This document shows, piece by piece, positions 1 through 64,000 of a stretch of DNA of 64,000 bases. Positions within the stretch are counted from its first letter, which is position 1. Every line of letters starts with the position of its first letter. Where the stretch lies: positions 145,285,725 through 145,349,724 of the forward strand of contig CM037588.1 of the NCBI GenBank assembly GCA_021018995.1, written 5' to 3'. The position numbers and the translations under genes are program-made. Origin of the DNA: Chloranthus sessilifolius. Taxonomy: Eukaryota > Streptophyta > Magnoliopsida > Chloranthales > Chloranthaceae. The notes beneath the pieces were generated by a model. The model made no database searches, had not been told where the DNA came from, and was given only the letters and a program-made list of their open reading frames with translations.

Positions 1-1339
1 TATCTATATAAGGGAGGATGGTTCCTTGTTATTCAGAGCATGCCTCTGTATTCCAGTTGATGCCGATCTGTGACAAACTATTTTAGATGAAGCTCACAGG
101 TATGTGATCCATTCTGGTAGAACCAAGATGTATCAAGATATGAGAAAGAGCTATTGGTGGAGAGGTCTAAAACGAGATGCAACCGAGTACGTGTCTAGAT
201 GTTTGACATGTCAGCTGGTGAAGGTAGATCATAGACACCCTGCTGGATAATTGCAACCTCTACTCATATTGGAGTGGAAATGGGAGTCAATCTCCATAGA
301 TTTCATCGTGGGGTTGCCGCAGACAGTGAGGAGGTACAACGCTATTTGGGTTATAGTAGATAGACTGACGAAGTCAGCTCACTTCTTGCCCTACAACACA
401 ATATATACGGAAGGAAGACTCGCGGAACTCTATATGAAGGAGATCGTACATTTGCACGTCATTCCAAGCAGTATTGTATCTGATCATGACCCATTGTATA
501 CTTCAAAATTTTGGCAGAAGTTTCAGGAAGGTATGGGCACTCGATTGGACTTTAGTTTGGCGTTCCATCTGCAGACTGATGGGCAAACAAAGCGAGTAAA
601 TCAAGTGATAGAAGATATGCTCAGGGTGAGTATGCTCAAGTTACAAGGATCATGGGTTCAACATCTACCGTTGATCGGATTTGCATACAATAATAGTTTT
701 CAAGCGAGCATTGAAATGGCGCCGTATGAAGCTCTCTATAGAAAGTGATGCAGATCACCTATCAACTGGGAAGAAACCCGGGAGAAAGTTATATTGGGTC
801 TGAAAATTCTTGAAGATAATTCCATGGTCGTTCGTATGATTAAAGCGAGGCTTAAATCGGCTCAGAGCAGACAGAAGAGCTATGTCGATGTCAAAAGAAC
901 GAGCCTAGACTTTGCTGTTGGCGATCATGCATTTGTGAAGATATCGCCCATAAAGGATGTGATGAGGTTTGGAAAGAAGGGAAAGTTAAGTCCCTGTTAT
1001 ATTAGACCCTTTAAAGTTTTGGGTAAAGTCGGTGAAGTAGCCTATTGCATCAGATTGCCTCCGTTGTTTGATAGAGTACATAATGTCTTTCGTGTCTCTA
1101 TGCTCCAGAAGTACTTAAAGGACCCTACACACATCTTGGGAGATCAGCCGATCGAGCCGCATGAGGACATGACTATGATTGAGAAAGCGACACAAATTTT
1201 GGATTGAAAAGAACAAACTCTACACACTAAGATCATTACTTTAGTGCTCGTCAAGTGGGGGAATCATCCGACCGAAGTAGCGACTTGGGAGCGTGAGGCT
1301 GAAATCAAGGAACTATACCCCCATCTGTTTGAGAAATAG
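1..1339 (+). pseudogene. Element A: 3' end of Ty3/Gypsy pol (integrase + chromodomain-like tail)
   Basis: This is the C-terminal part of a chromovirus (Tekay/Del-type) polyprotein; the gag, protease, RT and RNase H parts lie upstream of the window. Visible in order: the RNase H-integrase linker (1-80), the His-His-Cys-Cys zinc-binding region (about 85-230, with SYWWRGLKRD and CLTCQLVK), the integrase catalytic core (about 280-650: D in SIDFIVGLPQ, D in SIVSDHDP, E position near TDGQTKRVNQ, where the usual E is K), and a chromodomain-like end (about 1140-1336: ...VKWGNHPTEVATWEREAE). The frame is broken by a TAA at 248-250, a TGA at 746-748 in the LYGRRCRSP-like region, and a TGA at 1205-1207. 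The catalytic Glu replacement and the stops indicate a dead copy. It continues after the B insertion with the spacer at 14100. Confidence 0.88.
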
Positions 1340-1406
1340 TAGATGATATGTGCAAGGTGTAGAGTACGAGTTAGAACTTTTTGTAATGATAAGTTAAATT
1401 TACAAA

Positions 1407-1411
1407 TTTTT
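1407..1411. repeat. Target-site duplication of element B (left copy)
   Basis: TTTTT immediately before the first LTR base (TGTGACAG...). The same five bases follow the other LTR at 14095-14099. This fixes the limits of element B and shows it entered element A DNA. Confidence 0.75.
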
Positions 1412-4011
1412 TGTGACAGCCCGGATTTCGGCACCCCGAAACCCGTGCCATCAGCACGATCATCTTGACCGTGCCCCTTAACTATGCACGGAACACTGGT
1501 ATATCAAGCATAAAAAGAAGTAAGAACAACTCGCGGAATTTAAATTTAATTAGAAATACTTTTCAAAAGACAGTTCTACCCTCATGCCCCTACATGAAGG
1601 GAGAACCGATCCGAACCATCGATGATATAAATCATCACAGATGGTTCGCCCCAAAGGAATAATCCAAACTCTATACATATACATGTTTTCACAAAATAAA
1701 GGCTTGACATACCAAGCCGTACAATCTCTACTCAAAACTCCTCAAAGTAGCACAACGGAGTCCTCTAGAAGAAGTCCTCTGGAGGTGGCTCCAACTCCTC
1801 GGCCAAGAAAGTCCGATCACGGGATCGTCCCCTGAAACCTCGGCAGCTGCTACTAATGGACCTGCGACGTATAGTCTATAGGGTGAGCTACATCCTAGCC
1901 CAATAGGGAACAAACACTGCTGAACATATAAGTTATAACTCACATATATTCTATGACATACCATGCATGATGTAACTATGCAGTTGTTGATAAAACAGTT
2001 AAAAGCATTCGTTTACTGTTGATTTCTTATGTTTTCATTTACTCATGAAAAATGCTGAAAAGGCCTAAAGCAAAACTTAAACTTTCAACTAAGTAATCCC
2101 GAGCAATATAGCATCGAGCCCCGATGAGCTACCCTTCATCGTCATCTATATAGAGCGGTTTTAATGTATTCCACAGGAATACCATATAGTACCAAGCCCC
2201 TTTCCCTGGGATTGGTGGCGGGGTTTCACTTATCTCAATCAACACCCACGGGTGTGCTTACTATGTCGGATAAGCCTCCTTGACCGCCTACGGTTTCGCC
2301 AGACAGTATCGGTCACGGATATCCCGCCGTGTCGATCGTGGATATCCCGCCACGTCGGTGGGGTAACCTAAGGAACCTCAAATAACAAAATATATTTGCC
2401 TTACATATAGTTATTCACCGTGTAAGTGTGCTATCTTATATCAGTTAGGCCCTATCAAACATGATTCAATCTGTGGATACATCCCTGGGATGTATCCATT
2501 AACTTGCATCACACCTGATGCTCTTATTTCTTTACTTCTTCATCCCCTGGGGATGGCTCATTCGTTTACTCTTATGAATGTCACACACACACTTTTCACA
2601 ATTCTTTGAGCAAGAAAATAATTGAATTGTAATTTATATCACTACATACATGCTCTTGTAAAATAAAGTACATGTTCAGGGTGTTCCCTACCTCAAGTCT
2701 TTACTTGTTCAATGCATCAAGGTCCCACGTGGCTCCTTGTGCACTAGCTTACACGTACCACCTATGTTACCACATAACAGGTGAAACACATCACAAAGGA
2801 TGTAATAAAGAAGGTATAAGATGCTCCAAGAATCTTAAAGTCATACCTAAAAGCCAACAAAAATTATCCCAGTCGATTAATCCTAATCCAGAATCGAATA
2901 ATCGAACCTGGTTCGATTAATCGATTTCCAAAATCGATTAATCGAAGGTCAATATCGATTAATCGAAGTAATTTCGATTAATCGAAATTCTTCTTTTCGC
3001 AAAGTAAACTCCTTTGTTCGAGCAATGAGTTTCCGTTCGATTAATCGAATCCGATTTGATTAATCAAATTCTTCTTCCATAAAGTACACCCTCTTTGTTG
3101 AGCTTGAGTTTTCATTCGATTAATCGAATCCAGCCGATTAATCGAATTTCTTCTTTTCGCAAGGTACACCCTACTGTTAATAGCTTGAATTTCGATCCCA
3201 AATCGATTAATCGAAAACTCAAATCGATTAATCGAAATCCCATTTCGATTAGTCGATTTTCATAAATCATTTCCTCCAACCCTTGGGGTCCACCGAAGTT
3301 CGATCGATTAATCGATTCTCAAATCGATTAATCGAATCAAATTCGATTAATCGAAATCAATTCGATTAATCAAGTCGGGTCTTCGACCTTTCAACTTCTC
3401 GCCAATTTCGATTAATGACCCAATTTCGATTAATCGAAATTGTCGATTCAACTTTCATTTGTTCTTCCCAATCTTTTTCCCACACTTTTTCCTCTATTTT
3501 TCTAAGCCATTATCCTATGATCTAACCCACATTTAACCACAACTTAACCCCTATGATCTATGCATCTTATTTACAAGAATTTACCTTGGATAGATCTCAA
3601 GTTGATTTCTATCGCTAGTTGGAAGGCTAGGGTTTCTAGCTTTGGCTCTAACGGATCCCTTGCGTCGAATCCGGCCTCCTTAATGCTTGACTCTTCTTCC
3701 AAACAGTTGCAATAACTCTTCTCTCACTCCTCTCTCTTTCTCTCTCTTCTTTACTTCTTTCAACCACAAAAACATGAAAGTTAGGGTTTTCACCCTTTTT
3801 ATCTTATTTCTTTTCTCATGTGGAACACATACACACCCTCTGTATGTTACTCTACACACCCTCTATCTCTCCACTCTTCTACACTGGTTCACACATCACA
3901 TCCGCTCATCTCACTTTAAGTTCATCTTTGAACTATCTTATGGTCAAACCTAAGACCAATCGGGCACGGATCCCGAGGTCATAGTTTAACGTGATTTTTA
4001 GGGCTATTACA
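1412..4011 (-). repeat. Element B 3' LTR
   Basis: It reads TGTAATAGCCCTAAAAA... to ...GGGCTGTCACA on the - strand, with TG/CA ends, and matches 11418-14094 over its length. It contains a CT/GA-rich tract near 3720-3765 and a dense array of TCGATTAATCGA palindromes at about 2861-3455. The ORFs inside it (for example 2672-2920 and 3687-3953) recur in the other LTR but look like chance reading frames. Confidence 0.93.
2861..3455. repeat. TCGATTAATCGA palindrome array in B 3' LTR
   Basis: About twenty copies of the perfect 12-bp palindrome TCGATTAATCGA and close variants, spaced 10-60 bp apart, often extended to AATCGATTAATCGAAA. The same array is in the upper LTR (about 12864-13532) and, outside any LTR, upstream of B's ORF2 (about 5937-6400). 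Degenerate copies often differ at the CG (TTGATTAATC, GATTAATCAA). Confidence 0.9.
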
Positions 4012-4024
4012 TCCTCCCCACCTT
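4012..4024 (-). other. Element B polypurine tract
   Basis: On the - strand AAGGTGGGGAGGA directly abuts the 3' LTR (TGTAATAG...). This is the expected site of plus-strand DNA priming and it confirms the - orientation of the element. Confidence 0.85.
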
Positions 4025-4029
4025 GGGAA

Positions 4030-4045
4030 TTTTCGTCCTCGAAAA
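4030..4045 (-). other. Small stem-loop just upstream of B polypurine tract
   Basis: Six-base arms TTTTCG/CGAAAA around a four-base loop. Elements A (39371-39386) and D (50870-50885) have the same structure at the same place. It is followed by the conserved AATTCC and then the polypurine tract. Confidence 0.55.
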
Positions 4046-4309
4046 TAACCCAAGGTTTATCTCGCTCTAGGTCTCTCTCTTTCCACACGCTCAGGTGAGG
4101 TAGTCCAATTTAGTCAGACGCACTCAAGTAGTCACACATTCACACTTATAAACATGGAAGTAAAGTTGTAACAACAAAAAGAGAAACAATTACACAAAAA
4201 GTTGAATTTCTATTAATATAGTAAAATTTTACAAGGCGCCATATGAGTTGGCGTACAAGATATACGTCTATACAAAACATGACTGATAAAAAAAAAATAC
4301 AACTAAAAC

Positions 4310-5703
4310 TCATGCGGGCCCCTCGCTAGGTCGGGTCCGGCAGGAGCCGGCTCGGTCATGTGGAAGGGTCTCTGTCACGGAGTAGATGTGGATGTGGAGG
4401 AACGCGTCTGGTGGTGGGATGGAAGATCGTCCTCTATGGAAGGCGGTGCGTCCGGCCGTCACTCTTCTTTCAGCCAACATATCCATGTAGGTGTGGGGTA
4501 GATGTGTGAAACATGAGGAAATCAATCCTCCTGTTCATCCTCTCATTATTTGCGTCCATTCTGGCGAGCACGTCCTCTATGGTAGGACCGGATGGAGTGG
4601 CGCGCCGGCGGTAGGATGAGGTGGGAGTCGCGGGCGCGGAGTGTGCAGGTGGTGTCGGCGTGGGAGGAACCTCTCCATGGATGGCTCGGTGGGTGTGCCC
4701 CACCCTCAAGTGGGTCCTGCGAGGTGGTGGGGGTGGTGGCGGTGCTACACCGGGCTTTCTTTCCGCTTTCTTCTTTGGGGAGACTTTGTGAATGTCTTCA
4801 CGCGATCGTAGCCCTCACCTCGTGAGGTGAGATAGTGTAGAGGATCGTTGAGTAGCACTCCAACATGCTTGAGATGAGCCGAGCATACGGCATCTTCCCC
4901 TTGGGCCGCATGTTGCCCTTCATCAGTTTAGTCTTGATGTACCGCATCCCCTCAAGGATGACCTTGGTAGCATCAAACCACCGGCCACAGAAGGCCGCGT
5001 AAAGTGCATGTTGCACTTTGTCGACACGCTCAGTGTCGTGGCGCATCGGGTAAAGGTTGCATTTGATTATGGAGTCGAGCATCCACATGTAGGGTGGAAG
5101 ATCAACCCTCTTGATGGAAATGCCCTTCTTGCCATTTGTCATGAGGGTCATGACTTCCTCAAATCGGGGGTCTTCCACAAAGGGTGGAAATAGGGTAGTC
5201 TCGGGGGTGAACTCGAGGTAGCACTCGAGCACCTCGTGAATGTGACGCCGAGTGATCGTGTAGAGACGACCCTCGATCTTGGTGATGATGCAGTCGTCGG
5301 TAGGGCCACTGGTTAGCCCTTGGTAGAATAATCTCACCAATCTAGGGTAGTAGGAACCCCGGATTGGTTTGAGAAGATTGCCGAGACCGGCATTGTTTAT
5401 GTAGTTTTGAGCCCATTGGGTCTCGCCCGTTGGGTCGATGGTATATTCGACCTCAAAGGTCTTGGCTGCCCACCACTCGTTTGGTTGCTCCACGTTGGTG
5501 GGTGGTGGTGGCATGGGGGTGGATTCGCGGGAAGACTCGCGCGTAGATGCGCTCGTCGAACCGGAGGTGGTCTCCGATTCCGACGGTGTCGGAGTCCTCA
5601 CCGGCGATGGGGTAGGTGGTGGTGGTGCGGCGTTCTTACGCCTAACCGGCAATTTGGAGGTTGCCTTCTTCGAAGACAAACGGGTTTTGGGCGGCATTTT
5701 CAC
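4310..5703 (-). pseudogene. Element B accessory ORF2 (sense strand, env position)
   Basis: An extra gene in the same sense as pol, between integrase and 3' LTR. A 301-codon frame is open from 5703 to 4798 (a second in-frame ATG at 5697 gives MPPKTR, matching the start in A). It then continues in shifted frames to about 4310. The N-terminus is basic and Pro/Ser/Thr-rich (about residues 1-75). It is followed by a conserved globular part with PNEWW, a YPRLVRLFYQ motif, a W-LD...LYP..H segment and MPYARLIS. Elements A and D carry homologues. The pattern resembles the 'putative plant transposon protein' domain of plant genome annotations (from memory, not searched). No catalytic motif is evident and I do not assign a function. 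It lacks the signal peptide and membrane segment expected of an Env protein. Confidence 0.75.
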
Positions 5704-5936
5704 TAAACTAGGGTTTATCTACTTCTAATGAAAGAAAAAGTTCGATTCTAGGGTTTACCGTGGTTTTCGAAGGCGAATACGGTAGATTGTGGGCGCGAAT
5801 CGGCGGAAAACCCAAACCCTAGAGCACTCGGTTGGTTGGAGAAGAAGGAGAAGATGAAACGCCCAAAAATCCCAAGCCAAATGATTTCGAATGGGAAATG
5901 AAATCCCCAAATTTATTTATATAGCCATGCTCGACA
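5704..5936 (-). promoter_or_regulatory. Candidate internal promoter and leader of B ORF2
   Basis: Reading on the - strand, TATATAAATA lies at 5914-5923, directly after the palindrome array and about 210 nt before the ORF2 ATG. A leader follows with CT-rich stretches (CTTCTCCTTCTTCTCC) and several telo-box-like CTAGGGTTT/AAACCCTAG motifs, which are common in plant 5' UTRs. This suggests ORF2 is expressed from its own promoter rather than only by read-through from the LTR. Confidence 0.6.
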
Positions 5937-6400
5937 TCGAAATTCCATTTCGATTAATCGAAATTCAAACCTGGGTTAAGCCGCGTAAAATCGATTAATC
6001 GATTTTCCAAGTCGATTAATCGAAAATAGAATTGAATTAATCGAAAATATTTCGATTAATCAAATCGTGTTTGTTTAAAAATTTAAAATGTTGAGCTCAT
6101 CGGCGTACGACGATTAATCGAAATTCATTTCGATTAATCGAAATCTCAAAATCGATTAATCGAACTTAGTTTCGATTAATCGAAATCGTGCAAAAACTTC
6201 AAAAATTTTCCAAAATTTCCTTAAGTATTCGATTAATCGAAATCCCATTTCGATTAATCGAAATTCCTTTCTATGCATTTTCTAACTCAACTTTTCATTT
6301 CCAGTCACTGGCACATGCCAGTCGACTACTCGAACAAGATCGATTAATCGAAATTCCAAATCGATTAATCGATTTGAAATTCGATTAATCGATTTTGCCC
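5937..6400. repeat. TCGATTAATCGA palindrome array upstream of B ORF2
   Basis: About 15 copies of TCGATTAATCGA or one-base variants between the end of pol and the ORF2 promoter. It is the same motif family as in B's LTRs but lies in unique internal sequence, so it is not explained by LTR duplication. Confidence 0.9.
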
Positions 6401-6544
6401 AGTTTCTACAGAATTTAAATCTCTTTGTTTCTTTTCTTATTTTCGACAATTCATGACAGATTGGATTAAAATTTCCATTGAATTACAAGTATAGTGGAGA
6501 TTTCACAACACGTTTGTGGTTTACATTGCACTTTCACGTCGTTG

Positions 6545-7844
6545 GAAACAAGGCTGGGTATTGTTCTTTTACATCGGCCTCTCGTTCCCAAGTAGCCTCT
6601 TCTTTAGGATGATTGTTCCATCGAACAAGCACTAAGGGAATTACTTTAGTGCTTGCTCTTTTCGATCCAAGATCTCCACTGGTTCCTCTATCATGCTCAT
6701 GTCCTCACACATCTCTATAGGTTGCTTCCCTAACACATGAGACGGATCATTCACGTACTTTCTGAGCATCGATATGTGGAAGACATTATGTACTCGATCG
6801 AATAGCGGTGGTAAACTAATGCGATATGCAACTTCACCTATTCGTCCCAAAATTTCAAATGGTCCAACATAACGTGACTTAACTTCCCCTCTTGCCAAAT
6901 CGCATTACACCTTTCATAGGTGACACCTTCACAAACACATGCTCGCCCACTTTGTAGTCAACACTAGTCCGCTTCACATCGGCGTAACTTTTCTGTCTAC
7001 TCTGTGCTGTCTTCAACCTTTCTCTGATAATTCGGACGACGGTAGCATTATCTTCAAGTAGCTTTGGCCCTAATACAAATGTCTCACCGTTTCTTCCCAA
7101 TTGAGGGTGACTTGCATCGTCCATATAGAGCTTCATATGGTGCCATGCCAATGCTCGTTTGAAAACTGTTATTATACGCGAACTCGAGCATCGGTAGATA
7201 CTCATCCCAGTATCCTTGCATATCAAGCATGCACGCTCTGAGCATGTCTTCTATCACTTGGTTCACTCGCTCTGTCTGTCCATCAGTTTGAGGATGGAAA
7301 GCTGAACTAAAATCTAGTCGCGTTCCCATTCCTTCTTGAAATTTCTTCCAAAACTTGGACGTACAAGGATCACGATCTGAAACTATGTCGCTTGGAATAC
7401 CATGTAATCTTACAATCTCTTTCATATATAGGTTCCGCCAATCTTCCCGCCAGTATCACGTAGTATTGTATATGGCAAAAAGTGCGCTGATTTGGTCAAT
7501 CGGTCTACGACGACCCAAATAGCATTATGTCTCTTGGCAGTACGAGGTAATCCAACAATGAAATCCATTGAGATCGATTCCCACTTCCATTCTGGTATTG
7601 GTAAAGGTTGCAATAGTCCCGCAGGATGTCTATGATCAACCTTCACTTGTTGACAAGTCAAACATCGTGACACATACTCGGCCACGTCTTGTTTCAGTCC
7701 TCTCCACCAATAATTCTTTTTCAAATCTTGGTACATTTTGGTGCTACCAGGGTGGATGGCATAATTTGACTTATGAGCCTCATCCAGAATTGTTCGTCTT
7801 AGATCAGCATTATCCGGGATGCATAGACGGCCTTTAAACAACAA
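6545..7844 (-). pseudogene. Element B pol: integrase and chromodomain-like tail
   Basis: On the - strand, broken frames cover the zinc-binding HHCC region (about 7790-7640: [31 protein letters not shown]), the DDE core ([10 protein letters not shown] near 7570; DIVSDRDP near 7385; TDGQTERVNQ near 7280), the GPFEILGR C-terminal module (near 6870) and a decayed chromodomain-like tail (about 6545-6650, matching ...WEREA). At least four frame changes separate these blocks (near 7430, 7140, 6890 and 6640). The three acidic positions of the core remain, but the protein cannot be made in one piece. Confidence 0.85.
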
Positions 7845-9300
7845 AGAACCATCTCGCTTATTGAGAAGTCCGAACTGATGCCCTTCCTCACGTCTTGACG
7901 AATCCTTGTTAATGCTGGATCTTTCATCTGTAGCCCGTGGATATGTTCAAATATCTCTGGCTTTACTGAGATGTTAGCCGAAAAGGATCCAGTGTCCTTT
8001 GACTCAATGTTAGCATCATAGCATGCCGTGTCTTCCAATAGTTTCCATTGTATACCCAAAATCAATGAAGCTAACTGGGCTGAACCCTTTCGTCTCAATG
8101 CATCGGCTACTACATTCGCCTTGCCACGATGGTATTGGATAGAGCAATCGTAGTCCTTGTGGAATTCCATCCATCTGCGCTGTCTCATATTGACCTCTTT
8201 CTGTGTAAACCGATATCGGAGGCTCTTATGATCGGTGAAAATTTCAAAAGTCTCACCATACAAGTAAAGTCTCCAAATTTTCGCAAAATGACGCCAGTTC
8301 AAGTCATGAGTCGGGTAATTTTTTCTCGTGTTCTTTCAATGTCTTGATCCCAGCTATCACCTTCTTGTGTTGGTTGAGCACACAACCAAGGCCATTGTAT
8401 GACGCGTCGCTGTACACTGCGTATCCTCCACTGCCTGAAGGAATTGCCAACACTGGGGCTGAAGTGAGTCTCGTTTTGAGTTCTTGAAAACTCTTCTCGC
8501 ATGCCTTACTCCACTCAAACCTTGAATCTTTTCGTGTCAGCTTTGTGAGAGGTCCCGATATCTTTGAAAACCCCTCAACGAAACGTCGATAATAGCCTGC
8601 TAAGCCCAGAAAACTTCGGACATCGCCATCCTTTGTCTGCTCCCATTTAACTACTGCTTCTATCTTTGCTGGATCTACCGTGACACCATGCTTTGAGACG
8701 ACATGTCCCAAAAAGCTAACTTCTTCCAACCAAAACTCACACTTACTGAGTTTGGCGTATAATTGGTGTTCACGTAGCGTTTGTAGAGCAATCCTCAAGT
8801 GTTCTTCGTGTTCTGTCTTGGATTTGGAGTATATTAGTATATCATCAACGAACACTACCACACAGGAGTCCAAGTGTGGTTTAAACACTCGGTTCATCGA
8901 TCCATAAATGACGCCTGGAGCATTCGTTAATCCAAACGGCATCACAAGGAATTCATAGTGTCCATATCCGTGTCCGGAAATTTTCTTACGAATGTCCTCG
9001 CTTTGACTCATCGATGATACCCGGATCTCGTGTCTATCTTGGAAAAATACTTTGCACCTTGCAGTTGGTCGAATAGATCGTCAATTCTAGGCAAAGGGTA
9101 TCGGTTCTTCACGGTGAGTTTGTTCAATTGTCGATAGTCAATGCATAGTCTCATTGACCCATCTTTCTTCTTGACAAACAAGACCGGTGCTCCCCATGGA
9201 GATACACTTGGTCTAACAAACCCTTGTCCATCCTCTTGTAGTTGTTCCTTCAACTCCTTTAGCTCGGAGCCATTCTATAAGGTGCTTTGAAATAGGCTCC
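7799..9300 (-). pseudogene. Element B pol: reverse transcriptase and RNase H
   Basis: Open blocks at 9008-9253, 8304-9011 and 7799-8302 encode, in order, the RT fingers/palm ([31 protein letters not shown]), the palm catalytic motif ([12 protein letters not shown] near 8850), the thumb ([15 protein letters not shown]), and RNase H ([28 protein letters not shown]). Frames shift near 9010 and 8300. The F-V-D-D motif is intact. The first RT segment upstream of 9253 is degenerate. Confidence 0.88.
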
Positions 9301-9870
9301 GTTCACGGTGTTAAGTTAATGGCGAACTCTACTTCTCTTTCGAGGTAATCCAGCAATTCTTCCGAAACACGTCGGTAGTCTACAAGCTATCTCGAAATGA
9401 CGTTCTTTTCCTCCTTGTCCTCCTTTAAGAAAGCTAAGTATCCATCGCATCCCTTTCGATCATTTTCTGCCCTTCTTCGAGATCAAGTAGCAGATGACGA
9501 CCTCCTCCTTGAAACCGAAATGATCTTCTTGTGTTGGGTCCGAAAATGACTACCTTGTTCTTGCAATCAATGGTCGCATAATGTCAAGCCAACCACATGC
9601 CAAGGATCACATCAAACCCTTGCATGTCTAATAAGACCAACTTTGCTTCCAATTCATGCACTTCTAAGTCTTGAACTGCTACGATGATGGATTTGCAAGC
9701 TAACTCGTGTCTACTAACTCTCCAAATAATGGACATGATAGGACGAAATCCAACGTCTGGACGATCTTCATCTTCTTAGCAAAACGTGGAGTGACGAATG
9801 AGTGGGTAGACCCGGTCTATCAACACTCGGCGTCATGTCTAAATACACTTCCCTTTCATACATAGTTAAA
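9301..9870 (-). pseudogene. Element B pol: decayed protease and RT linker
   Basis: No long frame remains. On the - strand near 9800-9830 a remnant of the aspartic protease active-site region can be read (a PGSTHSF-like string, as in element D at about 57090-57120). It is followed by fragments typical of the protease-RT linker. Heavily mutated. Confidence 0.5.
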
Positions 9871-10059
9871 GTACCTATATATATATACACATACATACCA
9901 AATTTACACATCAAAATGCACTCTCGCTTATATTAAAAGAACCTACACTATTCCTAATGCATGCACCTTTTTCCATCTAAAATTATGAAACGGAATTTTC
10001 CTTAATAAAATAAAATTTCTCACCTTGGATGACGTCGTGCACATTCCACACTTCTGACG

Positions 10060-11326
10060 GTTATATAAACTCTCCCCTAACAATCGGCTTCCTTGCTTGA
10101 ATGGGTCGTGGTGTCAGAATCAAGCCGTCTTGCCCTTATGTCCGTCTCGGGGCAATCCTTGATCATGTGGCCCACCTTGCCACATCGGAAACAACCTCTA
10201 GTTCCGATTCTGTACTATAGTCCTATGCGGCTTGCCACATGCACACGCCTCGAGGTGCGGAAGATACGGTCGAGAACCCCGTGATAGTGGCACCGAGACA
10301 TGGCGAGGCTCTCATAGCGAATAGGTCTCCCCGCAAGTAATGGAAACCTCTGTTGTTGTTGTCATTATTCGGTCTTCCAAAACCCCTTGAACTGTGGTCT
10401 CTCGATTCTGCCCATGAACTCGGCTTTTGTTCACCGGTTCATAGTGCCCGCTCTTCCTTGTTCATTTCCTCCTCATATTGTTCTCCTCTTCTACAACCGC
10501 TTTGCTCATGACCTCTTCATAGGTCCTTAATCGAAATGGAGCTACGCCTCCTCTAACCTCGCTTCAAACCTTCAAACCTCTTGGACTTCATCACTTGAGC
10601 GTAATCCGAGCAAAACGGCAAGTCGTAGAAACTCTACCCGTATTCTCTCACGGTCATTCTCCCTTGTACTAATTGCAAAATTGTATCTCTAATTGGTTCC
10701 TCACCACTTGGAAATATTGTTTGTTGAACTCCTCAACAAATTCCTCCCAAGTCCAAGGCAACTCGGGGTCTCTCGAGCCCGACTTCTTATCTCGGACTCC
10801 CACCAAGGCCCAGCCCCCCCATCCAACATGTAAGCTGCCCATCTTACACTCTCGTCTTCCGTGCAAGTTAGCACGCTAAAGACTTTCTCCATCTCCATCG
10901 CCCAATTCTCGGCCGCCATTGTGTTTAAATGAAGGAGGTCTCATCCTTCTAAACTCGTAAAAGATGAGGGCACAGCAACGCAGTCCCACAGTGGTGTAGG
11001 TGGTCGCCGTTCTCTTGACGATGAGCCGCAAAGGATGTCATGCTTGTTGTGCCATGGCGGTACCGCCATAGTCTCCATAGTGTGCATCATCCTTTGTCCT
11101 CTCTATCTTCTTGTCTTTCTCTCAATCTTTCTTGCTCTCTTAGATCTTGATCCTGATGATCTCGATCCTCTTCCTCATGATGTCTGCTACTACTGCCCCC
11201 TGGGGCCTCGTTACCTCCTAAAGGCACTCTGTTGGTAGGAGAGATGTAACCATCTCCACTACGTAAACTCCTTTGATGGCCTCCCCTTGGTCGGCCTCTC
11301 CCTCTAGCTGACATTTGCGGCTGCAT
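10060..11326 (-). pseudogene. Element B gag
   Basis: Gag forms the particle and packages RNA. The first ATG at 11326 starts a basic, Arg/Gly/Gln/Glu-rich N-terminus (MQPQMSARGRGRPRGG). The retrotransposon-Gag core is readable at about 10919-10669 (AENWAMEMEKVF, SVRWAAYML, GPWWE). A CCHC zinc knuckle (C-x2-C-x4-H-x4-C, CFRCGKVGHMIKDC) is at about 10140-10195. Several frameshifts separate these parts. Order and strand agree with the primer-binding site just upstream at 11404-11415. Confidence 0.8.
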
Positions 11327-11403
11327 TTGAAACTAAGGTTTCGTTAGCAGAAGCCCCTATGATCTGACGAAAGAATCCTTGTCAGAATTGCTAAAAGAAA
11401 ATG

Positions 11404-11415
11404 GCTCTGATACCA
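11404..11415 (-). other. Element B primer-binding site (initiator Met tRNA)
   Basis: On the - strand TGGTATCAGAGC lies two bases inside the 5' LTR end (...GGCTGTCACA). It is the usual complement of the 3' end of plant initiator tRNA-Met and sets the orientation of the element. Confidence 0.92.
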
Positions 11416-11417
11416 AC

Positions 11418-14094
11418 TGTGACAGCCCGGATTTCGGCACCCCGAAACCCGTGCCATCAGCACGATCATCTTGACCGTGCCCCTTAACTATGCACGGAAC
11501 ACTGGTATATCAAGCATAAAAAGAAGTAAGAACAACTCGCGGAATTTAAATCTAATTAGAAATACTTTTCAAAAGACAGTTCTACCCTCATGCCCCTACA
11601 TGAAGGGAGAACCGATCCGAACCATCGATGATATAAATCATCACGTATGGTTCGCCCAAAGGAATAATCCAAACTCTATACATATACATGTTTTCACAAA
11701 ATAAAGGCTTGACATACCAAGCCGTACATAATCTCTACTCAAAACTCCTCAAAGTAGCACAATGAGTCCTCTAGAAGAAGTCCTCTGGAGGTGGCTCCAA
11801 CTCCTCCAGAAAGTCCGACTCACGGGATCAGTCCCTGAAACCTCGGCTGCTACTAATGGACTGCGACGATAGTCTATAGGGTGAGCTACATCCTAGCCCA
11901 ATAGGGAACAAACACACCGAACATATAAGTTATAACTCACATATATTCTATGACATACCATGCATGATGTAACTATGCATGTTGATAAAAACAAAGCTTA
12001 AAAGCATTCGTTATCGTTGATTTCTTATGTTTTCATTTACTCATGAAAAATGCTGAAAAGGCCTAAAGCAAAACTTAAACTTTCAACTTAAGTAATCCCA
12101 GCAATATAGCATCGAGCCCCATGAGCTACCCTTCATCGTCATCTATATAGATAGCTTTAATGTATTCCCGAATACCATATAGTACCCAAGCCCCTTTCCC
12201 CGGGATTGGTGGCGGTTTCACTTATCTCAATCAACACCCACAGGGTGTGCTTACTATATGTGATAAGCCTCCGCTGCCTACGGTTTCGCCAGATATCGAT
12301 CACGGATATCCTGCCGTGTCGGGCCGTGGATATCCCGCCACGTCGGTGGGGTAACCTAAGGAACCTCAAATAACAAAAATATCGGTGCCTTACATATAGT
12401 TATTCACCGTGTAAGTGTGCTATCTTATATCAGTTAGGCCCTATCAAACATGATTCAATCTGTGGATACATCCCTGGGATGTATCCATTAACTTGCATCA
12501 CACCTGATGCTCTTATCTCTTTACTTCTTCATCCCCTGGGGATGGCTCATTCGTTTACTCTTATGAATGTCACACACACACACTTTTCACAATTCTTTGA
12601 GCAGTAAAAATAATTGAATTGTAATTTATATCACTACATACATGCTCTTGTAAAATAAAGTACATGTTCAGGGTGTTCCCTACCTCAAGTCTTTACTTGT
12701 TCAATGCATCAAGGTCCCACGTGGCTCCTTGTGCACTAGCTTACACGTACCACCTATGTTACCACATAACAGGTGAAACACATCACAAAGGATGTAATAA
12801 AGGAGGTATAAGATCCTCCAAGAATCTTAAAGTCAAACCTAAAAGTCAACAAAATTTATCCCAGTCGATTAATCGAAATCCAGAATCGATTAATCGAACC
12901 TGGTTCGATTAATCGATTTCCAAAATCGATTAATCGAAGGTCAATATCGATTAATCGAAGTAATTTCGATTAATCGAAATTCTCCTTTTCGCAAAGTCCA
13001 TTCTCAGTTCGAACAGTCGAATTGTCATTCGATTAATCGAATCACTTTGATTAATCGAAATTCTTCTTTTCAGAAGTAAACTCACCGCTTGACGATTGAG
13101 TTTCCGTTCGATTAATCGAATCCAGTTTCGATTAATCGAAATTCTTCTTTCCGCAAAGTACACCTACTGTTCGAACAGTTGAGTTTTCATTCGATTAATC
13201 GAATCCAGTTTCGATTAATCGAATTTCTTCTTTTCGCAAGGTACACCTCTTGTTGAGCGATTAATTTCACGATCCCAAATCGACATCGAAAACTCAAATC
13301 GATTAATCGAAATCCCATTTCGATTAGTCGATTTTCCTAAATCATTTCCTCCAACCCTTGGGGTCCACGAGGTTCCCGATGATTAATCGATTCTCAAATC
13401 GATTAATCGAAATCAAATTCGATTAATCGAAATCCAATTCGATTAATCAAGTCGTGGTCTTCGACCTTTCAACTTCACAGCCAATTTCGATTAATGAAAC
13501 CCAATTCGATTAATCGAATTGTCGATTCAACCTTCATTTTATTCTTCCCAATCTTTTTCCCACACTTTTTCCTCTATTTCTCTAAGCCATTATCCTATGA
13601 TCTAACCACATTTAACCACAACTTAACCCCTATGATCTATGCATCTTATTTACAAAAATTTACCTTGGATAGATCTCAAGTTGATTTCTATCGATAGTTG
13701 GAAGGCTAGGGTTTCTAGCTTTGGCTCTAACGGATCCCTTGCGTCGAATCCGGCCTCCTTAATGCTTGACTCTTCTTCCAAACAGTTGCAATAACTCTTC
13801 TCTCACTCCTCTCTCTTTCTCTCTCTTCTTTACTTCTTTCAACCACAAAAACATGAAAGTTAGGGTTTTCACCCTTTTTATCTTATTTCTTTTCTCGGTG
13901 TGGAACACATACACACCCCTCGGTGTATGTTACTCTACACACCCTCTATCTCTCCACTCTTCTACACTGGTTCACACATCACATCCGCTCATCTCACTTT
14001 AAGTTCATCTTTGAACTATCTTATGGTCAAACCTAAGACCAATCGGGCACGGATCCCGAGGTCATAGTTTAACGTGATTTTTAGGGCTATTACA
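11418..14094 (-). repeat. Element B 5' LTR
   Basis: Partner of 1412-4011, with the same TG/CA ends and the same palindrome array (about 12864-13532). It should contain the element promoter. A purine-rich GAGAGAAAGAGAGAGG stretch (reverse strand near 13800-13830) resembles the region that follows the TATA box in the D/E LTRs, but I cannot place a clear TATA box here. Confidence 0.93.
12864..13532. repeat. TCGATTAATCGA palindrome array in B 5' LTR
   Basis: Over twenty copies of TCGATTAATCGA and variants. Most are shared in position with the 3' LTR array, and a few differ by small indels. Confidence 0.9.
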
Positions 14095-14099
14095 TTTTT
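14095..14099. repeat. Target-site duplication of element B (right copy)
   Basis: TTTTT directly after the LTR end ...GGGCTATTACA; pairs with 1407-1411. Confidence 0.75.
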
Positions 14100-15058
14100 G
14101 AAGAATATGTGTAAACCAAACTCAGTTGTATTGAAATTCTGTGTTGAGCTCTAAAAATTTGAATATGGTGTGTAAAATTAAATGGAGCAATATAGAGGTC
14201 TAAATGAAAGATTGATGCGTAATTGGTAGGTCGATGAGCTAATACCTAAATGGATTGGCAAATGAGGATGATCTAAGAATAACATGATCAATCACGCTAT
14301 GAAGGATTACCTTTTTAGTGTGAATAGGAACTAGTTCATTAAGGGATTTCAAGGACATGTAAAAGCGACCTCAGCTCCATTTTTGGGAATTCGTTTGATC
14401 GAAATTGAAGTCGTTCGATTGAATTTCTATAGGTTAAGGCCTAAAGTGTTTCCAGGAAATTGTTCGATCGATTTTAAAATCATTCAAACAAAATATTATG
14501 GCCAGTGGGAGTCCAAGCTATTGCCAGGAAGTCGTTTGATCGATTTTCAAATCATTCAAACGAAATGGATGGACCAGTAGAGTGAAAAATAGCCTAGAAG
14601 TGAGGTTCAACAAATTGTTTGATCGAAATTAGAAATCGATCGAACGAAATGTTAAGGACTACTTTAATTAATGAAATTCGTTCGATCAGAATTAGTATCT
14701 GATCGAACAAAATTTGGGGATTTCATTTAATGTGTAAAAATCGATCGAACGAATTTAAAATCGTTCGATCGATTTTGGAAACTATATATTGGCATGAGAT
14801 TTTTTTTTTTTGTCATTCATTCCACAACCAAGTTCTTTTTGTTTTATTTCCTCTTGGAGAAGTCTAGGGCTTGCAAGGGTCATCGGCTTTAGCAAATTCC
14901 GGCCATCTCCAAGCTCGGATTAGCACGTGAACAACTCCTCATAACGCGAAGAGGTAACCACTAACCTCTCTTAGGTCATTGGAATTTCAAATTTTGATTC
15001 ATACCCTAGTGTTAGAGAAATTTGGGCAAAACCCTTGCCCAAAATCCTTTGTAACCGT
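14100..15058 (+). promoter_or_regulatory. Element A pol-ORF2 spacer with motif array and TATA box
   Basis: Continuation of element A after the B insertion. From about 14385 to 14776 it contains about ten CGTTCGATCGATTTT-like motifs (variants CGTTTGATCGAAATT, ATCGATCGAACGAA), in both orientations. The same motif family fills part of A's own LTR (40063-40322). TATATATT (14783-14790) follows the last copy immediately, about 270 nt before the ORF2 start. A possible 5' splice site (GAAGAG/GTAACC, near 14951) lies in the leader. No ORF of note is present. Confidence 0.65.
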
Positions 15059-15621
15059 ATGAAAATTACAATGCCACCTAAAACTCGCCAAGCCACCGCA
15101 AGTGCTGCACCAAAGAAACCCACTACAGGTTCCTCTTCACAACCACCATCGAAGAAACCACCGACGGGTTCTTCGTCTGCACCACCTACACAGTCACCGC
15201 CCCCATCACCTCCACATGAATGACCCAACGAATGGTGGGCTGATAAGGACTTTGAGCCTGAATGGATCATAGATCCTAAAATTTTCGCCAAGCGAGACGA
15301 AACACATTGGGCGTTCAACTATATTTCCACGGCAGGTTTGACCGGGATACTCCGCCCGTGTAAGGATAGTTTTTACCCCCGAATAGTGAGACTATTCTAT
15401 CAGAACATGGAATTGGTCACAGACCTGACCATCCTGAGAACCAAAATAGAAATTGAACCTATGTGAAGTTGATTAAGAAGCCACCAGTCAAAGACCCACC
15501 ACAGCCGAAACCACAAACTCAAGACCAGCCACCACCTGATGCTCCTATCCCTGATGAGCCAACTGCTACCTTTCCACTTCAGCAGTGTGCCAGGCACCGT
15601 CTACAGACGCAAGCACCACCC
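15059..15621 (+). pseudogene. Element A accessory ORF2, 5' part (split by element C)
   Basis: Homologue of the ORF2 genes of B and D. It starts at ATG 15059 (an in-frame ATG at 15071 gives MPPKTR as in B), with a Pro/Ser/Thr-rich N-terminus. A TGA at about 15221 comes just before the conserved PNEWW block, followed by FYPRIVRLFYQNM at about 15375-15410. Relative to B and D the middle of the domain is missing: the frame jumps from TKIE to a Pro/Gln-rich segment near 15463. The gene is then cut by the LTR of element C at 15622 and resumes at 38525. Confidence 0.75.
15617..15621. repeat. Target-site duplication of element C (left copy)
   Basis: CACCC before TGTAGACACCC; repeated at 38520-38524 after the 3' LTR. 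Confidence 0.8.
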
Positions 15622-16005
15622 TGTAGACACCCAAATTTGGCCCAAGGCCCGATCGAAACACCTTTTGAGAGAGGTGCAATTCTAAGCTTTTGATGGCATA
15701 TATGGAACCCTTAGGAATCACCCCAGACCCTTAGAAATCACCTTAGATCCCTTAGGAACCTACCTCGAACCTTTAGAACCCATTCCGAACCCTAAACCTA
15801 ACCTTCCCAGGCAATGGATGAAGAATGGTGCACCAGGACTGGCTGAGGTCTTATACTAATATCAAATCATATACCACCAGAGAGAGGGCTTCTCCAGCTT
15901 TCCAATGAGCTAAGAATCACCCCAATCAGAGGTGTACATCGAAAGATATGGCAATCCGAATCCCAGGGGCATAACTATAAATTCACTTAGGCCCCCCTAG
16001 GGATT

Positions 16006-16209
16006 TGGCGCAACTAATAGTTGCGCCAGGCATAATTTTGCCTAGCACAACTATTAGTTACGCCATGCCAATTTCCCAGGATTTTAGCCTGGCACAACTA
16101 ATAGTTATGCCAGGTTTAACAGTGGGCCCCACCATCGTGAGCTCATTTCCAGGCACGGCTCTTCACTGTTTTACTGTACATTTGCCTGGCGCAACTATTA
16201 GTTGCGCCA
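16006..16209. repeat. 11-bp-arm inverted repeats in C 5' LTR
   Basis: Four copies of a 23-bp site: arm TGGCGCAACTA, one central A or T, and the exact complementary arm TAGTTGCGCCA. Copies at 16006-16028 and 16187-16209 are perfect. Copies near 16042 and 16091 carry G-to-A or C-to-T changes at the CG. They lie about 290-495 bp upstream of the LTR TATA box. Confidence 0.92.
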
Positions 16210-16500
16210 GGCATATGAACAGTAACCGTTGGGTTTTGCCTCGAAGTTCGAGATTTGGGTTTGACTTGTTGACCATCTTAATCTTTGGGGTGTGTTTTGA
16301 TAGTTCTGTTGCACCCTCCGCACCCATTCCTTACCTATTTACAACCCTCCAAGTGGCTTAAAGCCTCACCCCATCATCCACCATTAGAACCACCTTCACA
16401 CGTTTCCAAGCTCTCAAAATCTTAGGAAACCTTAGCTTTGAGATTACCTAATTGCTAACCCCAATTAGCATTTAAGTAGCCTCCTAATCCACCCTTTTCC

Positions 16501-16508
16501 TATAAATA
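16501..16508 (+). promoter_or_regulatory. TATA box of element C LTR promoter
   Basis: TATAAATA after a pyrimidine-rich stretch (CCACCCTTTTCC) and before GAGCCCCCC. It is conserved at 37787-37794 in the 3' LTR. Transcription would start about 30 bp downstream. Confidence 0.7.
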
Positions 16509-17292
16509 GAGCCCCCCTCCCCTTGGTTTAAGGGTTGAGAATTTTACTTAAGAGAGATAAAGCTCTAAGTGAGAAGTTCTTCCTCCCTTTGGTGCACTAT
16601 TTTCCCTCAAAATTCTAGAATTCCAAAACCTCTTCCAAGCTTGTTCTTACTTCAAAAACACATAGCCTAGGTGTGTGTGATCCCCTAGCCTCCCTTCCGC
16701 CTCCTGTAGCTAGTAAGCCTTAGTAGTTAGAACTCGTTTTTCTACCATCCAAGCCTTCAAAAGCTCCTCTAAGCAAGCCACGCAAGGCTCTCCTACTGTG
16801 CTACAAGGGCCCGAGGGCTCCGGCTCTCTCCTTTCCTCTCCTATCACTTTTTGGCATTCCTCTACCCTCTCATTTGGGCCATTACACCGTCGAATTTTAG
16901 GTAGGAACGGAGGGACACAAATAGCATTGGAGGCCCATTTGGGCAAGAGGGAACCATTTCCTTTTCTCTTAATCTATTTTATTTTTAGCTATTAGTAGAG
17001 ACCGCGGTAAGCGGGTTGATCGTGTGCCTAACACCTTCCCGATCGATAACCGATGCCCCTACCCAAGAGCCTTTGAACACCGAAAGCTCCGGGTGGCAAC
17101 TCTATTTTTTTCGTTAGGGAGCGCATTGTCGCGACGGGATCATCAAAAATCCCACGGTTGCACAGATGTAGAGCTTCCCCTTGAACTTGGCCTTATTTTT
17201 TTATATTTTTACTAACATGTTATTGCTGTTTTTTTAGTGTATTTTTGCTTTTTTACTCACCCCACCGATTAAGTCGTTTTACTTACCCCTAC

Positions 17293-17480
17293 TTTTCCGT
17301 CATTTACGAGCCTTAGTCGATTGGCGGGCCTACATGCGCATTGTCTTTTAAAATTTTTTATTTTTCCGTCATTTTTGTGTCTTAGCCGATTGGCGGGCCT
17401 ACTTGTGCATTGTTTTTCAATTTCTTTAATTTTCCGTCATTTAAAGTGCCTTAGCCGATTGGCGGGCCTACTTATACACT
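17293..17480 (+). repeat. Tandem repeat, about 69 bp x 3
   Basis: Three units each start TTTCCGTCATTT and contain CCTTAGCCGATTGGCGGGCC at a spacing of 69 and 68 bp. They lie in the element C leader. Confidence 0.85.
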
Positions 17481-17984
17481 CATAATCCACCAGTGGACGC
17501 CGGCCCGTAGTGGCGGCACGGAATAATCACCCTCGGTCTTTGAACTAAAGAAAACTTCCAAAAAAAAGAAAAGCTTTGAAAAAAATTAAAATTGAACCAA
17601 GTTAGGGAGCTTAATTAATTTATTTTACGGGATAGATTTTAAAAGGGGTTGGATTAGGCAAACATATAAACACCCGAGTCTTAGTATGGCGGCAGCCCCT
17701 AGTGGTGATGATCCAGAAAAGTCCTAGCCTACCTAGTATTTGAGAAGGCGCTTGCGCCGGAGGTATATCGGGTGGGTTCCCATTTCGAAGCTTAAAACCC
17801 TTGGGGAGTGCGCTAGTGAGTTATACCAGACTCAAGCCAGTTAGGTGCGATAAGGAGCGGATCGAACACTAAAAAATAGCTCAGTTCCCGGAAGCCTAGC
17901 TTCCACAAAAACCAAAAAAAGAGACTCATTTCGGGTGTTGGTGGCTGCTGTCAAACAATCTGAAAGCTCTATTTTTGGCTGGTG

Positions 17985-18150
17985 CATGTATTAGTTGCGC
18001 CAGCACAAAAAGCTGGCATTTATAATTGGCGCAACTAATAGTTGCGCCAGCTTTAAACTCTAGACTTTTACCTTGGCGCAATTAATAGTTGCGCTAGTGT
18101 AAAAAGGGTCCCCTGCAACCTGGGCGCATGTATTAGTTGTGCCAGGTCTG
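17985..18150. repeat. Inverted-repeat motif group upstream of C gag
   Basis: Four copies of the TGGCGCAACTA/TAGTTGCGCCA site. The copy at 18027-18049 is perfect; those near 17985, 18074 and 18123 are degenerate. It lies about 0.5 kb before gag and outside the LTR. Confidence 0.88.
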
Positions 18151-18637
18151 TCTGCACAGCTCCAACCCGAATCCTTGGCCTTCTTCACCTCCTGAGCTCC
18201 CCCATCAGTGTGCTTAGTGCCTTGTTTATGCCCCGCCATCTCCGACACCCAATACGCCCCAGCTGGTCTAAAGAAGGTAACTTCTTTTTGGCTCATTTCG
18301 AGGGATCGGGTTGTTTGCCTTATTTTTTGTGCCTTCAATAGATCGAAGGTTCTCCTTCGATTCTTCCGAAGTGCATCGGGATCGTCGCTGCGGGTCTTGA
18401 ACCAAGGTACGAGGGCTACCCGAAAAGGGAATACCAAGGCCTCAAAACCTTTGCTTTTCATAAACTCTTTCCAAAAACTTCAATTCAAAAAATATATATA
18501 ATCAAAAACCTAAAAAAGATATAGTCTGTGGTGCCGGCACAACGGCATCATCGTGCCCTCCGTCATCCCGTAGGGGAAGAAGGAGGAAGGTTTTTGGGCC
18601 TTATCCAAGGCATCCTTACCCAACCCACTCCTGTAGA

Positions 18638-20160
18638 ATGTCATGGGTAGTGGACCCGGCTTACGCCGATCCCGACTCATCCCCACCACACTCTTCCACC
18701 CACTCCTATTCGGGAGAAGTCTTTTCCACCATCCCCCTCACTCAATCTCCCTTTACCGTTACCGGCCCATTTGGCGCCCCCATCTTCCCAACCACTACCC
18801 CCCAAAATATCCAAAATCCAACCCCCCATTCCCCATCTTTTGCCCAACCCATGTCCATGCCCAATCCAACACATTTCCCATCCACATCCATACAAAATCC
18901 AAACCCATTTTCTCAATCCACATCCATGCCCCAATTCCCATCATCCCCCTATAGGCCCGATCCACCCACGTTCACATACACCACCTCCACCTTATCTAAT
19001 CCCTCACAGATCCCCCCATCTACTCGGGTCATGCCCATTTTTACTGGGACCATGCCTGATTTTTTCTAAACATCCACACCCCACCAACCATCACCCTTAA
19101 ACATCCCTAATCCTTCCTCATCCTTTACCCCACCTCAACTCTCCAATCCACTCAATTCCTTTAATCCATCATCTACCATGGCCATACCCAATTTTCCCTC
19201 TACATCCACCCCATCTATACCCAATCATCCATTAAACCCACCATCCACATCTGATCCCCCTTCCATGGCCATGATGGAGGAAATGTTCCAAGCCTACTCC
19301 TCATGGAAGGCTTCCCAAGTCACCTCTCCTCCACACCCCACATCCATGAACCCCTCCCATACTCTAGCCAATCTTCATGCCTCACTCCCCCATGACCCCC
19401 ATCAACCTCCCATAATCCACACCATCCAATACCCCACCACCCATGATGTCCAAGGCCTAATGGCCCAATACCCCATCACCCACACTCATCAAGGCCCATT
19501 GGCCTAAAACCCCATTACCCAGGGCCCATTGGGCCAAACCCATCAAATCTAGACCCATCAAGGCCCATTGGGTCAGACCCACCAAGGGCCTGTGGCCTAG
19601 ACCCACCAAAGGCCCATGGCTCAGATCCAACAAGGCCCCATTGGGCCAGACCCACCAAGGACCCATGGCCCAGACCCATCAAGGACCATTAGGCCAGACC
19701 CATCAAGGGCCCATGGCCCAGACCGATCAAGGTCCATTGGGCCAGACCCATGGCCCAGACCGATCAAGGCCCATTGGGCCAGACCCACCAAGGGCCCATG
19801 GCCCAAACCTACCCAGGCCCATTGGCCCAAGCATACCCAGGGCCCATGGCCCAAACCTACCAAGGGTCCATGACCCAAACCCATCAGTGGCCCATGACCC
19901 GAAATGATCAAGGGTTCATGGCCCAAACCCAAACCCCACACCCATACCTTCCACAATACCCCAAACTCTTAACCCAACCTCCACACCCGAGCCAAACCCA
20001 ATTTTCTCATGGCCCAACACCCCAAGGCCATTTCCAAACCTTCCCCCATACCCAATGGCCCCATCAGGCCTCACCTCAAAACCAAATCCCCATCACCCAA
20101 CAGACCTTTCCTCACTCCCAATGGGCTCACCCAACCCCCACTCATATCATTCCCATCTAG
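18638..20160 (+). pseudogene. Element C gag N-terminal region, Pro/Gln-rich with minisatellite
   Basis: Reading starts with an ATG at 18638 (MSWVVDPAYADPDS). It runs through a very Pro-, Ser-, Thr- and His-rich stretch with stops at about 19067 and 19505 and a frame change, ending in the degenerate minisatellite at 19485-19930. Composition is strongly C-rich on the + strand. No folded domain is visible. It probably represents the low-complexity N-terminal extension of a Tat-type Gag, but this is inferred from its position. Confidence 0.6.
19485..19930 (+). repeat. GPMAQTHQ-coding minisatellite in gag
   Basis: About a dozen imperfect units of roughly 30-36 bp built on CCCATGGCCCAGACC and CATCAAGGCCCATTGGGCC. 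In the + frame they encode GPLGQTHQGPMAQ-like octads. The opposite strand reads as GPLVGLGH-like shadows. CCATGG and GGCCCATTGGGCC give it internal symmetry. Confidence 0.88.
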
Positions 20161-20405
20161 CCCATGCAACAACAATAGGAGAATCCGCCCTCGCTACGCA
20201 TTATGCCGACTAGCAGTATGAAGAGGACGTGATTAGAAATAGCGGGGCTTATGTTGGGGCATTGACCAGCCTTCACCCTCCTCCCATAATTGCCCATCCC
20301 TTGATAGCCCAGAGCGAAGTCCAACCTACTACGAGACGGCACTCAGATCAAAGGAGTCGAATAGCGAAGAGCGATTAGACAAAATATAGAAGCATAATAA
20401 AATGG

Positions 20406-21801
20406 GTGGTCGAGATCCACGCCACAGTTCACGGACCTATGCCTATTCATTTGAGGTCTCCTTGCCCCAAATTCAAAATGCCCTTTCGACAATATAATGG
20501 CACTAATCAAGTCCTATTGTGGGGACATGTGCCAGTACGGGGAGGACGAAAGACTACTAATAAAAGTTTTTCAGAAAAGTTTGACTGGGCCGGCTTTGAG
20601 ATGGTTCACCTCCTTAAAACCATCTATGATGAAAGCATGGAGGGACTTAACGCACCTCTTTCAAGAACAGTATGTCTACAACATAGACATTGAGCCGCGT
20701 AAGTCCGACTTGGCCCGTTTAAAGCAGAACCAGAACGAGACCTTCAACGACTACTTGGGGCGATGGAGAGCGCTGACAGCTTAGATCAGGAATAGAATAC
20801 CTGACGAGGAACAGATAGACATGATTTTGAAGAGCACTCTGCTAGGGATTTCGGACTTCTTAGTATACCAGCAACAGTCTAGCTTTGCTGATATGGTAAG
20901 AAATGCTAACCGATGTGAGGATGCCATCAGGGAGGGGCGTCTAAATGAGAACATACCGAGCGGATCCAGTGGGGTTAGAAGATTTTTTGAGCAGAGGAAC
21001 GAGAAGAGAACAGGGGGTGAAGTCCAGAACATAGCTAACACCAGGCCCAATAATAATACTGCTCCGTTCCAATTTCAGGCAGCCCCACTAGCACTAGTTA
21101 GGCCTGAGCAGATGCAAAGAGTGGGAAATGGCCAGGGAATGCAAATGACCTCGAAGCAGAGGAGAGCTCGCTACGATTGAGTTTTTACACCTTTGGGGCA
21201 ATCCTTGAGTGTACTGTTGCCCCTGTTGGTGGAAAAGGGATTAGTTGCTATTCGTCAACCACAACCCCCTCCTCACCCCATCCTGAAGAACTATGACCCG
21301 AATATCCACTACAATTTTCATCAGGGTTTGGGTCACCCTACTGATCGCTGCTTCCCCTTGAAGCACGCGATTTAAGATTTGATCGATGCTGGGAAAATCA
21401 TTCCCCCTGCACCCTCTCAACATGCTAATATTCATCAAGTACCACTATCCCCACATCCCATCGGAGGAGCAGGTCCCAGACCCACCATCAGGATGATAGA
21501 AGATGAGGAGTTTGAATTTGACCCGTCCGATTATATCAGTGATCGGGAGAGTTATGTAGCACCACTATTAAGAAACATTGAAGAAAGGAATGTCGGGGTT
21601 GTTGAGCCCCTGAACTTGTCAGATTATTTCCCCAACCCGACTCAGCAATTTGAACCATTAGATCTCAGGGCATACTTTCCATCCACTACACCCGTTAATT
21701 ATGTAAATATTAATGCATACCAACCGTACACCACAACCCTCGTAAATTACCCGATGAGCCAACAAGCCTCCACTCCTATACCCACACCCACCAATTACTA
21801 A
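20406..21801 (+). pseudogene. Element C gag core and zinc-knuckle remnant
   Basis: The capsid-like core reads from FKMPFRQYNGTN (about 20480, shifted frame) into a frame that is continuous from 20497 except for stops at about 20782, 21178 and 21373. Gag features: PALRWFTSLKP, AWRDLTHLFQEQY, LARLKQNQNETFNDYL, and SSFADMVRNANRCEDA. Near 21290-21375 a GLGHPTDRCFPLKHAI string matches the GH-x-T-x2-C-x2-L end of the Tat-type knuckle, with the first Cys replaced by Tyr. Gag packages the RNA. This copy needs stop suppression at three sites. Confidence 0.78.
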
Positions 21802-22377
21802 TGGCCGGCGCCCGCCCCATTCCAACTACTGCCATATACCACAACCCCCATCGATTACCCTTCAAGCCACCAGGCCCCCAATCCAATACTCACACCCATC
21901 AGTTATCAAAGGTCAGCACTCACTCCATCACCCCCAGTTCAGACACTGGCAAATTCCACCACCCCAGTCAATTAACTAATGGCCCATCAGACCCCCCATC
22001 TGCTGCCAGCACCCACCGGCTATCAATAGCCTACTTTTACCTCTTTTCCTCCGGTGCCACCACACTCAAGCTTCACAACCCCCATTTGGCCTAATCTTTC
22101 CACCCAACCCACTACCACCGAGGTGAATCAAGTATTGCCCCCACCTCCTGAGCCGACAGTACAAGTGCCTTAAGTACCAGCAGTCATACCTTTCCAGCTC
22201 TCGGGATCAGCCTATGATCCTCATCAGGTCCCACTAAGCTACGAACAAACAGATGCCAATGTTGGCAGCAGCAACAGAGAAGGGGCCATAGATTTTACCA
22301 GGTCGGAGAGAATATCGAAGCAACTAGAAACACCAGCAGCAGCACAGGCCCAACCCGAAGGAAAGAAGGATAGCGCG

Positions 22378-22875
22378 GTGAACCCCTTCGAGAAGATGAG
22401 TCGAGAACATATACTGGAGACTCAGCTGAGAAGGATGCCTGCCCATATCACTGTATGGGACCTATTGATGACATCTCCACTCCATTTCCAAGCATTAATG
22501 AGGGAGTTAAAGAATGCGCATGTATCGCTCCAGGTCAGCCCAAATGAAGTTGGGCAGATAATTGGGCAAGTGATGGCTCTGAATGCCATTTCATTTTCTG
22601 ATGCTGATTTGCCGGAGGAAGGGTGTAGCCACTCCAAGTTGTTAAATATAATTGTTGAGTATGGAAACATGGTCATTCCCCTAGTTTTAATTGATAACGG
22701 GTCTGCATTGAATATATGCCCGTTAAGAACCGCCACCAAGATCGGGGTTGATCCGTGCATGTTAAGGCCCACCAGAACTAGCGCTAGAGGGTTTGACAAT
22801 ACTAGGAGAAAAATAATGGGAGAAGTTGATCTTGAGCTGTTGATAGGGCCAATGACCTTCTTCATCTTGTTTTAA
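22378..22875 (+). CDS. Element C retropepsin-like protease region
   Basis: Open for 165 codons (first ATG not expected to be used; it is part of the polyprotein). The active-site motif LIDNGSALNICPL lies at about 22690-22728, with D-N-G-S in place of D-T/S-G, as is usual in Tat elements. It is preceded by a helical region (WDLLMTSPLHFQALMREL). The frame ends with TAA at 22873-22875, just before the next open block at 22879, so one stop separates it from the G-patch region in the same frame. Confidence 0.8.
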   Translation: MNPFEKMSREHILETQLRRMPAHITVWDLLMTSPLHFQALMRELKNAHVSLQVSPNEVGQIIGQVMALNAISFSDADLPEEGCSHSKLLNIIVEYGNMVIPLVLIDNGSALNICPLRTATKIGVDPCMLRPTRTSARGFDNTRRKIMGEVDLELLIGPMTFFILF

Positions 22876-22878
22876 GTC

Positions 22879-23829
22879 ATGGATATCAAATCTTTGTTTA
22901 ACTTACTATTCGGGCGCCCTTGGCTACATGAGGTTGGAGCCATACCTTCCACCTTACACCAAAAACTTAAGTTTGTGTCTGGGCATAAAATTGTTACAAT
23001 CATCGGGGAGGGGCACAGCGAGAAAGAGAAAGCTGCCAATAGCGTCGAAAAGCCCAACATGTTAGATATACCGCACACCGCTGAGGATGTCGACCTTCAC
23101 AGCTTTGAATATGAGGTGTCAGCAATACTCTCAGAACCCATTGAGGGCATCATGCCTAAAACAGGAGGCGGTATGGTAGCGGCAGTAGCAATGCTCCAAA
23201 AGTGGGGTCAGAAAGGAAGGGGTCTGGGACCCAGGTTGCAAGGCCGAAGAGAGCCAGTTGTGGCTAAGGGACAGAAGGTTCGGTTCGGGTTAGGATACAA
23301 GCCCACGGAGGAGGAGGTCCGAGAGGCCAAAGAGAAAGCCAGGGTCACCACAGCAGTAAAAGCTCCAGGAATCAACATAGAGGAGAAGCCTCGCCCTAGG
23401 CCGCACATCAGGGATTCCTTTGTCAGCGCAGGGGTCGTAAAGATCGATCGAAATGGGGTAACCCATTTGACCCCACACAAACCCCTAGCCCCAATCCATC
23501 CCACCAATCCCCAGATCTCCCTTCCCAGCTTAGAAATTGATTTGGCCGTGTTATTCCTCTTCGAGGAACGACAGTCGGTACCTAAGCAAACTCCCCCTGT
23601 GGTGAATCACCATAAAACTGAGTTATCCTTTGAGGACATCATCTCAGAAGAAATGGGGATCAATATGATGGAGGCTGACTCCAGCAAGCCATATCAGTCA
23701 GCACCCTCCATCCCAACAGGTAAAGGAGCGGCCCCTCAGGTACGCAACTGGGCATCTTTGCCCCAAACCCTGGAAGCGGGGAATAGCCTAACCTTTGGCA
23801 CCTGTCTCCCAAAAAAAAAAAACCTATAA
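22879..23829 (+). CDS. Element C polyprotein segment with G-patch
   Basis: Continues the protease domain (LFNLLFGRPWLHEVGAIPST, the conserved C-terminal protease motif) and then encodes a G-patch (about 23175-23310: MLQKWGQKGRGLGPRLQG, then VRFGLGYKP). G-patches bind RNA or RNA helicases and are found in Tat-lineage polyproteins. The rest is a charged, Pro-rich linker. The frame ends in an A-tract at 23812-23829 (encoding KKK) and a stop. The candidate intron begins here. Confidence 0.8.
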   Translation: MDIKSLFNLLFGRPWLHEVGAIPSTLHQKLKFVSGHKIVTIIGEGHSEKEKAANSVEKPNMLDIPHTAEDVDLHSFEYEVSAILSEPIEGIMPKTGGGMVAAVAMLQKWGQKGRGLGPRLQGRREPVVAKGQKVRFGLGYKPTEEEVREAKEKARVTTAVKAPGINIEEKPRPRPHIRDSFVSAGVVKIDRNGVTHLTPHKPLAPIHPTNPQISLPSLEIDLAVLFLFEERQSVPKQTPPVVNHHKTELSFEDIISEEMGINMMEADSSKPYQSAPSIPTGKGAAPQVRNWASLPQTLEAGNSLTFGTCLPKKKNL

Positions 23830-24051
23830 AAAGTGAGATAAGCCCTTGGCAGGCAATACCTTGTATATATGACAAACCACCTTGCCAAGGGCTCGTCTCT
23901 GAAGAAAAGAAAAATCCCCAAAACATGAAAAAAATACAATATCCCAAAAATATGGAAGAAAACAAAAATCTCAAAAACATGGAAAAAATACAAAGTCCCA
24001 AAAACATTGAAAAAATCTAAAGTCCAAAAACATTGTCATTTAAAATTCCAG
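23830..24051 (+). other. Candidate intron between protease and RT of element C
   Basis: A non-coding, A-rich gap separates two otherwise long open regions. It contains four or five imperfect copies of a CCCAAAAACATTGAAAAAAT-like unit (23915-24025) and ends with ATTTAAAATTCCAG (AG at 24050-24051), a reasonable acceptor. A donor is not certain (GTATAT at about 23869 is one option). Ogre elements are known to splice an intron at this position, which makes the reading plausible. Confidence 0.45.
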
Positions 24052-26129
24052 AAAAAGTCTCTCAAAAGGATGCCTTAATCGAAATACCCGTCCCACGTAA
24101 AATTGACCCCTTCCCTGTAGAAATACAAGAAGAGATAGGCGTTACGAGTCTGGATGAGGATATCACTTTGGAGGAGCTCCCCAATGAGCTCCTAGAACGG
24201 TTTGTCGACTTTGAGCATGGCCCTACCCTTATTGTCAAAGAGACCGAGGATGTCAACCTAGGAACTGAGGAGGTCCCCAGAATAACCAAAATTAGAACAT
24301 CACTGTCCCCTGAGGAAAGAAAAGGCATGATCGACTTCCTTTGGTCATACCAAGACATTTTTGCCTGATCGTACAAGGACATGCCTGGTCTAGATACTAA
24401 TTTGGTAGAGCACGAGTTGCCCCTCTACCCTAACATGAAGCCAGCTAAGCAGAAGCTGAGGCGTCTCCGACCCAAGTGGATGTTGAAAGTCAAAGATGAG
24501 GTCATCAAGCAATATGACACGGGGTTTCTCATGGTATCCAAATACCCGCAATGGCTAGCCAATATCGTACCTGTGTCGAAGAAGGATGGAAAGGTCCGCA
24601 TGTGTATCGATTTTTGCAATTTGAACAGAGCGAGCCAAAAGGATGATTTCCCACTACCACACATTGACATCTTGGTCGATAACACAGCTAAGCACGAGAT
24701 GCTCTCTTTCATGGATGGATTTTCAGGATATAATCAGATAAAGATGGCAGAGGTTGATCGCGAGAAGACAACGTTCATTACCTCCTGGGGAACCTTTTGC
24801 TATCGAGTCATGCCGTTTGGGATGAAGAATGCCGGTGCAACTTACCAGAGAGCTATGGTTGTACTATTTCATGACATGATACATCGAGAGATCGAAGTGT
24901 ATGTTGACGACATGATAGCCAAGTCACCGGAGCGAAGCGACCATTTGGTAAACCTCCAGAAACTGTTTGAAAGGCTGAGGAAGTATCGACTACGACTGAA
25001 TCCACAAAAGTGTGCATTTGGCGCCATGTCAGGGAAATTATTAGGATTCATCGTCAGCAGGAGAGGGATCGAGGTCGACCCAATCAAAGTCAAAGCCATC
25101 ACTAAAATGCCACCACTGTCTACTGAGAAGGAAGTTAGAGGGTTCTTGGACAGAATACAGTATATCAGTCGGTTCATTGCACAACTAACACCTATCTGCA
25201 CGCCGATCTTCAAGCTGCTAAGGAAGAATTCTCCCGTTGAATGGAATGATGATTGTCAGGCAGTGTTCGATAAAATCAAAAGCTACCTCCTGAATCCACC
25301 TCTTTTGGTACCACTTGACCCAGCAAGACCACTCTTAATGTATCTCTCCACAACGAAAGTTTCAATGGAATGTGTCTTAGGTCAGCATGATGAGACGGGA
25401 AGAAGAGAGCAGGCCATCTACTATCTAAGTAAGAAATTCACTGATTACGAGACGCGCTATTCTCATCTGGAGAAAGCATGCCTAGCCCTTGAATGGGCTA
25501 CCCAGAGGCTCCGCCACTACTTGCTGTCTCAAGCCGTTCTACTTTTTACCCGAATGGATCCGTTAAAAAACTTGTTCGAAAAATTGGCTCTCACTGGGCG
25601 GACAGCACGATGGCAGTTGTTATTATCTAAGTTTGACATCACGTACGTCACTCAGAAGTTGATCAAGGGGCAGGCGCTTGCCGATCATCTAGCCGACAAT
25701 CCTTTACCTGACTATGAGCCATTAAGGACCGAGTTCCCAGATGAAGATATCTTGTTCATGACGGAGGACGATACTGAAGAAGCAGAAGAATCATGGGTAA
25801 TGCACTTTGACGAGGATGCCAATGCCGAGGGTCAAGGAGTTGGTGCCATTCTGATTTCACCGAAAGGATCCCACGTACCCGTCTCTATCAAGCTCAACTT
25901 CCAATGTACTAACAACATGGCTGAGTACGAAGCTTGCGCCTCTGGTCTGCAGGCGGCTCTCGATCTGAATGTAACTCACCTTCGAGTATTTGGCGATTCA
26001 CAATTAATTATATGCCAGACGAATGGTGACTGGAAGATGAAAGACGAGAAGCTGATCCCCTATCATGAATACCTTGAGGACCTGATAGCTTGCTTCCAAG
26101 ATGTGACTTTCTCATACGTCCCCGAATAA
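24033..26129 (+). pseudogene. Element C reverse transcriptase, RNase H and second RNase H
   Basis: Only one stop (TGA at 24366-24368, in FA-stop-SYKDMPGLD where W is usual) interrupts an open frame of nearly 700 codons. Order: RT (KKDGKVRMCIDF near 24585; SFMDGFSGYNQIKMAE; catalytic YVDDMIAKS near 24900-24925), connection, RNase H (EQAIYYLSKKFTDYETRY near 25410), and a second, archaeal-type RNase H from about 25795 (MHFDEDANAEGQGVGAIL; NNMAEYEACASGL; VFGDSQLII). The second RNase H marks the Tat lineage. In its first motif, FDEDA replaces the usual FDGA/S region, so activity is uncertain. A frameshift near 26125 leads into the integrase frame. Confidence 0.88.
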
Positions 26130-27475
26130 GGAATCGCTTTGCTGACGCATTAGCAACTTTGGCGTCAATGATTGAAATCCCGTATGGTGCTGAAATGAAG
26201 CCGATCATGATCGAGCAGAGGAATGAGCCAACCTTCTGCCTCAAGATTGAGGAACCTACAAAGCCTGAAGATGAGCCACCTTGGTTCTCAGATATCAAGA
26301 ATTTCCTCGAAATGCTAACCTTTCCGGAGGGCACATCCAAAACGGATCGACGAACCATTCAACGTCTAGCAACATGCTACGTCATATGCGGGGAATGCCT
26401 TTACTAGCGATCATACAATAATATTTTGCTCAGGTGTCTTACAGAGGGAGAAGCGACCAGTATCATGAGAGAAATTCATGAGGGAGTATGTGGTGCCCAT
26501 GTCAGCGGTCACATGCTAGCCAAGAAAATTTTATGGCAGGGATACTTTTGGACCACTATGGAATTGGATTGCTGCAAACATGTTCAAAAATGTTACAAAT
26601 GTTAGGAACACTCCAGTCTGATACACGCTCCCGCCATCAATCTTCACAGCATGACCACTCCTTGGCCATTTGCTACTTGGGGACTTGACGTCGTCGAAAT
26701 GATTAATCCGAAAGCATCAAATGGACATTGGTTCATCCTCGTCGCCATTGAATACTTCACCAAGTGGGTAAAAGCGGCATCATATGTCAACATAACGGCC
26801 AATCACGTCGAGATGTTTCTCAAATACAATATTGTGTGCCGATTTAGAGTACCCAAAGATATCATTATAGACAATGGCATAAACTTTGCGAATAAATGCA
26901 TCCGAGCCTTCTGCGAGCAATACAAGATCAAGCACCATCGCTCGTCGCCTTATCGGCCTCAAACTAATGGAGCCGTAGAAGCCGTGAACAAGACAGTCGT
27001 CCGCATCCTCGAGAAGATGGTCGTCACTTACCGAGATTGGAGCGAGATGCTGCCATTCACTCTATGGGCCTACAGAATGTCGATCCGTACTGCTACAGGG
27101 GCAACACCATTCTCCCTTGTGTATGGAACTGAGGCTGTCCTCCCGGTAGAGGTTGTAGTACCCTCACTTCGAATCCTCATGGAATCAGGCTTACCCGAAG
27201 CAGAGAAAGAGAGATCACGCTTTGATCAGCTAAACTTATTGGACGAAAAGAGACTCCTAGCCTTGTGTCATACTTAATTTTACCAGGGGCGAATCGCACG
27301 CACTTATAATAAACATGTCCGCGGTCGAGATCTAAAGGTAGGAGACACTGTGCTGAAGAAGATCTTCCCATCCCTCCACGCCGACCCGAGAGGAAAGTTC
27401 AAGCAAACTGGGAAGGACCTTATGTCATTCGAGAAGTGCTGTCGGGATATGCCCTCCACCTCGCCACCGTGACGG
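26090..27475 (+). pseudogene. Element C integrase
   Basis: Begins with the end of the second RNase H (NRFADALATLASM, the usual N-x3-DALA-x-LAS motif). After a TAG at about 26405 and a degenerate zinc-binding stretch (GVCGAHVSGHMLAKKIL; CCKHVQKCYKC, 26480-26605) comes the DDE core in a long open frame, 26651-27277: D in WGLDVVEMINP, D in DIIIDNGINFANK, E in GAVEAVNKTV. The C-terminal module (RDLKVGDTVLKK) is frameshifted after 27277. No chromodomain follows. The catalytic triad is intact. Confidence 0.87.
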
Positions 27476-28948
27476 AGATCATTTTCCTGAGCCCATCAAT
27501 GCTGGATATGTCTGACGGTTCTACTCTTAGTCTATTGCGATAAGGTAAGTATTGGTGAAACAGATGCGTGACTGCTTAAGAACCACTTAAAAGAGGCCAT
27601 CATTCTAAACACCATAGCCAGAAAGTGTCCCTAAAAATGAGGATATCTTTTGCTACCCCATTTGAGCTTGGGCCTTTCTTTCAATAAACCCCTCCCAAAA
27701 AAAAAATGTGTGTGTACATATACCCAAAAAAAAAAAAAGTTGCTATAAAAAAACGAAAAAATTTGGAAAAGTAAAACCTCAAAAAGAGATTGCCTGAAAA
27801 AAAAGAAGAGAGAAGAAGGATTAGAAAAAAATAGAAGATTCAGGGGGCATGTACAGCAAAACCCCCAAGGAAGAAAGTATGTTGAGAAAACTGAAGCCGC
27901 ATCAAGAAAACCTCTTTTAGCCTAGCATACCTTCAAATCCTAACCTAACCCATGGCCAAGCTACACCCTGAAGGAAGCCCTCTTTGTAGGTTCACGAGCA
28001 GTCATAGTATCTGTTAAGTCAACATGAACCGAGTCGTGAGACGACACCAGGACCCCATCCAGCTGGCTATGATGGAATCAACGTCTATGTCGTGGCTTTT
28101 GAAAAAGAATAAAAAAATGAAAACACAAGCTCAAAGCAAGATGGACGTAGTGAAAACCCGAAAGGGTGCTACGGGTAAAAACAGCGGGCTTGTGCGGACT
28201 AGGTGAAAACCCGAAAGGGCGCTTGGGGTAAGAGAACTAAATCCATAGACGTGGTGAAAACCCGAAAGGGCGCACGGGTAAAAAAGGAGATAAAAAAAAA
28301 AAAAAAAAAAAGAAGAAAAAAAAACGAAAAGAAAAAAAGAAAAGAAAAGAAGAAAGGTTTGAAATGATTGATTGTTGTTTGAGGAACCCTTTTTTCACCC
28401 TCCCTGTTACTCATTAGCCGACTAGGCCGCTCATGCTAAGTTTGAATCGAGTCCCGACCAGAATTGTCTTTGTGAAACCGCACTGTCAAAAGCATGACCC
28501 GAGGCAAGGAGAAAGGTTTGACTCAGCCTAAAGGGATTAGTGTTCCAGCCTTGGTAAAATCCAAAAACTCACTTTGGTCCGATTGCATAAAAGGGTCCGG
28601 CCATGCTCAAAATAGGACTCGTGGTTTCACCTCACTGATTAAGGCACCCAAAAAAATGCACAAAACAAAACCCAAAAAAAAGGGAGGGGAGAAAACGATA
28701 AATCAAAAAATCAAAAGGCCTGTGTAGATGTATATACTAAACCACCTTGTGCACCACTTACACCACATCCCAAAAAATAGTCGGTGTGGTGACTAGCGTG
28801 CTTTCCCTTTTTACAAGTATAAACAAAAACAACAAAAACATAAAGAAAATATGTATACCAAAAAATGTGTGTGTATCTGTAAAGGGGTTTCTTATGCCCC
28901 TTTCCTGTGTATTTGATCTGTGTGAAAAGTTTCATGTGCAGGAAGGAG
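27476..28948 (+). other. Element C spacer between integrase and antisense genes
   Basis: Non-coding and A-rich, with homopolymers at about 27695-27740 and 28288-28345. It contains three copies of GTGAAAACCCGAAAGGG (28146-28285). Small ORFs on both strands (for example 28494-28727 and 28711-28980) look random. The 3' ends of sense and antisense transcripts probably converge here. Confidence 0.6.
28146..28285 (+). repeat. GTGAAAACCCGAAAGGG repeat x3
   Basis: Three copies near 28150, 28203 and 28252, each followed within a few bases by GGGTAAAAA or GGGTAAGA, at intervals of about 50 bp, downstream of integrase. Confidence 0.8.
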
Positions 28949-30410
28949 TCAGCGGCCCAGCTCACGCTTTAAGGCACTAATCTCAGCATTAAGGTCATCC
29001 TCTCGAACGTTCCTCTCCGTCAGCCAACATTCGTGCAAGCTCTTGAACCTCTTCCAAGAAGAGTCCGCGGCCCCAAAAGCAATGTTCAAAGATTCTTTCA
29101 AACGGAGAACCTTGTTCTCTGCTGAATCTGTCTAAACCGTTCACAAGCCAAAAGCTCTTGCAGGGCTCTCTTCTCGTCCATCAGCAACTCTATCCGAGCT
29201 CGGAGTGCCGCCTCTTTCTTTGGCCAGGGGGCCCCAGTATCAGTGATCTCTGACGAGTTTAGGCCATTAGCAGCTGGCCGCTCAGTCAACAGCCAGGCCT
29301 CGTACTCAGGAGAAGTCCTAACAGAGTCTCCCTGCTCAATATCACACATCAGGGTCGACTGACGCGCCTCCCAAAGGACAGCAATCAGATCTATGTCCCC
29401 AGAGGATCCCCTAGAAAAGATCATGTTGCATAAAGGAGGCCTGGCCTCACAAGGCACTCTGAGGCAGCCAAAAAGTGAGAAATAAATGGGAAGTAAAGCT
29501 CATGATCTCTAGAATGAATCACTGGGAAGGTCCGGTCCAACCAAGGAAGCCTCCATGTCAGCTCAGTGTCGACCAACCAAAGCTTCAGAGCGAACACTTC
29601 GCCCTGGGGAAGCAAATGGCATCTACCTAGAAAACTTTGAGCCACCTCACCTCGGGCGATATAAAAGCGGGGAACGGACCCCAAAATAGAAAGATGCTCA
29701 CCCAACCAGACATGAAGCAATAAGGGGCATCCCCGAAGGCCCTCCACCTTACCCAGGGCAAAGGAATCAAGGCATCGGTACAGCTCGGCCAGCACCAAAT
29801 GCATCATAGACCGGCCCACCTCAAGCTCCATCAAAATATCACAGATAGCCAATGAGAAGCTCTCTCCCCCAGTGTAGAAAAGGATTTCAGAGATGAGGCC
29901 GAGTACTAGAGCTTTCACGTTGAAGGCATTCCTAATCGGCAATTTTCAAAGACTTTCATCGCCGAAAAGTTCTTTGAGGAATTTTAGCGAACACCTTATG
30001 GGCCCCTCGACGAGACTTTTCTCATACTCGAATTTCTTCAAACCGAGAGTAAGGCGAACGGATCTGGAATATCCCGGCCAAGGCAAAACTCTTGCAAGGC
30101 CCCTGTGAAGCTTCAGGCCGGACAGACTGGATAGCTCTTCAAGGGTTGGTTGGGTCAGCTCCCGCTTCCCAAAATGGAATACATGAGAGTTCACATCCCA
30201 AAATGAAGCAGCATCATGAAGAAATTCCCATCGAAGAGGAATCTTTAAGAAGGAAGGAACGCGAGATAGCCCAAGGCTTTCCAAATCTGCAAGCTCACTC
30301 TCATTTAGGCTCCCAAACCAGGCCACTAAAAATTTGGGCCCCAGGCCCAATAAAGGGGATAAATTGGCTCCGGGCCCTCCACGTAAGGGAGGGTTAGAAA
30401 GCGGGTCCAT
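28949..30410 (-). pseudogene. Element C antisense gene 2 (mobile-domain-like, coiled-coil end)
   Basis: A single-exon antisense gene. I place the start at ATG 30410 (MDPLSNPPLRGG) because a TATA-like TTATATG (30546-30553) lies about 140 nt upstream; an in-frame ATG at 30509 is possible. The N-terminal block (WEFLHDAASFWDVNSHVFHF; LTQPTLEELSSLSGL) resembles the domain seen in antisense ORFs of Tat elements, related in style to the plant mobile domain (recognised from memory, not searched). One in-frame stop (29946-29948) and frameshifts near 29450 and 29115 break it. The last 150 residues are charged and Leu-rich with heptad spacing (KKEAALRARIELLMDEKRAL; LNAEISALKRELG), a likely coiled coil. 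Stop at 28949-28951. Function unknown. Confidence 0.68.
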
Positions 30411-30567
30411 GAACGTACAAGGATCTTTTGAGGAGATAAAAATCGGTGTATGATGATGGACCCGCCTTGAGAAAAAAGAGAGCAAAAAGGGCCGGTCAAA
30501 AGGGGGCAAGTCAAAACAAAAGAAATAATTTCTAAGCCAACTCGGACATATAAGGCCCCACTTTGAG

Positions 30568-30771
30568 TTAAACAGCGCAACTATTAGTTGCTTGATGCAT
30601 TAATCCCTATTTTTTGCTGGCGCAACTATTAGTTAGCGATGCATTATCCTATTTTTGCTGGCGCAACTATTAGTTCTTGACCTCAACTCCCAAATTTTCC
30701 TGGCACAACTAATAGTTGCGCCAGCACACTTTTCTGGGGATTTTAGTTTGGCGCAACTATTAGTTGCGCCA
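30568..30771. repeat. Inverted-repeat motif group upstream of antisense gene 2
   Basis: Five copies of the TGGCGCAACTA/TAGTTGCGCCA site (near 30572, 30617, 30659, 30700, and the perfect copy at 30749-30771). They end just upstream of the TATA-like box of the antisense gene. Some copies have a damaged right arm. Confidence 0.9.
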
Positions 30772-31133
30772 CACTACAGTTGCCCCCTTCTACAGCCATT
30801 TCAGGACCTAACTTGGGGGACTTACACCCCTCTTTGTTTGTTTGCTTCACACACCCTGTCATGTTAACAACTAATCATCTGTTCTATTCATTTATATATA
30901 TATACAGGGCCGATCCTACATCCAGGCATGCAACCCAAAGGGGTCACTTTCCAAAAAATATTCTGGGCAGACACATCCTGCAGAGGAGCAGACATAGTGG
31001 GGCAAGAAAACCATCGCATAAAATCAAAGCAAAGGCATTAAGAATATTCTTGAAAAGAAATACACCATCCATCCCATAATGTCTAAAATCCAAATCCAAA
31101 ATACTGAGTCGCAAAAAGCAAAAAACTAGAAGC
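30772..31133. other. Gap between the two antisense genes
   Basis: About 360 bp with no supported ORF. It includes a short TATATATA run at 30894-30903. It would hold the 3' end of antisense gene 1 and the promoter-distal side of the motif group. Confidence 0.5.
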
Positions 31134-34100
31134 CTATTCCTGGCTCACCCCCTTGGACTTCTTACGACGGCGAGAAGAGCTTTGGTAGGTCCTCATATCC
31201 CCCACTCTCGACCACGCCTACGAAATCCTACTCAGCAGGGAGCGCGACTCCTTAGCTCGGGCACGCTGCAAAGCAAAATCAAGGTCAAGATCAGTTAAGG
31301 GGCCAATAACCAAGAAATGAATGAGAGGAGTCAAGCAGCCAGGTACTCACCGTCTCCACCTCCCTAAGCTCTGCCAGATGATGATGGTAATTCGCATATT
31401 CCATGGCCGAGTTGAAGTCCTGCGATACAAACATTCAGTTATCAGGACAACCCTGGAAGCACATACAGATGGAACAAAAATAGAGGAGGATTAGCTCAGC
31501 AGAAGACTTACCCCTGGAACCACCTCAGGAGGGGGAACGCTGGCCGCCTCAGCAGAAAGCCGTGCCTGTCGATCTACATCAGCACAGAGGCCCGAGAGGA
31601 AGCTATCATCAAGGCGCCGGAAGGTCCCATAAACTACAGACGGTCCACCACCAGGGATACCCGCCTGAGAGGTGCCCGATGGACCAACACCCGAGGAACC
31701 CTCACCCGAAGGACCTGCACGGAAGGACCCGGCACCGGAGGATCTACTCGGACATGTCAGTGATTAGGCCCCCTTCACCATTCGAATCATCTTCCGGAGA
31801 AAACTGTGAACAAAAGAAAGATCCACTTAGGCAAAGACCGAGTCAAAATGAGAAGGAAACTAATCTAAGCTGAGAAGAGGTTACCTGACCGACCGAGCCG
31901 CTAAATGCCAGAAAATTAGCGCTAGGGACAAAGCGCGGCAGGATGAATCGATGAGGCAGGCACTCATACCAGAAATGATAGTCCCCAGGCATATGAAGGG
32001 CATGGATCGGGAACCCATTGTTGAAGAAGGCCGCCGTCAGCTCCTCAATACTACCAACAGGACTCCAAACATCTGCCGGAGGGTCTACAGGTATGGCGTA
32101 GTAGCCCTGGAACTGGTGTACCACCCTCTCCCCCAGATTGTAGCACCTGGCCCATGCTCCATAAAAGAAGATGACGTGGCGATTATTAAATAGGCGGGAG
32201 GTGCCCACAGCTGCTCGGTCTCAGAAGCGGGATGTTAGGTATGGGTCGGGGAGGATCTGCAACCAAAGAAGAGAAACCAAGCAGGCAACACCTTAGTAAA
32301 AAGTAATGTCCAAGCTGAAAGTGAACAAGGGTTGAAAAGTCGTCACCTGCTCGGGGGCCATCAAATCAAGCTAAGACCTTAGGCCCATTTCCAGGTGCTT
32401 TAGGCCCACATCATGGCGATGAGACTGGTTCCAATTGCTAAGGAGGGGATAGGTGAGCACCTCCGAGAATAGAAGCAGATGACCAAGGTGGAAGTGATGA
32501 TATCCCCACACCTGAAAAAGGGGAGATGGCATAGGAGCGGGTCAATAGCACATATAGATCTCATATATGTAATGATGAGAATGATGACAAAGCAAAGGAA
32601 CGAGGAGCTACCTCCAAGGCAACCCAAAATCCCACGGCGGACTTCGAATCCCCGGTCGTAACCTGGGATAAGTTGTACATCAGCCAGGCATATCCCGCCC
32701 CTCCCCAGTCATACCTGGGAACGTCGCTCCAATTATCCATCACGCTTAAAAAGGCCAGGCTGACTCGTCCCCCGCTGGCATTTGTAAAGAGGGCTTTGCT
32801 CAGCAGGAGTAGGAGGGTGATGCGAGCCAAAACAATCGCCCGCTCCGGTGTGATATAGAGCTCCCAATCCGGCTGGCCCAGGTCCACCATCTCATCAGCA
32901 GAAAAGAGGGAGGTCAACCAGGACATCTTGACCTCTGTGCCATGGGTCTGCCCCCGAGGAGGATAGGCCCCGATCAACCGAATAATGTCCTCCCGGCTCG
33001 GTACTGCTAAGGTGGAGATCGACACTCCCCAATCGATGCGATAATCATGGCCCGATCAACCTCATCTCGGCATAGGGCATATGGAACGTCATGGTCTCTG
33101 GATGGAACCTCTCGATCAGGGCCTTCAAATAGGCCGCGTCTGCCCTCATGGCAGGGTAGGACAAGAACTCCCCAAAGCCCACCTGCTCCAACAAGACCTT
33201 CACCACTGGAGGGGCATAGAGGTAAAACTCATGGAAGTCGAGCCACCCCCTTCGGAATACGATGGTAGGAAGTTCCTGTACTCAAAGAAATGCACATCAG
33301 ATTGCAGCAGTAAAGTAAAATTGCGCAAAAGAAAGAAATTGAACCTATCTTTTACCTTGCCCACTATTCCGAAGTTCGAAATATGGGTGTACTGCTGATG
33401 TAAGAGGCCAACCCGGGCAGCCTCACCCTGCATCTCAAGCCACGGGCCTGCTCTCCATTCCACCCAGAGAAACTGCTCTCCCCGTGGGCCATACACTATC
33501 TCAGGCCCCTGCTCCTGACCCTCCTCAAGGATGTGCTCTTCGCCGCCCGACATGCTGGGGCAACAAAAAAATATATACAATCACATCAAAACAGATCAGT
33601 GATAAAGAACCATTTATGTTCTAACGCCAAGAGAAGGTAAGTATGCTCACCCCTTTTTCTATTTTTCAGGAATAAAGATACACACATACAAAAAAAAAAA
33701 TCTCTCCTTTAAATTGAATAAAAATAAAAAATGAAAAAAATCCTTCCCCTTTTTTTAAAATAATAAAAACAAAACAAACTTTCCTTTTCTGTATTTTAAA
33801 ATAAAGCGACTTAAAAAAAAATAAAAAAATCATCATTTCTTTATGCTTCTAAAAATCAAAACCAAGGAAAAAGTCCTTTTGTGTTTAGAAAAACAAAAAA
33901 ATCATTTCTTTATGCTTCTAAAAATCAAAACCAAAGAAAAAGTCTTTCTTTTATCAGAAAAGCAAAAAACAAAAAATCCTTGCTTTATATTCCTAAAAAC
34001 AAAAACCAAAAAGAGAAGGCTCATCTTTTAGGGTCCTTTTATGCTTCGAAAAACAAAAAAAAAGGGGAATCACTTTCTTATGCTCCTAAAAATTAAAGCC

Positions 34101-34718
34101 AAAAAAAAACAAACTAAAACAAATCTCTTTCTCTTATGTTCAAGAATCCCTCCTTTTATGCTCCTGAAATCAAAAACCAAAAATAGAAGGGCCTTTCTTC
34201 TATAAAAACAAAAACTACAAAAAAAACCTAGTTTATGCCCATAAAAAAAAAAAAAAAAACACAAAAATAATAAATAATAGTAAATCAATGCCTTAGTTGG
34301 CTTTCAAAACAACAAAAAAATAAAAATCCCTTGTTTTCTTAAAATTTAAGAGAAGTCAAAAGTCATTAATTAAAATTCAAAAAACCAAAAATCCCTTTTC
34401 CCTAAATTACGGTTCAAAAAAATATATATAAAAATAAAAGACCAAAAATCCATTGCTTTATATGCGACATAAAAACAAAAAAACAAACAAATAAAAAACA
34501 ACAAAAATAAAATCCCTTCTATATCCACAAATAAAAAATATACGTATATATTAGGCACCAATAAATCCATAAAACAACAAAATTAGGGCATTGTTCATCA
34601 TCCACACATAATCAATACCATAGAAATAAACCATTTATCATCTAAGAATGCAAGATCACAATCATATTTGCATAAAGAAGCAAGAAAAATCAAGAAGAAT
34701 AAGTTTTTAATGGTTACC
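31134..34718 (-). pseudogene. Element C antisense gene 1: eight-exon plant-mobile-domain-like gene
   Basis: Exons inferred from GT-AG sites on the - strand: a 5' UTR exon ending at 34718; 33356-33554; 32612-33275; 32347-32511; 31885-32256; 31512-31803; 31351-31419; 31134-31265. The ATG is at 33551-33553, one base after the acceptor TTGCCCCAG, and exon 2 codes exactly 66 codons. Exon 3 contains RFHPETMTFHMPYAEM, which matches the hallmark of the plant mobile domain (family known from MAIN/MAIL proteins and from transposons). A frameshift near 33047 and stops in exons 4, 6 and 8 show decay, although most splice sites remain good. The last exon is basic (SSRRRKKSKG), a possible nuclear signal. 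Antisense genes at this place are known in Tat/Retand elements. Confidence 0.7.
33780..34300. repeat. Degenerate A-rich tandem repeat in intron 1 of antisense gene 1
   Basis: Imperfect units of about 60-70 bp, each with TTTATGCTTCTAAAAATCAA-like and AACCAAAGAAAAAGTC-like parts. They fill much of the 1.16-kb intron 33555-34717. Hydrophobic ORFs on the - strand here are products of the T-rich sequence. Confidence 0.7.
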
Positions 34719-34913
34719 TTGTGAAGAAGAATGGGTCCTTTGTTCTAGCGTGGGCCCGCGATCAATCCACGAGTAAAACAACGGCAATGGGCACGTGGAG
34801 AGGCAATGTAAAGGAACCCTAGGCGTGGGGCAGTTTTTGATTTCAAAGAAGAGGAGGGGAGGGAGAAAATTTCGAATTAAAAGCCCCAAGTTGCTGTTTT
34901 AAACTCAGTTAAA

Positions 34914-35031
34914 CTGGCGCAACTAATAGTTCTTGCCAGCAAACTTGCCCCATTTACTTGGCGCAACTATTAGTTGCGCCAGGCTATTTTGAGACCCCTA
35001 GTGGCCTGGTGCAACTAATAGTTGCGCCAGC
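34914..35031. repeat. Inverted-repeat motif group upstream of antisense gene 1
   Basis: Three copies of the TGGCGCAACTA/TAGTTGCGCCA site (34914, perfect 34959-34981, and about 35007). They lie about 200 bp upstream of the first donor site of antisense gene 1. Confidence 0.9.
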
Positions 35032-36883
35032 CATTTAGGCTAGGTCTTGGGCTGGGTCTGGGCCAGATGAGAAGAACGGGTCCCCCGCTCCCCTTGGATG
35101 ATTCATTCCGCTGCTCCCGTCCAATGCACGCGCCCACAAGACGGCATTTCGATTATCCTTCGACTTGCCGTGGAAGCCGTGCTAAAATAAAAATAGACCA
35201 GGGTTAGCAAGTACCTCGGTCCTACAAAAATCCCCAGCAGAGAAGCCAGAAGCATTCACAAAAGACTTCACAAAAAAAGGGGGGTAACACAATAAACTGC
35301 AAAATTCCAAAAAATCCAAAAAAATAATAAACTTCAAAATTCCGAAAAAGTTCAAAGAAATAAACTTCAAAATTTCGAAAAAGTTCAGAAAAATAAACTT
35401 CAAAATTTCAAAAAATTCACATGAAATGATAGCTTTTAAAATTCAAAAAGTCACATGAAATGGTAGCTTTTAAAATTTCAAAAAATTCACATAAAATAAT
35501 AGCTTTTAATTCCAAAAAAATTCACATAAAATAATAAACTTCAAAAAAAAAATCCCAAAAAACATACAAAATAGCAATCAGAAAATTCAAAGAAAAATCA
35601 CATAAATGATAGAAAATCAAAAAAATGGATTTACATTCCCCACAGAGCGCACAAGCATAAAGCGGTAAAATATTGATATTTTATCAGCATTTCAGCTGTG
35701 CAACATTAACGCCCTAAGTCTAAGGCATCCCTTGGATTCTAGATCCTACTTCAAGGTAGGAGCAACGGTGTTAGTCCCGGTCAAACGGTCAATGTTTCGA
35801 TCGAGTTAACTCCATTGCTAAATCTTCATGATGAGCGCTTTGTTTTGGAATCATATGAACTTAAGTGTCTTAAGCTTCAAATTATTCATTGAAGAAGGTC
35901 AATCGTTGGTTGAAACCAACCTGTTAAGAATGAGATTACCCATCAATCAAACTATGTGCAACCATGCATTCGAAAGGGTTTATTTCCCTTTTATTTTCTG
36001 CAGGCTTAAAACCTGTATAGGCAGCGGTATCCCTGTAAAGTGTACGCCTTGCGTCTGGGTATTCGTATGATGGTCGTTTATCCCCGTAAATTATACCCGG
36101 GCGGGTCCGGGTCGGGGCTTCCATCGCCTTTGTTGTTGCTTATCGCCCCCGACGAGTGCATGATTATGCATAGTTAATTGATGATTATGATCATTGTTGA
36201 CAGAGACCAGGGTTGGATACCCCTTTTTTTTTTAGGAGGCACCCAATGTTTGGTTGGATCTGTTCAAGGGAGTCGAGACTGGATACTCTAGGTCATACCG
36301 AGCTAAAGCATGCTTTCAGGAAAATGACACGTACTCCCAAAAAGCGTTGTGACATCTATTCATTTCGCTCGGGTGGTTATGCTAAATAAACTTTGGGATC
36401 GATGGGTTCGCCCAGAGATCTCGAACCCTACTTTCAGCAGGGGCACCCACGAATAATCCGATGAGGCCATCAAATGCCTCATAGGATTGGACGCAGGTTG
36501 TGGAGCTTTGCGTATGTTTACTTCGCACCTATCTTTCAATGTGGGTCGATCACCCCTCCTACTTATGATACTGTTGAATTCAGAATAAATCTTAAACATC
36601 AAATACCTTCAAAATCATCCCTAGAAGTGAACGTCTTTCCCGACTATAGGGAGTTCGCAACTCATGCCACCTCGGTTATGCCCAGTAGTGTCGCTAAGCG
36701 CTTGGGAACCGATGACCTCGAGAAATGAATGATTAGCCTGGCACTCCAGGGCTTTCGTTTTCTCACCGTGTTATTCACTTGATGTTTGAAGTTCGTTTTG
36801 AATACAGCGGACCCGTCAGTATTGCCTTGGGCCTCTTCGAATGTCTCTTTTCTTTGGCATACGATCACCAGCGATCGAATACC
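35032..36883 (+). other. Element C 3' untranslated region
   Basis: No supported gene. From about 35290 to 35620 there are A-rich tandem units (AAACTTCAAAATTTCGAAAAAGTTC and AATTCACATGAAATGATAGC-like). The rest is unique sequence with only short random ORFs. Confidence 0.6.
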
Positions 36884-36892
36884 AAAGAGGGG
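36884..36892 (+). other. Element C polypurine tract
   Basis: AAAGAGGGG, four bases before the 3' LTR start (TGTAGACACCC). Confirms the + orientation. Confidence 0.75.
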
Positions 36893-36896
36893 CATC

Positions 36897-38519
36897 TGTA
36901 GACACCCAAATTTGGCCCAAGGCCCGATCGAAATACCATTCGAGAGAGGTGCAATTCTGAGCTTTTGATGGCGTATATGGAACCCTTAGGAATCACCCCA
37001 GACCCTTAGAAATTACCCTAGTTCCCTTAGGAACCTACCCCGAACCTTTAGAACCCATTCTGAACCCTTAGAACCCATTCCAAACCCTAAATCTAATCTT
37101 CTCGGGCAATGGATGAAGAATGGTGCACCAGGACTGGCTGAGGTCTTATACTAATATCAAATTATATACTATCAAAAAGAGGGCTTCTCCAGCTTTTCAA
37201 CGAGCCAAGAATCACCCAAATCAGAGGTGTACATCGAAAGATATGGCAATCTGAACCCCAGGGGCATAACTGTAAATTCACTTGGGCCCCCCTAGGGATT
37301 TGGCGAAAGTAATAGTTGCGCCAGGCATAATTTTGCCTGGCACAACTATTAGTTACGCTAGGCCAATTTCCCAGGATTTTAGCCTGGCACAACTAATAGT
37401 TGCGCCAGGTTCAATAGTAGGCCCCACCATCGCGAGCACATTTCCAGGCACTACTCTTCACTGTTTTACTGTACATTTACCTGGTGCAACTATTAGTTGT
37501 GCCAGGCATATGAATAGTAACTGTTGGGTTTTACCTCAAAGTTCGAGATTGGGGTTTGACTTGTTGACCATCTTGATCTTTGGGATGTGCTTTGATAGTT
37601 CTGTTGCACCCATTCCTTACCTATTTGTAACCCTCAAAGTGGCTTAAAGCCTCACCCCATCATCCACCATTAGAACCACCTTCACACCTTTCCAAGCTCT
37701 CAAAATCTTAGGAAACCTTAGATTTGAGATTACCTAATTGCTAACCCCAATCAGCATTTAAGTAGCCTCCTAATCCACCCTTTTCCTATAAATAGAGCCC
37801 CCCTCCCCTTGGTTTAAGGGTTGAGAATTTTTCTTAAGAGAGAAAGACCTCTAGGTGAGAAGTTCTTCCTCCCTTTGGTGTACTATTTTCCCTCAAAATT
37901 CCAGATTTCCAAAACCTCTTCCAAGCTTGTTCTTACTTCAAAAACACATAGCCTAGGTGTGTGTGATCCCCTAGCCTCCCTTCTCCCTCCCTTAGCTAGT
38001 AAGACTTAGTAGTTAGAACCCGTTTTTCTACCATCCAAGCCTTCAAAAGATCCTCCAAGCAAGCCACGCAAGGCTCTCCTACGGTGCTACAAGGGCCCGA
38101 GGGCTCCAGCTCTCCCCTTTCCTCTCCTATCTCTTTTTGGCATTCCTCTGCCCTCTCATTTGTGCCGTTACGCTGCCGATTTTTCGGTAGGAACGGAGGG
38201 GGCACAAATAGCATTGGAGGCCCATTTGGGCCAGAGGGAACCATTTCCTTTTCTCTTAATCTATTTTATTTTTGACCATTAGTAGAGACCGCGTTAAGCG
38301 GGTTGATCGGGTGCCTAACACCTTCCCGATCGATAACCGAAGCCCCTACCCAAGAGCCTTTGGTGTGGACCGGATTCAGAGTCATATTTTTAGCACTTCG
38401 GTGCTCTTAAAAATGAACTAGGTTTCCCGAGACACCGAAAGCTCCGGGTGGCGACTTTATTTTTTTCGTTAGGGAGCGCATCGTCGCGACAGGATCGTCA
38501 AAAATCCCACGGCTATACA
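36897..38519 (+). repeat. Element C 3' LTR
   Basis: Partner of 15622-17164. It carries the same TATA box (37787-37794) and four inverted-repeat motifs at about 37303-37510, all slightly degenerate. It retains a block of about 70 bp (38361-38431) with a TTCG hairpin that the 5' LTR lacks. Confidence 0.92.
38392..38405 (+). other. TTCG-loop hairpin in C 3' LTR
   Basis: AGCAC, TTCG, GTGCT: a five-base-pair stem with a UUCG-type loop, flanked by TTTTT and TTAAAAA that could extend the stem. It is missing from the 5' LTR. Confidence 0.65.
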
Positions 38520-38524
38520 CACCC
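38520..38524. repeat. Target-site duplication of element C (right copy)
   Basis: CACCC directly after LTR end ...GGCTATACA; pairs with 15617-15621. Confidence 0.8.
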
Positions 38525-38791
38525 CCACCTGAAGGCGCTCATACGCAGACCATCGCGGGTCTTTATGCACTTTTGGAAGCAAACACTCAGCAAATGGTGG
38601 AGAGTAATCGCCTTCTTAACCGATGATTGGATTACTACGACGCATTACACGCCGAGGAGATGCGCTTCATGTACCCCGCTGACTATCTACAGCGTTTGGC
38701 GACAGCGCAGGCGTGGTTCCTGGATGCGTCGACTTCGGGTGCGGGAGAGCATGGTGGTGACGGCGATCAGTCGGGTGACGCAGCGTCTTGA
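38525..38791 (+). pseudogene. Element A accessory ORF2, 3' part
   Basis: Resumes the gene cut at 15621. It reads ...PPEGAHTQTIAGLYALLEAN, a stop at about 38623, then AEEMRFMYPADYLQRLATAQ and STSGAG, ending with TGA at 38789-38791. The P-x-DY...STSGAG end is shared with element D's ORF2 (51500-51600), which confirms that these two pieces are one gene. Confidence 0.78.
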
Positions 38792-39391
38792 GAGATGTTT
38801 TTATTTGGTTTCATGTTGAATGGTTTTGTGAAGCAATTTTTTGAATATTCTAATTATTTAAAACAGGTACCAAAGGACATGTGTCCTTTCTAACAATCGT
38901 GGCATGGATGCCACCCAAAAATCTGTGCATACCTTTTTGTTGATGATATATATATATATATATGTTCCTGTTTTGACGTGTGCCATGTTCGGACATAGTT
39001 TAACTCGTTTGGGTGTGTTCTATGGTTTTGTTGTTGTTGGGATTACTAAGCAATTTTTGTTATGTAGCTGTTTTATCATGGATTCATACTCGTGATTTTG
39101 TTGTGAAGTTATCGGTATTTTTGTTGCAGGATGTGTGCTTGCAATGGACAATTGTGTGGCTATTATTGTATTTCGCTTGTTATTGCAAATGCGTCTGAAT
39201 CAGATTGTTGCAAGTTATTGTTGTCTATAGTGCAGTACATGTTGTGTTTTTGTTGTGCAACATCTATTGTTGTGAATGTGCAGGATGTGTGATTGTCATT
39301 CTGTTTTGAATGGGTTGTGCTGTGTGTGTCACTTCCCATGCTAGGGTGTGGGGGGGGCCCTTGAGTGCGATTTTTGCCGACGAAAATTCCC
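38792..39391 (+). other. Element A 3' untranslated region
   Basis: About 600 bp without a supported gene, T/G-rich, including a short TA run at 38946-38962. It ends with the stem-loop TTTTTG/CGAAAA (39371-39386), the same feature as in B and D. Confidence 0.6.
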
Positions 39392-39404
39392 AAAGAGGGG
39401 AGAA
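39392..39404 (+). other. Element A polypurine tract
   Basis: AAAGAGGGGAGAA immediately before TGTAACGTCCC. Confidence 0.82.
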
Positions 39405-39576
39405 TGTAACGTCCCAAAAATTTCTATGCTTAAATAGTGCACCTCGAGAAGTGGACTCAACTAGTTGTTTGTTTGACCGGGTCAATATTGACTTGATTGA
39501 CTTAGGTTGGTTAGTTTATGTTGCTTAGATCATGTGTGAGTGGTGGAGTTATGTATAATAGAAAAAGCTTAGTTGG

Positions 39577-39578
<2 letters not shown>

Positions 39579-39630
<52 letters not shown>
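39579..39630. repeat. (TA)n microsatellite
   Basis: About 26 TA units in the element A LTR, at the place where a TATA box would be expected. Confidence 0.95.
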
Positions 39631-39634
<4 letters not shown>

Positions 39635-40062
39635 CACTTCGTTAGTTGTAATGTTTTACACCCAAGTTAAATTATAGGTTATAAGAAAGGGGGAAGGGAA
39701 TTTATTTCCCTTGAGAGGGTTGTTGAGAAAGTTAAGAGAGAGTAAATGAGAGGGAGATGTTGTTGAGAACGGCGTATTAAATACGAATGATTGATCTGGG
39801 ATCAGAAAGCTAACGGATTTGCGCTTGGTATCGAGGAGAGATTCAAGATTTGGGGGTTTATGAAACCCTTGCATGGCTAGAATTTTGGATCAAAGGATTC
39901 AACTGTTGGAAATGGTAAGCTCTACTATTTTAAACTAGTTTTGGTTGCTAGGTTAAAAATCTAAGTGATTTTATTAGAGAAATAGATAAAGAATGTTGTG
40001 GATGAAGATGAGATGAGTTCTAGATGATAGAACTTGATCTGCATTGGAAATGGGCAAAATCA

Positions 40063-40322
40063 ATGGAACGAAATTAGTACTCGTTCAATCGATTTTGACC
40101 AATGAAGAAAGAAGAGAAATAAGGAACCTGAAGAAATCGATCAAACGATTTCAAAATCGTTCGATCGATTTGTGAACCTGTGTGAATGAAATAAAAATTG
40201 TTCGATTGGTTTGCTAGGGACAAGAATTAGGTGTAATGGATTTCTAAGGAAATCGATTGAACGAAATAAAATAGTTCAATCGATTTTTCAAATTGTTCGA
40301 TTGATTTAAAATCGTTCGATCG
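40063..40322. repeat. CGTTCGATCGATTTT-like motif array in A LTR
   Basis: About ten copies of (A)TCGTTCGATCGATTTT and variants, in both orientations. The same family lies in the spacer upstream of A's ORF2 (14385-14776). Confidence 0.85.
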
Positions 40323-41840
40323 GTTGGGACAATTACAAGAAATTGTTCAGTTTTTTCATGTGGACTGCTCATAGTTGGGGTTAGGCTTCTAACCCCAATG
40401 TTTTTACACACATAGTGATATGTTATGTGTGTTTGGCCAAGCCTAGTTTAAGCTGAACCTAAGGATGGTTAAACACTAGCTCGGAATGGAGGATCCATGC
40501 ATTTACATTGCATGTGAAGTAGGGAATGTCTGAACTTGTACAAGCATGTATGTAGTGATAGTATATGGATGCATGTTCATTTAACCTGAGTTGAAATTTA
40601 AAATGCTAAGAATAGTATTTGGAAGAAACGGTGTGTGTGCGTAAATGGATAAATGAGGAAATCAACTAGTAAAAGAATTAAGTCATCCCAGGGATGCATA
40701 TGTACATTGGGCATCTGAATGATGCATCAGAATGTGTGACATCCTAGGGATGTAAGGTGGATGTAAAGATTCACCTTATGTGAAGGTCCATGAATGGGAT
40801 TTGAACAGGCTGTGAATTATTAAGTATTTAGTACAATTATACGATGAATAACTATAAGTAGTGCACAATTTATTTAAGGTTTGTATAATACCCCATCGAC
40901 GTGGCGGTATACCCGTGACTGACTCGGTAGGATATCCGTGACCGGTATAGCGGCCAATCCGTACACCAGTAGACATCCCAGGGATGTATAGTAGTTATGT
41001 GCCCGTCGCCTATGACAAAGGGACTTGAGTCAGGTTACATAAAAAGTAGTCTGATTAGACGACGATGGAGGATATTCCATCGGGGCTCGATGCTATATTT
41101 CTCGGAGATTATTTAAGTTAATGATTTAAGTCATGAGATCTGCCTTGTTGCAAATATGAGAACTAGTGAGTATAAGATGCCATGAATAGTGTAGTAAAAG
41201 CATTCTGTTTATTTTTTTTGCATCTCAAACTTGTTTCTAATTAATTTTACATTGATGAAATCATGCTTTATTTATGTCATGAAATGTATGCGAGTAAAAT
41301 AGATATACTTGTTCAGATATTTTTCCTATTGAGCTAGAATGTAGCTCACCCTTGGACTATACATGACAGGTGTGGAGATAGGAGCTGCTTCTGGTGACGT
41401 TGATCTCGAGGACTCAAATTACGTTCCAGGGGAGGAGTCTGAGCCCCCTCCTGAAAGGTTCTTTTAGAAGACCCTCTGCATACTTTTATATTGTTTTGAG
41501 AGAGATATTTACGGCTTGGTATGTCCAGCCTGTTTTGTAAGGATAATGTAATATGAAGTATTCTTTTGTCGAACCATCTAGGGTGACTGTAGTTATGGCA
41601 CTGATGGTTCGGGTTGGTTCTTTTGCCCATACAGAGGCATGAGATTAGAACGATCTTTTGGGTTATATATTTATTGTGTTAAATAGTAGAACTGGAGATT
41701 TAGTTCTATGTTAATTCTTTTGTACATATTTTTCTTATGGTTGTGTGGATATACCAAGTGTTTCGTTTGTTATATGGGGCATGACCTCGAGGGTCGTGCC
41801 GATGGCACGGGATTCGGGATGATGAAATTCGGGCTGTCAC

Positions 41841-42070
41841 ATAGACCGTCATTTGTTTCATCAAAATAACGACTGTCTTCGACTATTGACCCCAAACAAC
41901 AGTTTTGAGCTATTATTTTTTGTCATTTAAAAAAAAAAAAACACTCACCCCATTTTTTTTACGACTCATTATGACTGTCATTTTTCTCTCATAAAATGGT
42001 GGTCATAGATGGGAAGAAGAACGACGATTTTCGATCGTCATTTATATATATATATATATATAATACATTA
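41841..42070 (+). mobile_element. CACTA-like subterminal region, cut by element A
   Basis: Right flank of element A. Repeated short motifs (ACCGTCATTT, AACGACTGTC, ACGACTGTCATTTT, GACGATTTTCGATCGTCATTT) resemble the subterminal repeats of plant CACTA transposons. The terminal CACTA itself would lie left of element A, outside the window, so the assignment rests on motif style. It ends in a short (TA)n. Confidence 0.4.
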
Positions 42071-43271
42071 ATTTAAAAAAATAATAATATAAATTAAGTT
42101 CAGAACAAAATTAACACAAAATCTTTCACCTGCATATAACAAATTAGTGCTTCCGATCAATGATCGGATTCCGATCTTTGAATAAACATCCAAAGGAGGC
42201 CCAATAACCATTACACAAGTAGTAAAAACACAAAAAGAAACAAGATAGATCTTTTTTTAAGTGATAAATAAAGTTCCATAACTGAAATATCATTATAAAA
42301 TTATCATTTACAAATCGGTCTACAGAGAATGGAGAAAGAAACCTATTTTTAGCTTCTAAGTAGAAAGATCTTATTCTTCGACTCTAGGAATCGAATCAAT
42401 AGAAGGAAAAAGAAAATAGAATAAAAAAAATTAGGTTAACCTAATTTCAAACTATTAGTGTGGCTGCCTCTTTTATTAGCATTTGAGCTTGATGAACCGA
42501 TGGAGACGAAGTGATCCTTAGGCACAATACTAGTCCCACTTCCAAAGAAGATCATGTAGTAGTTATATATCTGTTTTGCACAAAGAATGGAGTCATCAGA
42601 TTTCATTAACAATTATTCTCAATTGCTAGTTATTTCCAACATAGCACATTTTAAAAAAAAAATGAGGAATGGGAGATAACAGATAAAATGGTAAGCATTT
42701 TGATGGATAAATTACCTTCTTAGGTTTTTGAAATTGAACCATACTGAACCATACTCTGCTTCAAGTTATTTAGAGGTCCTTCTACTAAGCACTCATGTTC
42801 CTAATGAGATAGGCATCAAATTTAGCAACCATTATTTAATATCTTTAACAACCAAAAGCTCGTCCAGTAAAAATAAATGCATCATCATACAAGTTAAAAG
42901 TAAAACATGACCTAACCCAATTAAGCATGTAGTGATATACAACGCATGTCAAAACAAAAGTACATTGTTTACTTTCCCAGTGATTATGTAATGATGTACA
43001 ACACATGTCAAAACAAAAGTACATTATTTACTTTCCCAGTGATTTTTTTGTTTCCATTTTGAGAAGATCGAATTTTATTAAAGACAAATAATATAACTAA
43101 AGAAAACAATTTGGTTCCCCAATACAAAATTTTGAAACAAAATGCCAAGCCGTCCATTCCCTCCCCGCAGCTATGTTAGCATTAATACTTGGATAAGCAA
43201 TAAAGAAACACGAACGATTTCTTTTGCTAATATTCCCTGATCAAACATAACTAGACTAGATCTAGATATAC
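42071..43271. other. AT-rich sequence, no clear gene
   Basis: Mostly non-coding. A direct duplication of about 60 bp occurs near 42930-43045 (TGATATACAACGCATGTCAAAACAAAAGTACATT versus its second copy). On the - strand 42432-42560 reads as a short Ser/Asn-rich open end (VPKDHFVSIGSSSSNAN), which could be the last exon of the kinase-like fragment at 43272, but this is weak. Confidence 0.35.
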
Positions 43272-43357
43272 CTCATAAAGAATAAGACCAAAAGAGAATG
43301 CATCAACACTTCTGTCAAATATTTCATCTCTGTAAACTTCACGTGCTATGTATAAAC
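43272..43357 (-). pseudogene. Protein-kinase-like exon fragment
   Basis: An 86-bp segment between an acceptor (TTGTGCTAG) and a donor (GAG/GTATATC) encodes 28 residues including AREVYRDEIFDRSVDAFSFG and LILYE. This fits kinase subdomains VIII-IX (APE, then D-x-W/F-SFG-x-x-L-x-E). The APE motif reads ARE. The style is closest to plant integrin-linked or ankyrin-type kinases. No catalytic loop exon is nearby, so it is a fragment. Confidence 0.45.
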
Positions 43358-43654
43358 CTAGCACAAGGAAGAAACAATCATTACCTAGCTCCAAGTAAAG
43401 TGGTTGCACCAGTAACTCAAATAATGACAAAAAAAAATATCATTTAAGTTTATTCCCCAATGAAGTTTAAAAAGAATAACTATTGCAAAAGATTGTTAAT
43501 TTTCAAGGCGAAGAGTAGAGTTCATCAGACTGTATTTTGTTGCTTCCACCTCAAAACTCTTAAAAATTAAACATGACTATAGCCAGAACAAGAGTATAAG
43601 AAAATCAAATAAAGATTCAAGAAGGTGCCAAAATAAACTATGAAATGATTTCTT

Positions 43655-44370
43655 TAGGTCTTTCTGTAGGTCGTGCCTGGGTTCACGTGTGCAAGGGTTG
43701 GGCTCCTCCCAAACTGTCCTTTTTTGGTTGGAGCCTAACTTGGGGGAATATTCTTAGTATGTATAAGTTTATTAGAAAATGGAAAAGAATGAGATATAGG
43801 TGTATCATGTGTCTCCAAGAGGAGGGGACAGCTAACCATCTTTTCATTCACTGCTGCATTACGAAGGATATTTGGAACTTGGTCCTTAACACATTCAATG
43901 CCATTTGGGTTTTCCATTATTCTTGTGGGGACCTGATGGTGACATGGGACCGCGGTGGTTTTGTTGGGCTTAAAAATGCTTTTTGGAAAAATACTTTATG
44001 GGCTCTCATTTGGGCTTTGTGGTTCGAAAGGAATGATAGAATCTTCCATAAAATGAGGAGGCCCACGGCGATGATCATGAATGTCAAGGATTGGACTCTT
44101 AATGGGTTGTCCTGAATAGGGATGAGATTCATGATAATAGTGGGGAGCTTATCAAGGGGTGGGAGGATCTGCCATGAGTCTGCGACATGCCTGATCTGGG
44201 TGGGGTACCCTAGTCTGCCTCTCTTGCCTAGCTACTCCTTGCTTTTTCCTAGGTCTTTTGGTTTTTCCTTTTGGGTTGAGCATGTTGTGCTCTCTCATGA
44301 TTTGGGATCTTGTTGCGGTAAAGTTATGTACTCTTCTCTCTTTTAATATAATATTGCTTAAAAAAATAAA
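43655..44370 (+). mobile_element. L1-type LINE 3' end with RT zinc-binding domain
   Basis: The open frame to 44115 encodes the zf-RVT region found at the C-terminus of plant L1 polyproteins: APPKLSFFGWSLTWGNIL, then C-x2-C (RCIMCLQEEGTANHLFIHCC), then WALIWALWFERNDRIF. It is followed by about 230 bp of 3' UTR and an A-rich tail (TTAAAAAAATAAAA at about 44357-44370). The RT and endonuclease parts are absent, so it is 5'-truncated, the usual fate of LINE insertions. Confidence 0.8.
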
Positions 44371-44965
44371 ATTGTAGGTCTACAACATAAAATAACTATT
44401 AAGTGGCGAAACTACAATCACATTGATGAAAAATGAAAATGAAAAAAGAGTTGAATCCATCACGGGTTTAACTACTTATATGGAATTTTTATTCGAGATG
44501 TAAAAAAGAAAGCACAATGTGATAAAAAAGAAATGCACCTACGACATCAGAATTCTGTTTTCAAAACAACGAGAGATATTTGAAATTTCTATCTCTGCCA
44601 AGGCCATTTTCCACAATCCACCTCTCTCAGAAGTCAGGACAACAGAGGAAAGCAATTGGATGACCATTCATAAGATCTTAGGCCTCCTAAAACCTATCAA
44701 GAAGGACAGAGACAGTTAGACCGGAATCTTAGTCCCCTAATTGAACAAAGGGAATCAACCGCCACAATATATGGGGGAGAGTTGAGGTCACAAAATAGAT
44801 AGATACACAAAGACCAGCCCTATCCATGCTTCAGATGAATCACATTTCCCAAATGGACCAGCGTCTGCCAAAAGAGTTGCCTCATAAGAGACATTAGACA
44901 ACAACAATGCCTAGTACATTGAACTTTGATGGCACACTAATGATTAAAAAATTAATGGCTTATCC
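44371..44965. other. Sequence without a supported gene
   Basis: The 66-codon + ORF (44519-44719) shows no recognisable motif. Nothing else is supported. Confidence 0.4.
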
Positions 44966-45010
44966 CACTACAAGAATTCAGGTAAAATGACATTTTTTAT
45001 GCTTCATATA
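44966..45010 (+). mobile_element. CACTA-like transposon terminus
   Basis: CACTACAAGAATTCAGGTAA followed by AATGACATTTTTTATGC is close to the usual plant CACTA end (CACTACAAGAA...). No matching inverted end was found in the window, so the element's extent is unknown. Confidence 0.45.
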
Positions 45011-45313
45011 AGATAATTAGACATTTTTTCATGGCTTAGTTCATTAGGTGTTTTTAGATTTGAACAATAACAGAATAACCAAAAAGTAAATAAAAAATAT
45101 TTACATAAATTCTGTACATGATAAATAGACAGGGTAATTGAACACAACAGCATTAAAAATTTAGCAAAAAAAAACTGGAGCTAAAAATACTAAGCTATAA
45201 AACAAGTCATTGAGCAAACATGAATGGATGCCTTCAATTATATGTGTGTTTGTGTGTCAAATCCCAAATCCAACCTAATTGGATGCAAGAATATATGCAC
45301 AAGCAGTAATTAC

Positions 45314-45470
45314 CATCCCCTTGTGTTGATGATGGCATGGGTTCATCCGATTCACCTAACTTCATCCATTTTTCTGGTCCATCACCGGCCCCATTTCCAA
45401 AATCCTCTTCATCTTCATTTGCACTTAGTTTAACGGCCGGTGCCACAAGCTTTGACTTCTGTTTTAGACT
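45314..45470 (-). pseudogene. Exon-like fragment of unknown gene
   Basis: On the - strand an open acidic segment (KLVAPAVKLSANEDEEDFGN; KWMKLGESDEPMPSSTQG) ends at a good donor (GGGATG/GTAATTA). Upstream, to about 45640, the frame is broken. I do not recognise the family. Its strand matches the DRP2-like and kinase-like fragments. Confidence 0.35.
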
Positions 45471-45689
45471 AATGCAAGTTTGCCACTGGAACTAGATGTT
45501 ATAGGTTTCCGCATCTTATTCGATTTTGACTCAAATGGTTACTTATTGATGTTAGTGTTGGGCCGCAATGTCCCAGAGGAATTGGCGAGAACACCAGATT
45601 CAGACTTTTCGAATGCCAATCCCTTCTCTTGCTTCTCGTGATATAATGAGAGCTAGGAAAATAATCTATCAGAAAATATTCTTATCAAA

Positions 45690-45885
45690 CACTACGTGAA
45701 AAAGCCAAAAAAACCACTGCTTTAAACAGTGGCTTTTTCAAAAAATCACTGCCCTAAACAGTTATGAAAAAAATAGTGATTTTTTTTTACCACTATATAT
45801 GACAGTGGTTTATGAACTTCAACAGCGACTGCTCTTAACAGTCATAGAAAAAACCACTGCTTTTGACAGTGGTTTTTATATGCAA
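45690..45885 (+). mobile_element. CACTA-like terminus with subterminal hairpin repeats
   Basis: CACTACGTGAAAAAGCC begins the feature. It is followed by at least five imperfect inverted repeats of the form CCACTGCTTTAAACAGTGG (near 45712, 45746, 45790, 45823 and 45855), spaced about 35-45 bp apart. Dense short subterminal repeats next to a CACTA end are typical of that superfamily. The partner end is not seen before 48584. Confidence 0.5.
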
Positions 45886-46770
45886 TTTTTTTTTAAAAAA
45901 GTACTATTTGTTTATTTTTTAAATTACGTCGACGATTTTTTATGCAATTTTTTTTTATATAATATTTTTTTATACTTTTCTTAATGCTCTATTTTAATGC
46001 AATTTTTTAATGCTTTTTTTTAATATTTTTTTAAATAAATTTTTTTAATGCTTTTGTTTTTTAATAAAAATTTTTTTATGTTTTTTTTTTAATGCTATTT
46101 TTTTAATGCTTTAAAAAAATTATATAAAGAAAAAAGTCATTAATCTCATATTTCAACACATCCATTCAACTCAAATGCAAATAATTCAATGCTATTAATA
46201 AAAAAATTAGAAGCCCAATCATTTTATTCAAACAAAAGGTTTCATCTCAACCTATGATCTAACATTTCAAATCAGTCAAATATTTTAAACTCTACATGTC
46301 CAATCGTTTTATTCAAACAAAAGAAGAAGAAAAGAAAGAGTTAACAATATGAGAATCCCATGGCCCATTTTCAAAATTAAAAAAAAAAAAAAAAAAAATA
46401 TTACTTCGCCTCTCCTGCCAAGTGTCCCCGACCCCTAGTGATCCTTTGAGGTGAGCCTGAAATCGGTCTCCTGAAATAAAAAGGAGAATATCATTAGTAT
46501 CTAGGTCATGGTGCATTAATGGATTAAATCCCTTGCTTTTATAGTATTTATTTGGATGGCAATTTACAGATATAATTGACATTAAAATATAATGTAGATA
46601 AAGAAAAAGAAAAGAAACACACAAAACACTAATTTTAAGAGAAGCATATGAATGCAGTCGATAGATATATTTATCCATCTAATGCCAATCAACAAATAGT
46701 AAAATATAATTATGCAGTAATCGTCCAAATATTGAGAACAATATAGAGCAGCGAATCACACAAAGCATAC
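45886..46770. other. T-rich sequence and intron-like DNA
   Basis: Very T-rich from 45886 to 46135 (TTTTTTTAATGC repeats). After that there is no clear gene. A possible - strand exon at about 46400-46476 follows a good acceptor (TTTTTATTTCAG), but its translation does not resemble the DRP2 family. Confidence 0.4.
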
Positions 46771-47759
<989 letters not shown>

Positions 47760-48300
47760 CTGTAAAGAAAATTCATGAGTAGCTAAAACAACATATGAAA
47801 TATAGGAGTGCAAATGGGTGGGGTCAACCCGTCCTGATTGAACCCCACCCAGACCCGAATGACTCCACCCGATTGAAATTTGGCCTACGTCTGGTATATG
47901 TTGGCAGAGACCTGTCCCAGCAGTAGGCAATCAGTGGAAGAGTTGCCAGGCACCGAATATTGTTGCCTCAATTTGGTTCGATAGCAGCAGGAATAGAACC
48001 AAGGAACACCAATCACCAACAATATTAGTGTATAGTGCTCCAGCCGTTGCACGTGCTTAATACATATCAATATCATACACTATTAATCAACCATGTTTGA
48101 AAAATCAATAGATATATAAACAAACTAATTATTTTTATTTTTTTTTCGTTTTAATTATAGTGCTTACTCGTAGATCCTCTATCGATGATCTCCGCAATCC
48201 GACCGAATGTGATGCATGGGCACCTGAATGTTAAGCAACCTGCACATAGTTACCAAGTTTAGAGGATAAAAAATCTAAGTTACTAAGGGCTTGTTTGGAC
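47760..48300. other. Intron-like sequence upstream of DRP2 exons
   Basis: No supported exon. The stretch would be an intron of the DRP2-like fragment or unrelated flank. Confidence 0.4.
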
Positions 48301-48328
48301 AGTGAGAATCTCGGATGGCATAAAAGTG

Positions 48329-48391
<63 letters not shown>

Positions 48392-48410
48392 CATCAATGC
48401 TTAAGGTTTA
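48290..48410. repeat. MITE-like start and (AT)n microsatellite
   Basis: GGGCTTGTTTGGACAGTGAG resembles the end of small plant DNA transposons (hAT/PIF type MITEs). It is followed by about 29 AT units at 48330-48389. No matching inverted end is seen, so the MITE call is tentative. Confidence 0.4.
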
Positions 48411-48584
48411 TGTGATGACCCGACTCTTCCAATTCCTCAGGTATAGGAAAGGTCGGTTTGCCAACCTATCAGTTGAACGATAAGCCAAACAAACAAAGCA
48501 CATATCAGAGTAAAGCGTAATTAATATCTAATATTAAAATAAATGCGGAAGCGAAAGGTAAATAAAAGAACCACCAATGATGGC
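48411..48584 (-). repeat. Remnant of an older D/E-family LTR
   Basis: TGTGATGACCCGACTCTTCCAATTCC... resembles the LTR end of element D (TGACGACCCGACTTTTCC...) but is diverged. It is cut by element D at the ATGGC duplication and resumes at 60865. It shows that D inserted into a relative of its own family. Confidence 0.6.
48580..48584. repeat. Target-site duplication of element D (left copy)
   Basis: ATGGC, repeated at 60865-60869. This assumes the LTR begins CGTGACGACC here, with C in place of the canonical first T. Confidence 0.7.
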
Positions 48585-50851
48585 CGTGACGACCCGACTT
48601 TTCCAATCCCTAAGGTATAGGAAAGGCCGGTTCATCAACTTATTGATTTCTCAATAAGCCGTAACAAACAGAAGCCGGCAACATAAACAAAGGTCTAAAG
48701 ACAGAGGCAACATTGTTAATCCAAAAACAAAAGCTTCATATAATAAAATTAGATATATCACTGTGAGGAACCAAAAAGAACCACCGGTGATGGCCAATCC
48801 GATCACCTAAAATAGAGGTTCACAATAATGGTTCCTCGAGTGATATCTAAAGATAAAAAAATAATAGCCTAAGGCTCAACAATCCAAAAATAATATCCAG
48901 ACAAAATACCAAAAATATACAGAATCTAAGATCACGGGAAAAACTCCTCAGCTGGTATGTCCAAATCCTCCTCGGGAATATAATCGGAGTCCTCCGGATC
49001 CTCTGACCCAAGGTCAGTCTCAGCACCTGTGACGTATAGTCGAGGGTGAGCTAACAGCCAAGCTCAATAGAGGAAGACAGATCTATTTGCATTTCTTTAT
49101 AAGTAAAGGTTTTCAAAAGATGGAATCGGATCAAATATGGTTTTTCAATGATGCTTTTCAAATTAAATCTCCAGTTCTAATCCTGAGTCAAAACTGATAA
49201 TAAAATCTAAAGTGTTCAAAATGTTCTGATTTAGCATGCTTCTTGTCTTAAATTTATAACTTAATTTTATCTCCCAAATTTCCTATAGCATGAGAGCAGA
49301 CTACGTGACCGATGGGAAGACCCTACTGACCATTGTCGTTCATGAACTCATTTCGAAAATGCAACAAGCCCCTACGCTATGAGGGAAACTTGCGCCAAAG
49401 TTTTACCGTCAACACAGTTGGTAGAATCTAGGGCATCGTACTTATGAACCCAAAATCAAATGCAAATGCTAACACATATCCAAGCTTATTATTCATATCA
49501 TATACTGATTTTTCAAAGTTCTGATTCGAAGTTCTGATTCAAAATTTAACTGAGGTTCTGATTCAAAATTTAACTGAGGTTCTGATTCAAATTTAGCTGA
49601 GGTTCTGATTTCCAATGATTCTTATTTATGACAGGGTTTACAAATTTTTCGGATTGTATCATATGTTCAAAGTTTTAATTACACTGTGTGCAACGAAATT
49701 TCCATATTTTATGCTTCTAAAATAAAATGATTTATAACAGTTTATGCTTATAAATTCATGCAAATAAAAACTAGGATTCCCCTACCTTATCCAAGAAAAT
49801 TCAAAAGCATGAACAAGCAGTCCTCTCTAAGGACTCCCAATTGTCAAAACCTACATATATTAACACCCTCAGTATTAATATAGAACCCAAAAATCAACCC
49901 AAAAGCTCACAAAATAAAAATCCAATCAAATATTTAAAAGCCAAAAGCTGGACAGAATTTGACCATCGATTTCAAATTCGATGGTCGAATTCGAAATTCG
50001 ATGGTCGATTTTAAATTCGACCATCGAATTTCAGAACTCTGTTTAAAGCTTAAAATCTTATTTTCGACAGTCGATTTCCAATTTCGACAGTCGATTTTGA
50101 AATCGACGATTAATTTCCTTCGTGGTATTAATTTCAACATGCGGATTCTTTTCATCATTTTCTACACAGCCATTCAATCCTTTCTATTGAATCCAAATCT
50201 TAATTTCTTAACAAAACCCAATAAATTTACATAAGGAGGTTTCAAGGCATACCTCTTGTAGCTTAATCTGTTGATCCCCTTATACCGATTCACGCACCGG
50301 AACAAGCTTCTATGATTGAAGGTTTAAAAGTTTCAAGTCAGCCCATTATAACCCTTCTTCCATTGCACAGATCCTAACAACACAGTGATATCCTCTCCTC
50401 TAACCTTCTCTTCCAATATCTCAAACTGATCCAATTTCAAATACCAAATAAACCAATGGTTGAGATGGGAAGAGGAGCTCTCACTATCTTAAGATCTAAA
50501 GATCAAAAGCAGCCCAATTAGTTTGCAATTGACTTTCAACCGAAAGAGAGAAGTGTAAATTCTCTCAAATCTCTCTCTCTTTATAATATAAAACAAAACC
50601 TACTAAAAATCTAGATATTTATAATTACTACTTATCTACTTAAGTTTAAACATTATCCGGTGTTACACACAAACACCAATGCTATTGTGTGAGTCATAGA
50701 TTACATGACTTGCACACTTCTTAAAACGAAATCCTTATACCAAAAGTCTTATCATAGACTTAGATTACCAAAAATAAAAAATAGTCCACTATTTTTCGGA
50801 CACGCTTATCGAGGTAAACGAAAATAGGTCAAAAATATCAGGGATATTACA
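48585..50851 (-). repeat. Element D 3' LTR
   Basis: Reads TGTAATATCCCTGATATTTTT... on the - strand. A TATA-like TATATTATAAAGAGAGAG lies near 50571-50590. The motif array TCGATGGTCGA/TCGACAGTCGA is at 49960-50110, in the presumed transcribed leader. Confidence 0.92.
49960..50110. repeat. TCGATGGTCGA/TCGACAGTCGA motif array in D 3' LTR
   Basis: At least seven short inverted-repeat motifs: ATTCGATGGTCGAATT and its complement form GACCATCGA, then TTCGACAGTCGATTT. The same two submotifs, in the same order, lie upstream of ORF2 at 53026-53172 and in the 5' LTR at 59980-60115. Confidence 0.9.
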
Positions 50852-50864
50852 TTCACCCTTCCTT
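50852..50864 (-). other. Element D polypurine tract
   Basis: On the - strand AAGGAAGGGTGAA directly before TGTAATATCCC. The stem-loop TTTTCG/CGAAAA (50870-50885) precedes it, as in A and B. Confidence 0.8.
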
Positions 50865-50885
50865 AGGAATTTTCGTCCGCGAAAA

Positions 50886-51471
50886 TTGAACATAACACAC
50901 ACCAGACAATAAAAGAATAGAAAACATGGGGCACCGTGTTTCGATCCCACAGGGCACGCAAGTCAAGGGATGGGATCCGTAGTAACATGGATGTACTGCA
51001 TGTGGCATGAAAAGGCCATAGTGGATTGCATCCGTACATGGATGCCCACACCCCAAGTGTCACGTGCCGGGAGACCGATGCACAGTGACGCATGAAAGCC
51101 ATCAAAGAAACAGGAAGGACAAAAAGTGACATAAGAGTAAATCCACACAAGCATCGAACGGAATCATATACCAAAATGAAAGCCAAAGCAACGCACATAA
51201 AGATCCAACACGCATATCAAAAGATGAAAACAAGTATCTAACTGAACTATATACAAACAAAGATAAGCAAAGTATCCAGAGCAAAGCAAAAGACAGAAAA
51301 GATAAAAAAATAACGAAAGAAGGACCACCAGGTCCGAAATAATCCAAGCTGTAAAATAAATACAGACCCATAACAACCATATAAAAAATCGCACTTACTC
51401 CCCAAGTATACTAACAATCGACGGAAGATGGACCCGCCGATCCAAGTACCATCGCCTAAGAGACATCATCA
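50886..51471 (-). other. Element D 3' untranslated region
   Basis: No supported gene. Several hydrophobic - strand ORFs (50853-51394) overlap one another in different frames, lack homologues in A or B, and look like chance frames. Confidence 0.55.
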
Positions 51472-52734
51472 TCACCGTATCCTCCACAGCGCAGAAGGCA
51501 TGCTAGTACCAGCGCCCGATGTCGAAGGACGATATACTGAAGCACGGATATCGGCCATATACGTCGTGTAATCCTCTGGAAATGCGTGCTGCATCAAATA
51601 AGAGAGGGCGCCGCCATGGACATCCAACTCTTGACGCATAGAGCTGGTGTGGTGGGTGAGCTCTTGAATTTGATGGCTCATGGCGGTCATCTGTCGGGTG
51701 AACTCGGAGAGTGTAAGGACGTCACTCTGTGGGGGCTGAGGAGGTGCAGCGGTAGTAGTGTTAGGGATAGAATGAGTGGGGTCATCATCATCCTCACTAG
51801 CAGTATCAGGTGCCTCTGCATCCTTTGGAGTCTTTACCAACCTACTGTAGGTTTGACCCCAATTGACCAAGTTATAAATTTTTCGACCCGCTGTGGATTT
51901 GGGTTCAGTAGGAGGGATATCATAAGCAGGGCCCGCTCGGTAGTTCTCAATCATCACTGAAATTAAGCGAGCATAGGGCATAGTCTTCAATGGTTTCTTC
52001 ACATGTTTACCCATTTTCTCTCGGGCTTTAATAATCCCTTTGAAAAGGACGTCAGGAGCACTAAACCATCGCTCCTTATAGGCCGCAAAAAGAATTTGTT
52101 GGAGGGGACCGGTGCGCTCAGATTGATGACCAAAAGGGTAAAGGGTGGTCTTTAAAATTTTATCCAAGATCCACATGGTCTCCGGCATATGGACCGTGAC
52201 GATGGATTTACCGGACCCATGATAGCCTTGCGTCATTTGTGTAATTACATCCTCGAAACGAACCGGTTTGGGGAAGGGAGGACCTAGACCCATGGTTTGT
52301 GAGTGATTTAAAGGGCATCGCAATGCCACAGCCATGTCCTCTAGATCAAAAGTATAATCGCGGTCATCAATCTCCGTATAGATTCTTTTCCCGTCTTCGC
52401 GGCTCATGTGCTGATAAAATAGGGGCACGAGTCGGGGATAGAAATGGTCGCTAAAGGATGTGCACAGGGAGGTCAATTTGGCCTTTTCAAGGTATTCACC
52501 CGCCCATTGTGTGGTTGTTTGTTGATCAAACAACTCCGGGTGAAACAAATATTCCGTAGTGAAGCCTTTAATGCTCCAAAATTCGTTGGGTTGCTCAGGC
52601 AAGGGAGAGACAGTGGGTGGTGGAACCGATTGTGGTGGTTCTGTGGGCTGTTTTGTGCGGCTTGTAGACGCAGCTTTAGAAGCTAGTCTTTTTGAGGTGG
52701 GATTCCTAATGGGGGTTTGCTTCTTAGGGCCCAT
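51472..52734 (-). CDS. Element D accessory ORF2 (intact, 420 codons)
   Basis: A fully open gene in the env position, sense to pol. The start MGPKKQTPIRNP matches the basic MPPKTR-type starts of A and B. Domains: a basic, Ser/Pro/Thr-rich N-terminus (1-45); a conserved globular part (about 46-290) with PNEFW, FYPRLVPLFYQHM, METMW-like PETMWILDKIL, LYPFGHQSER, RWFSAPDVLFKG and MPYARLISVMIENY; an acidic linker (about 310-330, ASEDDDDPTH); a probable helix/coiled coil (about 345-385, TRQMTAMSHQIQELTHH); and an end with STSGAG. No signal peptide, membrane segment, zinc finger or catalytic triad is seen. It resembles plant 'putative transposon protein' domains. The function is unknown; a nucleic-acid-binding or regulatory role is an inference. 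Confidence 0.85.
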   Translation of the reverse strand: MGPKKQTPIRNPTSKRLASKAASTSRTKQPTEPPQSVPPPTVSPLPEQPNEFWSIKGFTTEYLFHPELFDQQTTTQWAGEYLEKAKLTSLCTSFSDHFYPRLVPLFYQHMSREDGKRIYTEIDDRDYTFDLEDMAVALRCPLNHSQTMGLGPPFPKPVRFEDVITQMTQGYHGSGKSIVTVHMPETMWILDKILKTTLYPFGHQSERTGPLQQILFAAYKERWFSAPDVLFKGIIKAREKMGKHVKKPLKTMPYARLISVMIENYRAGPAYDIPPTEPKSTAGRKIYNLVNWGQTYSRLVKTPKDAEAPDTASEDDDDPTHSIPNTTTAAPPQPPQSDVLTLSEFTRQMTAMSHQIQELTHHTSSMRQELDVHGGALSYLMQHAFPEDYTTYMADIRASVYRPSTSGAGTSMPSALWRIR

Positions 52735-53725
52735 TCAAACAAAATTTAAAAGAAAAACCCACAAAATGCAAGAAAACAGGGATGTACAGAGAATATAGCA
52801 AGGGTTACCTTGTAAAAAAGTCCCCAAATCGGTTTTGCAAGGATTGAAATATGCTCCCCTTGTGAAATGTAGTGAAATCCCCTTTGGAATGCGGCCAAAA
52901 ATTGAAGAGGAAGCTCTAAAATCCCCAAATCGCCCGAAACCCCTCAAAACCCTAAGCTCAAAACCCCTAAAACTGGAACCCGAAATGCCAAATAGTTTTA
53001 AACCCCCAAACTTAAATCGAGAAAATCGATGGTCGATTTCAAAATCGATGGTCGAATTCGAAATTCGATGGTCGATTTTCTCAGAACTTCTCAGGTTCTG
53101 TTTTTGGCCGAAAACTGGCTTGAAAACTCATAGAAATTCGATGGTCGATTTGGCATTTCGACAGTCGAATTGTTTTATACTGTTTTCTTTAAAAAATTTC
53201 AAAATTTTTGGAATTCCAAACATGCCCTTGGGTCTAAATGTACCTTCTTTGATCCCATTTTATTCCCATTACCTTATCGAACCTGGACCGTATTATCACA
53301 GCCGGAATTGGCATAGACAATTTAAGAATAGGCCAAGAAATCTTTTGACCAATTTATTTCACATCACCATTCGGAAAATAATAAGACCGGGTTTGGACGG
53401 GCTCGTAAAAGTTTTAGGATTTCTACAACATAACGCAATTAAAAGCTATAAATATGGACAAAATAATAGGTATATATATAGGGCCATGACATCAGTATCA
53501 AGGCCAAATTTACTTGGTAAAAATAAAGAAGTAGCTAACTATAGGCCAATTTTATGTCACATGGCGAGTGTAAGATACCAAGTGTAGGCCCAATAGTATT
53601 GAATTTTCCATAATGAAGTAATGCACATATATTGGACCGACAAAATTTTCTCGCCAAATCATCTGTATAAAATCAGTAATTACATAAAAATTCAAGAAAT
53701 CATACATTCAACACATAATGTCTCA
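52735..53725 (-). promoter_or_regulatory. Element D pol-ORF2 spacer: motif array, leader, TATA-like box
   Basis: On the - strand: a TATA-like TATATATATA at 53472-53481, the motif array at 53026-53172, then a leader with CTTAGGGTTTTGAG and GGGTTTCGGG, a possible donor (TACAAG/GTAACC near 52811), and the ORF2 ATG at 52734. Unlike in A and B, the clearest TATA box lies upstream of the array. The 250-codon + strand ORF (52835-53587) overlaps this region. It has no recognisable domain and I treat it as a chance frame. Confidence 0.55.
53026..53172. repeat. TCGATGGTCGA/TCGACAGTCGA motif array upstream of D ORF2
   Basis: Five copies of TCGATGGTCGA followed by one TTCGACAGTCGAATT. It is the same composition and order as the LTR array, in non-LTR sequence. 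Confidence 0.9.
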
Positions 53726-53729
53726 AAAT

Positions 53730-55174
53730 TCAATAAAAAAGGTTCGGAAATTGGTCTCGGAGCTCAGCTTCACGCTCCCAAGTGGCTTCCTCTGGTGTAT
53801 GATTCCGCCATTGCACGAGAACCAAAGGAATGCTTTTAGTGCGTAGGATCTGCTCCTTGCGATCCAAAATGTGAATAGGGTCTTCGACCACCTTCAAACC
53901 ATCCTGAAGCTCGATGGGTTGGTAATCAAGTACGTGAGTCGGGTCACGAATGTATCGTCGCAGCATCGACACATGAAAAACGTTATGCATGCTAGATAAT
54001 TGCGGCGGTAACGCCACACGATATGCAACCTCTCCGACTCGGCCTAATATCTCGAAAGGCCCGACGTACCGAGGACTCAGTTTCCCTCGTTTTCCGAACC
54101 GCATAACGCCCTTGGTAGGCGAAATTTGAACAAAGACATTCTCGCCGACCTGAAAAATCAAGTATTAGTGCCAATTTCACATGGAATTGATACCAAGTGA
54201 ATAAATACCCATTGACATATCAAAACTACCTGAAAATCCACGTGTCTCCGTTTGAGATTGGCGTAGCTTTTCTGACTACTCTGAGCTACTCGTAGTCGCT
54301 CGCGTATCAACCGAACCGTCTCAGTAGTGCGCTCAACTATCTCAGGTCCAATAATGAGCTTCTCACCCACTTCCTCCCAGTTCAACGGTGATCGACACCG
54401 CCGTCCATATAAAGCCTCAAACGGAGCCATACCAATGCTAGCCTGAAAGCTATTATTGTAGGTGAACTCTATCAGAGGCAAGTGTTGGTCCCATGACCCG
54501 TGAAAATCCAACATACATGCTCTCAACATGTCCTCAATGATCTGGTTCACGTGCTCGATCTGGCCATCCGTCTGTGGGTGAAATGCCGAACTAAAGTCAA
54601 GACGAGAACCCATGCCTTCCTGAAATCTTTGCCAAAAATGTGAGGTAAACAACGGGTCTCGATCAGACACAATACTAGCTGGTATCCCATGCAGTCTAAC
54701 AATCTCCTTCAGGTATAACTCTGCAAGTCTACTGGCTGTATAGGTGGTATTATATGGCAAGAAATGAGCAGACTTGGTTAGCCGATCTACAATAACCCAG
54801 ATGGCATTGTTCTTCCTCAGTGTCTTTGGCAACCCGAGTATGAAATCCATCGAAATGGCTTCCCATTTCCACTCAGGCACAGGTAAAGGCTGCAATAGAC
54901 CTGCAGGATTTTGATGATCAACCTTAACCTGTTGACAAACCATGCACCGTGATACGTACTCAGCGACGTCGCGTTTCAAACCTCGCCACCGGAAACTCTT
55001 CGTCAAGTCCTGATACATCTTGGTGCTACCAGGATGTATGGCATACATGGATTTGTGAGCCTCTTCCAGAATGGTGTCCCAAGTTTCGGTACTGGCGTAC
55101 GCATACCCGGTCGTGAAATAGCAAGGTCCCATCTGCTCGAATGGAGAAATCCTTCTTACTGCCATTCTCGACAT
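53730..55174 (-). pseudogene. Element D pol: integrase and chromodomain-like tail
   Basis: The 338-codon block 54158-55174 holds the zinc-binding region ([31 protein letters not shown]) and a complete DDE core (SMDFILGLP; SIVSDRDPLF; TDGQIEHVNQ, all three acids present). The frame breaks near 54160, and 53730-54161 continues with GPFEILGRVGEV and a chromodomain-like end (LVLVQWRNHTPEEATWEREA). The tail is that of Tekay/Del chromoviruses, whose chromodomain directs insertion into heterochromatin. About 65 bp of extra sequence at 54160-54230 separates the blocks; without it the gene is nearly whole. Confidence 0.88.
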
Positions 55175-55208
55175 CTCTTCTGATTGCCATTAGCTCATCA
55201 TCGGTCAT

Positions 55209-56600
55209 CTAAAGCTTCCGAATGTTCTCGAAGAGCGTAGGACGTAATACAAGTGTCGCCATCAATGCTCCCGAGCCTTTTACATCGAACCTTGAGCTGC
55301 CCAAAGCCATATCCTCCAAAAGCTTCCATCTTTGAATCCGGCTAACAAGATGTGACAACTGTGCTGAAGACCTACTAAGTGCATCAGCAACGACATTTGC
55401 CTTTCCCGGATGGTATTGAATCGAGCAATCGTAGTCCTTTAAGAACTCCATCCATCGTCGCTGCCGTATATTCAAGTCCTTTTGAGTGAAGAGGTACTTG
55501 AGACTCTTGTGATCGGTGAATATATCAAAGATTTCACCGTAGAGGTAATGTCGCCAGATCTTCAAGGCGAATATAACTGCTGCTAGCTCTAAGTCATGCG
55601 TCGGATAGTTTCTTTCATGGTCCTTCAACTGCCTAGAACCATACGCAATGACCCGCTCGTGTTGATTAAGCACACAGCCTAATCCGCCATAGGAAGCATC
55701 ACTATATACTGCAAAACCTCCACTGCCGGAAGGTATAGCAAGCACTGGTGCTGTAGTCAAGCGACGCTTTAACTCCTGAAAGCTCTGCTCACACTGTTCT
55801 GTCCAGTCGAACTTAGCATTCTTTCTTGTGAGCTGTGTAAGTGGACCCGATATCTTCGAGAAACCCTCGACAAATCGCCGATAGTACCTTGCCAAACCAA
55901 GGAAACTTTGGACTTCTGTAACTGTCGTAGGTTGTTCCCATGTCACCACAGAATCTATCTTTGTAGGATCCACTGAGATACCCGCTTCAGAGACTACGTG
56001 GCCCAAGAAACTGACCTGCTTAAGCCAAAAGTCACACTTACCGAGTTTGGCATACAACTGATGGTCCCTGAGTGTTTGAAGAGCCATCTTCATATGCTGC
56101 ACATGCTCCTCTCTGGTTTTCGAATAGATGAGGATGTCATCTACGAAAACTACCACAGATTTATCAAGATGTGGTTTGAACACCCTGTTCATCAGGTCCA
56201 TGAAAGATGCAGGCGCATTCGTCAATCCAAATGGCATCACTAGAAACTCATAGGCAGCGTTAAACGCGATCTTGGATATATCTTCCGCTTGATCTTGAGT
56301 GGTGATAGCCGACCTCGAGATCAATCTTGAAAAGAACCTTGCACCTGTAATTGATCAAACAAGTCGTCTATCCGCGGAAGAGGATAACGATTCTTAATCG
56401 CTCATCTTGTTAGTTGCCTATAATCGATACACAGACGCATCGATCCATCCTTCTTTTTCACAAATAGAACCGGTGCACCCCAAGGAGAGACACTCGGTCG
56501 TATAAAGCCTTTGTTTAACAGCTCCTGAAGTTGTTCCTTGAGCTCTTTCAACTCAGCAGGCGCCATCCGATATGGAGCTTTTGATAACGGTTCTGTACCC
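55209..56600 (-). pseudogene. Element D pol: reverse transcriptase and RNase H
   Basis: A 371-codon open block (55209-56324) covers the RT palm ([30 protein letters not shown]), the thumb ([15 protein letters not shown]) and RNase H ([50 protein letters not shown]). Upstream of 56324 the RT fingers are readable in another frame ([13 protein letters not shown] near 56440), and there is a stop near 55206. The catalytic F-V-D-D and the RNase H Asp/Glu residues are intact. Confidence 0.88.
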
Positions 56601-57200
56601 GGCGCTAGCTCAATCGCGAACTCAATCTCTCACGGTGGTAATCCGTAAGTCCTCCGAAAGACATCGATAATCGCACCACCTTGATAAGAGCCAAGTCGTT
56701 TCTTCTTCTCGGTGAGAATCTTGCAAATAGGCCGATACCACTACAACCATTCTTCATCATACCGCCTTTAATGGTCAAACCAAGCACGCAACCTTGGATT
56801 TGACTCACGTAATCGAAAGGATTTTCGCTGGAGGTGGAAGATCACTATCTTCCGAAGACCCACGCCGCGTGATAAGTCGCCAACCAATCCATTCCGAGAA
56901 TGACGTCAAACCCTTCCATGCTCAACGAATCATGTCCAATGTCTCGCGTGCTCATCAATCATCACGATGACCGATCGACATGTCAGATCAAGACATAATC
57001 CGAACTCCCCGTAGGAATCTTGACATCTAGAATGAAAGTAAGGGGTTCAGGAGTAATACCCAACTTCTCTGAGAAGGAAGGAGTAATAAACGAGTGTGTA
57101 GACCCAGGGTCTATAAGTACTGGTGCTTCAATTTTATCCACGTCGTCTAGACTACTCATCATAAGTGTACCTTTAGTTAAAAAGTTTGTTAATTATATGC
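56600..57200 (-). pseudogene. Element D protease region
   Basis: Reading - strand near 57090-57150 gives APVLIDPGSTHSFITP, an aspartic protease active site with D-P-G-S in place of D-S/T-G. Downstream toward 56620 the linker to RT is broken by several frameshifts. It lies between the Gag zinc knuckle and RT, as expected for gag-pro-pol order. Confidence 0.65.
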
Positions 57201-57299
57201 AATGATTCCTATGTGGTTTAACATAATTGACTTGTATTTAGATTTAAACAATAATAATTGAATCAATGCATAATTGACGTCTCAACTTTAATGATACCT

Positions 57300-58528
57300 T
57301 GAATGACGTCATTCGACGTTTGGCGTGGTAATCGACTTCTGCGTAGAGACCGTCGTAGTCCGTCCTTTCTCAATAGTAGGACAATCCTTGATCATGTGAC
57401 CAACCTGTCCACACCTGAAGCATCCTCCAGTGTTCCGTCTGCAATCCTCTGTCTTATGTGGTTTCCCACATCTTGCACACACTGGGGTAGAAACAGGAGT
57501 AACAGCTGATCCTCTCGTCGAGCCCTGAGCCACAGAAGCTCCACTTGCAGTAGTGCTCCCGGCTCTGAAAGGTCGCCCCTGACGACTCGAGGTCTCCGAT
57601 AGGAAGACGCCAGGTCCTCAAGCAACAAATGGGTCTAGAATATGCTGGCTGACTAGGGTAGGGAGGAGGTTTAGAGAACCTCGGCTTTTGTTCACCGCTC
57701 AAGCACTCACGTCCCCTGACCAAACCTATTTTTATTACCCTGCTCTCGCCTCAAGTACTGCTTTTGAATATCTTCCTCTGCAATGAGGGCCTTGGACATC
57801 ACGCCAGCATACGTCTCCATTTCCCACATCGACACCCTCTCCTGAATGTTCGGCCTCAAACCTCTCTGAAATTTCTGAGCTCTCATCAGCTCAGTGGCCG
57901 CATGTAGGGGTGCAAAACGGGAAAGTCTATCAAATTCTGCGCCATACCATGGATCGACATCTCATTCTGCTTCAATTCGATAAATTGACCTCCCATTGAT
58001 TACGACGATCTTCTAAAGCATCGATCGTTGAACGCCTCCACAAACTCGCCAAGTCCAAGGAGTATTGGGGTAGTCCTGCTCTCACATCCTGGAAACAGAC
58101 TTCCACCACGGGCCGGCCCCGCCCAAAAGTTTGAAAGATGCCCAGCGTACTTTCTCGACATTGGTACACTGCAACACTTCAAATATTTTCTATCTCATCC
58201 ACCATGCCTCGGCTTCCATAGGATCCGGCCTCGAGAATGTAGGAGGTCTCATCTTCCTAAACTCGCGAATCCTCCTGGGTGATGTCTCGCCAAAGATCTC
58301 GCTGCTTGGCCAATGGTCTGCTCATTGGGCCATGTTTGTAGCCAAGGCTGCCAACACCTCGCCCACATTCGCTCTATCTTGCGAAGCGGCTCCCAAAGGC
58401 TCTGCATTAGGGCCAGATGCAACTCGCCCTGTGGCATATGAGGTGCCTACGCCCTCATCACTCTCCTCAATACGAGCTGAACGAGGTCCCTCAATACCTC
58501 GGCCTCTGCCTGTAAGCCGTAGAGGCAT
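57300..58528 (-). pseudogene. Element D gag
   Basis: The start MPLRLTGRGRGIEGP at 58528 matches the intact start in element E (MPPRFRGRGRGREGP). The core is in fragments. Two Cys-rich units at about 57365-57470 read CARCGKPHKTEDC and the CCHC knuckle CFRCGQVGHMIKDCP (C-x2-C-x4-H-x4-C). Frames change several times between 58340 and 57500. The product would be the capsid/nucleocapsid protein. Confidence 0.8.
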
Positions 58529-58622
58529 CTGATCATCATTGTTAAACAAACAATAACAATTAGATCGAATTAATTGTTAGAAAAATCTAACCCCTAGTCC
58601 AAGACTCAAACCTAGAGCCATG

Positions 58623-58634
58623 CTCGATACCAAC
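58623..58634 (-). other. Element D primer-binding site (degenerate initiator Met type)
   Basis: On the - strand GTTGGTATCGAGCA follows the 5' LTR. It matches TGGTATCAGAGC with small differences. Confidence 0.65.
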
Positions 58635-60864
58635 TGATTTAATTCGACTTTTCCAATCCCTAAGGTATAGGAAAGGCCGGTTCATCAACTTTTTGATATC
58701 TCAATAAGCCGTAAATGTAATTTAAGAACATAAACAAAGGTCTAAAGACAGAGGCAACATTGTTAATCCAAAAACAAAAGCTTCATATAATAAAATTAGA
58801 TATATCACTGTGAGGAACCAAAAGGAACCACCGGTGATGGCCAATCCGATCACCTAAAATAGAGGTTCACAATAATGGTTCCTCGAGTGATATCTAAAGA
58901 TCAAAAAATAATAGCCTAAGGCTCAACAATCCAAAAATAATATCCAGACAAAATACCAAAAATATACAGAATCTAAGATCACGGGAAAAACTCCTCAGCT
59001 GGTATGTCCATATCCTCCTCGGGAATATAATCGGAGTCCTCCGGATCCTCTGACCCAAGGTCAGTCTCAGCACCTGTGACATATAGTCGAGGGTGAGCTA
59101 ACAGCCAAGCTCAATAGAGGAAGACAGATCTATTTGCATTTCTTTATAAGTAAAGGTTTTCAAAAGACGGAATCGGATCAAATATGGTTTTTCAATGATG
59201 CTTTTCAAATTAAATCTCCAGTTCTAATCCTGAGTCAAAACTGATAATAAAATCTAAAGTGTTCAAAATGTTCTGATTTAGCATGCTTCTTGTCTTAAAT
59301 TTATAACTTCATTTTATCTCCCAAATTTCCTATAGCATGAGAGCAGACTACGTGACCGATAGGAAGACCCTACTGACCATCGTGGTTCATGAACCCATTT
59401 CGAAAATGCAACAAGCCCCTACGCTATGAGGGAAACTTGCGCCAAAGTTTTACCGTCAACACAGTTGGTAGAATCTAGGGCATCGTACTTATGAACCCAA
59501 AATCAAATGCAAATGCTAACACATATCCAAGCTTATTATTCATATCATATACTGATTTTTCAAAGTTCTGATTCGAAGTTTTGATTCAAAATTTAACTGA
59601 GGTTCTGATTCAAATTTAGCTGAGGTTCTGATTTCCAATGATTCTTATTTATGACAGGGTTTACAAATTTTTCGGATTGTATCATATGTTCAAAGTTTTA
59701 ATTACACTGTGTGCAACGAAATTTCCATATTTTATGCTTCTAAAATAAAATGATTTATAACAGTTTATGCTTATAAATTCATGCAAATAAAAACTAGGAT
59801 TCCCCTACCTTATCCAAGAAAATTCAAAAGCATGAACAAGCAGTCCTCTCTAAGGACTCCCAATTGTCAAAACCTACATATATTAACACCCTCAGTGTTA
59901 ATATAGAACCCAAAAATCAACCCAAAAGCTCACAAAATAAAAATCCAATCAAATATTTAAAAGCCAAAAGCTGGACAGAATTCGACCATCGATTTCAAAT
60001 TCGATGGTCGAATTCGAAATTCGATGGTCGATTTTAAATTCGACCATCGAATTTCAGAACTCTGTTTAAAGCTTAAAATCTTATTTTCGACAGTCGATTT
60101 TGAAATCGACAGTCGAATTTCCCAGGCTCTGTGGCTGTTAATTTCAACATGCCCGGATTCTTTTTCATCATTTTCTACACAGCCATTCAATCCTTTCTAT
60201 TGAATCCAAATCTTAATTTCTTAACAAAACCCAATAAATTTACATAAGGAGGTTTCAAGGCATACCTCTTGTAGCTTAATCTGTTGATCCCCTTGTACCG
60301 ATTCACGCACCGGAACAAGCTTCTATGATTGAAGGTTTAAAAGTTTCAAGTCAGCCCATTATAACCCTTCTTCCATTGCACAGATCCTAACAACACAGTG
60401 ATATCCTCTCCTCTAACCTTCTCTTCCAATATCTCAAACTGATCCAATTTCAAATACCAAATAAACCAATGGTTGAGATGGGAAGAGGAGCTCTCACTAT
60501 CTTAAGATCTAAAGATCAAAAGCAGCCCAATTAGTTTGCAATTGACTTTCAACCGAAAGAGAGAAGTGTAAATTCTCTCAAATCTCTCTCTTTATAATAT
60601 AAAACAAAACCTACTAAAAATCTAAATATTTATAATTACTACTTATCTACTTAAGTTTAAACATTATCCGGTGTTAAACACAAACACCAATGCTATTGTG
60701 TGAGTCATAGATTACATGACTTGCACACCTCTTAAAACGAAATCCTTATACCAAAAGTCTTATCATAGACTTAGATTACCAAAAATCTAAAATAGTCCAC
60801 AATATTTTTCGGACATGCTTATCGAGGTAAACGAAAATAGGTCAAAAATATCAGGGATATTACA
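58635..60864 (-). repeat. Element D 5' LTR
   Basis: Partner of 48585-50851. The outer 12 bases at the internal edge are altered (TGATTTAATTCGAC where TGTGACGACCCGAC is expected). It contains the motif array at 59980-60115. Confidence 0.92.
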
Positions 60865-60972
60865 ATGGCCGACCATCACCGAAACATGGTTCAAACAATA
60901 ATCAAAAGTCAAGTATGAAACTATAATATCCAACTAAAAGGCCCACAACTCCAAGTCCAAACTCTCACTAGA
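60865..60972. repeat. Target duplication and continuation of the older LTR remnant
   Basis: Starts with ATGGC (pair of 48580-48584) and carries CCGACCATCACCGAAACATGG onward from 48584. It ends ...CTCACTAGA before element E's LTR. This 108-bp strip separates two divergent 5' LTRs. Confidence 0.55.
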
Positions 60973-63096
60973 TGTAATATCCCTGATATTTTCAAACTAC
61001 TTTTCATTTAACTCGGTAAGCATGCCCGGAAAAGTTATGGAATTTTTCTGGATTTTTGGATAGCTAAGATTATGATGAGAATATTGACAAAAGGATTTTT
61101 GATTCTGACTTGTGGTTTGGTAACTTAACTGTTAAGTCTTGTATATGCGTTTAACACCGAATATTAATGCAATTCAGTAAATAGAGTTGTATTTACAAAA
61201 ATCTAGATATTTGGTTGTTAGTTAATATTATAAAGAGAGGGACTTACAAGAGAAGTTACACTTCTCTCTCTCTCTCTCGTTTGAATCTGAGTTTACAACA
61301 CTTGCCTTGATTTTTGATCTTAGATCTTAGATGTTTGTAAATCCCTCTCCCCATCCCAACCGTTGATAAGCTTGGTATTAAATTTCTAATTAGTTTGAGC
61401 TATTGAAAGAGAAGAGAGATAGGGGAGAGTGGTAGGTTCTGTGTGAATTATTGGTTGTTGAAGTAGAGGCAACCTTGTGATGGACTGATTGGAGATTTTA
61501 ACCTGTTAAGCTTTAGAGATTGGTTCCGGTGCGTGACTTTGGTGTAACGGGATTGATGGATTAACGTTAAGAGGTAAGCATTTAAACCTCCTTGTGTTAT
61601 TAGAATTTATGTTTTGCTTAGAGTAGAAAATGGTGTATTTAAATAGATAAACAAACTGTGGTTGAAGGATGAAAAGGGTCCAAAGATCCAAAATTTAACA
61701 AACACAGAACTGAAGAAATTTGAGGGTCGATTTTTGAAATTTTAAGCCTGATGCAATTTTTAAAATTCGAGGGTCGAATTGTGCCCTGTTTCAGGCCTTT
61801 GAAATTTTGTCGGATTTTTTCCTTGGCAAGCTTTTGGTTTGACTTTTGGTCCTATATTAACACTGACAATGTTAATCTTTGTAAGTTTTGAATTTGAGAG
61901 TCCTTTGTGAGGACTGTTTTTGCTTGTTTTGGAACCGTCTTTGTTGAGGTAGGGGAACCCTACACCTGATTTGCACTCTATTATAAGTATAGGCTGTTTG
62001 ATTTAGAGCAACATCAATTCTGAAATATTTGTCTAACACAGCATGAATAAGAACTTTGAATTTTGACACAAATAATAAATTGGAAAACTTTGTTATGACT
62101 AAGAACTCAGAAATTTGAACTTCAGAATTTCAGAACCTCAGCTATTTTTGAATGTGAACTTCGAATCAGAACTCCGAAAAATCAGTAAATATGTTATGTA
62201 TACAAGCTTTAATATAAGTTAGCATTTGTATTTGATTTTGAGTACATACGAACGAAACCCTAGATCCTACCAACCGTGTTGACGGTATTAATTTGGCGCA
62301 AGTTTCTCTCATGGTGTAAGGGCTTGTTGCACTTCAGAAAATGAGTTCATGAACGACGATGGTCAGTAGGGTTTCCCATCGGTAACGTAGTCCGCTCTCA
62401 TGCTATATGTAATTTGGGAGATAAAATTAATTTATAATTTTAAGACAAGAAGCATGCTAATTCAGAGGTTTTTGAACACATCAGATGAATTATATTAGTT
62501 TTGACCTCATGATTAGAACTGGAGATTTAGTTTGCAAGGCAATCTTTTGAAAATCATATTTGATCCGATTTCTGTCTTTGAAAACCTTTACTTATAATGA
62601 AATGTAAATAGACATGCTTCCTCTATTGGGCTTTGTTATTAGCTCACCCTCGACTATATGTCACAGGTGCTGAGACTGACCTAGGATCTGAGGATCTGGA
62701 GGACTCCGATTATATTCCTGAGGAGGAATTGGAGACGCCTGTAGAGGAGTTTTTCCCCTGATTCCTAGTTTATCTTTTTGGTATTTTTGTTTAGAATTAT
62801 TCTTTGAATATTGGGCCTTAGGCCAGTGTTTTGTCTTTTTGATATCACTCGAGGAACCATTATTAGGAACCACTATTTTAGGTGTTGGATTGGCCACCAC
62901 CGATGGTTCTTCCTGGTTCCTCAGGGTGATATATTATTTTGTTAAGCTTTTTTTCTTGCTTACTCTATGCTTTGCCTTTGTTTTTAGATCTTTGTTATGC
63001 TGCCGGCTTCTGTTTGTTTCGGCTTATTGAGAAATCAATAAGTTGATGAACCACCCTTTCCTATACCTTAGGGATTGGAAAAGTCGGGTCGTCACA
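60973..63096 (+). repeat. Element E 5' LTR
   Basis: TGTAATATCCCTGATATTTTC... to ...AAAAGTCGGGTCGTCACA. It has a TATA-like TTATAAAGAGAGGG near 61228-61242 followed by a CT-rich tract, and a weak motif pair (GAGGGTCGATTTT, ATTCGAGGGTCGAATT) at 61722-61776, corresponding to D's array position. Confidence 0.88.
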
Positions 63097-63097
63097 G

Positions 63098-63110
63098 TTG
63101 GTATAAGAGC
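63098..63110 (+). other. Element E primer-binding site (initiator Met type)
   Basis: TTGGTATAAGAGCG directly after the LTR end; it is close to TGGTATCAGAGC. Confidence 0.75.
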
Positions 63111-63206
63111 GAGACTCTAGGTTCAGAGTCTTAAGGCTAAGGGTTAGATTGTCTTAACAATCAATACTGATCAATTGTTATTATTTTTCAACAATGACAG
63201 ATCAGC

Positions 63207-64000
63207 ATGCCTCCGCGGTTCAGAGGCAGAGGCCGAGGTAGAGAGGGACCTCGCATGGCTCATCTTGAGGAGATTGATGAGGGCGTAGGTACCTCGAGAG
63301 GGAGAGACAGAGTGGCTACCGGTCCTAATGCTAATCCGTTGGGAACTGGTAGAGGCGGAGGAGGAAATGTTGACCAGGTGTTGGCGGCCTTGGCCAACAA
63401 CATGGCTCAACAGACTGCCGCCATAGATTGACAGACTGAGATGCTGACAGTCAGACATCAACCAGGGGGATTCACCGAGTTCAGGAGGATGAGATCTCCT
63501 ACAATCTCAGGGCAGATGGATCCGATGGAAGCCGAGGCATGGCTTGATGAGATGGAAAAGATTTTTGAGGTGTTACAGTGTACAGATGTTGAGAAGGTAC
63601 GCTGGGCATCCTTCAAACTTTTGGGTGATGCCAGTCCGTGGTGGAAATCTGTTTCCAGGATGCGAGAGCAGGACTATCCCGATACTCCATGGACTTGGGC
63701 AGAATTCATGGAGACGTTCAATGATCAGTATTTTCCAAAGATCGTGCGTAGCCAGTGGGAAGTCCAGTTTATAAGACTGGAGCAGAATGAGATGTCTGTG
63801 CGCGAGTATGGCGCAAAGTTTGATAGACTTTCTCGATTTGCACCCTTACATGTGGTCATTGAGCTGATGAGGGCTCAGAAATTTCAGAGAGGGTTGAGGC
63901 CGAATATTCAAGAGAGGGTGTCGATGTGAGAGATGGAGATGTATGCGGGCATCATGGCAAAGGCTCTCATTGGAGAGAAAGACATCCAGAAACAGTACCT
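63207..64000 (+). pseudogene. Element E gag (partial, window ends)
   Basis: ATG at 63207 starts a basic Arg/Gly-rich leader (MPPRFRGRGRGREGP). One TGA at 63429-63431 interrupts the frame, which then continues in the same frame from 63441 with the retrotransposon-Gag core: MDPMEAEAWLDEMEKIFEVL, SPWWKSVSRM, WAEFMETFNDQYFPK, LEQNEMSVREYGAKFDRLSR, FQRGLRPNIQERV. A second stop (TGA 63927-63929) follows at VSM-stop-EMEMYAG. This is the best preserved Gag of this family in the window. Confidence 0.88.

Follow-up and report, generated by a model that had tools for sequence, protein, structure and literature searches.

Family-specific site arrays in the LTRs and before the accessory genes of Ty3/Gypsy elements from Chloranthus sessilifolius: predicted targets of element-encoded proteins

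VANC, an accessory protein encoded by VANDAL transposable elements, is associated with family-specific short motifs and with sequence-specific anti-silencing (PMC5735166, PMC10398659). Gene23 of Grande encodes, according to a review, a nuclear protein and has its own promoter (PMC7264820, PMC11963269). In sunflower Athila, a 3' sense aORF encodes a nuclear localisation signal and partly matches Transposase_32 (PMC11728184), and it has already been asked in print, beside VANC, if the epigenetic state of LTR retrotransposons is modulated by their additional ORFs (PMC12844716).

The window analysed here, a 64,000-nt stretch of DNA from Chloranthus sessilifolius, involves five Ty3/Gypsy elements, further copies of which were taken from the 2.17-Gb host genome: A, B, D and F of the chromovirus type, and C with antisense PMD-like genes. 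In A to D, family-specific arrays of palindromes or near-palindromes occur in the LTR and again ahead of the accessory gene or genes. The latter is ORF2 in A, B and D; ORF2 of F lies outside the window.

Elements and arrays in the window

By eye, A is one element split by insertions of B (TSD TTTTT) and C (TSD CACCC). Its features lie on the plus strand: the end of pol at 1-1336, with PF24626 (SH3_Tf2-1) in 749-1204 and an open frame at 1208-1336; an internal TCGTTCGATCGA array at 14391-14772; and a TATA box at 14783-14788, 10 bp past the last site of that array. The first part of ORF2 (15071-15621), found by tblastn against B and D ORF2, has a stop at 15221-15223 and is followed by the C insertion, and its end is represented by a weak match at 38588-38746 in the same comparison, at an E value of only 0.16. 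The 3' LTR (39405-41841), set by eye from a PPT-TG start and an GGGCTGTCACA end, carries an array at 40081-40323. Exact TCGTTCGATCGA sites number one in the LTR and three internally, and five and seven, respectively, with at most one mismatch.

B lies on the minus strand, with LTRs placed by blastn of the LTR pair. The TCGATTAATCGA array at 2873-3437 in the 3' LTR (1412-4011) holds 12 exact sites (16 at one mismatch or fewer), that at 12865-13517 in the 5' LTR (11418-14094) holds 15 (18), and that in the pol-ORF2 interval (5950-6392) holds 11 (13). A TATA box, TATATAAATA, stands between the internal array and ORF2 (5914-5923, an offset of 26-28 after the last site), and ORF2 itself (4798-5697) does not reach the length of its relatives' open frames.

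The LTRs of C (15622-17164, 5', and 36896-38519, 3', plus strand, placed from the LTR pair) contain arrays at 16007-16208 and 37302-37503. Three further arrays precede gag in the leader (17981-18143, plus strand, sites 47, 47 and 48 bp apart), antisense gene 1 (34915-35028, minus strand, with family sites) and antisense gene 2 (30575-30770, minus strand, an array also present in two other C copies). Exact GGCGCAACTAWTAGTTGCGCC sites number two and none in the LTRs and one each before gag, antisense gene 2 and antisense gene 1, and at up to two mismatches, two and three in the LTRs and two in each internal array.

The LTRs of D (48585-50851, 3', and 58645-60864, 5', minus strand) are 96% identical and flanked by the TSD ATGGC, by eye. 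They carry arrays at 49959-50094 and 59982-60116, with 3+2 and 4+2 exact sites of TCGATGGTCGA and TCGACAGTCGA, and the internal array (53026-53168, minus strand) has 4+1, at positions before the ATG that recur in relatives. D has a chromodomain after the integrase (PF00385, E 3e-6, above cut-off); none was seen in the scanned A and B pieces, which end before that place, and pol of F is outside the window, so that A, B and F are assigned to the chromoviruses by similarity. F is a fifth element, added to the four of an earlier note on this DNA; its 5' LTR (60973-63096, plus strand) has TCGAGGGTCGA at 61767 and, at 61720, a site with one mismatch, and these sites (61720-61777) fall at the matching place of the LTR.

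Inspection of the sequence bore out the arrays where the earlier note had placed them. The term inverted repeat, which that note applied throughout, strictly suits the B and C sites alone: those of A are symmetric at 10 of 12 positions, hence near-palindromes, and in those of D and F only TCG/CGA half-sites are shared. The same half-sites are found in A, B, D and F, and the C palindrome is unrelated.

Site specificity, spacing and promoter geometry

Within the window, specificity is nearly diagonal by both site counts and shared 10-mers, as expected from the earlier claim that the motif differs between elements and agrees between LTR and internal sites of the same element. With no mismatch allowed, every motif is confined to its own element. 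At one mismatch, the F motif strays once into the A LTR and once into the B ORF2 segment, and D and F cross-match because their motifs are one base apart; at two, scattered strays appear, including in gag-pol. Dinucleotide shuffling of ten regions, 300 times each, yielded one exact site at most, with C represented by a 15-base core. LTR and internal segments share 59 10-mers in A (maximum of 200 shuffles, 20), 153 in B (21) and 63 in D (21), and the C LTR shares 35, 70 and 55 with its three internal segments (16, 20 and 24). Comparisons between different elements, and the gag-pol controls for B, C and D, do not exceed their shuffles; only the A spacer against the B LTR does so (27, against 24). 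Across the host genome, close pairs of same-family sites number 131,158 for B (two B-type sites 5-35 bp apart), which gives the scale of the arrangement, 1,517 for D and 1,033 for A, far above the mixed pairs in the one relative orientation tested (B-D, 0; A-B, 23).

The sites recur at a characteristic pitch. For D, 80 of 93 spacings of up to 60 bp are 19-20 bp; among spacings of up to 70 bp, 62 of 90 in B and 83 of 146 in A are 19-22 bp. A 10.5-bp helical phasing was rejected, since its resultant (0.63 in LTRs, 0.58 internally) is no better than that of nearby periods, and the resultant peaks at a 20.5-bp pitch (0.81 and 0.74). In C, a distance of 47-48 bp predominates in the leader, the antisense arrays, the LTRs and two other copies, alongside distances of 37-38, 88 and 97 bp. 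General CpG enrichment of the arrays was likewise rejected, the observed/expected ratio being only 0.53-0.82 in the C arrays.

TATAWA lies 9-11 bp past the last site in 9 of 15 A/B spacers, which are related copies and not 15 independent trials, against 0.63% of positions, and is absent from that place in the other 6. A TATA box adjoining the array suggests that the internal array of A and B is probably part of ORF2's own promoter, whose activity we infer from this layout. D has no clear TATA after its internal array. In the LTRs, whose arrays begin some 390-760 bp from the LTR start, inspection by eye showed no TATA at a constant distance downstream of the array, so that LTR and internal arrays do not fit a single promoter geometry; in D and F, TATAAAG occurs about 260 bp into the LTR, upstream of the array.

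Factor sites of the host are common in plant LTRs, and host transcription factors or insulator proteins could read these sites, the families having drifted to different host factors. All families, however, share one nucleus, in which a common host factor should enforce a single core; the cores are instead near-exclusive although built on the same TCG/CGA half-sites at the same pitch of about 20 bp, and the scarcity of mixed pairs points the same way. We consider this explanation unlikely.

Copies in the host genome and the linkers between sites

Had the agreement between LTR and spacer been a peculiarity of the window, other copies would be expected to lack the spacer motif, a case the earlier note had raised; the motif is kept in most of them. 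For D, 20 copies were hand-picked among the best 100 listed so as to span identity, and 13 of them have family sites in the spacer as well as the LTR (18 spacers, 15 LTRs). Both places carry family sites in 4 of 4 B copies, 9 of 10 A copies and 2 of 2 C copies, taken as 3 of 131 (B; the 131 scored ORF2 matches in the genome include the window's own), 10 of 150 (A) and 2 of 150 (C) listed. The fourth B copy, L059, was fetched from motif clusters, as was L060 (two LTRs, no ORF2 match; left out), so that their motif content is not independent. The boundaries of the A-family pieces were set by their distance from the ORF2 match; L078 does not match the A LTR, nor L077 and L085 the A spacer, so that these three are identified by position. 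Two of the 29 loci L010-L038 failed a start check and were excluded.

Diverged copies retain the sites. In a B-type copy with an ORF2 identity of 68% and an LTR identity of 66-74%, the spacer still has 10 exact sites and the LTR 6; D-like copies L055 and L056 have an AGGGT core in both places, and the A-family copy L085/L086 has TTCGAA in both. The exceptions are an A-family copy (L073/L074) with TTCGAA in the LTR and not in the spacer, 1 of 10 A spacers without a family site, 2 of 20 D spacers without an exact family-core site, and two full D LTRs, of which L042 has no such site and L057 just one. Among 100 listed D pairs, all on C1, the arrays recur as LTR-spacer-LTR, and 13 such triples emerge from array coordinates alone: of 39 successive distances of up to 15 kb, 16 are 2.9-3.2 kb, 14 are 6.7-7.2 kb and 2 are about 10 kb. 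Together with the excess of same-family over mixed pairs, this retention in both places indicates that the sites behave as family-private cis-elements, which is the part of the earlier cis-element claim that stands.

The arrays might also be functionless tandem repeats: a block passed at some time from one place to the other, LTR or spacer, whose two versions recombination or template switching has since kept similar. The linkers bear on this idea. With the sites masked, LTR and internal linkers in the window show no similarity beyond shuffles for A, B, D, the C leader and C antisense gene 1; the one exception is the region upstream of C antisense gene 2, whose weak similarity to the LTR linkers was reached by 9 of 200 shuffles. 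A single duplicated block, the other case the earlier note had raised, is thus unsupported in the window with that exception, and may hold in part for D and L059. The shuffle comparison is the better test here, masked blast having little power because the linkers are short. Outside the window, all five other D copies tested show faint LTR-spacer linker similarity (1-2 of 200 shuffles), as does L059 more weakly (5 of 200). Unmasked, a 47-bp stretch of the D spacer is 98% identical to the LTR, and some two-site units are common to LTR and spacer in B and D, one in B with the same 9-bp linker. The array blocks of D may therefore share an old common origin, which qualifies the earlier statement that duplication cannot explain the agreement. 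In all eight D copies with an ORF2 dS of at least 0.5, however, spacer motif columns are 0.80-0.90 identical to the window against 0.61-0.83 for linkers; in close copies the sites are no better kept than the linkers (L040, 0.84 against 0.85). Since the sites outlast the linkers, what needs explaining is maintenance rather than recent copying, and a constant pitch between differing linkers and the recurrent TATA position also argue against neutral repeats, which we regard as improbable.

Candidate readers and relation to known systems

The ORF2 proteins of A, B and D are homologous, with about 40% identity. That of D (51472-52734, minus strand, 420 aa, open) has coiled-coil-like heptads at residues 344-371 beside a basic stretch, and is under strong purifying selection (median dN/dS 0.10 over 102 pairs from 16 open copies), a value from copies among the best 100 protein matches, with dN biased downward and 5 of 20 copies left out for stops. 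PF20167 (Transposase_32) scores 37.8 bits in B ORF2 (E 2.3e-9) and 20.5 in D ORF2, both under the curated cut-off of 45. In C, the PMD-like piece of antisense gene 1 (32561-33055, minus strand) matches PF10536 at E 2.1e-5 and the second piece of antisense gene 2 (29421-30599, minus strand, split by an in-frame stop) at E 1.5e-4, also under cut-off; a DUF1985 match (PF09331) in the former, at E 0.3, is not significant, and tblastn with B and D ORF2 gave no match in the C antisense pieces. No recognised DNA-binding domain emerged, the PF20167 and PMD matches being below cut-offs. DUF1985 and DUF287 were absent from B and D ORF2 at E values up to 10, with profile filters dropping most matches above 0.1. 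D ORF2 had no homologue among 5.8 billion proteins or in viral contigs, collections we suspect to be plant-poor, and there were no convincing solved relatives, PDB sequence matches being at chance level.

Gag and pol reside on the same elements, and any of their products, such as Gag or integrase, could track a family motif. The internal arrays nevertheless precede accessory genes (in C also gag), and C combines other accessory proteins with an unrelated site, although its gag-pol differs too, which makes this last point indecisive; a reader of this kind seems very unlikely to us. Least probable is that the palindromes act as hairpins in the transcript (packaging, splicing, small RNA): B and C sites could form stem-loops and the LTR and leader arrays are probably transcribed, but the cores of D and A that are not palindromes are found in both orientations, which fits duplex DNA, and many A/B internal arrays lie just upstream of a TATA, hence probably beyond the reach of an ORF2 transcript that starts from it.

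Our preferred reading, which we hold with some confidence, is that an accessory protein encoded by the element binds its own promoter and LTR, in a private activation or anti-silencing circuit like those of VANC and Tas. The palindromes would be binding sites of a DNA-binding protein encoded by each family itself: ORF2 in A, B, D and presumably F, and in C either or both of the PMD-like antisense products. This reader, probably a dimer, would bind the arrays in its internal promoter and LTR and keep both open or active, through transcriptional activation or removal of silencing marks, such that each family helps itself only. The near-diagonal specificity, persistence in both places, fixed pitch, adjoining TATA and selection on ORF2 support a self-encoded reader, as do the D triples, D sites that outlast their linkers, the parallel between half-site and ORF2 homology, and the heptad and basic stretches of D. 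Against it count the position of the LTR arrays, D and 6 of 15 spacers in lacking the TATA, the D and A copies lacking family sites, the shared two-site units of B and D, and the want of a recognised DNA-binding domain.

More tentatively, and judging from sequence, two Ty3/Gypsy lineages with different accessory proteins might each possess private, mutually exclusive self-recognition circuits, in which a dimeric factor encoded by the element recognises its cognate palindrome, both at the factor's own promoter and in the LTR, and lifts silencing there, site and protein having co-diverged between families of one genome. If so, sequence-private self-activation would extend beyond VANDAL transposons to LTR retrotransposons, the long-puzzling extra ORFs of these plant elements would gain a function, and orthogonal DNA-binding modules would become available. 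The arrays already offer accessory proteins a testable target, with a protein, a DNA site, a specificity panel (A, B, D, F and C) and a probable internal promoter.

Among described systems, the Athila aORF resembles ORF2 in its 3' sense position and partial Transposase_32 match, unlike the sunflower Tekay aORF, which is 5' and has no known domain (PMC11728184); the available text describes no cis-site for either (PMC11728184, PMC12844716). Grande gene23 and Retand resemble C in their antisense accessory gene after pol, and tandem repeats accompany their antisense ORFs (PMC7264820, PMC11963269). The available text of these sources describes no site common to LTR and accessory promoter (PMC7264820, PMC11963269), and their typical TRP28 domain (PF04195) is absent from the three C pieces scanned, part of the antisense region, two of which show sub-threshold PMD. 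Foamy virus Tas is a transactivator of both the LTR and an internal promoter; here, the same sites stand in the LTR and at a putative internal promoter. Foamy virus is an animal retrovirus, and the likeness rests on site layout, activation being the predicted counterpart. VANDALs are Mutator-like DNA transposons, an identity ruled out here by LTR pairs, RT, RNase H and integrase; the present elements are LTR retrotransposons with palindromes in LTR and probable internal promoter, whereas descriptions of VANC give it DUF1985 and DUF287 and motifs arrayed in one orientation, and the main texts on those motifs do not mention palindromes (PMC5735166, PMC10398659). What the two share is an accessory protein encoded by the element and dense arrays of short motifs in several non-coding regions, with different motifs in related families, and the rapid turnover of VANDAL motifs by repeat formation offers a further likeness (PMC5735166, PMC10398659).

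Nested elements with private sites

In the window, plant Ty3/Gypsy elements form a nest. Element A (plus strand; pol end at 1-1336, spacer and the accessory gene ORF2 from 14095, 3' LTR at 39405-41841) is interrupted twice, by element B (minus strand; LTRs at 1412-4011 and 11418-14094, TSD TTTTT) and, within its ORF2, by element C (plus strand; LTRs at 15622-17164 and 36896-38519, TSD CACCC), the ends of all three and both TSDs being read by eye. Element D (minus strand) has a complete LTR pair (48585-50851 and 58645-60864, 96% identical; TSD ATGGC), and element F starts at 60973 and continues beyond the window edge. Since D carries a chromodomain 3' of its integrase (PF00385, E 3e-6), it is a chromovirus, possibly of the narrower Tekay lineage to judge by pol sequence and LTR size; the pol of A and B and the LTR-gag of F are D-like at the DNA level. 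Element C encodes RT, RNase H and integrase, and its antisense genes match PMD below threshold, a gene content that suggests a place on the Tat/Retand side. The C gag-pol also holds a G-patch domain between gag and RT (22876-23826; PF01585, E 3.7e-6, above cut-off) and tandem repeats with units of ~24 and ~39 bp (19426-19931). Between A and D, an open frame at 43600-44112 matches zf-RVT (PF13966) and is probably the remnant of a non-LTR element. TA microsatellites of 28-30 units lie at 39579-39634, within the A LTR, and at 48330-48389.

The sites, short family-specific (near-)palindromes arrayed in the LTR and before the accessory gene, read TCGATTAATCGA in B, TCGTTCGATCGA in A, TCGATGGTCGA and TCGACAGTCGA in D, and, in the F LTR, TCGAGGGTCGA, all with the form TCG-N5/6-CGA around different centres; that of C, GGCGCAACTAWTAGTTGCGCC, is unrelated. 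The earlier note had claimed that the motif differs between elements and agrees within each, and this is borne out by the site-count matrix, which is strictly diagonal for exact matches and almost diagonal when one mismatch is allowed; shuffled controls for ten regions gave at most one exact site. A motif-free comparison of 10-mers gave the same picture. Mean identity between LTR and internal sites was 0.93 in B, 0.83 in D and 0.82 in A, and 0.78-0.87 for all pairs among the four C arrays; because the sites were picked by similarity, only the low identity of the 10 bp on either side of them (mean 0.35-0.49, LTR versus internal arrays) is informative.

Family sites across the host genome

We searched the host genome (2.17 Gb, 32 contigs), in which TCGATTAATCGATT occurs 145,626 times and its reversed control 17 times, and perfect C palindromes 9,336 times with a control count of 0. 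That the motif is present both in the LTR and before the accessory gene, as first seen in the window, holds in other copies of D, B, A and C. Twenty D copies were taken among 100 scored ORF2 matches, of 49,986 candidates: at least two exact family-core sites lie in 18 of the 20 spacers (none in L044 and L051), at least two sites in the downstream LTR of 15, and 13 have both. No LTR was found downstream of L048 and L049, and just its first 710 bp for L054; L042 has a full D LTR without sites, and L057 one LTR site. A further set of 29 loci (L010-L038) yielded 27 that satisfied a start-codon check, each with two or more spacer sites; six of these 27 are copies already among the 20. In three B copies (92-98%) the spacer holds 14-15 exact sites and the LTR piece 11-14, and L059, a diverged B-type copy (ORF2 68%), has 10 and 6. 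For A, at least two A-type sites with at most one mismatch were found in nine of ten spacers and all ten LTR-side pieces, and none of these 20 pieces contains a B- or D-type site when one mismatch is allowed; blast recognized no A LTR for L078 and no A spacer for L077 and L085. In two C copies (91% and 79%) each place contains 3-4 sites, mostly at a spacing of 47-48 bp, and a perfect palindrome begins 18-154 bp upstream of the match to AS2, the second antisense gene of C, in all four copies compared, the comparison using two match lists and the AS2 copies on contig C1 within the range of the palindrome list.

The geometry of D can be recovered from coordinates alone. Merging the 100 listed D site pairs, which all lie on C1, gives 86 arrays; 39 of the distances between successive arrays do not exceed 15 kb, and of these 16 fall at 2.9-3.2 kb, 14 at 6.7-7.2 kb and 2 at 9.96-10.02 kb, leaving 7 others; 13 array triples occur among these pairs. 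The corresponding distances in the window are 3,067 and 6,956 bp, and under random placement the 2.9-3.2 and 6.7-7.2 kb classes receive 0.03 distances on average. Site pairs 5-35 bp apart within one family numbered 131,158 for B, 737+780 for D and 524+509 for A, and mixed pairs 0 for B-D and 23 for A-B, with D and A searched in the same orientation only and mixed pairs in one of two relative orientations; B-B pairs are palindromic, so both strands give an identical place count. The 23 listed places where an A-type site is no more than 35 bp from a B-type site, some overlapping, lie on contigs C2-C4, C6-C10 and C14 and are possibly transitional or recombinant arrays.

Across D copies, site positions before the ATG recur at about -299, -318, -338, -357, -430 and -450, and orientation and core type at these positions change between copies. 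In eight of eight D copies with dS of at least 0.5, identity to the window is 0.80-0.90 for motif columns and 0.61-0.83 for linkers, the smallest gaps being those of L053 (0.82 versus 0.76) and L057 (0.90 versus 0.83); L056 gave 0.76 versus 0.67, and close copies showed no difference between motif and linker (L040 0.84/0.85, L041 0.95/0.95, L045 0.90/0.91). The F core, AGGGT, occurs in both spacer and LTR of L055 and L056, next to other D cores. In the A-family copy L085/L086, a TTCGAA core that creates the perfect palindrome TCGTTCGAACGA is found nine times in the spacer and twice in the LTR; L073/L074 is the opposite, with five TTCGAA in the LTR and no exact one in the spacer. AGGGT and TTCGAA are candidate joint core shifts, the sole ones observed.

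A probable promoter and the ORF2 protein

Among A/B-family spacers, 9 of the 15 pieces that contain sites have TATAWA 9-11 bp past the end of the last one, against a background of 0.63% of positions, the copies being related. The distance is 26 bp in the window B; L069, L073 and L075 carry a near-TATA word in that position and L077 and L085 carry none, and L081 has no site. Downstream, TAGGGTTT-like leader words are found in B, L059 and D and are absent from A, AGGTAA donor-like words are found in A, D and L059, and similar words follow the array in the leader of C antisense gene 1. ORF2 is thus probably transcribed from a promoter of its own, of which the array would be the proximal element. 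A review describes transcription of gene23 of Grande, an antisense accessory gene, from a separate promoter belonging to that gene.

B and D have homologous ORF2s (about 40% identity), both of which match PF20167 (Transposase_32) below its cut-off, and A has the same ORF2, disrupted by a stop and the insertion of C. The D ORF2 is an open frame of 420 aa in which a basic stretch lies at ~231-251 and clean heptads, hydrophobic at 7/8 a/d positions, at 344-371. Among 16 open D ORF2s (the window and 15 of the 20 copies, the five with stops, L056 among them, being left out), median dN/dS was 0.10 (0.04-0.27; 102 pairs with dS above 0.15), and dS to the window ORF2 reached 1.2.

A proposed reader and its known parallels

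We propose that each element encodes a factor, its accessory protein being the simplest candidate, that would bind the arrays both in the LTR and at the promoter of its own gene and keep the two regions open, the outcome being either activation or anti-silencing. The accessory protein is favored as reader because related ORF2s accompany related half-sites, because proteins without detectable ORF2 similarity accompany an unrelated site, and because the array sits at the probable accessory promoter. The CpG observed/expected ratio is 2.0-3.2 in the A, B and D arrays (2861-3455, 5937-6400, 40063-40322, 14385-14776, 49960-50110 and 53026-53172), versus about 0.65-0.75 nearby, and 0.53-0.82 in the C arrays; CpG transitions make up 19/25 site mismatches in A, 9/21 in B and 12/32 in C. 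The CpG-rich arrays and these transitions suggest post-insertion methylation of the sites; this would fit a contest against silencing without proving it.

Foamy virus Tas is described as acting on an LTR and an internal promoter. The VANC proteins of VANDAL transposons bind arrays of family-specific motifs in non-coding DNA and cause a loss of methylation (PMC5735166; PMC10398659), and unpublished VANC-DNA structures are mentioned (PMC12859917). The logic is that proposed here for LTR elements, with a different element class and, as far as tested, a different protein family. The analogy itself is not new, since PMC12844716, having described VANC, already raises the question of whether the epigenetic landscape of LTR retrotransposons is modulated by their additional ORFs. 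Searches of the open-access literature, preprints aside, turned up no report that plant LTR retrotransposons share such sites between the LTR and an accessory promoter; judged by that literature, the new part would be the private site arrays in both LTR and promoter.

Follow-up and report, generated by a model that had tools for sequence, protein, structure and literature searches.

Several LTR retrotransposons, some nested within others, occupy the 64,000-nucleotide stretch of Chloranthus sessilifolius DNA analysed here (the window), and they raise the question of why an element should carry arrays of one short word both in its LTRs and in front of the genes that it encodes beside gag and pol. 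An earlier note had described such arrays in four of these elements, A to D, had stated that the motif differs between elements and agrees between LTR and internal sites within each, and had read the arrays as co-evolving cis-elements recognised by one factor. The observation is confirmed, and it is firmer than it was first put.

Elements B and D lie on the minus strand and A and C on the plus strand; B and C are nested insertions that interrupt A. A, B and D are presumably members of the Tekay/Del lineage of Ty3/gypsy chromoviruses. The one B pol piece queried contains RT and RNase H domains; D pol contains RT, RNase H and an integrase zinc domain, with rve under the cut-off; and A yielded a single, weak integrase-like piece (E = 0.035). 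The LTRs and the RT, RNase H and integrase domains rule out an identity as VANDAL DNA transposons. A fifth family, E, is represented by an LTR that is sister to those of D.

1412..4011, minus strand: B 3′ LTR, TG..CA, TSD TTTTT, 92-93% to 11418-14094 by self-BLAST
2873..3437: B 3′ LTR array, 18 sites of TCGATTAATCGA with at most two mismatches
4801..5697, minus strand: B ORF2, 299 aa, Transposase_32-like (PF20167, E = 2.3e-9, under the curated cut-off)
5917..5924, minus strand: B TATA-like CTATATAA, 3′ of the internal array and 5′ of the ORF2 ATG
5950..6392: B internal array, 15 sites, in the pol-ORF2 spacer
11418..14094, minus strand: B 5′ LTR, array at 12865-13517 with 20 sites
14391..14772: A internal array, 12 sites of TCGWTCGAWCGA with at most three mismatches, mostly in ~20-bp pairs
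14783..14788, plus strand: A TATATA, 3′ of the internal array
15071..15620, plus strand: A ORF2 remnant (MPPKTR...), with in-frame stops, broken by the C insertion
39406..41841, plus strand: A 3′ LTR, start inferred from TGTAAC, end TGTCACA, array at 40060-40323 with nine sites (at most three mismatches)
48586..50851, minus strand: D 3′ LTR, array at 49959-50094 with six sites of TCGAYRGTCGA (at most one mismatch)
51475..52734, minus strand: D ORF2, 420 aa, open, Transposase_32-like (E = 4.8e-4, under the cut-off), basic N terminus
53026..53168: D internal array, five sites, in the pol-ORF2 spacer
58645..60864, minus strand: D 5′ LTR, array at 59982-60116 with six sites
60972..63097, plus strand: E 5′ LTR, two D-like sites with a different core, TTGAGGGTCGA at 61720 and TCGAGGGTCGA at 61767

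Element C carries a second RNase H domain (RVT_3; PF13456, E = 3.2e-14) after its RT-RNase H, which we take to mark a Tat-type Ty3/gypsy element. Its word is a 23-bp palindrome unrelated to those of A, B and D, and it precedes gag and both of two antisense PMD-like genes.

15622..17180 (right end approximate), plus strand: C 5′ LTR, array at 16006-16209 with four sites like TGGCGCAACTAWTAGTTGCGCCA, and TATAAATAG ~300 bp 3′ of the array
17980..18144: C leader array before gag, four sites
28998..30410 (approximate), minus strand: C antisense gene 2, PMD-like (PF10536, E = 1.5e-4, under the cut-off), frames broken or intron-split
30573..30771: array 5′ of antisense gene 2, five sites
31846..33580 (approximate), minus strand: C antisense gene 1, PMD-like (PF10536, E = 2.1e-5, under the cut-off), frames broken or intron-split
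34915..35029: array 5′ of antisense gene 1, three sites
36897..38540 (right end approximate), plus strand: C 3′ LTR, array at 37301-37504 with four sites

The words are largely confined to these arrays. All 38 exact copies of TCGATTAATCGA in the window fall in B (12 in the 3′ LTR array, 11 in the spacer and 15 in the 5′ LTR array), all 16 copies of the C core AACTAWTAGTT fall within the five C arrays, and all five copies of TCGACAGTCGA fall within D arrays. When mismatches are allowed, 53 of the 61 sites of the B word lie in the B LTRs and spacer (with two in the A spacer, three in the A LTR and three isolated elsewhere), as do 17 of 20 D-word sites in the D LTRs and spacer, 15 of 18 A-word sites in the A LTR and spacer (two others being in the B spacer and one in C), and all 20 C-word sites in the C LTRs and the three internal C arrays; the corresponding counts in three block-shuffled windows were 1-5 for the B word, 0-6 for the D word, 0-1 for the A word and 0 for the C word. 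A scan for palindromes of 10-30 bp with at least three copies in the window returned only array sequences, save TA runs and one 10-mer of the D and E LTRs, although its demand for perfect arms makes the A word and TCGATGGTCGA of D invisible to it. The 10-mers common to LTR and interior peak, per 300 bp, at 105-106 in B, 64-65 in D, 43 in A and 57-60, 36-39 and 25-33 in C, against medians of only 1-2.5; the top listed windows clear of any array reach no more than 9, and in all four elements the peaks coincide with the claimed array sites. A cross-element matrix of A to D shows that this matching is mostly family-specific. Thus, the arrays sit in LTR and interior where they had been placed, and the motif does differ between elements and agree within them. 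Their description as short inverted repeats holds for B, C and TCGACAGTCGA of D, but needs qualification for A, whose word is a quasi-palindrome (TCGWTCGAWCGA), for TCGATGGTCGA of D, in which symmetry is confined to the half-sites, and for several C sites with one degenerate arm. The sequence TCGAAATTCGA is also among the D sites.

The positions of the arrays are shared among families whose words are not. In A, B, D and the sister LTR E, the LTR array occupies a slot 1319-1517 bp from the LTR 3′ end, and the LTR stretch downstream of it can be aligned across families; the internal arrays of A, B and D lie 253-298 bp ahead of the ATG of the homologous ORF2. The sites in A, B and D are composed of TCGA half-sites and a family-specific core, and in eight of eight arrays, covering both slots, neighbouring script-detected sites are preferentially 19-21 bp apart (P ≤ 0.0011 each, under a null without unit duplication). 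A general phase of ~10.5 bp among the B spacings was weak for gaps above 30 bp, and the claim is limited to neighbours at 19-21 bp. Directly after the internal array, A and B each have a TATA-like box, chosen by eye and without a chance estimate. A family word recurring in LTR and interior, at equivalent slots in related families, is what one would expect if a single factor read these cis-elements; this part of the earlier claim is upheld, and the single factor is something we infer.

Long general homology between LTR and spacer was checked with the cores masked, counting 7-mers common to the two against letter shuffles, the liberal masks leaving little sequence for comparison. The linkers were at chance level in A (7 common 7-mers vs 3.9 in shuffles, P = 0.16), in D (2 vs 0.6, P = 0.14), at C gag (0 vs 1.0) and at C antisense gene 1 (2 vs 0.7, P = 0.17), marginal at C antisense gene 2 (5 vs 1.2, P = 0.03) and clearly in excess in B (29 vs 9.9, P = 0.001). 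In D, an identical 35-bp run containing two sites occurs in both LTR and spacer. The B excess and the D run indicate that array pieces have been copied between slots, and the statement that duplication cannot explain the arrangement was therefore too strong. Between paired LTRs, non-CpG divergence in arrays vs the rest was 11% vs 2.7% in B, 6.8% vs 1.7% in D and 6.5% vs 5.8% in C, figures that partly reflect alignment. The arrays were not depleted in CpG transitions, counted with other CpG changes set aside, relative to the remaining LTR sequence (B 6/45 vs 7/50, D 1/13 vs 4/35, C 4/8 vs 16/40), and thus carry no hypomethylation footprint.

The accessory proteins fall into two classes. The ORF2 products of B and D share 40% identity over 247 residues, and their coding differences are most frequent at codon position 3 (0.67, against 0.49 at position 1 and 0.38 at position 2), with synonymous sites so saturated that dN/dS is not computable. 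Transposase_32 (PF20167) scores 37.8 bits with B ORF2 and 20.5 bits with D ORF2 (curated cut-off 45), and PMD (PF10536) scores 21.5 and 24.3 bits with the C antisense gene fragments (curated cut-off 34.9); because these scores are under the cut-offs, the proteins are named Transposase_32-like and PMD-like only. Pfam recognised no DNA-binding domain in ORF2, an AlphaFold model of D ORF2 with B was unusable (pLDDT 36), and three weak matches from a PDB sequence search (E = 0.026-0.69) were judged meaningless. None of 2297 candidate homologues of D ORF2 in a protein collection reached E ≤ 0.001, plasmids gave no match to D ORF2 and its spacer, and viral contigs yielded nothing related to D ORF2 or to the RT piece of D, and neither the C word nor the paired B word. 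In prokaryote contigs the C word was absent, and three stretches with the paired B word were judged to be chance. The class of word tracks the class of protein, the homologous ORF2 frames of A, B and D accompanying one type of half-site and the PMD-like genes of C an unrelated word, over two protein classes only.

We consider it somewhat probable that the arrays are binding platforms for the accessory protein of the element itself, through which the element would recognise its own copies and switch on both its LTR promoter and its accessory gene. A dimeric accessory protein would read the TCGA-core-TCGA sites, adjacent ones being separated by about two helix turns; at the LTR array, its binding would lift silencing from, or activate, transcription of genomic RNA, and at the internal array it would keep the accessory gene on in a positive feedback. 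Since the word is private to each family, the factor would target its own family and leave the host and rival families untouched. We propose that over evolution a change of word goes with a change of factor, as in VANC-VANDAL. The confinement of the words to arrays, the peaks of sharing there, the family-specific matching, the 19-21 bp spacing, the conservation of slots despite changed words and the agreement of word class with protein class all support this reading, and we also count for it the TATA-like boxes and the codon position 3 excess. Counted against it are the absence of a recognised DNA-binding domain from ORF2, the Pfam matches under cut-off, the lack of a CpG footprint and the copying in B and D, as well as the C array before gag, which lies in what is presumably the transcribed leader, ~1.5 kb 3′ of the TATA box in the LTR, and not 5′ of a promoter. 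The likening of a sunflower Tekay aORF to dsRNA-binding proteins, taken up below, also speaks against it. A broader proposal, held with more doubt than conviction, is that two unrelated accessory protein families, Transposase_32-like in the chromoviruses and PMD-like in the Tat-type giants, may each have evolved on its own into a sequence-specific self-activator or anti-silencer. Each would recognise a palindromic code that is private to the element family and is placed in the LTR and ahead of the accessory gene. The chromovirus grammar (TCGA half-sites, 19-21 bp) would be fixed and the core swappable, with new families escaping by joint change of core and protein.

The closest parallel is the VANC/VANDAL system of Arabidopsis, in which a TE-specific short word that varies between related families is reported to lie in the element's own non-coding parts, and the element also encodes an extra protein (PMC5735166, PMC10398659). 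VANC21 is described as binding YAGTATTAY repeats in this way, and VANC6 targets as carrying other words (PMC5735166). A family-varying word is likewise found in A, B and D, and in E by its LTR only. The VANDALs, however, are DNA transposons, whereas these are LTR retrotransposons; the YAGTATTAY repeats differ from the palindrome-like paired sites seen here; and the likeness to VANC is one of word organisation, known from sequence, the accessory proteins matching Transposase_32 or PMD weakly. The foamy-virus protein Tas is reported to act on the LTR and an internal promoter (PMC8670036, PMC4929722), and by analogy the same word in LTR and before the accessory gene may mark control sites. That likeness is one of layout: unlike in the foamy-virus case as described, the word here is visibly repeated and differs per family. 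For C, the host PMD proteins MAIN and MAIL1 are described as needed to express genes with the promoter motif DOWN (PMC7156037, PMC9899485). In both cases a PMD protein is tied to a short word, with direct DNA binding unproven, on these accounts, for MAIN/MAIL1 also, although DOWN (CATGCAGTTT in the MORC1 promoter) differs from the C word.

Plant LTR U3 regions can hold repeated boxes for host factors, the Tnt1 boxes being one example, and the arrays might accordingly be bound in each family by a different host transcription factor, which would drive the LTR and accessory-gene promoters while the accessory protein does another job. The TATA-like boxes adjoining two internal arrays would fit, as would the likening of the sunflower Tekay aORF (402 aa, vs 420 aa for D ORF2) to dsRNA-binding proteins in PMC11728184, which would indicate a different job for an aORF of similar size. 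We nevertheless regard this as unlikely, since three related families in one genome differ in word yet agree in slots and preferred spacing, whereas a shared host factor would keep the word constant, and since word class follows protein class. Functionless turnover, in which each element gained a short unit once and slippage, conversion or template switching then carried it between LTR and spacer, is favoured by the B linkers, the D 35-bp run and the greater divergence of arrays in B and D, though not in C. It appears rather improbable given the chance-level linkers of A, D, C gag and C antisense gene 1, the near absence of the word from the remainder of the same element, the same slots in related families, the spacing kept despite changed words (for which the null lacks unit duplication) and the three internal places of the word in C.

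Autorepression, with the accessory protein bound at both arrays and holding down its own copy number or recruiting silencing, is predicted equally well by the same anatomy, and TE silencing is reported to require host PMD proteins (PMC5418596). To this alternative we give a similarly low probability, because activation should profit a selfish element more and because VANC and Tas, as described, activate. Finally, the palindromes might act as RNA or DNA secondary structure, with hairpins that serve in packaging, in antisense control or as a source of small RNAs. In RNA folding, seven of seven array pieces (~148 nt each, drawn from all four elements) were stabler than dinucleotide shuffles (z = -3.0 to -8.4), but any palindrome set yields such scores, so that RNA structure is inseparable here from palindromy; a lone TCGATTAATCGA forms at most a 4-bp hairpin, and the C arrays precede genes on both strands, as expected of a strand-symmetric DNA site. 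This last alternative is very improbable.

Extra ORFs beside gag-pol are known from plant Ty3/gypsy elements. The sunflower Tekay aORF is one; the antisense TRP28 ORFs of Retand, between pol and the 3′ LTR, are described with family-specific tandem arrays (PMC11963269), and PMD-A1/A2 proteins are described as encoded by Gypsy elements (PMC5418596). Elements A to D resemble these in the placement of the genes, in the occurrence of PMD and in the nearby arrays, but the accessible parts of the three accounts (PMC11728184, PMC11963269, PMC5418596) report no word common to the LTR and the region before the aORF. More widely, no report of a word common to LTR and aORF promoter was found in the literature, including the available portions of PMC5735166, PMC10398659, PMC11963269, PMC11728184, PMC7264820, PMC12844716, PMC7156037, PMC9899485 and PMC5418596, which is weak evidence of absence. 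The job of the Retand extra genes is given as unknown (PMC11963269) and the methylation role of such proteins as open (PMC12844716).

For such genes, each protein now has a predicted DNA target, written in the element itself, and their function becomes a simple question of binding and reporter assays. If the self-recognition reading is true, sequence-specific self-recognition would not be peculiar to VANDAL DNA transposons but would have arisen also in LTR retrotransposons, which make up a large share of plant genomes, and such factors would be kin to the host PMD silencing genes.

The window contains a nested set of LTR retrotransposons, several of which carry arrays, that is, clusters of family-specific palindrome-like words, both in the LTR and inside the element. 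B and C lie inside the older element A, and the elements are arranged as follows.

Pol remnant from base 1, 3′ LTR ending at 41841, plus strand: A, older, split by B and C
1412-4011 and 11418-14094, minus strand: LTRs of B, inserted in A, TSD TTTTT
From 15622 and from 36897, plus strand: LTRs of C, inserted in A, within A's ORF2
48586-50851 and 58645-60864, minus strand: LTRs of D, after A
60972-63097, plus strand: LTR of E, seen by its 5′ end only (60972-64000), oriented opposite to D and starting about 110 bp past it

Downstream of the array, the LTRs of E and D match at 84% across 1292 aligned bases, identifying these as sister families. At 43600-44115, a frame looks by eye like the zinc-binding end of the reverse transcriptase of a plant LINE.

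A Pfam search with ten pieces from these elements matched RT, RNase H and integrase domains in D and C (in D, rve fell below the cut-off and a zinc domain above it), RT and RNase H in B, gag in C and E, an additional RNase H and a G-patch in C, and in the A piece a weak integrase match alone (E 0.035). These domain types are the basis for taking the DNA as that of a plant. The G-patch (22879-23829, E 3.7e-6) occupies an ORF ahead of C's RT ORF, and a tandem-repeat stretch (19461-19968; direct repeats by self-BLAST) lies in C's gag region. Between pol and the 3′ LTR, an accessory gene, ORF2, is open in B and in D; its products share 40% identity across 247 residues and bear a weak likeness to Transposase_32, below the cut-off in both (E 2.3e-9 in B, 4.8e-4 in D). 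By eye, B ORF2 stops before D ORF2 does, and a C-terminal-like piece follows on the same strand in another frame (4470-4814). A retains a broken ORF2 relative beginning MPPKTR, and C carries two antisense PMD-like genes, fragments of which matched below the cut-off (E 1.5e-4 and 2.1e-5); in a published tree, Gypsy PMDs form two clades, A1 and A2 (PMC5418596). Further direct-repeat arrays lie near C antisense gene 1 (33817-34030 and 35291-35536), and the count of C words in them was zero. A splice-donor-like GGTAAC, noted by eye in three gene leaders (D ORF2 at about 52805, A ORF2 at about 14955 and C antisense gene 1 at about 34715), may mark 5′ UTR introns.

The earlier note had claimed that the LTR and internal arrays of each element share a word; three analyses confirmed this, and the regularities of word, spacing and position given below extend it. 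A whole-window scan for palindromes of 10-30 bp occurring at least three times returned TA runs, the array words, one D/E LTR 10-mer and nothing else; TCGATTAATCGA occurs 38 times in the window, with 12, 11 and 15 copies in the three B arrays and none elsewhere. When sliding windows were scored for 10-mers from the element's own LTR, the maxima were 106 in B (142 windows), 64-65 in D (150 windows), 43 in A (60 windows) and about 60, 39 and 33 in C (389 windows); all fell on the arrays, and the best array-free windows scored 9 or less. Finally, in a matrix of spacers (the pol-ORF2 stretches and other internal arrays) against LTRs (k = 8, 500 shuffles), all 11 own-family cells exceeded the shuffle maximum (B 214/210 vs 98; A 148 vs 80; D 80/79 vs 38-40; C 46/43, 78/73 and 52/51 vs 18-28), as did 3 of the 37 other-family cells: A spacer by B 3′ LTR (99 vs 78) and D spacer by each of the B LTRs (42 and 44 vs 36-37). 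These three probably reflect a common TCGA half-site.

The words of B, D and E follow the pattern TCGA-core-TCGA, with core TTAA in B, YRG in D and GGG in E, where one of two sites has a changed half-site; the A word is a TCGA-centred quasi-palindrome. Against 300 dinucleotide shuffles per array, TCGA exceeded all shuffles in seven of the eight A, B and D arrays (narrowly in the A spacer, 14 vs 13), the exception being the A LTR array (9 vs a maximum of 10); the E array equalled the maximum, and all five C arrays contain none. Neighbouring sites in A, B and D favour distances of 19-21 bp in LTR and internal arrays alike (B 11/17, 8/14 and 12/19 gaps; D 4/5, 3/4 and 4/5; A 5/8 and 6/11), where random placement over the same span, a null model that leaves out tandem duplication of units, gives means of 0.35-1.92 such gaps (P ≤ 0.0011 in each of eight arrays). 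At a stricter site threshold, A gave 5/7 and 4/9 (P 2e-5 and 0.0024). C sites lie mostly 41-48 bp apart, with exceptions of 37 and 97. E's two GGG-core sites are 47 bp apart, a spacing also found between two D LTR sites.

In A, B, D and E alike, 1319-1517 bp separate the LTR array from the 3′ end of the LTR; the internal array of A, B and D precedes the ORF2 ATG by 253-298 bp. Downstream of the array, LTRs of different families can be aligned (pairs except D-E reach local scores of 47-256, vs shuffle maxima of 30-38); upstream, clear alignment is confined to D-E, and ORF2 leaders and pol-array stretches gave no clear cross-family alignment. Thus, equivalent slots carry different words in related families: two slots are constant, the words differ, and within each family one word occupies both.

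The earlier note had also ruled out duplication as the cause, which proves too strong. With cores liberally masked, the sharing of 7- or 8-mers between LTR and spacer linkers did not exceed letter shuffles in A, D, C gag or C antisense gene 1, was marginal in C antisense gene 2, and was clearly above shuffles in B; in D, a 35-bp run, TCGATGGTCGAATTCGAAATTCGATGGTCGATTTT, is common to LTR and spacer. Local copying between slots has therefore happened in B and D at least, and may be a means by which two slots keep one word. Copying alone leaves unexplained the same slots in related families and the equal spacing in three families. A shared word per family in equivalent slots supports the note's reading of the arrays as cis-elements, and it is a good inference that a single factor would read both. 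All seven array pieces folded as RNA were more stable than shuffles, so the arrays may alternatively act as secondary structure. Counting against the mechanism proposed below, CpG to TG/CA changes between paired LTRs were as frequent in arrays as elsewhere (B 6/45 vs 7/50; D 1/13 vs 4/35; C 4/8 vs 16/40), and AlphaFold gave no usable model of ORF2.

Arrays stand in the LTR and ahead of accessory genes, and in C also in the leader before gag. By eye, and with no chance estimate, TATA-like boxes follow the internal arrays of A (TATATA) and B (CTATATAA), and TATAAATAG lies about 300 bp past the C LTR array; no clear box was seen after the D array. Paired palindrome-like sites near such boxes resemble upstream elements at which a dimeric DNA-binding protein would act. 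Word class tracks accessory protein class, which, with sites ahead of that protein's genes and in the LTR, suggests the element's own accessory protein as the reader. Against this, the sunflower Tekay aORF has been likened to dsRNA-binding proteins, a different job (PMC11728184). For an accessory protein that would read the arrays, the best precedent is the VANC proteins, described in PMC5735166 as having a short word repeated through non-coding parts of their own TE and differing among related families; foamy-virus Tas offers the LTR-plus-internal-promoter layout (PMC8670036, PMC4929722), and host PMD proteins are linked to a promoter word (PMC7156037, PMC9899485). The sign, the least certain step, would be activation or anti-silencing, not repression, and an accessory protein acting on its own gene's array would provide positive feedback.
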